NCBI GenBank assembly: GCA_024279425.1
Contig: JAJRRO010000109.1
Location: forward strand, 1 to 40,201
Source: Bacteroidota bacterium
GTDB taxonomy: Bacteria > Bacteroidota > Bacteroidia > Flavobacteriales > Flavobacteriaceae
Length of the DNA: 40,201 bases
Direction of reading: 5' to 3'
In this document: one piece after another, positions 1 through 40,201 of the stretch
Numbering within the stretch: position 1 is the stretch's first letter
How the letters are laid out: each line of letters opens with the position of its first letter
Notes under the pieces: model-generated
The model's database searches: none
The model's input: the letters and a program-made list of their open reading frames with translations, nothing else
Told to the model about the DNA's origin: nothing
Program-made: the position numbers and the translations under genes

Positions 1-91
1 CTTCAATATCCCGATAACCAAGACTAAACCGTAATTTCAGGTAAACGGCATGTAATATGATTGATTTGGGAAAACAATGGCCTTTGAACAT
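1..91 (-). CDS. IS6-family transposase, N-terminal part (runs off the window edge)
   Basis: The reverse strand from position 91 reads as about 30 residues beginning MFKGHCFPKSIILHAVYLK and continuing to a GYRDIE motif. This is the start of an IS6/IS240-type DDE transposase. The second copy at 4985-5647 begins almost identically (MFKGHCFPKAIILQAVYFK), but the DNA is clearly diverged, so these are related rather than identical elements. The rest of the gene lies to the left of the window. A terminal-repeat-like sequence follows at 137-152. Both copies point the same way and enclose the oxidoreductase gene. Confidence 0.8.
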   Translation of the reverse strand, partial: MFKGHCFPKSIILHAVYLKLRFSLGYRDIE

Positions 92-136
92 TTCTTTTTT
101 TGCTGACAAATGTAAATGTTTGGTTTTTGCTAACTT

Positions 137-152
137 AGATGCAAAAGAACCC
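137..152. repeat. Terminal inverted repeat of the left IS6-type element
   Basis: AGATGCAAAAGAACCC lies about 45 bases upstream of the partial transposase start. It matches the right end of the second element at 5689-5704 (AGATGCGACAGAACCC) at 14 of 16 positions, so it marks the inner end of the left copy. The opposite end is outside the window. Confidence 0.65.
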
Positions 153-180
153 TAATTGGTCACCATAACTAGGTTTATAC

Positions 181-3100
181 TCATTTAATGGTAATGGCTT
201 TATTAATTTTAACAGGTTCTACTATTCCTTTAAGAAAATCCTTCCTGGTCATTTCACCGCTGTCTATCTTTTTCAGCAGTTCTTTTTGCGCGATATAATC
301 TGCGTTCACAATGCCTGCGCGGCTCTGCAGCAAGCGCCACGCTTTTCTTCGTTCAACACAGAAGAGAACCATTTGGCTGGACAAAAGATGAGGTTTTGTA
401 CTGCCATCATCTTTGTAGTCAACAGTATAAACGCCAAAATCAGGAATGAACGAGCGGTGATTAGGGTCAAGGAACCTGCGGTGAACCACATCATCCTGTG
501 TGATGAGTTTCAACAGGTCTTCCAATAAAATTTTATCCTTCACTTCTTCCTCTGACACCATTTTGTGATGCTGGCGAAACCGCGCTTCAGTGAAAGCCCA
601 GTGCGCAGTGGTAAAGATGTAACTGCGTTTGGTAACCGGAGCCCTGCGGTTAAACCAATCGCCCGAATAGTTCGGGTTTCCCTTCACATAAAGCGTTTCC
701 TGAAATGTTTCTCCCAATGTCGGGTTGAAAAGAAATTCAGGCACGCCCCTGCTGTCACGCACCTTCAATGCCTGTTCCTGTGAAGCATAATCAGGCACAC
801 CGTGTTCGGGCTGACAAGTAGTATACACCTGGAAGAAAGCAGTTCCCCTGTAACATATTCCATCAATCAATGCTTTGTACAATGAACCCGTGTTAGCCAA
901 TGAAACCTGTGCAACGTAAGGGGAACCATGTCCGCCAATGAAAATTTCTGCTACTGATTTCTTCTCGGTAAATTTTCCTCCCGTGGCTTCACCGGACTGG
1001 TTCATATCAAACCCCCCAACCATCACAGAGGAATCAGAATTCTGCCCGCCGGTGTTTGAATACACTTGAGTATCCAACATGAGCATCTTCACATTCGGAC
1101 GATTCTGAAGTACCACTTTTGAAACATTCTGAAAGCCGATATCGCCCATCCCACCGTCTCCGCCTAGTACCCATACCTTCGGCAACTCCAATACTTCCAG
1201 GTCTGACATATTGGTATCCGTGAAATGTGTGAAATAGAAATAATCCTTTTCAGAAAATGGACTTGTAAAACCATTCAGCGCAATGTCGGCAAGCCGCTCG
1301 GGAATCACGGAACGGAAGGCATGGTCCTTAATGAAACTTTCTCCAATGAGCCACCCGATTGTAGCCCCGTCCTGAAAGAGTGAATTCATCCAGGGATAGG
1401 GATGTGGATTGTTAGGAGGGGTTGAACCGTATACTGTGTTACATCCTGTATGCGCAGCCATCGCCATAGCCGACATTCCATTGGGTGCAAAACCTTCTAT
1501 GGCCTGCAATTCCTCATGGTTAGCCGCATCGGTGCGCATAACAGTTACAATCGCATGAATGATATCTGTATCATTTCCTTTGAATTCATGAACAATACGC
1601 TTGTCGGTTTCTTTGGAACCTTCTGCACCATAACTCATCAGAATATGGAGCGTTGTTTTACGAAAAGCGTAATATGCCTTTTCATCTTTTGTCTTCAGTG
1701 TTTCAAGGGATTTCAATCCTTCTTTTTCAAGGAGGTTGGCTTTTTCACGCAAGCGAGCTGCTTTACGGTGAAAGAGCGGCCGCATCAATGTTTCGGTAAG
1801 TGTTGCCAGGGCGCGAAGGATGGATTTCTCACCACATCCCGCACACGCACCGTCACCGGAAACAAATGCATCATATTTGGACCGCATCATCAGGTGAAAC
1901 TTCAGTGCTGCCGCTTTTGATTCTTCTGCATTTTCAGCGTCAAAAATTCCAAGATACTTTTTGGGAGTATCTTTCAGCAGTTGCAAAAATTGATTAGCCG
2001 ATTCAATATCGGCATGATGCTGCTCCGTTTCTTCAACCATCCTGAGGGCATCATGACTGCCGCAGGCCTCCACGCAGGCAGCACATCCTTTGCAAAGGTC
2101 GCGTACATAAATGGAAAATATTCCCCCAGAACCGCTTTCTTTCTTCTCCTTTCCACTGAAGATTCCTCTGGTGTTGAGGTAAGCAACCGGTAGAATTTCC
2201 AGGATGGCATCCAGTTCGCTGAGCGCTTTGTCGGAAATAAAAGGATCACTCAACGCCGTCAGATTATCTATTGCCAACTTATTAAATTTGGTCCCTTCCT
2301 TTTTTCCTTTCGTATTCGCCATTTCCAGCATCTGCGCACGCATTGTTTTTTCCACTTCAGGCAGCCGTTTAAGAATGGCTTTTCTCGACTGAGTATCTTT
2401 TACATAATGATTTGTTGCTGTAGTAAGTACGGTGATAATATCCTGCGCAGTGTTGGGAAGCGCAGTATCTGGACATACCACAATACAATCCATGCACTGC
2501 GTGCAATTGTCTTCAATGAAGATTGGAATCTGCCGCCTCGATACATATTTTCCACTCGTGGCTCCTGTGCCGGATGCCATAAGACCTACAGACGACAAAG
2601 CACTTGCTGGCTGGTGATATCCTAATCCGGCTCTGAATTCTTCATCGAAGGTGGACATCTTGAACATGGGAGCCTTTACGGTTCCGTTACCGTGAATTTT
2701 GGAAACGTCGGTCAGGCAAGGGATTAGAGAACCCATAAAGCGTGAAGTGTCGCGGGCATTCACATCGCCATGCGGAACTTCGATAACATTGTCAAAGCCC
2801 GATTTCATAACGGTCATGTTAGATTCAATAACTGCTTCACCAAAACGTCCGAATTTCTTTTCATACTGTTTGCGGATGGTGGTTTTGAATTCTTCTTCCG
2901 GAATATTAAAAGTTTTAAGAAATGGCGATACTTTGAAGAACGCACCCAGAAAAGCGTTGCCTTGCATTCGTGTCTGAAGGTCTTCACGGTCTGTGGCTTT
3001 TTTCGCAATGGCAAATCCGTTCAAGGCATACACTTTTATTTTATGTGTGATAATCCACTGCCTGTATTTTTTTGGAATGTGTTGCCATGCTTTTTCCGTA

Positions 3101-3474
3101 GAGGGTTCGTTTGATTCCCACACAAATGCGCCACCGTCTTCAAGCCCCTCAAGCGGATTGGAATGAAGAAATACTTTGGGGTCGCAGCAAAGAACTATAT
3201 TCACATGCCGAAGATCGCAGTTTACACGCACACGATCAGGGGCCGCAACCATGAAATAATTAGTAGGAGCACCTTTTTTTTCCGAACCATATTTTGGATT
3301 GGCGCTAATGTGAACCACCTCTTTCGGATTACCGTCTTCCTCAAGCAGTTTGTCCCTTTCGGAAATAAAATTGGAAAATTCGCCTAATACTTCTCCAAGA
3401 TTTTTCCTGTGGTAATCATTCCCCATCCTCCAATGGAATGTAAACGAACCGCAATGGAATTTTTGGGCAGGCAA
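181..3474 (-). CDS. nifJ: Pyruvate:ferredoxin oxidoreductase, C-terminal part (gamma, ferredoxin and TPP domains)
   Basis: Oxidises pyruvate or a related 2-oxoacid to acyl-CoA with reduction of ferredoxin; cytoplasmic. True homology starts near residue 25 with the rest of the gamma domain; the first codons are out of frame with the N-terminal part at 3384-4853, which belongs to the same gene. Visible motifs: cluster CTQCMDCIVVCP near residue 320; a second, altered cluster CKGCAACVEAC near 460 in which the usual CP is CG; TPP domain GDGACAGCGE near 545; GGDGGMGDIG near 770; YSNTGGQ near 805. About 125 extra residues separate the two clusters and about 110 more sit after CAGCGE. The joined protein would have about 1,557 residues, against roughly 1,170-1,200 for classic NifJ. 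Family call is firm; substrate is not proven. Confidence 0.9.
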   Translation of the reverse strand: MPAQKFHCGSFTFHWRMGNDYHRKNLGEVLGEFSNFISERDKLLEEDGNPKEVVHISANPKYGSEKKGAPTNYFMVAAPDRVRVNCDLRHVNIVLCCDPKVFLHSNPLEGLEDGGAFVWESNEPSTEKAWQHIPKKYRQWIITHKIKVYALNGFAIAKKATDREDLQTRMQGNAFLGAFFKVSPFLKTFNIPEEEFKTTIRKQYEKKFGRFGEAVIESNMTVMKSGFDNVIEVPHGDVNARDTSRFMGSLIPCLTDVSKIHGNGTVKAPMFKMSTFDEEFRAGLGYHQPASALSSVGLMASGTGATSGKYVSRRQIPIFIEDNCTQCMDCIVVCPDTALPNTAQDIITVLTTATNHYVKDTQSRKAILKRLPEVEKTMRAQMLEMANTKGKKEGTKFNKLAIDNLTALSDPFISDKALSELDAILEILPVAYLNTRGIFSGKEKKESGSGGIFSIYVRDLCKGCAACVEACGSHDALRMVEETEQHHADIESANQFLQLLKDTPKKYLGIFDAENAEESKAAALKFHLMMRSKYDAFVSGDGACAGCGEKSILRALATLTETLMRPLFHRKAARLREKANLLEKEGLKSLETLKTKDEKAYYAFRKTTLHILMSYGAEGSKETDKRIVHEFKGNDTDIIHAIVTVMRTDAANHEELQAIEGFAPNGMSAMAMAAHTGCNTVYGSTPPNNPHPYPWMNSLFQDGATIGWLIGESFIKDHAFRSVIPERLADIALNGFTSPFSEKDYFYFTHFTDTNMSDLEVLELPKVWVLGGDGGMGDIGFQNVSKVVLQNRPNVKMLMLDTQVYSNTGGQNSDSSVMVGGFDMNQSGEATGGKFTEKKSVAEIFIGGHGSPYVAQVSLANTGSLYKALIDGICYRGTAFFQVYTTCQPEHGVPDYASQEQALKVRDSRGVPEFLFNPTLGETFQETLYVKGNPNYSGDWFNRRAPVTKRSYIFTTAHWAFTEARFRQHHKMVSEEEVKDKILLEDLLKLITQDDVVHRRFLDPNHRSFIPDFGVYTVDYKDDGSTKPHLLSSQMVLFCVERRKAWRLLQSRAGIVNADYIAQKELLKKIDSGEMTRKDFLKGIVEPVKINKAITIK

Positions 3475-4853
3475 GATGGGGTTTCTTCTGAAAGAACCGC
3501 ATAAGGGTGTTTAATTCCTACATAGAAAAAACTCTCTCCCTCCCCGGCTTTTTTTCCGTCTGCACGTGCAATTCTTCCCTCTGCAAAATCAAACGCGCCA
3601 ATGATACCTTCGGGACGAAAATCGCGAGAACCAAGTCCATACGAACCGGAAAATATTTGGGGCTTTTCTGTGGATGGATTCATAGAAGGCAATCCATGAA
3701 AAGCATTGTTAAAGTAATTAGCTTCGGCTTTGCTCAGCGCAACTTTAATGTCACGTGTAAGCGGATTATCACCAGAAAGCGATTCATCTGTTCTTTCAAG
3801 AATGATAACTCTTTTCTTTCCTTTCAGCGCTTCGATCACCGCCTTTTCCGGGAACGGACGGAGCACATTGATATGAACAACGCCAACATCAACCCCCCTG
3901 CTGCTTTTGAGGTAGTCAGCCACCGCTTCAATGTTCTCTGCCGCGCTGCCCAACGCAACAAAAACGGTTTCTGCTTTTTCACAATTGTATTGAGTAACCA
4001 AACCATAATAACGTCCGGTAAGTTCAGCGTATTCTTTGCAAGCGTTTTCAAAGAAAGGAAGAATGTCCTCCGAAAAATTATTTCGCCTCGCGGCTATACC
4101 GTTCATATAGTGTTCCTGGTTCTGCACCGGTCCCAGAAGGATGGGGTTTTTCAGATCTATACCTGCCGGAACTCTTTTGCGTTTTGGTCCGAAAAGAATT
4201 TTCTGTGCTTCGGTGGGGCAATTTATTTCATCATTAGCATCGCCAAGAAATTCGCGAATGAGAGCTGCTTCCGGTTTTTTAAAAGTTCTTTCAAGGTGAG
4301 TGGTAAGAAAACCATCCTGCACATTCATGCCGGGATTGAGTGATAGTTCAGTAACTTTTCTGAGTATGATAGCCTGATCGGCTGCCTGTTGTGCATCTTT
4401 TGCAAAAGTGATAATCCATCCTGTGTCGAGAGCAGCGAATACATCATCGTGCCCACAGTGGACGTTAAGCGCATGTTTTGTTAATGCACGGGCTCCCACT
4501 TCAAGAACCATGGTGCTGAGTTTTCCGGGAGCATGGTAGTATTGTTCAACGGCGTACACAATGCCCTGCCCGGAAGTGAAATTCACAGTCCTTTTTCCTG
4601 TAACAGACATGGCAATGGCGCCTCCCTGTGCTGCGTGTTCCCCTTCTGCTTCAATTGCTGTGAGTGAGCGCCCAAAAGCATTCAACTGCCCTTTGGCATA
4701 GGCGTTCTGGAAAAGTTCTCCCATTTCGGTGGAAGGGGTAATGGGAAAAAATACACCCGCATCGCAGATGAGTTGTTCTGTTTCGCAGACGAGCGAATTA
4801 CCGTTAGTGGTTACTCTTTTCCCGGGATATTTTGGTTTGACGTTATTTTTCAT
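3384..4853 (-). CDS. nifJ: Pyruvate:ferredoxin oxidoreductase, N-terminal part (domains I and II, start of gamma)
   Basis: This 489-residue frame carries the substrate- and TPP-contacting alpha domain (FPITPSTEMGEL near residue 37, TSGQGIVYAVEQYYH near 93) and the transketolase C-terminal-like domain II (FVALGSAAENIEAVADYLK, VGVVHINVLRPFPE). It ends a few codons into the gamma domain at HSIGGWGMITTGK and then hits a stop. The next frame continues exactly where the family does (KNLGEVLGEF), so a single missing base in the A5 run at 3401-3405 (T5 on the plus strand) splits the gene. The gene is monocistronic between two IS6-type elements. Either a sequencing error or a recent pseudogene; the two halves share a perfect junction, which favours an otherwise intact gene. 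Confidence 0.9.
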   Translation of the reverse strand: MKNNVKPKYPGKRVTTNGNSLVCETEQLICDAGVFFPITPSTEMGELFQNAYAKGQLNAFGRSLTAIEAEGEHAAQGGAIAMSVTGKRTVNFTSGQGIVYAVEQYYHAPGKLSTMVLEVGARALTKHALNVHCGHDDVFAALDTGWIITFAKDAQQAADQAIILRKVTELSLNPGMNVQDGFLTTHLERTFKKPEAALIREFLGDANDEINCPTEAQKILFGPKRKRVPAGIDLKNPILLGPVQNQEHYMNGIAARRNNFSEDILPFFENACKEYAELTGRYYGLVTQYNCEKAETVFVALGSAAENIEAVADYLKSSRGVDVGVVHINVLRPFPEKAVIEALKGKKRVIILERTDESLSGDNPLTRDIKVALSKAEANYFNNAFHGLPSMNPSTEKPQIFSGSYGLGSRDFRPEGIIGAFDFAEGRIARADGKKAGEGESFFYVGIKHPYAVLSEETPSCLPKNSIAVRLHSIGGWGMITTGKILEKY

Positions 4854-4929
4854 AGTTCAAAATATTGACACTCACTAATTTAAACAAAAATTTGCATATT
4901 GCAAACGGTAAAAGCATTCATGAAATCTG

Positions 4930-5704
4930 GGGTTCTATCGCATCTGTTTATCAAGAAACAGAAAATGTTAATTTAAATACTTTATCATATAGCTAATGAT
5001 TTGAAAGATTCAAAGGTTGAATCTTTGGGATTCATGAGTTGATTTTTCTTTAACATATGTACGATTTCAATTCCTGCAATGGTTCTTTTGGCGGATTCAA
5101 AATTCTTAAATCCAAGGCCTTGTATCAGTCACCATTTTATTTTTCGATGATCTTGTTCTATGATATTATTGAGGTATTTGCACTGTCTGATTTTTATTTT
5201 AGAGAAGGTTCTTCTATTGAGTAGTTTGATGGCCTCATAATTGGATCCACTTTTATCAATGTTGATCAACTCCGGTTTTTCGTTATTTCGAATGGCTTTA
5301 ATCAGGAATTTATGCGCGGAGATACGTTGTCTTTTTTTGGTAAGTAGAAAGTCCACGGTATCTCCATTTTTGTCAACAGCCCGGTATAGGTACCTCCATT
5401 GACCTTTAACTTTGATATAAGCCTCATCTAACCTCCATCTTTTCCCAACATGTTTTTTTCTTGCATTAAATGGTTGCTCAACAAGAGGTGTAAACTTGAA
5501 AACCCACTGTTGAATGCTAACATGATCCACTTTTACACCTCTAATGGCCATAAGTTCTTCCACATCTCTGTAACTAAGGCTAAATCTTAATTTGAAGTAA
5601 ACAGCTTGAAGAATGATAGCTTTGGGGAAACAGTGACCTTTAAACATCTTATTTTGTAGTAAAGATAATTTTTTAGTTTTTTTTATCTAGATGCGACAGA
5701 ACCC
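4930..5704 (-). mobile_element. IS6-family insertion sequence, about 775 bp, degenerate
   Basis: Left end GGGTTCTATCGCATCT (4930-4945) and right end AGATGCGACAGAACCC (5689-5704) are inverted repeats with one mismatch in 16. Between them lies one transposase gene filling almost the whole element, the usual IS6 architecture and size. The 8-base flanks (GAAATCTG on the left, TTTATTCA on the right) do not match, so no target duplication is visible. This fits a recombined or cointegrate-derived copy, or a misassembly at the repeat. Confidence 0.85.
4985..5647 (-). pseudogene. IS6-family transposase, interrupted by an in-frame stop
   Basis: DDE transposase of the IS6 element. The frame begins MFKGHCFPKAII, has the conserved RWRLDEAYIKVKG block (first Asp) and NIDKSGSNYEAI (second Asp), and reaches EQDHRKIKW (Glu region) before TGA at 5129-5131. 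Reading through the stop gives LIQGLGFKNFESAKRTIAG, the expected family C-terminus, and a natural stop at 4985-4987; total 220 codons, a normal length. CGA-to-TGA would explain the mutation. The element is therefore probably unable to move on its own unless the stop is read through. Confidence 0.85.
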
Positions 5705-5705
5705 T

Positions 5706-5828
5706 TTATTCAATCCTAGGATAACAAAGACCAACAACTATTACATCTGTCATACTATGGTGGAGACAAAGGCACCAAGAAAAACGTGGCGTGAATCAAT
5801 TATTATCAAACCACCTCATACTGATTAA
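5706..5828 (+). pseudogene. 3' tail of a gene cut off by the IS6-type element
   Basis: A frame open from the IS right end runs about 40 codons to TAA at 5826-5828, with a composition typical of real protein (ends MVETKAPRKTWRESIII then KPPHTD). There is no start codon near the boundary, so it is best read as the C-terminus of a gene whose front was lost when the IS or the nifJ block arrived. I cannot name the family. The remaining DNA up to 6018 contains only a weak promoter candidate. Confidence 0.45.
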
Positions 5829-5935
5829 AAAAATGTTAAGTTCGTGTTGTTCGTATCTTAGTAATGAAAATCATGAACAAAAGTAAAATCATGAAACTGG
5901 TTAAACTTGTTTCAATAGTAGTATTGACCTTACGA

Positions 5936-5943
5936 TAAGTTTG
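5936..5943 (+). promoter_or_regulatory. Possible Bacteroidota -7 promoter element
   Basis: TAAGTTTG matches the TAnnTTTG consensus exactly and lies about 75 bases before the ATG of the transporter at 6019. A clear TTTG -33 element at 19-21 bases upstream is missing, so support is weak. Confidence 0.3.
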
Positions 5944-6018
5944 GGATTGCCATAAACAATGGATTGCTAGAATATTATAAACTTACTAAACGCAAATAGA
6001 TAATTGAAGTTTTATATC

Positions 6019-7266
6019 ATGAAAAAAATTATGGCATTTTTACTTTCGATAGGGCCTGGTATGTTCTGTATTGGTTATACCATAGGAACAGGTAGTGTTA
6101 CTTCCATGTCCAAAGCCGGTAGTCTGTATGGTTCACAACTTTTATGGGTCCTTTCATTAAGCTGTCTGTTTTCTTGGACGCTTATGGAGGCATATGGGAG
6201 ATATGCCGTAGTTACAGGCAGAACAGCTGTAAATAGTTTTAAGACAGAACTGAAATTTGGCAAACCTCTAGCAATTGCTCTTGTTGTGGGTATTGTAATT
6301 GGTCAATGGAACTCTCTATCAGGTATTGTTGGTCTCTCATCTAGTGCTTTTTACGAGATAACCAGACTAATGGCACCCAGTCTTCCGGAAGAAAATTATT
6401 GGGTGGTACTGGGTATAGCAATTATTATTTTGGCGATACTTTATATATTGCTCATCGTAGGGAAATATTCATTTTTTGAAAGGATATTAATCATTTTTGT
6501 CACCATTATGGGAGTATCATTTATTATATCTATGTTTATCGTACTCCCAAGTCCATCAGAAATTGTAAAAGGATTTATTCCGTCTATCCCAAAAGGCAGC
6601 GGAGGTAACCTAATGGTTGCGGCTTTTGTAGGAACCACTATGGCTGCCCCAACCTTTGTTGTAAGACCACTCTTAATGAAAGGGAAGGGTTGGGGAAAAG
6701 AGCATTTGAGGAATCAATCAAAAGATGCCCTATCATCTGCCATATTAATGTTCATTATAAGTGCATCAATAATGATTACAGCTATGGGAGCTATGTATTA
6801 TCAAGGGTTGAGCATTAATAAGGTTATTGATATGGTTCATACTCTTGAGCCGGTAGCTGGAAAGTTTGCAGTAGCTCTCTTTATGACTGGTGCATTGAGT
6901 GCAGGTTTGTCCTCTGTACTCCCAATTTTAATGGTAGCCCCTATACTCATTGCAGATTATAGAAATGGCCAATTTGATATAAAATCCCCATTTTTTAAAA
7001 AGCTGACGGCAGTTGCATGTCTGGTGGGCTTGTCTGTTCCTATTTTAGGTGTAAACCCCATAATAGCCCAAATTGTCACTCAAGTTGCCAACGTTTTTGT
7101 ATTACCCCTGGCTATAGGCGGCATACTTTACATCATCAACCAGCCTAAAATCATGAAAGAACACAAAGCAGGATGGCTGCTCAATACCGGACTTATTGCT
7201 GCCTTCGTGTTTTCATGCATAATATCTTACGTAGGATTTTTAGCACTAAAAGAATTCTTTATATGA
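6019..7266 (+). CDS. Nramp-family membrane transporter, non-canonical
   Basis: Integral membrane protein of about 415 residues with roughly 11 hydrophobic segments and the Nramp fold signature regions. The helix-1 motif that is DPGN in metal-transporting Nramps reads GPGMFCIGYTIGTGS, and the helix-6 MPH motif region reads TTMAAPTFVVRP, so the aspartate, asparagine and methionine-histidine ligands for Mn/Fe are absent. The substrate may therefore not be a transition metal. I start at ATG 6019; an upstream TTG at 6004 is possible but less likely. The stop overlaps the next start (ATGA at 7263-7266), indicating translational coupling with the lipoprotein fragment and an operon through 11970. Confidence 0.75.
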   Translation: MKKIMAFLLSIGPGMFCIGYTIGTGSVTSMSKAGSLYGSQLLWVLSLSCLFSWTLMEAYGRYAVVTGRTAVNSFKTELKFGKPLAIALVVGIVIGQWNSLSGIVGLSSSAFYEITRLMAPSLPEENYWVVLGIAIIILAILYILLIVGKYSFFERILIIFVTIMGVSFIISMFIVLPSPSEIVKGFIPSIPKGSGGNLMVAAFVGTTMAAPTFVVRPLLMKGKGWGKEHLRNQSKDALSSAILMFIISASIMITAMGAMYYQGLSINKVIDMVHTLEPVAGKFAVALFMTGALSAGLSSVLPILMVAPILIADYRNGQFDIKSPFFKKLTAVACLVGLSVPILGVNPIIAQIVTQVANVFVLPLAIGGILYIINQPKIMKEHKAGWLLNTGLIAAFVFSCIISYVGFLALKEFFI

Positions 7267-7644
7267 AAAACTCATTTTTACTATTGATTATTGCTTGCTT
7301 AACTTCCTGTACATCACCTAAAAAGAAAAAAATGGATACTACAAATAATAGTAGTACTGGGGTAATTTCAAACGAGCGAATAGTAGATTCAATTCTAATG
7401 GCGTGCCATAAACATGTTCAGACAGCAATTCTATCGAATAACATACCTGCATTTAAAAAAATATGAAGCTTATGACATTCAGCTTGCAATGTTAGAAAAG
7501 GAGCTCAAAGGAGGAGCCAAACAAATAGGCTGGAAACTGGGCGGTACGACTACTGGACTTGCAACAAAAAAGGAAGAAACAATTTTTAATAAATTAAAAA
7601 TAATGAAATGTACGGAAGAAGGTATTCACGGCGAAAGTTTGTAA
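7263..7644 (+). pseudogene. Truncated lipoprotein with 2-keto-4-pentenoate hydratase-like start, frameshifted
   Basis: The first frame (7263-7466) begins with a lipoprotein signal, MKNSFLLLIIACLTSC, then a short linker and KHVQTAILSNNIPAFKK. It stops at a run of seven A's (7455-7461). One base fewer restores a frame reading YDIQLAMLEKELKGGAKQIG and WKLGGT, which resembles the N-terminal part of the 2-keto-4-pentenoate hydratase / fumarylacetoacetase-like family. That frame then ends at 7644 without the catalytic C-terminal domain (families are about 260 residues) and overlaps the next gene by 37 bases. It looks like the front of an exported hydratase-like protein whose rest has been deleted. 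Identification of the family rests on one conserved block. Confidence 0.55.
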
Positions 7645-8987
7645 AGCAAAATACAAAAGCAGGAATAGGCATAATGCTTACCGTAGGGGCTACGCCCTCT
7701 ATATTTGCTTGCAGTTCTAATGTTTCTGGAAAACCTGCGATTCTTGGTGGGTCACCAGTTCATTCCGGAGAGTGGGCCAAATGGCCCATTTGGAACCCGG
7801 AAACCGACGAAAAAAAAGTAATCGAAGTACTTAGAAGTGGCATATGGTCTCGCGCCAAGTTGGTGACGGAATTTGAACAGGAATGGGCAAAGACCATTGG
7901 GGCTAAAAGATCCTTGGCGGTGGTAAACGGCACGAATGCCTTAATTGCGGCAATGGTGCAGGCTGGTATTGGAGGTGGTGACGAAGTTATTGTTTCATCA
8001 TACACATTTATTGCATCTGCAGCTTCAATTTTGGCTACTGGTGCTATACCTGTATTTGTCGATAGTGACCCTAAAACTTTCCAAATCGACACCAGCAAAA
8101 TTGAAAAAAAAATCACATCTCGTACAGCGGCAATAATGCCTGTGCATATCTTGGGACTCCCTGCAAATATGCCAGTTATCATGCAAATTGCAGAAAAGCA
8201 TAATTTGGTAGTTATAGAAGATGCTTGCCAAGGGTGGTTGGCCGAAATAGACCATAAAAAGGTGGGGACATTCGGGAAAGCCGGATGTTTTAGTTTTCAA
8301 AATTCAAAAAACATGGCCATTGGTGAAGGTGGAGCTATAGTAAGTGACGATGACGACTTTATGGATAGATGCTATTCCTATCACAACTATGGGAACCCTT
8401 ATGGCACAGCAGTTGGCACGGTGGGTTCGGGTACCGTAATTGCAGGCACCAAACTTAGAATCACAGAATATCAGGCTGCAATTGGTCTGGCACAATTGAA
8501 AAGGCTGGAGCAAGAAACCCAAACTCGTGGAGAAAACGCTACATATCTTAAATCAATGATCAAGGAAATTCCTGGAATTATACCTTATGTGCTTCATGAT
8601 AATGTGACTAGAGCTGCTTTTCATCTTTTCCCGTTCAAATATGGGAAGGAAGGGTTTAATGGCCTTTCAAGGGAAACGTTTCTTAAGGCACTCAATGCTG
8701 AAGGAATAAATTGTTCAGGTGGCTATTCACCTTTAAACAAAATGCCGTACTTGAACAATGCCTTCCAATCAAAGAACTATAAACTCATGTACCCTCCAGA
8801 AATGCTAGATTTTAATACGTATCTTGAACGAAACCAATGTCCTGTAACAGATAGGCTTTGCGACGAAGAGGGGGTATGGATCTACCAGAATTTACTTTTA
8901 GGGGAAAAATCGGATATGGATGATATTGCTGGCGCAATAGAGAAAATACAGAAGCATAGCTACACAATCAAAAAAGAGTTAGAATAG
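7608..8987 (+). CDS. DegT/DnrJ/EryC1-family PLP-dependent enzyme, Tat-exported, putative lipoprotein
   Basis: The core is a sugar-aminotransferase-type PLP enzyme: VVNGTNALIAAM (cofactor phosphate region), VIVSSYTFIASA, PVHILGLPANM, VIEDACQGW (Asp contacting the pyridine nitrogen) and FSFQNSKNMAIGEGG, whose lysine is the expected Schiff-base residue. Unusually, the N-terminus is RRYSRRKFVKQNTKAGIGI, a twin-arginine signal, followed by a hydrophobic stretch and a lipobox-like SIFAC at about residue 35. At 459 residues it is longer than typical cytoplasmic members (about 370-400). The cofactor and fold would be acquired before export, as Tat allows. It sits in an operon with a Nramp-like transporter and a ceramidase-family hydrolase. 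Substrate unknown; it could act as an aminotransferase or a dehydratase. Confidence 0.85.
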   Translation: MYGRRYSRRKFVKQNTKAGIGIMLTVGATPSIFACSSNVSGKPAILGGSPVHSGEWAKWPIWNPETDEKKVIEVLRSGIWSRAKLVTEFEQEWAKTIGAKRSLAVVNGTNALIAAMVQAGIGGGDEVIVSSYTFIASAASILATGAIPVFVDSDPKTFQIDTSKIEKKITSRTAAIMPVHILGLPANMPVIMQIAEKHNLVVIEDACQGWLAEIDHKKVGTFGKAGCFSFQNSKNMAIGEGGAIVSDDDDFMDRCYSYHNYGNPYGTAVGTVGSGTVIAGTKLRITEYQAAIGLAQLKRLEQETQTRGENATYLKSMIKEIPGIIPYVLHDNVTRAAFHLFPFKYGKEGFNGLSRETFLKALNAEGINCSGGYSPLNKMPYLNNAFQSKNYKLMYPPEMLDFNTYLERNQCPVTDRLCDEEGVWIYQNLLLGEKSDMDDIAGAIEKIQKHSYTIKKELE

Positions 8988-9042
8988 TCAATACATTGTA
9001 TACAACTTATCTTTTCTTCTCCAATATATAAATTCAATTAAA

Positions 9043-10449
9043 ATGAAAAATACAATATTCAGCATGTTAAGAAAGGATTCTTTTGCAATTTTCAGTATAC
9101 TGGTTGGCCTAGGTTGTGATGATCAAAAATCCACAAAGAGTTCCAATTCAGAAGAAACCATAGAATCCCATTCCGTTTCATTAATTGCAAAACGATACTA
9201 TTCAGGTTTCGAATTGGCGCATGACACCTATAATGCAATCTCAACGGGTAGTGATGGGAAAATATACTATGTTCTTTCCTCTCAAGCAGTTGATAGGGGA
9301 GGGCAAATGCATGTTTATGACCCCAAAACGGATAAGACAGAATTTCTAGCTGATTTGACAGACATCTGTGGAGAAAAAGATATGAAAGCTATTTCTCAAG
9401 GAAAAAGTCATGTTAGGTTCTATGAACATGACGGCAAACTGTATTTCTCTACGCATTTGGGATATTATGAAATGATCGATGGTATGGAGCGTTTGCCGGA
9501 AACTGAACCGGATGGATTTAAATTATATCCAGGAGGTCATATAATATCCTATGATCTTTCTACCGGTAAATTTGAAGATTTGGCTATAGTTCCCGAAGGG
9601 GAAGGCATCATAACCATGGAAATGGATGCAGAACGGGGTCAAATATATGGTATCACCTGGGCAAAGGGGTACTTTGTTCATTATGATTTAAATACTGGGG
9701 AATTGAAGAATTTAGGTAAAGTTTCAGCAAATGGTGAGGCGGGTATGCCGGGTGATGATTACAGGGTACTGTGTCGCTCAATGTTTGTTGACCATAGAGA
9801 TGGTGCGGTATATTTTTCAACAGCCGAAGGTGATATTTATATGTACTCCCCCGGTACTTCATCTCTTAGAAAAGTGGATGGGGTCGATTTAAAGCTCGAT
9901 TATTTTGGTAAATTTGACCCTACAAGACCTGGAAACATGGGTTATAATTGGCGATCTATCGTTTGGCACGCTGCAGAAATGGTAGCATACGGGGTACATG
10001 GAAATTCAGGATATTTATTCAAGTTTGATCCAAGAGAACCAAAAGTTGAAATTGTACAACGTATTACTTCAGAACCATCACAAAAAAGTGGTATGTTCGA
10101 TCAATTTAGTTACGGTTATCTGGGGTTTCAAATCGGACCAGACAAAGAGACGCTATATTACCTTACTGGGGGGCCGGTTTACGTGGATGGCAAAAGAGTG
10201 AAAGGATTGGATGAAATAGCGATGGGCGGGGCCAAAGGTTTAGAGAACCTGCATTTGATAACCTACAACATTCCAAATAAAAAATATATAGATCATGGTC
10301 CTATTTTTTACGAAGATGGTGAACGTCCAACATATGTAAACTCTATAGCTATTGGAAAAGATGGAGCTGTATATACGTTGGCAAGATTTGAACATAACGG
10401 AAAAGTTATCGAAGACTTGATTAAAATACCAAATCCGTTTAAAAATTAA
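9043..10449 (+). CDS. Lipoprotein, probable beta-propeller, unknown function
   Basis: A signal sequence with lipobox LVGLGC (Cys about residue 25) precedes a low-complexity serine/glutamate linker and a domain of repeated units such as DGKIYYVLS, HDGKLYFST, HVYDPKTDKTE, ISYDLSTGKFEDL, HYDLNTGELKNLG and HRDGAVYFSTAEG. The recurring [IV]Y-D-x-x-TG-[KE] pattern is typical of propeller blades in quinoprotein/SMP-30-like or oligogalacturonate-lyase-like folds. No catalytic motif is evident. It begins 55 bases after the DegT gene and ends 30 bases before the next open frame, so it is part of the operon. It may bind or hydrolyse the same extracytoplasmic substrate as its neighbours. Confidence 0.7.
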   Translation: MKNTIFSMLRKDSFAIFSILVGLGCDDQKSTKSSNSEETIESHSVSLIAKRYYSGFELAHDTYNAISTGSDGKIYYVLSSQAVDRGGQMHVYDPKTDKTEFLADLTDICGEKDMKAISQGKSHVRFYEHDGKLYFSTHLGYYEMIDGMERLPETEPDGFKLYPGGHIISYDLSTGKFEDLAIVPEGEGIITMEMDAERGQIYGITWAKGYFVHYDLNTGELKNLGKVSANGEAGMPGDDYRVLCRSMFVDHRDGAVYFSTAEGDIYMYSPGTSSLRKVDGVDLKLDYFGKFDPTRPGNMGYNWRSIVWHAAEMVAYGVHGNSGYLFKFDPREPKVEIVQRITSEPSQKSGMFDQFSYGYLGFQIGPDKETLYYLTGGPVYVDGKRVKGLDEIAMGGAKGLENLHLITYNIPNKKYIDHGPIFYEDGERPTYVNSIAIGKDGAVYTLARFEHNGKVIEDLIKIPNPFKN

Positions 10450-10518
10450 AAAACTCAAAGTAGTGGTTCTTCCAAAAGGTTGCGGTATGCAGAACTTATT
10501 TTACAAGGTTTGTGTAAA

Positions 10519-11970
10519 ATGGTTGATGGGAAAAGCAAAAGAAGGTATACAAATTTCAAACAAATGGTAATGATCACAGTTTTTTTCACTTCGTTTAAGG
10601 GTTTGGCCCATAAGGGTGTTTTGCTCATGACATCGCTTGTTTTCTTGTCATGCCCGGCATTGGCACAAATTGATGGGCAACCTGTCGAAAAACTAATGCA
10701 AGTAGGAATGGCCCGTACCGATATCACACCGAAAACCTCCATTCGTCTTGCTGGTTATTCTGCTCGGGCAGGAATGGAAGCTGATAAAATAATGCATCGG
10801 TTAGAAGCCAAGGCTTTGGCGTTCGGCAACGATGAAGAAAAACCTTCTATTTTAATTACGGTAGATTTGGTAGGGATACCCGGTAACATTACCTCCTATT
10901 TGGTAAATACGCTCTCCAAGGAAATGGATATTAATGAGGCCCGTATTGCTATATGTGCCTCCCATACGCATGGGGGACCAGAAGTGGGCAACCTTTTGAA
11001 TATCCTGCAAGCCGGCAAGGATGGTTTTGGGGAATCTTTACTTCCGTTAGACCATTTATTGCATATTGCCCAATATACCGAAGATCTCAAGGAAAAATTG
11101 CTCGAAGTATCACGAGCCGCCTTAAAGAACCGTCAACCTGCATCACTAGCCTGGGGACGAGGTACTGTGGCCTTTGCAAAAAATCGCCGAACCGAAGGTG
11201 GGCCGGTGGATCACGACCTACCTATATTGGTTGTAAAAGGAACCAAAGGCGAACTGAAAGCCATTCTGGTCAGTTATGCTTGCCATGCGACTACCATTGG
11301 CTCCCTCAATGAAGTCTATGGGGATTGGATTAGTGAGGCAAAAATAAATATTGAAAAAAAACACCCCACTACCATGGCTATGGTAGCCATTGGATGTGGA
11401 GGGGATTCAAATCCCCTACCAAGAGGCAAAATAGAACTGATGCAGGCCTACGGCAAACAACTATCGGATGAAGTAGAGAGATTACTGTTAACAACATTAC
11501 AACCGATTGCCGACCTTCCAAGTGCACGTATGAAAAGAGTACAACTGCCTTTCGCTCATGTGCCAAGCGTTGCAGAACTGATGCAAGAGAGTGGTGAAAA
11601 TTCCGCAAAGGGATATTATTCAAGAATTGCATTAGATCGGGTCTTACGTGGGCAAAGCATTCCTACTGGAGTATCATACCCCGTTCAAGTCTGGACTTTT
11701 GGAAAACAAATGGCCATGGTAAACCTGCCAGGCGAGGTAGTTGTAGATTATTCCCTGCGATTGAAAAGAGAACTGGGAGCAGAAAGATTATGGGTCAATG
11801 CCTATACCAATGATGTGCCCAGTTATATAGCCTCTAGCCGTGTGATTGCCGAAGGTGGCTATGAGGCAGATGAAAGTATGTATTGGTATAACAAGCCATC
11901 GCCATATAAGCCTGAAATAGAAGATGTTATTATACAGGCGGTGCATGATTTATTACCCGAAAGTTTTTGA
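10519..11970 (+). CDS. Neutral/alkaline non-lysosomal ceramidase-family protein (N-terminal domain), exported
   Basis: Zinc amidohydrolase-like protein of the PF04734 type. Motifs: VGMARTDITPK at the start of the domain, ICASHTHGGPEVGN (His-x-His zinc and catalytic region), LVSYACHATTIG and AIGCGGDSNPLPRG. The C-terminal immunoglobulin-like domain of true neutral ceramidases is missing or very short, as in many bacterial relatives of unknown substrate. A signal peptide ending PALAQ points to the periplasm or surface. The start is uncertain: ATG 10519 gives a long N-terminus, ATG 10564 is an alternative, and an unusual start nearer the MTSLVFLSCPALAQ segment is possible. Last gene of the operon. 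A ceramide substrate should not be assumed, since relatives occur in sugar and lipid clusters alike. Confidence 0.85.
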   Translation: MVDGKSKRRYTNFKQMVMITVFFTSFKGLAHKGVLLMTSLVFLSCPALAQIDGQPVEKLMQVGMARTDITPKTSIRLAGYSARAGMEADKIMHRLEAKALAFGNDEEKPSILITVDLVGIPGNITSYLVNTLSKEMDINEARIAICASHTHGGPEVGNLLNILQAGKDGFGESLLPLDHLLHIAQYTEDLKEKLLEVSRAALKNRQPASLAWGRGTVAFAKNRRTEGGPVDHDLPILVVKGTKGELKAILVSYACHATTIGSLNEVYGDWISEAKINIEKKHPTTMAMVAIGCGGDSNPLPRGKIELMQAYGKQLSDEVERLLLTTLQPIADLPSARMKRVQLPFAHVPSVAELMQESGENSAKGYYSRIALDRVLRGQSIPTGVSYPVQVWTFGKQMAMVNLPGEVVVDYSLRLKRELGAERLWVNAYTNDVPSYIASSRVIAEGGYEADESMYWYNKPSPYKPEIEDVIIQAVHDLLPESF

Positions 11971-12489
11971 TCTAACCATGGCCATTAAATTTGAAAAAAT
12001 AAGAGTAACCTAGGTATCTTACTTCACTATAATTTGTAATAAAAAAAATGATAAAAGAGAAAGATCTGAAGAAGTTATGAATTAGAGAATACTCCTTTTA
12101 GGAATTTACATCTTGTTGATTTGCCGGGTATCGGAGTAAAATATTGATCTATAAAGCTATGGATGAGACGATTATCCATTGATTCAAAACATTTCCTTTT
12201 AAGTAGTAACCCAGCAAAGAAGGATACTTTTGCCATCTGGCTGGTCATAGTCTACATCGGAGTATGGCCAACAATAAAATATTCGATAATAAAATGGTCT
12301 CTTTGGTCAAAGTCGCCGAGGAAACCAACCAGACCGAATATATCTTTGAACGGCTTAAGCAGCAGTATGCGATCTGTTAAACGACTGGTTTTTGGGACAT
12401 GATTTCCCATAGGGATAACTGCAAAGAAGAGCTGCGCTTATCCTGAAATATTTTAGGGGGTATCAGTATATTTGTAACTGATATAACGA
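11971..12489. other. Gene-free stretch with decayed coding traces
   Basis: About 520 bases with no convincing gene. Short open pieces look protein-like, for example 12294-12380 (SLVKVAEETNQTEYIFERL) and a piece just after it in another frame, but they are broken by stops and I cannot assign a family. It is probably a gene relic next to the mscS cassette-like unit. I see no terminator hairpin or RNA gene. Confidence 0.4.
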
Positions 12490-12499
12490 GTTATGTGGC
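12490..12499. repeat. Left short inverted repeat flanking mscS
   Basis: GTTATGTGGC lies 16 bases before the mscS start and pairs with GCCACATATAAC at 13376-13387, nine bases after the stop. The upstream copy also forms a small palindrome, ATAAC-GA-GTTAT (12483-12494). Confidence 0.4.
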
Positions 12500-12515
12500 A
12501 TAAAAGATAAGAAAT

Positions 12516-13367
12516 ATGGATACAATAAATAGTATTATAGAGTTTGAACTTTTTAAGATTGGGAAATACTCGCTTACCATGGGAATATTACTAACTGTTT
12601 TATTTGCAATTATCTTTACTAAGGTAGTATTATGGATAGTGAAAAAAATAATATTTCGTAATAAAAATTATAGAAAATTTGAAGAAGGAAATTTACATTC
12701 ATTATTTCAGATAATTAAATATGTAATTTGGATTTTTGCTATATTAATAATCTTAGACACAGTTGGATTAAAACTTAACGTTTTATTAGCTGGCTCTGCC
12801 GCATTACTTGTTGGTATAGGACTTGGTTTACAAAACACATTTAATGATTTCATTTCTGGAATAATTTTACTTTTTGAAGGTTCAATAAAAATTGGAGACA
12901 TTTTAGAGATAGACAATGACGTTGTGAAAATACAAAGAATTGGACTGAGAACTTCTGAAGCAATGAACAGAGATGACATAGTGACAATTCTTCCAAATTC
13001 TTTAATCACAACAAATAAAGTTATTAATTGGAGCCATCAGTCAAAAAAAACAAGGTTTAGAATTAATGTTGGAGTTGCTTATGGTAGTGATGTTGATTTG
13101 GTATTAGAAATACTACAAAAAAGTGCATTGGAACATCCAGAAATTAAAGATGGTTCATCAATAAATGTACGGTTCATGAATTTTGGAAATTCCTCTTTAG
13201 ATTTTGAATTATTGTTTTTCAGTAAAAATATATTTCGGATAGAAAATGTGAAATCTGAAATTAGAATAATAATCAATCGAAAATTTATTGAAAATAATAT
13301 AACTATTCCATTTCCTCAAATTGATTTACATTTAAAATCAAGTAATACAGAGATATTGATAAAATGA
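12516..13367 (+). CDS. mscS: MscS-family small-conductance mechanosensitive channel
   Basis: Inner-membrane channel that opens on hypo-osmotic stress. 283 residues, the normal size for MscS. Three N-terminal membrane segments; the pore helix is clear (LLAGSAALLVGIGLGLQNTF then NDFISGIILLFEG), followed by the beta domain (IKIGDILEIDNDVVKIQRIG), the PNSLITTNKVINWS motif and the alpha/beta end FPQIDLHL. The gene is strikingly AT-rich compared with its neighbours (A/T-only stretches are common), and is bracketed by short inverted repeats and by gene fragments, suggesting arrival as an independent unit. It has no functional link to the genes on either side. Confidence 0.92.
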   Translation: MDTINSIIEFELFKIGKYSLTMGILLTVLFAIIFTKVVLWIVKKIIFRNKNYRKFEEGNLHSLFQIIKYVIWIFAILIILDTVGLKLNVLLAGSAALLVGIGLGLQNTFNDFISGIILLFEGSIKIGDILEIDNDVVKIQRIGLRTSEAMNRDDIVTILPNSLITTNKVINWSHQSKKTRFRINVGVAYGSDVDLVLEILQKSALEHPEIKDGSSINVRFMNFGNSSLDFELLFFSKNIFRIENVKSEIRIIINRKFIENNITIPFPQIDLHLKSSNTEILIK

Positions 13368-13375
13368 ATGATAAC

Positions 13376-13387
13376 GCCACATATAAC
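13376..13387. repeat. Right short inverted repeat flanking mscS
   Basis: GCCACATATAAC is the near-exact inverse of the repeat at 12490-12499 (two extra bases inside). It is followed by AAAGGCTCAAAAACAAGCGGG and then a start-less gene tail, an arrangement seen at the ends of cassette-like repeats in this phylum (from memory, not checked). Confidence 0.4.
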
Positions 13388-13563
13388 AAAGGCTCAAAAA
13401 CAAGCGGGAGGAAAGTGCAAATGAACATGTTTTTATCTCAATAGATGATAATTATTATATTGTTAATAATTCTAGTTGGATTAAAATAAGTTCAAAAGAT
13501 GATTTAATTTCTATTTGTATGTCCGCAAAGACCCCTAATTTGAATAATATTTCTTATATTTAA
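13387..13563 (+). pseudogene. C-terminal gene fragment without a start, unknown family
   Basis: A frame of 58 codons is open from a TAA just upstream to TAA at 13561-13563 and contains EHVFISIDDNYYIVNNSSWI and KISSKDDLISIC. Like mscS it is very AT-rich. There is no ATG at its front, so it is probably the tail of a gene lost when the mscS unit formed or inserted. Family not recognised. Confidence 0.4.
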
Positions 13564-13584
13564 TTGATTTTAAGATAGTTGAAT

Positions 13585-13677
13585 ATGGATATATTTTCTT
13601 TTGGAGTACACTTTACCGATGAGCAGAGTTGCAGATTACATTTTAAAGAACAGCACGACCAACAGGGTGTTATTTGC
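13585..13677 (+). pseudogene. IS1595-family transposase stub (N-terminus only)
   Basis: Starting at ATG 13585 the frame reads MDIFSFGVHFTDEQSCRLHF, then KEQ..QQGVIC, the N-terminal FxDExSC...H block that precedes the zinc ribbon in ISXO2-like (IS1595) transposases. After about 31 residues similarity ends and the following gene begins, so only a stub remains. A different IS1595-type transposase starts at the right window edge (40114). Confidence 0.6.
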
Positions 13678-13694
13678 ATTTTAATTTTTCTGAT

Positions 13695-14834
13695 ATGAGT
13701 AATGTAATTGTATTAGGTGCCGGTATGGTGGGCAGTGCCATGGCCATAGATATGGTGAAAAACCATAATGTAACACTGTCCGATTTAAATAAAAGTGTGC
13801 TGGATACTATAAAATCAAAGCACAACAGTTTAAAGACCCAGCAGTTGGATGTAACCAATAAGGCAGCCCTACAAAGCGCTATAAAAAAATATGATCTGGT
13901 CATATGTGCTGTACCGGGCTTTTTGGGATTTAGAACTTTAAAAGCCATTATTGAGGCAGAAATGAATGTAGTGGACATTTCTTTTTTTTCTGAAAACTCT
14001 TTGGAGTTGAATGCCCTAGCCAAAGAAAAAAAAATAACCGCCATTGTTGATTGTGGTGTGGCCCCAGGAATGGATAATGTTATATTGGGCCACTACAACG
14101 AAAAAATGAAGCTGACCGATTTTGAATGTTTGGTCGGGGGATTGCCCAAAGAAAAAAAATGGCCATTTTGCTATAAGGCACCTTTCTCCCCAATTGATGT
14201 AATTGAGGAATATACCAGACCTGCAAGGTATGTTGAACATGGGGAAGAAGTAGTTCGAGAGCCTTTAACGGATTGTGATTATGTGGAGTTTGATAGGATT
14301 GGAACGTTGGAGTCCTTTAACTCGGACGGATTGCGATCCATAATTTACACCATGCCCCATATTCCCAATATGAAAGAAAAGACCTTGCGTTACCCCGGTC
14401 ATGTAGAATACATAAGAGTCTTAAAAGAAAGCGGCTTCTTTAATAAGGAAAAGCTAGAGGTTAATGGCCATCAAATTTCCCCTTTGGAATTTACTAGCAA
14501 AATTCTCTTCAACGAATGGAAATTGGGTGAAACAGAAAAAGAATTGACTGTAATGAGGGTTACCTTAAAAGGATTAAATGCCAATGGACAGAAGGAGGAA
14601 ATAGTATATAACCTGCACGATGAATTTTGTGAGGATACCAACACATCATCCATGGCGAGAACAACGGGTTATACAGCTACTGCGGCAGCCAATTTGTTTT
14701 TAGAAGGTCTGTTTTCAGAAAAAGGGGTCTTTCCACCAGAACTTGTCGGCAAGCACGAGGCTTGTTTTAACTACTTCATCAAATATCTAGAAGAACGGAA
14801 TATCCAGTATATAAAAACCTCGCATTTAGTTTAA
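13695..14834 (+). CDS. Saccharopine dehydrogenase-family NAD(P)-dependent oxidoreductase
   Basis: Rossmann-fold oxidoreductase of about 379 residues. The N-terminus VIVLGAGMVGSAMAIDMV carries the GxGxxG dinucleotide-binding loop, followed by TLSDLNKS and CAVPGFLG; the catalytic-domain part shows VDCGVAPGMDNVI and ARTTGYTATAAANLFLEG typical of saccharopine dehydrogenase / saccharopine reductase-like proteins. The ATG at 13695 is chosen because it starts exactly at the Rossmann strand; an in-frame codon at 13674 lies inside the transposase stub. No lysine-pathway gene is adjacent, so a role in lysine metabolism is only one option; cytoplasmic. Confidence 0.85.
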   Translation: MSNVIVLGAGMVGSAMAIDMVKNHNVTLSDLNKSVLDTIKSKHNSLKTQQLDVTNKAALQSAIKKYDLVICAVPGFLGFRTLKAIIEAEMNVVDISFFSENSLELNALAKEKKITAIVDCGVAPGMDNVILGHYNEKMKLTDFECLVGGLPKEKKWPFCYKAPFSPIDVIEEYTRPARYVEHGEEVVREPLTDCDYVEFDRIGTLESFNSDGLRSIIYTMPHIPNMKEKTLRYPGHVEYIRVLKESGFFNKEKLEVNGHQISPLEFTSKILFNEWKLGETEKELTVMRVTLKGLNANGQKEEIVYNLHDEFCEDTNTSSMARTTGYTATAAANLFLEGLFSEKGVFPPELVGKHEACFNYFIKYLEERNIQYIKTSHLV

Positions 14835-15064
14835 TATTGGGCATTATAACTTATTTGGTGCCAGTTGATATTTTGGCGTCATTAAATATTCTCTGGCCCC
14901 CCTAATATGTAATGATGAAGAAAAAAATGAGAAAGATGAAGTTTCTCATGCTAATATAGGTTTGGATAACTGACAATGGAAATTTTCTTAGTAAACATTG
15001 GATACAAAGTATGGTTGTCAGGATAATGACATATCCTGAACTAACTCCCAGAATGAATTTGAGT

Positions 15065-16465
15065 CTAATGTTCCACTTTGGTCAACGCGAAATCATCTTT
15101 TAGCATCTGAATTACGTTGATCAAAGTTCTAAGGTTGTGATAATTTACCTTCCAAATATTCGCCTTCGGATCATTTTTTGCCTCTGGATTGGTATCAAGA
15201 CCCTCATGGTACCATCCACCGTATTTATCATCTATCAAATTAGTATCGATGTAGGCCCATTGCTTTTTGAATAAATGTATATAACGCTCCTCCTCAGGGA
15301 ACAATATGGACATCAATAAAAGAGAATTTAATCCTTCGGCCTCTGCCCACCATACCTTTGCTTTATTTTCAATGGTTCTGTTCCCAGATGCATCCCAATA
15401 ATATCCTCCATCATAAAATCCGCCTTTTTCATTATCCCATCCCCACTCTAGCGCATGGTCTATCATCTTTTTGGCGGCTGCCAAGGTGTTACCGTCATTC
15501 TTTTTTCCTAGGATATGGGAGGCCTCCAGCATTAAGAAAGCGGTTTCAACATCGTGGCCAAAAGAGACATGATCCAAATGAAAATTTTGTTTTCTATAAG
15601 CTTCCGTCGAATCACGTAGTGATACCGGCGTCCAATCTCTTTGTAAATGCAGTGTTAAGTATCCTTTTTCCGTTGTAATCGTATCTCTGATCAATACTAA
15701 AAGTTCTTCCAGACGTTGCCCAACAAGCGGGTCGGGCCATACCTTGTAAAGTGCACTAAAGCTCTCCAGCAGGTGTATGCTCGAGTTTTGGTCCTTCCAA
15801 TCCTTTCTATTGAAATTGGCATAGTTTTTATCGTTTATCTTGGTCTCCAACATCCAGGAACCATCCTGTTTTAAAACATCGAAATAACCTTTATAAACGG
15901 AGTCATGGGCGTGCTCTTCCAACCAGGCAAAAGTTTTCTTTGCCAGGTTCAATGCCGTTGTATCCTTAGAAGCCTTGTAATAGGTGGCCAGACCATAAAT
16001 GGCAAAAGAATTGCCATAAGCACTTTTCTCCGTTGAGAGCACCTTTAGTGAATCCCCATCAAATCCCAATAAGGTGTAAAATCCACCATTCTCGATGTCC
16101 CACATCTTGTCTCTTAAAAAACGATATCCATGCTCTGCGATTGCCTTGTATTTTTCGTCTTTATAAAATAAAGCCAAGGTAGAGGCGGTCCAAATATGCC
16201 GTGCCTGACTCACCAGCATTTTATTTTGTTTCCCGATCTTTTCCCATTTGTAATCAAAATCGGACCAGAACCCCCCATGCAGACTGTCCAACGAAATGGG
16301 ATACCAAACATTGACCAACGCGTCCAAAGAAGTCTCCAATCGGGGTAGAAATTCTTCTGATAGGGACTTATCAGGAACTTCTTTCTGTTTACAAGAAAAG
16401 CTTACCAGGACCATTAGTACTACGGCTTTGCTTAAAAACCTGTGAAATTTGAAAATTAAGTTCAT
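15065..16465 (-). CDS. N-acylglucosamine 2-epimerase (AGE)-family lipoprotein
   Basis: Alpha/alpha6-barrel sugar epimerase or isomerase family. Visible family positions: QARHIWTASTLALFY (His/Trp pocket), FGHDVETAFLMLEAS (catalytic-region His and Glu), WWAEAEGLNSLL, DKYGGWYHEGL and VNYHNLRTLINV near the C-terminus. The protein has a lipobox, VLVSFSC at about residue 25, so it should be anchored in the cell envelope, whereas characterised AGE and cellobiose 2-epimerase enzymes are mostly cytoplasmic. It is read divergently from the dehydratase/aldolase pair at 16836-19320 with a 370-base gap, which suggests shared regulation and a shared sugar substrate. Exact activity unknown. Confidence 0.85.
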   Translation of the reverse strand: MNLIFKFHRFLSKAVVLMVLVSFSCKQKEVPDKSLSEEFLPRLETSLDALVNVWYPISLDSLHGGFWSDFDYKWEKIGKQNKMLVSQARHIWTASTLALFYKDEKYKAIAEHGYRFLRDKMWDIENGGFYTLLGFDGDSLKVLSTEKSAYGNSFAIYGLATYYKASKDTTALNLAKKTFAWLEEHAHDSVYKGYFDVLKQDGSWMLETKINDKNYANFNRKDWKDQNSSIHLLESFSALYKVWPDPLVGQRLEELLVLIRDTITTEKGYLTLHLQRDWTPVSLRDSTEAYRKQNFHLDHVSFGHDVETAFLMLEASHILGKKNDGNTLAAAKKMIDHALEWGWDNEKGGFYDGGYYWDASGNRTIENKAKVWWAEAEGLNSLLLMSILFPEEERYIHLFKKQWAYIDTNLIDDKYGGWYHEGLDTNPEAKNDPKANIWKVNYHNLRTLINVIQMLKDDFALTKVEH

Positions 16466-16835
16466 TCCAAAATGTTATTTATGGGTTGCTATAAAGTTAT
16501 CAATAAATAGCCTTTAGCCCTGGATAATTATTCATTTACAAATCATTGCATCAAACGGGTACATCAAAACCTTCATTCAGAAGGATACATGGGTGAATTT
16601 TTAGAGTACTAGGAGAAACTAACACCATTACGAATGAAATTTGAATGTAAAAAGAAGAATATATGTAATATTACTAAGAGATCTATGAAATGGCCTCCAT
16701 AATTCGTAAATTTCTGTCTAACATATCCAATATCCCAATGACCGACCCACATTACAAAATAAGCACCTCTCCTTTGCAAGCGGTTATCTCAAAACAACCA
16801 TCTTAAATTCATACACCAATGTAAAACAATCAAAC
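16466..16835. other. Divergent intergenic region between AGE lipoprotein and dehydratase genes
   Basis: About 370 AT-rich bases that must contain the promoters of both divergent units. I find no exact TAnnTTTG element, no strong hairpin and no coding remnant; nothing specific can be assigned. Confidence 0.4.
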
Positions 16836-18335
16836 ATGAAAAATGCACTACAACAGATTATAACAAAGAACAAAAGGGAAGAAAAACAATACACAGTTTC
16901 GAGGCAAGCTGAGATAGACAACCCTAGAACAAATGGTGCCCGTCGAAATTTTTTGAAGAAAACAGCCTTGGGTGGTATTGGACTATCTGGTTTTATGGGT
17001 TATTCTTTCGAAGACAACATTGCAGAAACCACTTCAAAGGTGAATAGAGCCTCTGCACCTTCCGAACTCAAAATCACCGATATGAGATATGTGCTCACCA
17101 ATGTTATGGGGGGTACAGCCATAATTCGGATAGATACTAACCAAGGGATTTATGGGCTGGGGGAAGTAAGGGATGCAGCCGATGTTCGCTATGCCCTATT
17201 TCTAAAGGCGCGGATATTGGGTAAGAACCCCTGTAATGTTGAAATGCTCTTTAGAAGTATCAAACAATTTGGTGGGCCAGCCAGACAGGCAGGAGGTGTA
17301 TGTGCCGTGGAAATGGCACTTTGGGACATTTGTGGGAAAGCCTATAATGTTCCCGCTTGGCAATTACTCGGGGGACGATATCGAGATAAAATCCGGCTAT
17401 ATGCAGATACACCACAGGCCAAGAGTGTTGAAGAACAAAAGCGGTTAATAGATTTTAGAATGAATGATCAGGGCTACACTTGGTTAAAAATGGATGTGGC
17501 CATATCTTCTCTAGAAAATGATTCAGGTGCCCTTGTGAATGATAAATTCTGGAGAGATACGAATGGGCGATTATCGCAATGGGGCGATAGACGAAATTAT
17601 ATGTCCTATGGGAACACTGCACATCCTTTTACACAAATTCAGGTGACCGAGAAAGGCTTGGATATTTTGGCTCAAAGAGTGGCAGATGTACGTGAGATGG
17701 TTGGCTGGGAAATCCCAATATCTACCGATCACTATGGGCATTTTGACCTTAATAATGGAATTCGTTTGGCCAAAGCGCTGGATAAATACAGACTGGCTTG
17801 GTTCGAGGATATGATTCCATGGCAACACTTAGATCAATGGAGAACTATCACCGAGGCTATTGAAACTCCTACAACCACCGGAGAGGACATTCATTATTTA
17901 GATAATTTTAAACCCCTTATTCACAAAAGATCGGTAGACATTGTTCATCCTGATTTGGCAACATCGGGTGGACTTCTCGAAACAAAAAGAATAGGCGATT
18001 ATGCTGAGGAATTTGGAATAGCCATGGCTATGCACCAAGCTGGTACGCCGGTTTCTTTTATGGCGAATGTCCATTGCGCAGCTGCCACCCAAAACTTTTT
18101 AGCATTGGAACACCATTCCGTAGATATACCATGGTGGGAAAACCTGGTCAAAACGGTTGGTGGATTTAAGATGATAGATAAAGGATATGCCCCGGTTCCT
18201 CTTACCGCTCCAGGTTTGGGCATAGAGCTGAACGAGGATGTAATTAAGGAACATATACATCCAAGCGATAAAAGTTACTTTAAATCCACGAAAGAGTGGA
18301 ATGAACTGCGTTCACATGATAGGACCTACAGTTAG
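16836..18335 (+). CDS. Mandelate racemase/enolase-superfamily sugar-acid dehydratase, Tat-exported
   Basis: Complete enolase-superfamily active site: KMD (catalytic Lys) near residue 219, metal ligands in STDHYGHFD, LAWFEDMIPW and TTGEDIH, the Asp of DIVHPDLATSGG and the His of AMHQAGTPVSF forming the general-base dyad, then LALEHH. These match the acid-sugar dehydratases (galactonate/mannonate type) more than racemases. The N-terminus, after a hydrophilic leader, has ARRNFLKKTALGGIGLSGFM, a twin-arginine signal, so the enzyme should fold with Mg2+ in the cytoplasm and act outside it. It is 49 bases upstream of an exported RraA-like protein, so its product, a 2-keto-3-deoxy acid, could be cleaved next. 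About 75 extra residues lie between KMD and STDHYG. Substrate cannot be read from the sequence. Confidence 0.85.
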   Translation: MKNALQQIITKNKREEKQYTVSRQAEIDNPRTNGARRNFLKKTALGGIGLSGFMGYSFEDNIAETTSKVNRASAPSELKITDMRYVLTNVMGGTAIIRIDTNQGIYGLGEVRDAADVRYALFLKARILGKNPCNVEMLFRSIKQFGGPARQAGGVCAVEMALWDICGKAYNVPAWQLLGGRYRDKIRLYADTPQAKSVEEQKRLIDFRMNDQGYTWLKMDVAISSLENDSGALVNDKFWRDTNGRLSQWGDRRNYMSYGNTAHPFTQIQVTEKGLDILAQRVADVREMVGWEIPISTDHYGHFDLNNGIRLAKALDKYRLAWFEDMIPWQHLDQWRTITEAIETPTTTGEDIHYLDNFKPLIHKRSVDIVHPDLATSGGLLETKRIGDYAEEFGIAMAMHQAGTPVSFMANVHCAAATQNFLALEHHSVDIPWWENLVKTVGGFKMIDKGYAPVPLTAPGLGIELNEDVIKEHIHPSDKSYFKSTKEWNELRSHDRTYS

Positions 18336-18384
18336 TGGTCAAAAAAATGTATTTAAAACAATAAATAACCATCAAATTTAAGAT

Positions 18385-19320
18385 ATGATTACGAGAATAG
18401 TTTTTACGGCACTTTGTGTATGTATCAGTTTTAGTATAGACGCCCAAGGAGTAGCATCATCACCGGAACATATCAAGGCCTTGACTTCTAATTGGAAAGG
18501 AGAGCGATTTGAAGATGGTAGACCTAAGGTCTCCGATGCGTTGCTGGCACGACTTAAGAATATTCAGATCGAAGAAGCCTGGGGGTACTTACGATCTCAT
18601 AATTATCACAACCAGTATGAAGGTAATTGGGAAATAATACATCCAGACAGTGTAATGACAGGTAGAGCAATTACGGCTCAATACATGCCTTTGCGACCAG
18701 ATTTTCAGAACCATGTAAAGTTAGAGGGGGCGATGGAAAAACGAGATACAGTAGGGGGGAGCAATTCTTGGCCGATCGAAATCCTACAGCCCGGAGATAT
18801 TTATGTAGCCGATGGGTATGGTCGGATTATCGATGGGACTTTAATTGGCTCTAATTTGGGCAACGCCATATATGCCAACTCCCAGAACGGTGTCATTTTC
18901 GATGCTGGTGTCAGAGACCTGGCTGGTCTGCGAAATATCCCTGGTTTTAATGGTTGGTTTCGCGGAGATGACCCGTCTTATCTCCAACAGGAAATGCTGA
19001 CTTCCATTAATAAGCCAGTACGCATTGGAAGAGCCATAGTTTTGCCAGGAGATGTAATACTTGCCAATCGCTTCGGAACCGTTTTTATACCCGCACATTT
19101 GGTGTCTGAACTGGTCATTTCATCAGAAGTTGTGGGATTGAGAGACCTATTTGGATTCCAAAGGTTACGAGAGAAAAAATATACACCAGGGCAAATCGAT
19201 ACACGATGGACGGACAGGATCACCGCCGATTTCATGAGTTGGATTCAAAAATATCCTGATAACAAATTACCGATGACCCGGAAAGAGTTGAATGATTATT
19301 TCGCTTCAAGAACTAAATAG
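18385..19320 (+). CDS. RraA-family protein (HMG/CHA aldolase-like), Sec-exported
   Basis: Class II pyruvate aldolase-like fold. The diagnostic part runs from GDIYVADGYGR (about residue 132) through LIGSNLGNAIYANSQ to GVIFDAGVRDLAGL, giving the Arg-Asp pair that positions substrate and Mg2+ in 4-hydroxy-4-methyl-2-oxoglutarate aldolases. The C-terminal part continues to 311 residues, longer than RraA (about 160) or plain aldolases (about 230). MITRIVFTALCVCISFSIDA is a clear signal peptide, so the protein is periplasmic or surface-associated. It forms an operon with the preceding Tat-exported dehydratase, supporting cleavage of a keto-deoxy sugar acid into pyruvate and an aldehyde. RNase E-inhibitor function is very unlikely. 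Confidence 0.82.
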   Translation: MITRIVFTALCVCISFSIDAQGVASSPEHIKALTSNWKGERFEDGRPKVSDALLARLKNIQIEEAWGYLRSHNYHNQYEGNWEIIHPDSVMTGRAITAQYMPLRPDFQNHVKLEGAMEKRDTVGGSNSWPIEILQPGDIYVADGYGRIIDGTLIGSNLGNAIYANSQNGVIFDAGVRDLAGLRNIPGFNGWFRGDDPSYLQQEMLTSINKPVRIGRAIVLPGDVILANRFGTVFIPAHLVSELVISSEVVGLRDLFGFQRLREKKYTPGQIDTRWTDRITADFMSWIQKYPDNKLPMTRKELNDYFASRTK

Positions 19321-19393
19321 AACAATGGCTATCTAAACCTTAAAAACAAACCAAATCCATTTTGAGAGCATATTAAGGTGTCGTTCCCGCGAA

Positions 19394-19425
19394 TCTGCTT
19401 GTCGGCAGACTCCTTAAAAAGAAGG
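19394..19425 (+). terminator. Weak hairpins after the dehydratase/aldolase operon
   Basis: TCTGC-TTGTCG-GCAGA (19394-19409) is followed by CCTT-AAAAAG-AAGG and a short T run. Either may terminate the upstream operon. The preceding TTCCCGCGAATCTGC resembles dispersed palindromic repeats often seen between genes in this group. Confidence 0.35.
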
Positions 19426-19568
19426 TTTTTGGAACAGGTTCAAATTTTTCTCTTCTTTTTTGCAGAAAGCATTGCGTAAAAAAATTACTGCCCCAGATTT
19501 TAATACATCTGTTTTAAAACCTGTAAAATTCATATTATGTTGCTTATTTACAACAAAATTGATTTTTT

Positions 19569-19588
19569 TGTCTTAAATAAACGACATT
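19569..19588. promoter_or_regulatory. Candidate autoregulatory operator before hipB
   Basis: Immediately before the hipB ATG, TTGTC and CGACAT form an imperfect inverted repeat. The half-site AACGACAT also occurs in two palindromes just after hipA (21152-21212). HipB-type antitoxins bind palindromes at their own promoter, so this is a reasonable operator candidate, though untested. Confidence 0.35.
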
Positions 19589-19876
19589 ATGAACTCTAAA
19601 AAAGCAATTGTCCTTCCTAAATTCAAGAAAATGTTTGAGCAATTAGGGGAAAACATAAAGCTTGCCAGGAAGAGAAGAAAACTTACCACAGAACAGGTTT
19701 CAGAACGAGCCGGTATCCATAGGGCTACCCTTTACCGTATTGAAAAGGGAAACCCAGCCGTTGCCATTGGCTTATATTTTAATGTGTTTAAAGTATTGAA
19801 CCTTCAAGATGACTTCCTGAAACTGGGTACGAATGATGTGTTTGGACGAAAACTACAGGATCTTGATTTATTATAA
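19589..19876 (+). CDS. hipB: HipB-like helix-turn-helix antitoxin/regulator
   Basis: A 95-residue protein with one XRE-type helix-turn-helix: LGENIKLARKRRKLTTEQVS then ERAGIHRATLYRIEKG (turn and recognition helix). The gene ends five bases before the hipA-like gene, the standard hipBA order. HipB neutralises the HipA kinase and represses the operon. The ATG at 19589 is preceded by a motif repeated downstream of hipA (see operator entry). Confidence 0.85.
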   Translation: MNSKKAIVLPKFKKMFEQLGENIKLARKRRKLTTEQVSERAGIHRATLYRIEKGNPAVAIGLYFNVFKVLNLQDDFLKLGTNDVFGRKLQDLDLL

Positions 19877-19881
19877 GTAGT

Positions 19882-21134
19882 ATGGCAGAAGGGAAATTTG
19901 ACATATTTGTGTATGCCGATTGGATCGGATTGCATGGGCCTACATTCATTGGGACACTTTCTGCGCTTTTTGCCAAAGGCAAAAAGGCCTTCAGTTTTGA
20001 ATACGATAAAGATTGGTTGAAAACAGATAGCCAAAGTCTTTTAGATCCCGATATACAGTTCTACTCTGAACCACAATACCCAACTAACAAAGAAAACTTT
20101 GAGATCTTCTTGGATAGTATGCCCGCACATGGGGTAAAACACTTATGCAAAGAAGGGCAACCCAAGAAGCCCGGGCAAAGAATGAAAAAGCTCAAACACT
20201 TTATGAAATAGATTATCTATTGGGCGTATATGACGAAAGCAGGATGGGAGCCTTGCGCTTTAAGACCGAAATGGATGGCTCTTTTTTGGACAATAATGCC
20301 ATAAATCCAACTCCCCCTTGGTCATCCCTGAGAGAGTTGCAGGAAGCCGTGAATCAGTTGGAAAATGATAATCAGAACGATACCATTAAAAAATGGCTTG
20401 CGGTATTGATTGCTCCAGGTTCGTCATTAGGTGGTGCCCGTCCCAAGGCAAACATCTTTGATGTACAAAAGAATCTATGGATTGCCAAATTCCCCTCAAA
20501 AGCGGATACCATTGATAAAGCGGCTTGGGAGTATTTGGCATACAGATTGGCTATTGCTGCAGGAATTGAAATGGCTGAATCTAAAATAGAAAAGATTAGT
20601 GGTCAGTACCATACCTTTTTAACAAAACGTTTTGATAGAGAAAAGGGGAAACGGATACACTTTGCTTCTGCAATGACCATGACAGGTAATACCGAAGAGA
20701 CCATCAGGGATACCCCGCCCAGCTATTTGGAACTTGTTGAGTTTATTGAAACCAATGGAGTCGATGTGCAAGCAAACTTACATCAATTATGGCTTAGAAT
20801 TATATTCAATGTCACTATTTCCAATACAGATGACCATTTGCGTAACCATGGCTTTATTTTGAAGGAAAAAGGATGGGTGCTTTCTCCCGCTTACGACATA
20901 AACCCTTCCATTGAAAAGGATGGCCTAGCACTTAATATTGATATGGATGATAACGCATTGGATTTGGAACTGGCTAAAAGCGTGGGTGAATACTTCCGCT
21001 TGAATGACGAGCAAATGGATACTATCATAAATAAAGTGTTGGAGGTCGTTGTCCAATGGCAAACGCTTGCCACCGAAATTGGAATTTCTCGCGGTGAGCA
21101 AGTAGTAATGGCAGGGGCATTTATGGATGGCTAA
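19882..21134 (+). pseudogene. hipA: HipA-like serine/threonine kinase toxin, split by one frameshift
   Basis: The first frame (19882-20211) carries the N-terminal domain (DIFVYADWIGLHGPTFIGTL). At about 20122-20124 the reading frame is lost; one extra C in the CCC run restores RTWGKTLMQRRATQEARAK and the frame 20145-21134. That part has the kinase core: SSLGGARPKANIFD (phosphate loop), WIAKFPSKADTIDKAAWE, FLTKRFDREKGKR, TISNTDDHLRNHGF (catalytic Asp and Asn) and LSPAYDINPS (metal-binding Asp). Total about 417 codons, normal for HipA (about 440). If the missing C is a sequencing error the toxin is intact; otherwise the system is inactivated. HipA relatives phosphorylate glutamyl-tRNA synthetase or related targets. 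Confidence 0.8.
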
Positions 21135-21151
21135 GCTGATGTATTTATTTA

Positions 21152-21212
21152 ATATGTCGATAAAACAATTAAATTTCGACATATACTTTGATTATGTCGT
21201 TACCAACGACAT
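21152..21212. repeat. Two tandem perfect palindromes sharing an ATGTCG half-site
   Basis: Palindrome 1: ATATGTCGA (21152-21160) and TCGACATAT (21176-21184). Palindrome 2: ATGTCGTT (21194-21201) and AACGACAT (21205-21212). Neither is followed by a T run, so they look like protein-binding sites rather than terminators. The same half-site appears just before hipB. Confidence 0.55.
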
Positions 21213-21295
21213 TCTTAAACCTGCCTACCGATAAGTAAGTCTCAAAAAGTAGGGGTGGAGAACTTGTTTTTGAATGTATAGTTTTTGGAAAAGAT

Positions 21296-21321
21296 AAAAG
21301 CCGACTTTTTAGTCGGCTTTT
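21296..21321. terminator. Strong bidirectional rho-independent terminator
   Basis: AAAAGCCGACT, loop TTTT, AGTCGGCTTTT: an 11-base perfect stem with A and T tracts on its sides, placed between the converging hipA (plus) and lipoprotein (minus) genes, so it can stop transcription from both. Confidence 0.85.
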
Positions 21322-21352
21322 ATAAAGTTTCAATTAAACAGCGATATAAAAC

Positions 21353-22068
21353 CTAATCCAATAAGTCTGCAGCCATTTTAATATTCTCTTTTAGGGCATC
21401 GGCAATATCTTGATTTCCGTCTTCATCGTTTGGATAAATTTCAATCAACCCATCATCGTTAGAGTCCGTGGCCAAACTTAAGTCAATTTGGTTGAGCGAA
21501 TTTAAAAATTGTGAAATATCAAATTGGACCGTAAAATTTACGGTTCCATTTTCTACCAACACTCCAGTATCTCTACCTACATCCAAGTTTTCACTGGTAT
21601 CATGCCAGAAAACAAAAGGTATATCATTAATTGTACCTTCTACATAAATAGATTTATCAAAAAGCTTATCTGTAATAGGTAAATCTTCATCCTTGTGAAA
21701 CTTAAATCGCATTTCCTTATAAAGTCCATCAGGCACAAAAGCATCACCTATGGCTTGGGATAAAGCGTTCTCCTCTTTCAAAAGATCAATTTGGTAAGGG
21801 CCTCTAAATTGAATCTCATCCGTAGCAAGATCACTGGTAGGATCGTCATCATTTTTAAAAACGACATCACGAATAGAGATTTTGAATTCTGTAAAAATCA
21901 CATTAGCATTTGATGCTTTTTAGCTAGTGGCCATCTTGGAAGCATTGGAATTAATGGCACTAAAAGATAGTTTAATACCTCCTTCACTTTCATTTTTAGA
22001 ACAACTGATAATGGCCAAACTACATAAAAATAATCTTTTAATAGCATTAAAATTTGGGGTTTGAACAT
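21353..22068 (-). pseudogene. Lipoprotein of unknown function (DUF4382-like in layout), broken by a stop and a frameshift
   Basis: The longest frame (21353-21901) encodes FTEFKISIRDVVFKND, LLKEENALSQAI, GLYKEMRFKFHKDED, VYVEG-type beta strands and acidic tail SNDDGLIEIYPNDEDGNQ. Upstream in the same frame, past TAA at 21920-21922, comes a lipoprotein signal FLCSLAIISC and KLSFSAINSNASKMATS. The start ATG at 22068 is one base out of frame, at a run of four A's (22049-22052); one more base would give MFKPQIFNAIKRLFLCSL. The gene thus carries a nonsense codon plus a probable homopolymer error. Layout recalls small calcium- or ligand-binding DUF4382-type lipoproteins, but I am not sure of the family. 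Confidence 0.6.
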
Positions 22069-22094
22069 AAATAACAACTTGCTAACGAAACCCC

Positions 22095-22229
22095 CTACTT
22101 TATATTGCTATTGTTGCTTGGTGGTTTAGTGACATGTCCAATATCTTTAAAGGCGTCAACAATAATTAAAATTTCCTTTCCAGAAAGCCCTACAGCCTTT
22201 GTTCTTTGTAATCTAAGAGGACTTTGCAT
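22095..22229 (-). CDS. Small hypothetical ORF, 44 codons
   Basis: ATG at 22227-22229 to TAG at 22095-22097 encodes MQSPLRLQRTKAVGLSGKEI and LIIVDAFKDIGHVTK. The composition is protein-like but there is no homologue I recognise. It lies upstream of the broken lipoprotein on the same strand and could be a leader peptide or a relic. The rest of 22230-22532 shows nothing else. Confidence 0.3.
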   Translation of the reverse strand: MQSPLRLQRTKAVGLSGKEILIIVDAFKDIGHVTKPPSNNSNIK

Positions 22230-22532
22230 TTAAAAGTTACTTTTTATAAATATGTTCGTTAAGGGACATAGCAACAAATAACAGTGTTTAAAATATAGAT
22301 ATTCAATTACTTGAAATACTGGACTTACTATATTTAACTGGACATAAAGTTAAGAGCGTGTTCGCTTTTAAAATTAACTTTGAAAAATGTCAAGAGAAAA
22401 AAGGAATTACACCTTCCCTCTCTTTCTTCGGTCAAGTACAACCAAGACCATAGAAAACAATTGATAGAATTCAAAACAGTCTCTAGAAAGTAAACTAAAA
22501 AAATTTACCTTTATCGATGCAAAAAAAAGATT

Positions 22533-23762
22533 ATGACTGCAAGGGATAGTAAAGGGAAAGATGCTTCATACATCAATCGTTTGAATAAGATTGAAGTTCT
22601 TAAACTTATCAGAGAATCTGAACAACTATCTCGCGCAGCTATTGTAAAGCGAATGGGGTTAAGCGCCCCAACCGTAACTCGAATCGTGGATTGTCTTATA
22701 AAGGACAAGTTGGTTATTATGACCGGTGAAGGTGACTCGACCGGTGGTAGACCTCCTAAACTATTACAATTTGATGGCACCCATGATTTTGTAATTGGCA
22801 TTGATCTGGGTTCAACCACTATAAGGGCGGCCGTTTCTGATCTTGAAGGTAATTTCATTACTGAAATTGAAATGCAAACTGATTTGGAGGGTGGGTTTGA
22901 AAAAATATGTTCACAGCTAGTTCAAGTCATTCGAAAATTAATTCTCCGCTCCAAACTTGATGAGAGTCAAATACTAGGTGTGGGCCTAGCCGTTGCGGGT
23001 CTCGTAAATTTCGAAAATGGAATGATTGCGTATTCTCCTGTATTCAATTGGAAGAATGTTAATTTAAGAACAGAACTGAGTCGGCATATAGCCCTTCCCA
23101 TTTTTTATGACAATGTATCCCTAGTTACAGCCTTAGGAGAACTGGTCCACGGAGTGGGCAAAGAATACAAGAATTTTATCTGCGTCAATGCAGGCTATGG
23201 TATTGGAGCAGGCATTATTATTAACGGTGTTCCGTTTTATGGCAATCATGGGTTTGCTGGAGAATTTGGCCACTTAATCGTAGATAGTAAAAATAGCTAT
23301 GTTGGAAAGGGGGGACTTAGGGGCAGCCTTGAATCCTTGGCCTCAGGATATGGAATTGCTGAGAATGCCAAAAGAAACATAGGTGCCCATAAGAATAGCA
23401 AAATTTTGAATAAAGCAAATGGCAATTTAGAAGAAATTACCGCTAAAATTGTTGTAGACTGTGCAAAGGAGAATGATGCATTCGCGAATGATATATTCGA
23501 TGTAGCAATGGATTGTTGGGGTATAGGTTTAGACGCATTAATTAAACTTTTTGACCCAGAGGCTATTGTAATCTCTGGGGGACTAACTAAAAGCGGGGAG
23601 ATTTTCTTTAAGAAATTAAGAGAGAATATTTTAAAAAATGAGTTTAAACAACTCAAAAACGAGGTGCAGATTCTCCCTTCCTCTTTCGGGGTTGACGCTA
23701 CACTAATTGGTGCTTTATCCTTAGTCATTTCCAAAGTACTTCAATTTGAAGTTAAGTTCTAA
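22533..23762 (+). CDS. ROK-family transcriptional regulator
   Basis: An N-terminal winged helix (SRAAIVKRMGLSAPTVTRIV, residues about 34-53) followed by a ROK sugar-kinase-like domain: VIGIDLGSTTIRAAVSD (phosphate loop), VNAGYGIGAGIIING and GFAGEFGHLIVD. The zinc motif CxCGxxGCxE is absent; the region reads YVGKGGLRGSLESLASG with no cysteines. The usual N-D pair holding the catalytic aspartate reads YDNVSLVTALGE, with Asp and Asn exchanged. Both changes argue for a sugar-sensing repressor or activator without kinase activity. It stands alone upstream of the aldo/keto reductase to polysaccharide deacetylase run and is a good candidate for regulating it. Confidence 0.88.
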   Translation: MTARDSKGKDASYINRLNKIEVLKLIRESEQLSRAAIVKRMGLSAPTVTRIVDCLIKDKLVIMTGEGDSTGGRPPKLLQFDGTHDFVIGIDLGSTTIRAAVSDLEGNFITEIEMQTDLEGGFEKICSQLVQVIRKLILRSKLDESQILGVGLAVAGLVNFENGMIAYSPVFNWKNVNLRTELSRHIALPIFYDNVSLVTALGELVHGVGKEYKNFICVNAGYGIGAGIIINGVPFYGNHGFAGEFGHLIVDSKNSYVGKGGLRGSLESLASGYGIAENAKRNIGAHKNSKILNKANGNLEEITAKIVVDCAKENDAFANDIFDVAMDCWGIGLDALIKLFDPEAIVISGGLTKSGEIFFKKLRENILKNEFKQLKNEVQILPSSFGVDATLIGALSLVISKVLQFEVKF

Positions 23763-24381
23763 ATTCGTAAACTTCATAAATGTATTGGAAGGAATGTTAT
23801 ACTTGATCTTTTGCTTTTCAAATATGATAAATTACCCGCATAGAATTGAAGGCATACTAAATCCGTACAACAGATTTAATGACAATACCGATCACATCTC
23901 ATAATGACCCGCATTTTCTTAATATGTAACGACCTACCATCGGTATTTTTAAAAATGCCCTATATTCTACTATCACTGTCAAATTTGAGATAATTACGTT
24001 TTTCCGACTAAAGATCAACACTCTTTTTAGGAAGTTAAGAATGACATATACCCAGTTTAAACCAGTGGAATAATTTTATCAAACATACTTTCTAACATTT
24101 AATTAGTATATTGCACATTCAACAAAACGCTTTATGTTTAATTTGGTTGTTAACCCGTACGTTTTACTTTGATTAGCCCCTTGGGCCCTAATTTAGTTCC
24201 TTTACAACATTAGCTTTTTAGGGGCAAAGGTATTCGTCAATTCGTGGGCCATAGGTTATAAAGTAGACGAAGGAACTTTAGTTTTTTAAAACCGCCTTCC
24301 TTTAGGATATTTTAAATCCAAGATAGTTGAAAGCCAAGAATTAAATTAGCGAATTGGAATGATTAAAATGAAGTTCAATTT
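23763..24381. other. Long non-coding stretch before the aldo/keto reductase operon
   Basis: About 620 bases with no open frame of note and no repeated element that I can see. It holds the promoter candidate at 24142-24171. The length suggests a long 5' leader or extra regulatory sites. Confidence 0.45.
24142..24171 (+). promoter_or_regulatory. Candidate Bacteroidota promoter (TTTG-N18-TTACTTTG)
   Basis: TTTG at 24142-24145 and TTACTTTG at 24164-24171 match the -33/-7 consensus (TTTG and TAnnTTTG) with one mismatch and an 18-base spacer, close to the usual 19-21. It would start transcription about 200 bases before the aldo/keto reductase gene. Confidence 0.4.
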
Positions 24382-25368
24382 ATGAATAAAAGAACACTAG
24401 GTAAAACCGGATTTAGTGTTGGCGAAGTAGGACTGGGGTGTTGGCAACTTGGAGCAGATTGGGGCCATCCTATAACAAAGGACACTGCGTTTTTGATTTT
24501 ACAAGAAGCCGTGGACAATGGCGTGAATTTTCTTGATACCGCCGACGTTTATGGTAATGGGAAAAGTGAAGAAATTATAGGGGAGTTTATTAAAGATAAA
24601 CGTGCTACCTTAAAGATAGCGACCAAATTTGGAAGAGATGCCGAAACCTTTCCAAATAACTACACGGAAGCAGCCTTACGTAATTCAGTCAAGGCCTCCA
24701 TTGATCGACTTGGTTTGGAATCACTTGATTTATTGCAACTTCATTGTATCCCCATTAATATTCTTAAGAATGGAGAAATATTCCATTGGCTACGTACCCT
24801 AAAAAAAGAAGGGCTGATCAAAAATTTCGGAGCAAGTGTTGAAACGGTGGAGGAGGGTTTAATTTGTCTTGAACAAGAAGGAATCCTTTCTTTACAAATC
24901 ATCTTCAATATATTTAGACAAAAACCTTTGCAAGAATTATTGCCTAAAGCTAAAGGTCTTGGCGTCGGAATTATTGTTAGGTTACCATTGGCAAGTGGTT
25001 TATTAAGTGGAAAATTTACAAAAAAGACTCAATTTCCCGATAATGATCATAGGTGTTACAATCGGAATGGAGAAGCCTTTAATGTTGGTGAGACTTTTGC
25101 AGGCATTCCCTTCGAAAAAGGGGTTGAATTGGCCAATCTAATTGAGAACAGCTTTTTACCCAAAAACATGTCAATGGTGCAATTGGCCTTAAGGTGGATT
25201 CTGGATCATGAGGCGGTAAGTTGTATTATCCCGGGTGCAAGTTCCCCTTCTCAAATCAGATCTAATGCCGAAGTATCATATTTAGGTGCTTTGCCACTCC
25301 ATATTCATATAGCTCTATCAGAATTTTACACGAAGGAAATTCATCAAAATATACGTGGAAATTATTAA
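24382..25368 (+). CDS. Aldo/keto reductase
   Basis: TIM-barrel NADPH-dependent oxidoreductase, 328 residues, no signal peptide, cytoplasmic. Catalytic tetrad: Asp and Tyr in FLDTADVYGNGKSEE, Lys in IATKFGRD and His in LLQLHCIP. Cofactor positions near the C-terminus: CIIPGASSPSQIRSNAE. First gene of the sugar-metabolism run downstream of the ROK regulator. Relatives near Gfo/Idh/MocA genes often oxidise or reduce sugars or sugar-derived aldehydes; substrate not deducible. Confidence 0.9.
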   Translation: MNKRTLGKTGFSVGEVGLGCWQLGADWGHPITKDTAFLILQEAVDNGVNFLDTADVYGNGKSEEIIGEFIKDKRATLKIATKFGRDAETFPNNYTEAALRNSVKASIDRLGLESLDLLQLHCIPINILKNGEIFHWLRTLKKEGLIKNFGASVETVEEGLICLEQEGILSLQIIFNIFRQKPLQELLPKAKGLGVGIIVRLPLASGLLSGKFTKKTQFPDNDHRCYNRNGEAFNVGETFAGIPFEKGVELANLIENSFLPKNMSMVQLALRWILDHEAVSCIIPGASSPSQIRSNAEVSYLGALPLHIHIALSEFYTKEIHQNIRGNY

Positions 25369-25572
25369 ACTAAACTTTGCGGTCTTAATACCACCCCTAC
25401 ATACAATTTGATACTTACAACCCATCAAATATATTATAACAGTTATGTACTAAGCTATATTTTCCTTTGGTAAAGACTTTGAAAAGTATTTTACAAAGAC
25501 AGCCGTTGAAAACTACCTTCCTTTAAATAGGGACAACACATTAACCTAACATTAAAATAAATATTGGTCATT

Positions 25573-25975
25573 ATGGCCTCACGACGAAAATTTATTGGAA
25601 GAATTACCACTTCGACCTTTAGTTTGCCACTTTTATTCGAACCCATGGACATATTTGACTTTCCTCCACAGCAGCATAATGACTCTATATTGCGGGTAAC
25701 CATCATGGGTTTGTGCAGTTATGCTACAGGGGTGGCCAATGCAATGCAATCTTGCAAACGTGCAAAACTAGTACGTGTTGTCAGTGATACTCCTTCAAAA
25801 TCACCCATTGGCAAGAAGAGCACAATATTCCAAAGGTCAATTGTTATTCCTACGCTACTATTAATGAAATTAATGACAACCATGATATTGACGCCGTTTA
25901 TGTAACACTCCCCCCAGTCGTCTTCACCGCGACAGGGTCATTAGCATTGTCAAGGTGGGAAAACAGGCCAAATAA
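25573..25975 (+). pseudogene. Gfo/Idh/MocA-family oxidoreductase, truncated and frameshifted, with Tat-like signal
   Basis: From ATG 25573 the frame reads MASRRKFIGRITTSTFSLPL, a Tat-like leader, then RVTIMGLCSYATGVANAM, the Rossmann start of the family, and AKLVRVVSDTPSK. At A4 (25797-25800) the frame slips to HWQEEHNIPKVNCYSYATIN and DIDAVYVTLPP; at C6 (25910-25915) it slips again to SRLHRDRVISIVKVGKQAK, then stops. These pieces follow the family order up to the position of the AGKHVxCEKP motif. The C-terminal substrate domain is missing altogether and NIPSNAP begins 45 bases later, so the gene is truly truncated even if both slips are read errors. Confidence 0.75.
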
Positions 25976-26019
25976 ACGTGTGATTTAACCAGTAATTAGA
26001 AGAAAAATAAAAATACAAT

Positions 26020-26784
26020 ATGAAAAGAAGAAAATTAATGTACGTCGCCCTAATGGCAATCATCTTGTCGTTGACAAGCTTTGGTTACGAATCAGAAATG
26101 CTAAAAAATAAAGGCGAAAAAGAACTTTACGAAATCCGTACTTATGAAATTAAATTAGGGGGAAATCAACAAATTCTTATCGACTATTTGAAGAATGTAC
26201 TACAACCAACCTTAAAGCGTGTTGGTGCCAACCATTTTATGCTCTTCAATGAACTCGGGAATTCTAATCCGACTAAACTTTGGGTAATCATCAGTTATCC
26301 TAACAGCCAGACTTACATGGATGCCCAAAACTTGGATGCCGATCCTCAATATACCAAAGCGGCATCAGGTTATAATGCCCTTTCGCAAGATGATAGGATC
26401 TATAACAGGTTTACTTCTTCCCTATTGCTTGCATTTGATGGTATGCCCAATATGTTGGATCCGATTAATGGAGCCTCATTATTTGAATTGCGGACTTATG
26501 AGGGGTATAGTGAAGATGCTGTAAGACGCAAGATCAACATGTTCAATAAAGAGGAGATTGATCTTTTTTTGAAAACAAACCTACATCCCGTATTTTTTGG
26601 TGAAATGATTATAGGACCACATAGACCTTGCCTAACCTACATGCTGAACTTTAAGGATATGAAGGAACATGATGCTAGTTGGAAAGCTTTTGTGGACCAT
26701 CCGGAGTGGAAAGTTATGAGTGCTAAAAAAGAATATGCCAATTCTGTATCGAATATACGAAAGGTATTTTTGATACCTTTATAA
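26020..26784 (+). CDS. NIPSNAP-family protein, exported
   Basis: Two tandem NIPSNAP (dimeric alpha/beta-barrel) units start at ELYEIRTYEIKLG (about residue 35) and LFELRTYEGYSED (about residue 162). The signal peptide MKRRKLMYVALMAIILSLTS precedes the first. Members of this family occur beside sugar oxidoreductases in this phylum; biochemical role unknown. It sits between the decayed Gfo/Idh/MocA gene and the sorbosone-dehydrogenase-like gene. Confidence 0.85.
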   Translation: MKRRKLMYVALMAIILSLTSFGYESEMLKNKGEKELYEIRTYEIKLGGNQQILIDYLKNVLQPTLKRVGANHFMLFNELGNSNPTKLWVIISYPNSQTYMDAQNLDADPQYTKAASGYNALSQDDRIYNRFTSSLLLAFDGMPNMLDPINGASLFELRTYEGYSEDAVRRKINMFNKEEIDLFLKTNLHPVFFGEMIIGPHRPCLTYMLNFKDMKEHDASWKAFVDHPEWKVMSAKKEYANSVSNIRKVFLIPL

Positions 26785-26856
26785 ACAACTACTGTCTGAA
26801 AAACAATAATAATCAAGGATTTTTTTTTCTAAACTTCTCTAGGTATAGATGAAGAG

Positions 26857-26920
26857 AGAGGCTGAAGAAAAGGTAGTAAAATCCTTTATATCGAATAGAT
26901 TAAAAGAGAGAGCAGCCTCT
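26857..26920. repeat. Inverted repeat with long loop after NIPSNAP
   Basis: AGAGGCTG (26857-26864) and CAGCCTCT (26913-26920) are perfect inverse copies separated by 48 bases. A stretch of nine T's lies just upstream at about 26820-26828. It may be a relic of a small repeat rather than a terminator. Confidence 0.3.
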
Positions 26921-27010
26921 ACATTGTATTGCAATTAAAGAACACTAAAGCAAAACATAATAACCGTTTTTACTGTTGCATGTCTTATTTTTAACCTAAT
27001 CCATCATATA

Positions 27011-28324
27011 ATGACCAAGATCAAATTACATCCATATGCTAGGGTCCAAAAGCTACTTTTAGGATCGGCACTCCTTATTTTCTTTGCCTGTAAAATGGAA
27101 AATAAAGTACAAGATTCATCAGCTAACCTGCAAATAAGCCCAGACAATGCCAGCCTATCCGTACCGGAAGGTTTCGGGGTGATAAAAGTGGCCGATTCGC
27201 TCGGGAAACCACGTCATATTGCAGTAACTTCCAAAGGGGGGATCTATGTAAAATTAAGGCAGCCCATTGATGGAAAGGGGATTCTATTCCTCGAGGACGA
27301 TGATAATGATGGGATCGCGGATACCATAGATGGTTTCGGCGATTATGGCGGTACCGGGATTTATGTCGACGAAAACTATTTGTATGCCTCCTCCGACGAA
27401 GAAATTTTTCGATATAAAATTGATGAGGATAAAAAAGTGGTTAATAAAGTAACTCCGGACACCATTGTGACCCAATTAATCAACCGCAGACAGCACGCAT
27501 CAAAATCGATTACCCTAGATCAAAAGGGTAATATTTATGTGAATATTGGTGCCTATTCAAATGCCTGCCAACAAAAAGATAGAACCGTTGGTTCCCCAGG
27601 GATGACACCTTGTGCCATCCTTGATTCTGCTGGGGGCATCTGGCGTTTTAGGGCGGATAAGCTCAAACAATCTTATGGGGATGGCAGTAGGTTTGCCACA
27701 GGTTTACGGAATGTGGTCGGACTGGATTGGAACAAAGAGGCCGACCAATTATTTGTGACCCAGCATGGAAGGGATATGTTACATACGCTCTACCCTGATT
27801 TATATGATCAGAAAACCTCGGCCATCCTTCCTGCAGAAACTATGTATAAGCTCAGAGAAAGGGACGATGCCGGCTGGCCATATATATATTACGACCAGTT
27901 GCAGAAAAAAAAGATACTGTCACCCGAATACGGAGGGGACGGCAAAAAGATCGGAGGGGAAAATGCATTGGAACCCATAGTGGCTTTTCCCGGCCATCTT
28001 GCCCCCAATGCCCTACTTTTCTATACCGGGGACATGTTCCCTGAAAAATATAAAAATGGGGCTTTTATAGCCTTCCATGGCTCTTGGAACAGGGCTCCCG
28101 AAAAGCAAGCCGGTTATTTGGTCGCATTTGTCCCTTTTAAAAATGGAATGCCAAGTGGAGACTGGGAAGTGTTCGCCGACGGATTTGCCGGCTCAAAAGA
28201 CATCCTCTCTCCTAGCGATGCCACACACAGACCTACTGGATTGGCTCAAGGCCCAGATGGGTCGCTATATGTTTCCGATGATTCTGGAGGTACTTTATAC
28301 AGGATCATCTATACCAACAAATAA
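27011..28324 (+). CDS. PQQ-type sugar dehydrogenase (L-sorbosone dehydrogenase-like), lipoprotein
   Basis: Six-bladed propeller quinoprotein family that oxidises aldoses or sorbosone and passes electrons to a cytochrome. Lipobox LLIFFAC at about residue 27. Motifs: VPEGFGVIKVADSLGKPRHI, RQHASKSITLDQKGNIYVNI (His and Lys region), FATGLRNVVGLDW, TQHGRDMLH and HRPTGLAQGPDGSLYVSDD. These match sorbosone/glucose-type dehydrogenases. The cytochrome c gene begins six bases after the stop, which fits a two-component dehydrogenase. No PQQ biosynthesis genes are in the window, so PQQ would have to be taken up or made elsewhere. Product would be an aldonic acid or lactone in the periplasm. Confidence 0.88.
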   Translation: MTKIKLHPYARVQKLLLGSALLIFFACKMENKVQDSSANLQISPDNASLSVPEGFGVIKVADSLGKPRHIAVTSKGGIYVKLRQPIDGKGILFLEDDDNDGIADTIDGFGDYGGTGIYVDENYLYASSDEEIFRYKIDEDKKVVNKVTPDTIVTQLINRRQHASKSITLDQKGNIYVNIGAYSNACQQKDRTVGSPGMTPCAILDSAGGIWRFRADKLKQSYGDGSRFATGLRNVVGLDWNKEADQLFVTQHGRDMLHTLYPDLYDQKTSAILPAETMYKLRERDDAGWPYIYYDQLQKKKILSPEYGGDGKKIGGENALEPIVAFPGHLAPNALLFYTGDMFPEKYKNGAFIAFHGSWNRAPEKQAGYLVAFVPFKNGMPSGDWEVFADGFAGSKDILSPSDATHRPTGLAQGPDGSLYVSDDSGGTLYRIIYTNK

Positions 28325-28330
28325 ACTGGG

Positions 28331-28843
28331 ATGCGAATTAATAATCAACCTAGAGCTAAATTAAAAGGCCCATTCTTCACCTTATTGTCCGTACTTGTTT
28401 TAACTAGTTGTAATAGCCGTAACAGGAATGAAAAGAAGGTGAATACAGAAACAGAAGTACAGATCGGTTCAAAATTACAGGACAAGGCCATACAGGCAAG
28501 TTTGCCATCCTACATAGAAGAAGGAAAAGAGGTATACACCCAAAATTGCCTGGTCTGTCATCAATCTACCGGGGAAGGTGTTCCAGGTTTAAATCCTCCT
28601 TTAAATGATACCCCATACGTTTTGGGTGATAAAAGTAGGTTATTGGACATACTGGTCAACGGATCTGACGTGGGGCTGGTCGTCAAGGGATCGGCCTATT
28701 CCAATGCCATGCCTTCATTTATCGCATTAAGTGATAAGGACATCTCCAATGTGGCCTCCTATATTAGAAATGATTTTGGGAATTCGGCAGAACCCATAAC
28801 AGTAGAAGATATTGCGGCCTTTCGATTAAATACTAGTAAATAA
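28331..28843 (+). CDS. Class I cytochrome c, lipoprotein
   Basis: Single-heme cytochrome: QNCLVCHQSTGEGVPGLNPP contains the CxxCH site (about residue 76) and NAMPSFIALSDKDI holds the axial methionine. Lipobox VLVLTSC anchors it to the membrane. 170 residues. It is sandwiched with gaps of six bases between the sugar dehydrogenase and an aldo/keto reductase, so it is the likely electron acceptor for the dehydrogenase. Confidence 0.92.
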   Translation: MRINNQPRAKLKGPFFTLLSVLVLTSCNSRNRNEKKVNTETEVQIGSKLQDKAIQASLPSYIEEGKEVYTQNCLVCHQSTGEGVPGLNPPLNDTPYVLGDKSRLLDILVNGSDVGLVVKGSAYSNAMPSFIALSDKDISNVASYIRNDFGNSAEPITVEDIAAFRLNTSK

Positions 28844-28849
28844 AAAAAC

Positions 28850-29842
28850 ATGGAATATAGAAAATTGGGAAGTACGGACCTTGAGGTCTCGGCCATTACC
28901 TTTGGTGCCTGGGCTGCCGGGGGATGGATGTGGGGCGGTAGCGATACAGGCGAGGCCATTAAGGCAATTAGAAGCGCCTATGACCAAGGGGTAACCTCGA
29001 TCGACACCGCCCCTGTATATGGGCAGGGCGCCAGTGAGGAAATCGTAGGTAAAGCTATTAAAGACCTTCCTAGGGACAACGTTCAAATTCTTACCAAATT
29101 TGGTCTCCGTTGGGACCTTAAGAAGGGGGGGTTTCATTTTCACAGCAAGGACAACCAGGGGAAGGACATAGATATTTACAAATACGCCAGTAAAAAAAGT
29201 ATAATAAAGGAAGTAGAGGATTCCCTTAAAAGGCTTAGAACAGATTATATTGACCTGTACCAAATCCATTGGCCCGACACCTCCACGCCCATCCAAGAGA
29301 CCTTTGAGTCCGTCGCCCAATTAATACGAGATGGGAAGGTACGTTATGCAGGGGTCTGCAACTATAGTGTAGAACAGATGAAGGAAGCCGAAAAGTATGT
29401 GAATATTACCTCCAACCAATTACCCTTCAGCATGGTCAACAAAGGCATTGAAAATGAAATTGTGCCCTATTGCATAAAAAACAATAAATCAATACTTGCC
29501 TATAGTCCTTTGGAAAGAGGGCTCTTGACAGGAAAAATGAGGCCAGGACAACTCTTCGATAAAGGCGATCATAGAGCAAACCACCCGTTTTTTTCTCGCC
29601 AGAGCATTGTAAAAATTAATGCCTTTCTTGAAAAAATTAAGCCGATTGCCGAAGCCAAAGGGGCAACCTTGGCTCAACTAGTTTTAAAATGGACCTTGGA
29701 AAGGCCAGGGATCACCATTGCCCTGGCAGGGGCAAGAAATAAAAGTCAATCCGTACAAAATGCAGCGGCTGCTGCATTTAGTCTGGATCTGGAAGAGATT
29801 GAATTCATCAACCTAGAACTTGAAAAAATAAGATTACAGTAG
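28850..29842 (+). CDS. Aldo/keto reductase
   Basis: 330 residues, cytoplasmic. Catalytic residues: SIDTAPVYGQGASEE (Asp, Tyr), ILTKFGLRW (Lys), LYQIHWPD (His); cofactor loop ITIALAGARNKSQS. Closely linked (six-base gaps) to the cytochrome and dehydrogenase. It may reduce an aldehyde produced or imported by the same pathway. Distinct from the copy at 24382 and clearly not a recent duplicate. Confidence 0.92.
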   Translation: MEYRKLGSTDLEVSAITFGAWAAGGWMWGGSDTGEAIKAIRSAYDQGVTSIDTAPVYGQGASEEIVGKAIKDLPRDNVQILTKFGLRWDLKKGGFHFHSKDNQGKDIDIYKYASKKSIIKEVEDSLKRLRTDYIDLYQIHWPDTSTPIQETFESVAQLIRDGKVRYAGVCNYSVEQMKEAEKYVNITSNQLPFSMVNKGIENEIVPYCIKNNKSILAYSPLERGLLTGKMRPGQLFDKGDHRANHPFFSRQSIVKINAFLEKIKPIAEAKGATLAQLVLKWTLERPGITIALAGARNKSQSVQNAAAAAFSLDLEEIEFINLELEKIRLQ

Positions 29843-29931
29843 TTTTATTCATTTTCACAACTTTAAGACAGTAAATCACATTTCTGGATTATCAATTGTG
29901 AAGATGATTTTTATGCAAACTAAAAATACAA

Positions 29932-32136
29932 ATGAAGCTTTCTAAATTTACCCTCGTACCCTTTTTCTTTTTAATATTACCTATCATAGGTAATTCCCAA
30001 ACCACCAATGCAAGGGACGGTGAACGTCCCACAACCCAAGCAGTGACCATTTCCACTGTTCCAGAAATTGACGGAAACGTACTGAACGATGCTGTATGGC
30101 AACAAATTAAACCTTTTGGAAATTTAAGTCAATTGCAACCCAACTATGGACAAGCGGCCAGTGAAAAAACAGAAATCCGTATAGCTTATAATGCCGAGAC
30201 CTTCTATGTCGCTGTAGTCTGTCATGATTCTAAACCTGATGATTTGGTAGTGTCTAGTGCCCGGCGTGATGCCAATTTGGACAATACCGACGCCTTTATA
30301 TTTATTTTGGACACCTATAAGGACAATCAGAACGGTTTTGTTTTTGGCACCAATTCCTTAGGGGTCGAATATGACGCTCAGGTAGATAATGAAGGGCAAT
30401 TTAATTTTAATGCCAACCTACAACAAGGAGGTGCCGTAGGGGGGTTCAATCTCAATTGGGATGGTTCCTGGGAAGTAAAGACCGAGGTAGGGCCATATGG
30501 TTGGAGTGCCGAATTTGCGATTCCTTTGCGTACACTTCGTTTTCAAGGAGGAAAGGATTGGGGCGTCAATTTTCGTAGAAATATTAGAAAAACCAATGAG
30601 GTGGTGTATTGGGCATCCCTTCCTATAGGGTTCAATTTAAACCGTTTGTCCCTTGCCGGGAATCTTACCGGATTGGACTTAAAAAGTCCAGGTAATCTTA
30701 AAATGATTCCTTATGTTCTAGGTCAAATTTCTAAAAATTTTGAGCAGGCAGGCTCCAAGGCAAAATTCGTAGCTGAAGTAGGTGGTGATATCAAATATAG
30801 CATTACGCCCAGTCTCACCCTAGATATGACCTACAATACTGATTTTGCACAAGTTGAGGTAGACCAACAACAGGTCAATTTAGATCGGTTTAACCTCTTT
30901 TTTCCTGAAAAACGCTCATTCTTTTTAGAAAATGCCGGATTATTTAGTGTAGGAAGTCCCGGAGAAGTGGATCTTTTCTTTAGTCGCCGTATTGGTATAG
31001 GTGATGATGGAAATCTAGTGCCCATCTTGGGAGGTGCCCGTTTATCCGGTAAATTAAACCAGACCAATGTAGGATTATTGACCATGTTCACAGATGATGT
31101 AAAGGAAGTAGGCATTGAAAAAAATAATTTTACGGTAGCACGCGTCAACCATGAATTTAAAGGTAGGTCTGCAGTGGGAGCCATATTGGTAAACCGGGAA
31201 GGAATTGGGTCGGTAGACGATTTTAATAGGACCCTTGCCGTTGATGGCAAATTGGGCCTTGGAAAAAAAGCGAGGATGTTTGGTTTTTATGCCAAAACTT
31301 CGAGTGAAAACGAAGCTGAAGATGAGCATGCCTTCAAATTTCAAACTGATTATAAATGGAACAATTGGTTAATCAATGGGGGTTATACCGAGGTAGGTGA
31401 AGGTTTTAATCCTGAAGTGGGTTTTTTACGACGTTCTGGTTTTAGAAAGGCAGAAGGTCTGGTACTGTATCATTTTCGCCCAAAAAATGAAAATTCCAAG
31501 TTTTTAGAACTTCGACCACATGTTTCGTATCGTGGATATTGGGATTTTGACGGTTTTTTGGAGACCAGTTTTTTACACATAGACAACCATTGGGAATTTA
31601 AAAATGGAATGGAGTTCCATACCGGGATGAACGTTACCACAGAGGGGCTTGTGGAAGAATTTGAAATTTCTGATGGAATTTGGGTGCAACCTGGGGTGTA
31701 TAATCATTTAGAGTCCCAACAAATATTTTTTACCAATATGAGCAAACCTATCTCTTTCAGTCTAAGGTCCGTAATGGGCGGTTCATTTGGTGGGAGTAGA
31801 TATCTGAACAGTGGTACGCTTCGATTAAGATCTGGCGACAAGTTCAATACTTCGTTCACCTATATGTATAACAAGTTCAATTTGCCCATGGGTAAGTTTT
31901 CGGCCAATGTTTTTATTAGCCAATTGTCATACTCATTTAAGCCCAACCTATATGTACAAGGATTAATTCAGAACAATACCGTAGAAAAAGTTTGGGCATA
32001 TAATTTTCGTTTGGGATGGCTACAAGAAGCCAATACCGGTTTATTCGTAGTCTATAATCATAACCTGCGTGATGGCGACCCTTTAAACAATAGCTTCCTT
32101 ATTAAATACACTAGAATGTTTGATTTACTAAGGTGA
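29932..32136 (+). CDS. DUF5916 protein: CBM9-like domain plus outer-membrane beta-barrel
   Basis: Signal peptide ending GNSQTTNA, then a CBM9-like domain starting EIDGNVLNDAVWQQIKPFG (about residue 43), ending in the IPLRTLRFQGGKDWGVNF region, followed by the DUF5916 barrel (DMTYNTDFAQVEVDQQQVNL, FPEKRSFFLENAGLFSVG, FFSRRIGIGDDG). 734 residues, normal length. The C-terminus YTRMFDLLR is weakly aromatic, as expected for a barrel end. The domain pair suggests carbohydrate binding at the cell surface, but no catalytic activity is established. A second relative lies at 35023-37292. Confidence 0.88.
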   Translation: MKLSKFTLVPFFFLILPIIGNSQTTNARDGERPTTQAVTISTVPEIDGNVLNDAVWQQIKPFGNLSQLQPNYGQAASEKTEIRIAYNAETFYVAVVCHDSKPDDLVVSSARRDANLDNTDAFIFILDTYKDNQNGFVFGTNSLGVEYDAQVDNEGQFNFNANLQQGGAVGGFNLNWDGSWEVKTEVGPYGWSAEFAIPLRTLRFQGGKDWGVNFRRNIRKTNEVVYWASLPIGFNLNRLSLAGNLTGLDLKSPGNLKMIPYVLGQISKNFEQAGSKAKFVAEVGGDIKYSITPSLTLDMTYNTDFAQVEVDQQQVNLDRFNLFFPEKRSFFLENAGLFSVGSPGEVDLFFSRRIGIGDDGNLVPILGGARLSGKLNQTNVGLLTMFTDDVKEVGIEKNNFTVARVNHEFKGRSAVGAILVNREGIGSVDDFNRTLAVDGKLGLGKKARMFGFYAKTSSENEAEDEHAFKFQTDYKWNNWLINGGYTEVGEGFNPEVGFLRRSGFRKAEGLVLYHFRPKNENSKFLELRPHVSYRGYWDFDGFLETSFLHIDNHWEFKNGMEFHTGMNVTTEGLVEEFEISDGIWVQPGVYNHLESQQIFFTNMSKPISFSLRSVMGGSFGGSRYLNSGTLRLRSGDKFNTSFTYMYNKFNLPMGKFSANVFISQLSYSFKPNLYVQGLIQNNTVEKVWAYNFRLGWLQEANTGLFVVYNHNLRDGDPLNNSFLIKYTRMFDLLR

Positions 32137-32393
32137 TAATGGTTTTCAGTACGTTCTCATTTGGTAAGAACCTCATTTATGCCCATTGCAGCATAATTTA
32201 GATTTTATAGGGGTTATATGATGGTTCTTAACAGAACAATTCTTATTGGATATAGGTCGATGAAACTGTACAAAAATTCCAAATCATTGTATTTTACAAA
32301 ATATATGATTACTAATAAACTAGGGAGGAATTCTTATCAAATAGAAAAACATAATTTTATAACCATAAGTGAAGTTTAATAAATCAAATAGTA

Positions 32394-33563
32394 ATGGGTA
32401 GAAGTAGTAAAGCACCTCTTTTTGATTCCAGATATCCTACTGTCGAAAGTCTAAGGCATAAAGCAAAGCAAAGAATTCCAAATTTCGCTTTTGATTATTT
32501 AGACGGTGGTTGCAATGAGGATATCAACTTGCATAAAAACACCGAGGATATCCAGGATATTGAATTATTGCCCTACTATTTGAACACGTTTAAAGGGGCC
32601 AATATGAGTGTCGAACTCTTTGACCATGTCTATGATGCACCTTTCGGCATATCACCAGTTGGTCTACAAGGTCTTATGTGGCCCAATTCAGCAGAGATAT
32701 TGGCCAAGGCTGCATTTGAACATAATATCCCATTTGTCTTAAGTAATGTAACCACGAGTAGTATTGAACGTATTTCTGAGCTGACTGAGGGAAGGGCCTG
32801 GTTTCAATTATATCATCCAGCAGAAAAGTGGCTTCGGGATGATATTTTAAAACGAGTTAAATCGGCTGGTTGCCCTGTACTGGTAATTATTTGCGATGTC
32901 CCGACAAGTGGGTTCAGACCAAGAGACATTAAAAACGGATTGGCAATGCCTCCCAAAATGTCTGCAAAAAATATATTACAGATATTGGGAAAACCAAAAT
33001 GGGCCGCACAAACATTGATTCATGGCCAACCAAATTTTGAAACCTTAAAACCCTATATGCCAAAAAAAAAACTAAGCATGAAACAATTGGGTGAATTCGT
33101 GGGGCAGAATACAGCCGGAAGGTTAAATATAGAAAAGGTAAGTGCTATCCGCGACCTATGGAAAGGAAAACTGGTATTAAAGGGTGTGGCAAGTAACGTG
33201 GATGTGGAAAATGCCATTCAACTGGGCCTAGATGGCATAATAGTATCGAACCATGGAGGAAGGCAATTGGACGCGGGAGAGTCCTCTATTAAATCTTTGA
33301 CACGTATTGCCGCATTGTACGGGGATAAAATTAAGATTATGATGGACAGTGGGTTACGTTCAGGACCAGATATTGCCCGGGCAATGGCCAGTGGAGCAGA
33401 ATTTACCTTTATGGGGCGTTCTTTTATGTATGGCGTATCTGCTTTGGGTAATAGAGGAGGCCATCATACCATCTCCATGTTCAAATCCCAATTGCAGCAA
33501 GTTATGGAACAGTTGGGTAGTGAAAATATAGGACAATTACCAAACCATTTGGTTTCCAAATAA
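32394..33563 (+). CDS. FMN-dependent alpha-hydroxyacid oxidase/dehydrogenase (LldD family)
   Basis: Oxidises L-lactate, glycolate, mandelate or another L-2-hydroxyacid to the 2-oxoacid. Catalytic set complete: Tyr in NFAFDYLDGG, Tyr in WFQLYHPAEKW, Asp in VIICDVPTSGF, Lys in LVLKGVASNVD, and His and Arg in SNHGGRQLDAG; FMN site IMMDSGLRSGPDI and FTFMGRSFMYG. 389 residues, no signal peptide, cytoplasmic face. In this neighbourhood it could convert hydroxyacids (for example lactate from aldolase-derived lactaldehyde) to pyruvate; this is inference. Confidence 0.92.
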   Translation: MGRSSKAPLFDSRYPTVESLRHKAKQRIPNFAFDYLDGGCNEDINLHKNTEDIQDIELLPYYLNTFKGANMSVELFDHVYDAPFGISPVGLQGLMWPNSAEILAKAAFEHNIPFVLSNVTTSSIERISELTEGRAWFQLYHPAEKWLRDDILKRVKSAGCPVLVIICDVPTSGFRPRDIKNGLAMPPKMSAKNILQILGKPKWAAQTLIHGQPNFETLKPYMPKKKLSMKQLGEFVGQNTAGRLNIEKVSAIRDLWKGKLVLKGVASNVDVENAIQLGLDGIIVSNHGGRQLDAGESSIKSLTRIAALYGDKIKIMMDSGLRSGPDIARAMASGAEFTFMGRSFMYGVSALGNRGGHHTISMFKSQLQQVMEQLGSENIGQLPNHLVSK

Positions 33564-33787
33564 AGTGAAATAGGCTGCCTTGTATAAATTTGGCTTCAAC
33601 AAAAATACTAGCAAATATGAGTAAAAAAGGTAGTGCTAAAAACATTTGGATTTATGGACTATCATAGAAATCCATTGATGCCTTTGAGTTTTATTGGCTT
33701 TGTTCAACCTAAGGTCCCTTCTGAATAGCCTTTCATTTAGAATGTTTTTTCTATTTTAGAAGTGAACTAGATTAAAATTAAAAAATT

Positions 33788-34891
33788 ATGAGTAAAAATT
33801 TAACTAAACCAAATCGAGTTTTTTCCATTGACGCCCTAAGGGGGTTTGATATGTTGTTGATTATTTTAGCAGATCGTTTTTTCGCTACACTGCATAAAGG
33901 CGCCGATATACCCCTTACAGAGGTTTTGGCCAATCAGTTTTCCCACCCTAAATGGTTTGGCTCAACTTTCTACGATATCATTATGCCATTGTTTTTATTT
34001 GTGGTTGGGGCGGTAATCCCATTTTCCTTATCAAAGAGGATGCAGGCAACTAATAGTAAAAGGGACCTATATAAGAAGCTTTTCAAACGTTTTCTCATTT
34101 TATTTGTTTTGGGCTGGATAGTTCAAGGTAATTTATTGGCTTTGGATGCCGATCAATTTCATGTATTCAGCAATACGCTGCAGGCAATTGCGGTGGGCTA
34201 TGTCTTTTCCTGCATCGCTTATATTCATTTACAAAGAAAATGGCTTTATATCATCTTTGCTTCTTGCCTAATTGCATATGCAATGCTATTGACGATTCCC
34301 AACGTTCCTGGATTTGGAACAAGTGTGATAATGCCCGACAGTAATTTCGCTTTGTATATAGACCATTTAATCTTTGGAAGATTTGATGATGAGACGCAAT
34401 ACACCTGGCTGGTCAGTGGTTTAGGTTTTATAGCAACCACATTATCCGGAGTCTTCGCTGGGGAGTTGATCAAATCTGAACTCCCGCGAAAAAAAGTGGC
34501 ATACTATTTAGTGTTGTGTGGGATTGTAGGATTAATTCTGGGTATGATTTGGGGCATATGGCATCCCATTGTGAAAAAAGTTTGGACAAGCTCATTTGTA
34601 CTGGCTTCTTCAGGGGTCTGTTTTTTGCTATTGGCACTCTTTTACTGGATTATAGATGTTAAGCAAAAAATTAAATGGGCGGTACCACTCAAAATAATAG
34701 GTATGAATGCTATAACCGCCTATGTACTTTCCCATGTCATTAATTTCCCTAAAATTGCGGATTTTATTTTATTTGGTTTAGAGCAGTATGTAGGGGAGTA
34801 TTATGGAGCAATTACGTCTTTTGGAGGTTTTGCAATACTCTATGTATTACTCTGGTACATGTACAAAAACAAAACATTTATTAAGATATAG
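33788..34891 (+). CDS. DUF5009 membrane protein (heparan-alpha-glucosaminide N-acetyltransferase-like)
   Basis: About ten membrane helices. The signature N-terminus RVFSIDALRGFDMLLIILAD, then FYDIIMPLFLFVVGAVIPFS, is shared with HGSNAT and YeiB-type acyltransferases; His and Asn residues in ITAYVLSHVINFPKI may serve in acetyl transfer. 367 residues. A role in moving acetyl groups across the membrane to amino sugars would fit the polysaccharide deacetylase downstream, but is not proven. Confidence 0.85.
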   Translation: MSKNLTKPNRVFSIDALRGFDMLLIILADRFFATLHKGADIPLTEVLANQFSHPKWFGSTFYDIIMPLFLFVVGAVIPFSLSKRMQATNSKRDLYKKLFKRFLILFVLGWIVQGNLLALDADQFHVFSNTLQAIAVGYVFSCIAYIHLQRKWLYIIFASCLIAYAMLLTIPNVPGFGTSVIMPDSNFALYIDHLIFGRFDDETQYTWLVSGLGFIATTLSGVFAGELIKSELPRKKVAYYLVLCGIVGLILGMIWGIWHPIVKKVWTSSFVLASSGVCFLLLALFYWIIDVKQKIKWAVPLKIIGMNAITAYVLSHVINFPKIADFILFGLEQYVGEYYGAITSFGGFAILYVLLWYMYKNKTFIKI

Positions 34892-35022
34892 ATGACATCT
34901 AAGTTTTGGGGCATGCGAAATGTAGTTATCAGGTTCGACATTTAAACCAACACACCATGCTCAAAGGAGCAATGAATAGGTTGTCTATTGTTAGATGTTC
35001 ATGTCCTTTAGTTAAAAATGTA

Positions 35023-37292
35023 ATGAAAATGATTAAGTATTTTTTTCTTTGGATCTTAGTATTGTTCTTCTCAAATGTATATTCCCAAAACCTTCCGGCA
35101 CCAAATTGAAGATTAAAAAATTCCATGGAGACATTGTACTCAATGGAGTTTTGGATGAACAAGCTTGGAAGGATGCTGATGTGGCGGATAATTGGTACCA
35201 GAACTTTCCGGTCGATAGCCTGCCTTCTCCATTTCAAACAGAAGCACGCATGACATTCAATGATGAGTTTCTTTATGTATCGTTCGTTTGTTTTGATGAT
35301 GATACTCCAGATGTAGTCAGTACGCTGCGTAGAGATTTCAATTACGTTTTGAATGATAATGTTTCCCTCATATTTGGGCCATACAATGATCGTTTAAACG
35401 GGTACTTTTTTAATGTTACGGCTGTTGGCGCTAAAAGAGATGGTACGGTGTCTAGTGGTGGTGTTGGGGAGAATGCCTTTAATATACATTGGGACAATAA
35501 GTGGTATTCAAAAGTGGTACGGTATAAAGATAAATGGATTGCAGAATTGGCCATACCTTTTAAAAGTTTTCGATATAAAAGTGATATAAATGAATGGAAC
35601 GTAACTTTTGACAGGCTTGATAAAAAAAGAAATATAAAGTCTGCTTGGGTCCGAACTCCCAGACAATTCTATACTGGCACATTTGGTTATGCGGGTCAAC
35701 TCGTATGGGAAGATCCAATTCCAAAAGCCGGCACCAATATTTCGGTTATTCCCTATATTTCAGATGGTGGTTTTGAGGATAGAGAAGTTGACCCAATAGA
35801 ATCATCTACAGAACTACAGACTGGGTTTGATGCCAAAATTGGGATTACTCCTTCCATGAGTTTAGATCTTACGGTGAACCCCGATTTTTCTCAAATTGAA
35901 GTTGACGAACAGATTTTGAACCTGTCCAGATTTGAATTTCAATTCCCCGAGCGACGACAGTTTTTCTTGGAAAATAGTGATCTTTTTGCCAATGCCGGTT
36001 TTGCATCGGCCAGACCCTTTTTCTCAAGACGAATTGGTATCGTTCAAGATACAGCGGGCATTACACAAAAAGTGCCCATTTTATACGGAGCCAGACTCAG
36101 CGGAACGATAAACGAAAAATGGCGGTTGGGGTTAATGAACATGCAAACAAAGAGAATGTTGGAATTGGGACTTCCAGCACAGAACTATACCGTTGCTACT
36201 TTGCAGAGAATGTTTTTAGAACAATCCAGTTTCTCTATGACTTTTGTGAACAAGGAAAGTTTGGGGGTTGGCGTAGAGGATTCCCTAGTCTATTATCATC
36301 CAAGTATTTTTGACCGACAGGCTATAGAAAACCAGCTAAGACCAAATACATATAATAGGGTCATTGATGCGGATTTGGTACTTCGGAGTAGTGATAATAG
36401 ATGGTACCATAGTTCATTTTTGGCCAAGTCATTTGATTCCAGAAATAAAGAGAAAATGACATCGGGATCTGCCTTTTTTCAATATTCGGACCGTAGTCTG
36501 ACCGCAAATCTTGGAACCTTCTTCGTCGACAAAAACTTCAGCTCAGAAGTAGGATTTGTACCGGGACGTGTGGTATATCCGGGTCAAAAAGGTTATTATT
36601 CCAAAGTGGATTATAAGATTTACCCCAAAGGCGACCGCCTCTTGTATTCAGGACCTAGTGTCGGAATTAGTGATACCTTTCTGCCTAATGGTCAATTGGT
36701 AGACCGCGATTTTACTGCGGGGTATGTTTTTAATTTTCAAAATTCTGCAGAGTTTATAATCGATTATGGGCATATTTTTCAGCAAATGACCTTTGATTTT
36801 AATCCTGTGGACAATTCAAGGTATAGAAAATTTTTGCAAGGGGAGGAGTACAGCTGGAATACTATTACCGCGTCTTTTCAGAGCGATTCTGGCCAGAAAG
36901 TGAACTTTTTGTTGAACTCTACTTACGGGGGGTTTTATAATGGCACCAATCTCAATATGGGCGGACAACTTAACGTACGCTTTCAACCCTATGTAAATGT
37001 AGCTATGCGTTTTGATTACAATAATTTGAAGTTACCAGAAGATTATGGAAATGAAGAATTATTTCTTTTAGGGCCAAAACTTGACGTGACCTTTACCGAT
37101 AAGCTGTTCTTTACAAGTTATTATCAATATAATAATTTAACGGAAAACATGAACCTGAACGTTAGATTCCAATGGCGGTATAAGCCGGCTTCGGATTTCT
37201 ATATTGTTTATACTGAAAACTATTTTCCATCCAATTTTATGAGTTAAAATCGTGCGTTGGTTTTTAAGCTGACCTATTGGATGAATCTTTAG
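35023..37292 (+). pseudogene. Second DUF5916 protein, frameshifted at the signal peptide and with a premature stop near the end
   Basis: The main open frame (35049-37247) contains the CBM9-like domain (IVLNGVLDEQAWKDADVADN) and barrel (DLTVNPDFSQIEVDEQILNL, FPERRQFFLENSDLFANAG, PFFSRRIGI). Its signal peptide, MKMIKYFFLWILVLFFSNVY then SQNLPAP, is in another frame from ATG 35023; one more A in AAA at 35103-35105 joins them as PAPTKLKIKKF. At the other end, TAA at 37245-37247 cuts the protein; the frame beyond reads NRALVFKLTYWMNL and stops at 37290-37292, which is the expected last barrel strand. So this gene has a homopolymer slip plus a genuine AAA-to-TAA-like nonsense change that would remove the terminal strand needed for outer-membrane assembly. 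Confidence 0.8.
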
Positions 37293-37383
37293 ATCAAGCA
37301 TAAATCTTTGAAGACCCTTGAACCAAATGAAAAGCCCAAGACTTTTCCAAAAAAAAACATCAATGAAAACATTAAACATCATT

Positions 37384-38736
37384 ATGAAAAATTTGAGTTG
37401 GTTTCAACTAGTAAAAAATAAAATTCTCTGCTTCGGAATGTTGTTATTTATTGTTTCTTGCAATGCTCAAAAGGAAGAAAACATCGGAAACACTTTAATA
37501 ACCAAGTGGTTTGGAGATAAGAAATCTGCAATTTCAATAACTTATGATGACGGTATCATCAATCAATTTACCGTAGCCCGACCAATAATGAACAAATTAG
37601 GGATGCCCGGAACATTTTATATCATTACTGGAAAAGTTGATGGATCGGGCAAAGGGCAATTTATTGGAAGACCAGCCAATGAAATTATAAAGGAAACCGC
37701 CGTTATTAAAACCAATCCGGATAATTTTTTTGAAAGAGCCTCCTTGATCGGTCATACCGGAACAAGTGAGGCCGTTGAATACCATTCAAATGCAGGTTCT
37801 CTCTTTGAGTCGGGCAAAATTAACGAAGCTTATGAACTCATTGATGAAGGTTTTGAAAAAATTAGAAATGGTAATTTGAAGAATACTGATGATATAGTTT
37901 TTCATAACAATGTAGTTGACACCACAACTTGGGCAAGTTATAAGAAATACGCCACTGAAGGTCATGAAATTGCTAGTCATACGGTAACTCACGCCCGTCT
38001 GGCAGTATTGGACGAAAATAATCTATTGTATGAATTGGAACAAAGTAAAAAAGATATTCAGCACTTTTTGGGAGACAAATATACCTTCTCTGCTGAATGT
38101 CCGTATGGTACGGAAAACGAACGTGTAATGGAGTATGCCCATAAAGTATACCCTGCCCTTCGAAACCGAATGCCTGAACCTTACCTAGATGAGCTAAACA
38201 GATCAAGTAAAAAACTGCCGGGTACGTCAAAAAAAGAATACGTTCAATGGCAAAGAGGCCCGCTTACCAATGTCTCTATGGAAGTAATGAAATCATGGAT
38301 AGACACTTGCTTGACACATGATAATATTTGGTTGGTTCTGGTATTCCATGGCGTTGACGGTATTGGCTGGGAGCCTAAATCCAAGGAGGAATTGGAAGTA
38401 TATTTCAACTACATAAATGAACGGGAAGATTTATTATGGGTAGATACTTTTACAAATGTCACCAAGTATATCAGAGAAAGAAAAAATACCGTAATAAGTA
38501 GCGTAGTACAGGGAGATACCATTATAGTAAATGTTTCCAACGACCTTGACACAAGTGTTTACGATGTTTCGATCACATTAAAAACTTATGTTCCTAACAC
38601 ATGGAAAACTGTACACATCGATAAAAGAAGTAAACAGGAAGCTCCAACAAGAATTGTGGTCAACAAAGATACCGTGGGGTCCTATGTACTTTATTCTATT
38701 TTACCCACTGAGAATGAAATAATCCTCACCAAATGA
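37384..38736 (+). CDS. Polysaccharide deacetylase (NodB-type) lipoprotein
   Basis: NodB homology domain: motif 1 SITYDDGI (catalytic base Asp and metal Asp), motif 2 IASHTVTHARL (SHxxxH metal ligands), motif 3 AECPYGTENE, where the usual Arg is replaced, and WLVLVFHGVDGIGW for the C-terminal His. Lipobox LLFIVSC at about residue 26 when started at ATG 37384; an upstream ATG at 37318 is less likely. A C-terminal beta domain follows (VNVSNDLDTSVYDVSITLKT). Envelope-anchored; would remove acetyl groups from a polysaccharide or an oligosaccharide. Its neighbour is a putative sugar acetyltransferase. Confidence 0.88.
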   Translation: MKNLSWFQLVKNKILCFGMLLFIVSCNAQKEENIGNTLITKWFGDKKSAISITYDDGIINQFTVARPIMNKLGMPGTFYIITGKVDGSGKGQFIGRPANEIIKETAVIKTNPDNFFERASLIGHTGTSEAVEYHSNAGSLFESGKINEAYELIDEGFEKIRNGNLKNTDDIVFHNNVVDTTTWASYKKYATEGHEIASHTVTHARLAVLDENNLLYELEQSKKDIQHFLGDKYTFSAECPYGTENERVMEYAHKVYPALRNRMPEPYLDELNRSSKKLPGTSKKEYVQWQRGPLTNVSMEVMKSWIDTCLTHDNIWLVLVFHGVDGIGWEPKSKEELEVYFNYINEREDLLWVDTFTNVTKYIRERKNTVISSVVQGDTIIVNVSNDLDTSVYDVSITLKTYVPNTWKTVHIDKRSKQEAPTRIVVNKDTVGSYVLYSILPTENEIILTK

Positions 38737-38940
38737 TGTATGACTTTTAAGATTTGATGTATTTCATTTTAAGGAAAAGTTCTTCCTCATGATCTCCCCC
38801 GATTAAACCAAACATATTGAAATTGGAGTTTTTCAAGCGAACAAATGTTTTCCTAAATTTGTTTTTCCGGAACACTAAGGGGGAGGAGTAGCAAGAGAAT
38901 AACATGAAAATCAATAGTATGATTTTACAGAACTAATTAA
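38737..38940. other. Non-coding stretch after the deacetylase
   Basis: About 200 bases with no gene; A/T-rich, with a purine-rich GGGGGAGGAG run near 38880. No clear terminator. Confidence 0.3.
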
Positions 38941-39177
38941 AGCTTTATAACGTTCATTAATTTGGGGTTTCACGCAGAGGTAAACCTTAATGCCGGTCAA
39001 CGGGAGATTATTATGGATTGGGCAAAAGTCCAAAAGACTTATCTTAAGGACAATTATCACGCTGATAGTCTTGTGATGCCAAAAAGACGACGGCCAGTCT
39101 ACCTTCAACAAATTAATCACAAAAGAAATGAAACAAGGGATGTCTTAAACTCAAATGAATTATCTAATTTGTATTGA
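38941..39177 (+). pseudogene. C-terminal fragment of a heme-binding-domain-like protein
   Basis: A frame open from TAA at 38938 to a stop at 39177, without an ATG near its front. The start FHAEVNLNAGQREIIMDWAK resembles the last helix block of Haem_bd-type proteins (His-x-Ala...Leu...Trp-Ala), after which comes a basic tail VMPKRRRPVYLQQINHKR. The CxxCH part is missing. Likely a gene remnant between the deacetylase and the cupin; family call tentative. Confidence 0.45.
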
Positions 39178-39226
39178 TTTACTCCCTAATTAAGTACTGC
39201 AAAAGACGTATGAAATCACTCAGATA

Positions 39227-39994
39227 TTAGTTCCATTGAATGGCAAAATAGACAGCTGGTCTCTTACCCAGATTAGAAAAATTGTGAGGTATATTAGATG
39301 CTATCCAAGCCGCATCTCCCGATGAGATTTTTTGTTTGCCCTCGCCCAATTGCATTTCTCCAACACCATCAATCATAAGGATGATTTCTTCATTTTTATG
39401 AGTATGGGGTGCATGACTGCTAATTCCCGGATCGAGCGAAGTAATATGAATATCAAACCTGTTGAGCATCGCTGTCTGACGGTCAAATAACTGTCTTACT
39501 CCTCCTCGGTCATGGGGCCTGTAAACCATGTCATACCAGTCTATAGCAAAAGAAGGTCCCGCTTTTTTCGCGCTTTCCACATCTGGTTTCGAAATAGACA
39601 CCATCCTCATCTCATAGAATGAGATATCATCTTTTCGTTTATTTTCGAAAATCACTTCATCGCCCGGCAACAAAAAAACCACGGAGTCCGTATCTAGGTC
39701 ATGGGCTATTTGATTTAGCGATACTCTTACCGGACCTTCTTTGATGATAAAAAATAGTTCATCACCACACCGACCCGTATTGTACATTAATTTCTTTCCT
39801 GATTTGATGGATATACCTTTAAGTTCATGCTTAGAGAGTAACGCCCCCGCACCATTGAAAAGTAATCTTTCAGATCCAAAATTTGTTTGGCCTATAATCG
39901 GTACTTCCCAATAATGAACCTGCGATTTCAACTGCTCCTGAGAACAGACAAGTGCCGATAAATGCATTAAGAAAAAGTATAAAATAATCCGCAT
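39227..39994 (-). CDS. Exported bicupin protein
   Basis: Signal peptide MRIILYFFLMHLSALVCSQ from ATG 39994 (an upstream ATG at 40030 adds 12 residues). Two cupin units: the first around RLLFNGAGALLSKHELKG and GDELFFIIKEG, the second with a full metal site, SHAPHTHKNEEIILMIDGVG, EMQLGEGKQKISSGDAAWI and NIPHNFSNLG (His, His, Glu, His). 256 residues. The pattern resembles (S)-ureidoglycine aminohydrolase-like and sugar-binding bicupins. The gene converges with the upstream run. It could bind or isomerise a sugar acid; not certain. Confidence 0.8.
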   Translation of the reverse strand: MRIILYFFLMHLSALVCSQEQLKSQVHYWEVPIIGQTNFGSERLLFNGAGALLSKHELKGISIKSGKKLMYNTGRCGDELFFIIKEGPVRVSLNQIAHDLDTDSVVFLLPGDEVIFENKRKDDISFYEMRMVSISKPDVESAKKAGPSFAIDWYDMVYRPHDRGGVRQLFDRQTAMLNRFDIHITSLDPGISSHAPHTHKNEEIILMIDGVGEMQLGEGKQKISSGDAAWIASNIPHNFSNLGKRPAVYFAIQWN

Positions 39995-40113
39995 TAACAG
40001 GAAGGTTTGATTCAAAAACTCTAATATCATGAAATTAATCCTTTCCGCACTAAAAACCTATAGAGGTCAGTATTTAATTACTTAACTTGTATTTGAATAA
40101 AAACAGGGTATTT

Positions 40114-40201
40114 ATGGACATTTTCAAAGGTCAAAACCTTCTAGAGTTCGCTGAACGCTTCAAAACGGATGAAGATTGCAAGGGATATTTGGCGGAACCA
40201 A
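40114..40201 (+). CDS. IS1595-family transposase, N-terminal part (runs off the window edge)
   Basis: ATG 40114 opens a frame reading MDIFKGQNLLEFAERFKTDE then DCKGYLAEP, the conserved DExCxxYLA block before the zinc ribbon of ISXO2-like transposases. The rest lies beyond the window. It marks the right boundary of the metabolic region. Confidence 0.7.
   Translation, partial: MDIFKGQNLLEFAERFKTDEDCKGYLAEP

Follow-up and report, generated by a model that had tools for sequence, protein, structure and literature searches.

The window analysed here is a stretch of 40,201 nucleotides, contig JAJRRO010000109.1 of the assembly GCA_024279425.1, from a marine member of the Flavobacteriaceae. It contains the following genes:

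15065..16465, minus strand: AGE-family 2-epimerase with a lipoprotein-type N-terminus (PF07221, 5.3e-36)
16836..18335, plus strand: MR, a putative Tat-exported enolase-superfamily protein of the mandelate-racemase type, type M1 (PF13378, 3.9e-45; PF02746, 4.3e-11)
18385..19320, plus strand: RraA/HMG-aldolase-fold protein, putatively Sec-exported, paired with MR (PF03737, 1.7e-14)
19589..21134, plus strand: HipB/HipA-like pair, named from sequence
22533..23762, plus strand: ROK-family regulator with a MarR-type HTH (PF00480, 1.3e-51; PF01047, 4.3e-06)
24382..25368, plus strand: aldo/keto reductase (AKR) 1, no export signal by eye (PF00248, 9.1e-58)
25564..25905, plus strand: decayed Gfo/Idh/MocA oxidoreductase with a Tat-like N-terminus (homologues in loci L115 and L090)
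26020..26784, plus strand: NIPSNAP-domain protein with a Sec-type N-terminus (PF07978, 1.2e-17)
27011..28324, plus strand: lipoprotein of the GSDH (glucose/sorbosone dehydrogenase) family (PF07995, 7e-10)
28331..28843, plus strand: lipoprotein cytochrome c (PF00034, 1.6e-11; haem motif CLVCH)
28850..29842, plus strand: aldo/keto reductase 2, YdjG-like, no export signal by eye (PF00248, 3.9e-73)
32394..33563, plus strand: FMN-dependent 2-hydroxyacid dehydrogenase/oxidase, no export signal by eye (PF01070, 8.3e-111)

The MR and RraA genes are spaced by 49 bp, and those for GSDH, cytochrome c and AKR 2 by gaps of 6 bp. The interval as a whole is not one operon, as its two halves are split by what we take to be hipBA, a DUF4382 gene, the ROK regulator and others. 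We connect the halves because of the arrangement in a second genome (G047, locus L035), where MR, RraA, DUF4440, an SBF sodium symporter, NIPSNAP, GSDH and AKR lie inside about 10 kb; there, MR is truncated by the contig end, two opposite-strand genes intervene, and cytochrome c is absent as a separate gene. The NIPSNAP orthologue (67%) adjoins GSDH in this genome, which also has an orthologue of AKR 2 (75%); the latter protein scores 240 bits against NF049922 (cut-off 550). The HipB/HipA-like pair, being absent at the matching place in G047, is probably an insertion that stands outside the pathway. The Gfo/Idh/MocA remnant has no Pfam or NCBIfam match of its own and is matched in two frames, at 45-51% identity, by proteins of L115 and L090 that belong to this family by Pfam and are located in RraA/MR clusters. 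Nor is AGE part of the same transcription unit everywhere, as it is on the minus strand here and elsewhere in the genomes G047, G029 and G022; an AGE lipoprotein does accompany the module in L179 and L128.

We collected 80 Bacteroidota loci, chosen as those that match the window RraA best among the matches listed; all counts are raw, with relatives each counted. RraA and MR are adjacent, on the same strand and within 300 bp, in 71 of these loci and for 94 of 107 RraA ORFs; for scale, the loci hold 1005 ORFs, of which 111 code for MR. A draw across the phylum placed an MR inside the 4-kb locus at 19 of 28 RraA places, the window included. An adjacent same-strand MR is absent in nine of the 80 best-match loci: four are at a contig edge (L054, L071, L092, L099), three have no MR in the stretch (L055, L058, L120), and two have an MR on the opposite strand (L130, L132). 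L054, L056 and L062 come from the same genomes as G002, G047 and G022, respectively. The 106 neighbour pairs include 66 of type-1 RraA with M1, 25 of type-2 RraA with M2 and none of type-2 RraA with M1, and the tandem order R2-M2-R1-M1-SBF is frequent. The usual third partner is the SBF symporter (50/80), rather than GSDH, which we had considered for that place and which adjoins the pair in 1/80; in the window itself no SBF gene was found adjoining MR and RraA. Among the matches listed from the open-licence literature, none described an exported RraA-dehydratase pair.

The export-type N-termini of the window were assigned by eye and those of homologues by a home-made automatic rule. MR bears a twin-arginine signal (...ARRNFLKKTALGGIGLSGFMG, with an RR-x-FLK pattern) and RraA a Sec-type signal (MITRIVFTALCVCISFSIDAQ); lipoprotein-type N-termini are seen in AGE (...VSFSC), GSDH (...IFFAC) and cytochrome c (...VLTSC). 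The rule is passed by 98 of 105 RraA ORFs in the best-match loci. Six of the seven failing ORFs have the signal further in, their first start codon being upstream, and the seventh has a hydrophobic N-terminus devoid of the required positive charge. The RR motif is present in 74/75 M1 and 31/34 M2 proteins, and the rule fires on 0/36 of the KdgK, Eda, FAH and ADH proteins of the same loci. SDR proteins were unusable as controls, as the rule fires on Rossmann folds (6/8), and UxuA (4/11) was dropped as Tat-exported UxuA-like proteins were mixed in. The first-pass annotation had described a Tat-exported MR, a Sec-exported RraA, lipoprotein AGE, GSDH and cytochrome c, and a Gfo/Idh/MocA remnant; both genes and signal types are as it gave them, and export-type N-termini extend to the homologues of RraA, one of the points on which it had staked its proposal.

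The AlphaFold model of RraA (pLDDT 92.6) retrieves the RraA/HMG aldolase fold with Foldseek (5x15, 3k4i and 3noj, each at 1e-12 or better, TMt 0.72-0.90), and 3noj is also the closest structure by sequence (4.9e-12). The D-X20-R-D metal and catalytic motif is found, on deduplicated copies, in 119/139 distinct exported RraA, and aligns to Asp102, presumably a metal ligand, Arg123 and Asp124 of HMG/CHA aldolase. In the window copy Arg177-Asp178 belongs to the invariant pair, and Ser stands where most relatives have Asp156, giving S-X20-R-D. This Ser is not mere decay, being common to the best type-1 matches of 13 loci (L054-L066); the variant accounts for 15/74 distinct type-1 copies. For Arg123 and Asp124, the roles are described in the HMG/CHA aldolase study (PMC5065237). 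With the family described there the proteins considered here share the fold and the invariant Arg-Asp, and most exported copies also the third motif residue; they differ in being export-type, about 300 aa long and dehydratase-paired, and the window copy additionally in its Ser for Asp102. Thus, judged by motif, most exported RraA fit an HMG/CHA-type class II pyruvate aldolase, and the window copy cannot be assigned to that class on this basis.

MR has both Pfam domains, the Asp-Glu-Glu ligands and the His-Asp dyad of the mandelate-racemase subgroup of the enolase superfamily; the residues concerned (D298, E324, E350, D373 and H400) are present in 37/37 sequences. The structure 2qq6 is closest both by sequence (1.9e-57) and by Foldseek (2.3e-31), which also recovers the gluconate dehydratase 3twa. 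Enzymes of the galactonate dehydratase type have an acid His two residues past the first metal Asp. This position, 300, is Tyr in the window MR and Tyr, Phe, Trp or Thr in 29/29 M1, and the His is present in 8/8 M2. Lacking it, MR is filed as a superfamily member rather than as a galactonate dehydratase; against the NCBIfam equivalogs for galactonate, gluconate and mannonate dehydratases its best score is 179.7 bits, below the cut-off of 311. The window MR is probably a sugar-acid dehydratase.

GSDH exceeds its Pfam gathering score (39.1 bits, cut-off 25) and matches two NCBIfam models, with scores that do not reach their cut-offs, so that "sorbosone dehydrogenase" denotes a family and not a substrate. 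Two distant genomes join a PQQ-haem dehydrogenase and a gluconolactonase to MR, RraA and SBF: in L182 the oxidase, the lactonase and a Tat-UxuA adjoin MR/RraA/SBF, and in L179 the oxidase, the lactonase and an AGE lipoprotein are found with the module. In L061 a PQQ dehydrogenase, recognized by Pfam, follows RraA2, with an 85% relative in L060. The best PqqE match in the window's genome reaches 50.1 bits (cut-off 381.35), 14/14 control genomes also being below, and PQQ may be scavenged from outside. AGE scores 149.8 bits against the EpiA equivalog NF041848, below the cut-off of 800; its nearest solved relatives are cellobiose 2-epimerases (5zig, 4e-41), with which it aligns over H-D-x-E, W-W and Y-H-N blocks.

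The window's genome also has a sister cluster, coding for an exported-type RraA, SBF, a GSDH-cytochrome fusion, a deacetylase, RidA and a Tat-exported-type relative of glucosaminate ammonia-lyase. This cluster and the likely importer, SBF, lay beyond the view of the first-pass annotation. Between the window GSDH and the GSDH-cytochrome fusions of the sister clusters L034, L036, L037, L038 and L048, identity is 45-51%. Twelve sister-cluster loci, picked by RraA (7/12) or by DgaE (5/12), have AmidoH in 12, RidA in 12, the GSDH fusion in 10 and both RraA and SBF in 9. The conserved linkage of exported dehydratase, RraA and sorbosone-type dehydrogenase that the first-pass annotation expected holds for the first two, whereas the third joins both in a single best-match locus and is at home, fused to cytochrome, in the sister clusters. 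We posit that the sister cluster would follow, for N-acetylglucosamine, the same plan as that proposed below for the module, by oxidation, deacetylation, ammonia elimination with RidA, RraA action and import through SBF. In the oxidative chitin pathway encoded by the ong cluster of Pseudoalteromonas prydzensis, GlcNAc acid is deacetylated, a PLP enzyme deaminates the product to KDG, a RidA protein is essential, and KdgK comes next (PMC9537276). Deacetylation, deamination and RidA would be common to both, with OngB/OngC likened to AmidoH/DgaE by description and not by sequence. OngB and OngC, however, are predicted in that study to be cytoplasmic and to act after an SSS importer, whereas the sister cluster has its own oxidase, export-type N-termini (by eye, in L034), an exported-type RraA and SBF.

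The analysis shows which genes are present, their export-type N-termini and folds, the conserved pairing and the conservation of catalytic residues. From these we infer the substrates, direction and individual activities of a module, and consider it somewhat probable that the window is an incomplete copy of this Bacteroidota module, acting on sugar acids between the membranes. Sugars would enter the periplasm, in relatives by way of SusCD; the aldose would be oxidized there by a GSDH or PQQ dehydrogenase facing the periplasm, which would pass electrons to its own cytochrome c; and the lactone would be opened, in relatives, by gluconolactonase. The Tat-exported MR would convert the aldonate to a 2-keto-3-deoxy acid, on which the exported RraA would act, most likely as a metal-dependent aldolase releasing pyruvate and an aldehyde. 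The SBF sodium symporter would take in the acid product, either pyruvate or the uncleaved keto-deoxy acid, the latter being used inside by KdgK and Eda. The genomic evidence supports the placement of oxidation and of dehydration or deamination outside the inner membrane; the linkage of any sugar oxidase in just 7/80 best-match loci weighs against the scheme, as do the Ser of the window RraA, the missing acid His of M1, the nine loci devoid of an adjacent same-strand MR, the sub-threshold PqqE match of this genome and the lack of SBF next to the window pair. A plant member of the BASS family, the plastid pyruvate transporter BASS2, reportedly carries a 2-keto acid (PMC5316546), and the SBF proteins here are bacterial, putative acid importers.

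The purely non-phosphorylating route ending outside, as first annotated, is not upheld: KdgK is found in 10/80 and Eda in 6/80 best-match loci, which argues for a keto-deoxy acid that often stays uncleaved, and both enzymes are coded in the window's genome, so that the keto acid may instead be phosphorylated after import. It is accordingly quite conceivable, though short of probable, that the pathway is semi-phosphorylative, with oxidation and dehydration outside, entry of the 2-keto-3-deoxy acid via SBF, and KdgK and Eda finishing inside; RraA would then have a role other than the final cleavage, for example as a tautomerase or epimerase, or in handling stereoisomers that KdgK rejects. Consistent with this are the single-strand order SusC-SusD-MR-RraA-DUF4440-SBF-KdgK-Eda of Pseudozobellia thermophila (L039/L062), the order ...SBF-MR-PQQ-SGL-KdgK-Eda of L182, and the adjacency and shared orientation of KdgK and SBF in 7 of 10 KdgK-bearing best-match loci. 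Further, KdgK and Eda of the window's genome lie on C78, this KdgK shares 93% identity with its L039 counterpart, and KdgT and SBF belong to one BART fold group (PMC8396727). Nevertheless, 70/80 best-match loci lack KdgK in the fetched stretch (many stretches being partial), the 9/12 sister-cluster loci with RraA and SBF have no KdgK/Eda matches, and the proposal leaves unexplained why each dehydratase type has its own RraA.

As M1 lacks the acid His that M2 has, it could alternatively be an epimerase or an anhydro-sugar-acid cycloisomerase, with RraA serving as a dehydratase/decarboxylase like FlDet; the Zobellia 3,6-anhydro-D-galactonate cycloisomerase 5olc does appear at Foldseek rank 38. 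We regard this as improbable, since the best NCBIfam models for M1 are sugar-acid dehydratases, several of the listed structures are so titled (the top one, 2qq6, being without a named function), and the tandem partner M2 retains the His. FlDet, an RraA-family enzyme of Flavobacterium that is 20% identical to HMG/CHA aldolase, converts 2-keto-3-deoxy-glucarate to alpha-ketoglutaric semialdehyde (PMC8563752). Compared by description, it resembles the exported RraA in family and taxon and would share with them a 2-keto-3-deoxy sugar acid as substrate, but it catalyzes a step different from the one proposed here, and the terms "periplasm" and "signal peptide" are absent from the main text of that paper (PMC8563752).

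That unrelated exported enzymes merely coincide in a carbohydrate-rich region, the GSDH half having nothing to do with the MR-RraA half, is more improbable still: the intervening hipBA and other genes, the one GSDH-bearing locus in 80 and the displaced AGE genes speak for it, whereas the linkage recurs in G047 (the genome of that one locus), the GSDH family accompanies RraA and SBF in sister clusters, and AGE presence tracks MR over 149 genomes (both in 5, MR only in 1, AGE only in 2, neither in 141; Fisher p 2e-7, or 4e-6 without the window's genome, kinship ignored).

Sugars or sugar acids are usually taught to be imported first and then dehydrated or deaminated. If the module between the membranes operates as we propose, its exported dehydratases, PLP ammonia lyases, RidA and RraA would shift central sugar catabolism to the periplasm of major polysaccharide degraders, with changes to models of energy yield and cross-feeding, and the RraA family, named after an RNase E regulator, would gain a role. 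We are more tentative, to the point of doubt, about a complete periplasmic route from sugar to pyruvate in many Bacteroidota, in which an oxidase with its own cytochrome, a lactonase, an exported dehydratase or an exported ammonia lyase with exported RidA, and an exported RraA aldolase would operate, with electrons passing directly to respiration, a sodium symporter importing small acids alone, and no ATP needed for the uptake or activation of sugar carbon. Such a route would recall the archaeal non-phosphorylative Entner-Doudoroff pathway and the oxidation of glucose in the periplasm by PQQ dehydrogenases, with oxidation, dehydration and aldol cleavage without ATP and oxidation outside; in the non-phosphorylative cases known to us, however, dehydratase and aldolase are cytoplasmic rather than export-type. 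Carriers of the module include Maribacter flavus KCTC 42508, with both RraA types, as well as Pseudozobellia thermophila DSM 19858, Allomuricauda aurea BC31-1-A7 and Algoriphagus winogradskyi DSM 15360.

A conserved exported module is concealed behind ordinary annotations in the window. Open reading frames, their translations and scans for protein families bear out the genes from which the first-pass annotation had assembled a candidate extracytoplasmic sugar-acid pathway:

15065-16465, minus strand: AGE-family 2-epimerase (AGE) with a lipoprotein-type N-terminus
16836-18335: mandelate-racemase-type protein (MR, type M1) with a twin-arginine signal and both enolase-superfamily domains
18385-19320: RraA/HMG-aldolase-fold protein (RraA, type-1) with a Sec-type signal and an RraA-like domain
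27011-28324: glucose/sorbosone dehydrogenase family protein (GSDH) with a lipoprotein-type N-terminus
28331-28843: cytochrome c with a lipoprotein-type N-terminus

A single operon spanning the whole interval is ruled out, the genes between its halves including hipBA (at a position where the related genome G047 has none), a DUF4382 gene and a ROK regulator. Decay has broken the Gfo/Idh/MocA gene, homologues of which sit in RraA/MR clusters of two other loci (L090 and L115). No sodium symporter family (SBF) gene adjoins the window RraA, which is 95% identical to that on a 26185-bp contig (C161) of G002, a genome of the same genus. Across 149 related genomes, the presence of AGE follows that of MR (both in 5, MR only in 1, AGE only in 2, neither in 141), and AGE is not adjacent to the module in G047, G029 and G022. 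As a search run without a positive control found no PqqE over the cut-off in the window's genome, the GSDH may depend on PQQ scavenged from elsewhere or on a different cofactor.

Relatives were sought first in those 149 genomes and then in species genomes, where the best 80 of at least 584 confirmed relatives supplied the 80 loci counted below; sources of the neighbourhoods include Maribacter, Ulvibacterium, Allomuricauda, Algoriphagus, Cyclobacterium, Chitinophagaceae, Bacteroidales, Mucilaginibacter and Saprospiraceae. A same-strand MR lies within 300 bp of RraA in 71 of these best 80 loci (94 of 107 RraA ORFs); the other nine comprise four at contig edges, three with no MR in the stretch and two with MR on the opposite strand. 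In a draw of 296 genomes spread evenly over the Bacteroidota, 18 contain the RraA family at E 1e-50, the window's genome included, and the 28 RraA places of this draw, some overlapping, have MR within the 4-kb locus in 19 cases and genes of an amino-sugar version of the cluster (DgaE or AmidoH) in four. The types of the two proteins match: 106 neighbour pairs include 66 R1-M1, 25 R2-M2 and no R2-M1, while M2 precedes R1 in all ten R1-M2 pairs, the arrangement of the tandem R2-M2-R1-M1-SBF, and the remaining five are R3 copies.

Partners in the same 80 loci, the best of at least 584, are an SBF-family symporter (50), SusC (35), the KDG kinase KdgK (10), Eda (6) and AGE (4); by similarity, with Pfam applied to L074 and L182 only, a sugar oxidase occurs in seven and Tat-type UxuA-like proteins in eight. 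In a distant genome, locus L182 carries on one strand SusC, a gene we take to be SusD-like, two Tat-UxuA, RraA, MR, SBF, MR, a PQQ dehydrogenase that has a cytochrome c of its own, gluconolactonase, KdgK and Eda; in another, L179 has RraA, MR, SBF, MR, an AGE lipoprotein, a PQQ dehydrogenase and gluconolactonase, with KdgK, Eda and SBF in these two loci named from similarity to L039 and L034 proteins. RraA2 is followed by a PQQ dehydrogenase at the L061 locus of Maribacter flavus and the L060 locus of Allomuricauda aurea, and the order in Pseudozobellia thermophila (L039, L062) is SusC, SusD, MR, RraA, DUF4440, SBF, KdgK, Eda. Twin-arginine UxuA-like proteins (mannonate dehydratase family) adjoin RraA and MR in L182, L074, L066, L068, L073 and L088.

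Our export rule, a hydrophobic stretch following positive charge and, for twin-arginine signals, an RR motif, holds for 98 of 105 RraA; in six of the seven exceptions the stretch comes further in because the first start codon lies upstream, and the seventh fails on the positive charge alone. The RR motif is present in 74/75 M1 and 31/34 M2 (both parts of the rule in 60 and 14, respectively). Among the KdgK, Eda, FAH and ADH proteins encoded at these loci, 0/36 pass. The rule is crude, since it also matches 6/8 SDR proteins, surely falsely, and 4/11 UxuA. Linkage and predicted export signals support the central idea of the first-pass annotation, sugar-acid chemistry outside the membrane, where oxidation and dehydration probably take place; its larger proposal, an entirely external non-phosphorylating route from sugar to pyruvate and an aldehyde, is a tentative one.

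The three metal ligands of MR are unchanged in 37/37, as are its Lys-x-Asp and its His-Asp dyad. Two residues after the first metal Asp (window residue 300), His is found only in M2 (8/8), M1 having Tyr, Phe, Trp or Thr (29/29); hence, judging from these residues, M2 resembles an ordinary dehydratase, and the enolase-superfamily active site of M1 is unusual, keeping D-H-x-G-H without the usual acid His of dehydratases. The MR model (mean pLDDT 83.7) has 2qq6 as its best Foldseek match; lower-ranked matches include dehydratases for gluconate and mannonate as well as 5olc, the Zobellia cycloisomerase.

The AlphaFold model of the window RraA (pLDDT 92.6) matches RraA and HMG/CHA aldolase structures. 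The RraA fold also recurs in the Foldseek match 5ir2, although the title of that structure is 'novel cellulases from microbes associated with the gut ecosystem'. Arg177 and Asp178, aligned to Arg123 and Asp124 of 3noj, are unchanged in 45/45. At the position of the metal-ligand Asp102 of 3noj, 119 of 139 distinct exported RraA copies carry Asp, as do all 34 type-2 copies counted. The window protein has Ser156 here; decay is ruled out because Ser recurs in 15 of 74 type-1 copies, including those of the Flavobacteriaceae loci L054-L066, and is a shared change. According to PMC5065237, one or other of two motifs required for metal binding and catalysis occurs in most homologues.

Cleavage is possibly effected inside the cell by KdgK and Eda. 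Both lie within the same clusters, KdgK adjoins SBF in seven of the ten KdgK-bearing loci among the best 80 of at least 584, and PMC8396727 places SBF and KdgT in one BART fold group. The window's genome likewise has KdgK and Eda beside uronate genes: one run (L190; G000 C78:160000-179999), with names from similarity and UxaC from Pfam, comprises UxuA, UxaC, KdgK, Eda and a TRAP transporter, then a GSDH-like 738-aa lipoprotein and a DUF1080-type protein. That cleavage is completed outside is a tentative reading, which we consider somewhat doubtful. It is favoured by each dehydratase type having its own RraA, by the aldolase motif in most RraA copies, by RraA also accompanying the ammonia-lyase version, and by a BASS protein being a named pyruvate transporter in plants (PMC5316546).

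The window's own genome encodes a second exported cluster (L034; G000 contig C123:20000-39999, 7714-16326), with export signals judged by eye. It comprises a GSDH-cytochrome c fusion, an RR-signal PIG-L deacetylase, an exported PRK09237-type amidohydrolase, SBF, an exported RraA (53% identical to the window RraA), a Tat RidA, a Tat DgaE-type PLP protein (TIGR01437 190 bits, below the cut-off of 385) and a RidA-like lipoprotein. Twelve loci of this type, seven picked via RraA and five via DgaE, have AmidoH and RidA in 12, the GSDH fusion in 10, RraA in 9 and SBF in 9; RraA is nearby in two of the five picked via DgaE. The DgaE protein occurs at E 1e-60 in 7/296 genomes of the phylum draw. The L034 cluster reads as extracytoplasmic N-acetylglucosamine acid catabolism, and by analogy its chemistry would match the ong pathway, which, according to PMC9537276, turns GlcNAc acid into GlcN acid and the latter into KDG and ammonia, a RidA protein being essential; the ong enzymes are predicted there to be cytoplasmic, whereas the L034 enzymes have export-type N-termini.

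Elsewhere in the window, two overlapping minus-strand ORFs (181-4853) are presumably one frameshift-split pyruvate:ferredoxin/flavodoxin oxidoreductase, and a transposase-like ORF (5129-5647) we take to be a possible insertion-sequence remnant. A DegT-family PLP aminotransferase (7608-8987) with a twin-arginine N-terminus (SRRKFVKQ) is a further putative exported PLP enzyme; its neighbours are a lipoprotein-like protein with no Pfam match (9043-10449) and a ceramidase-like protein.
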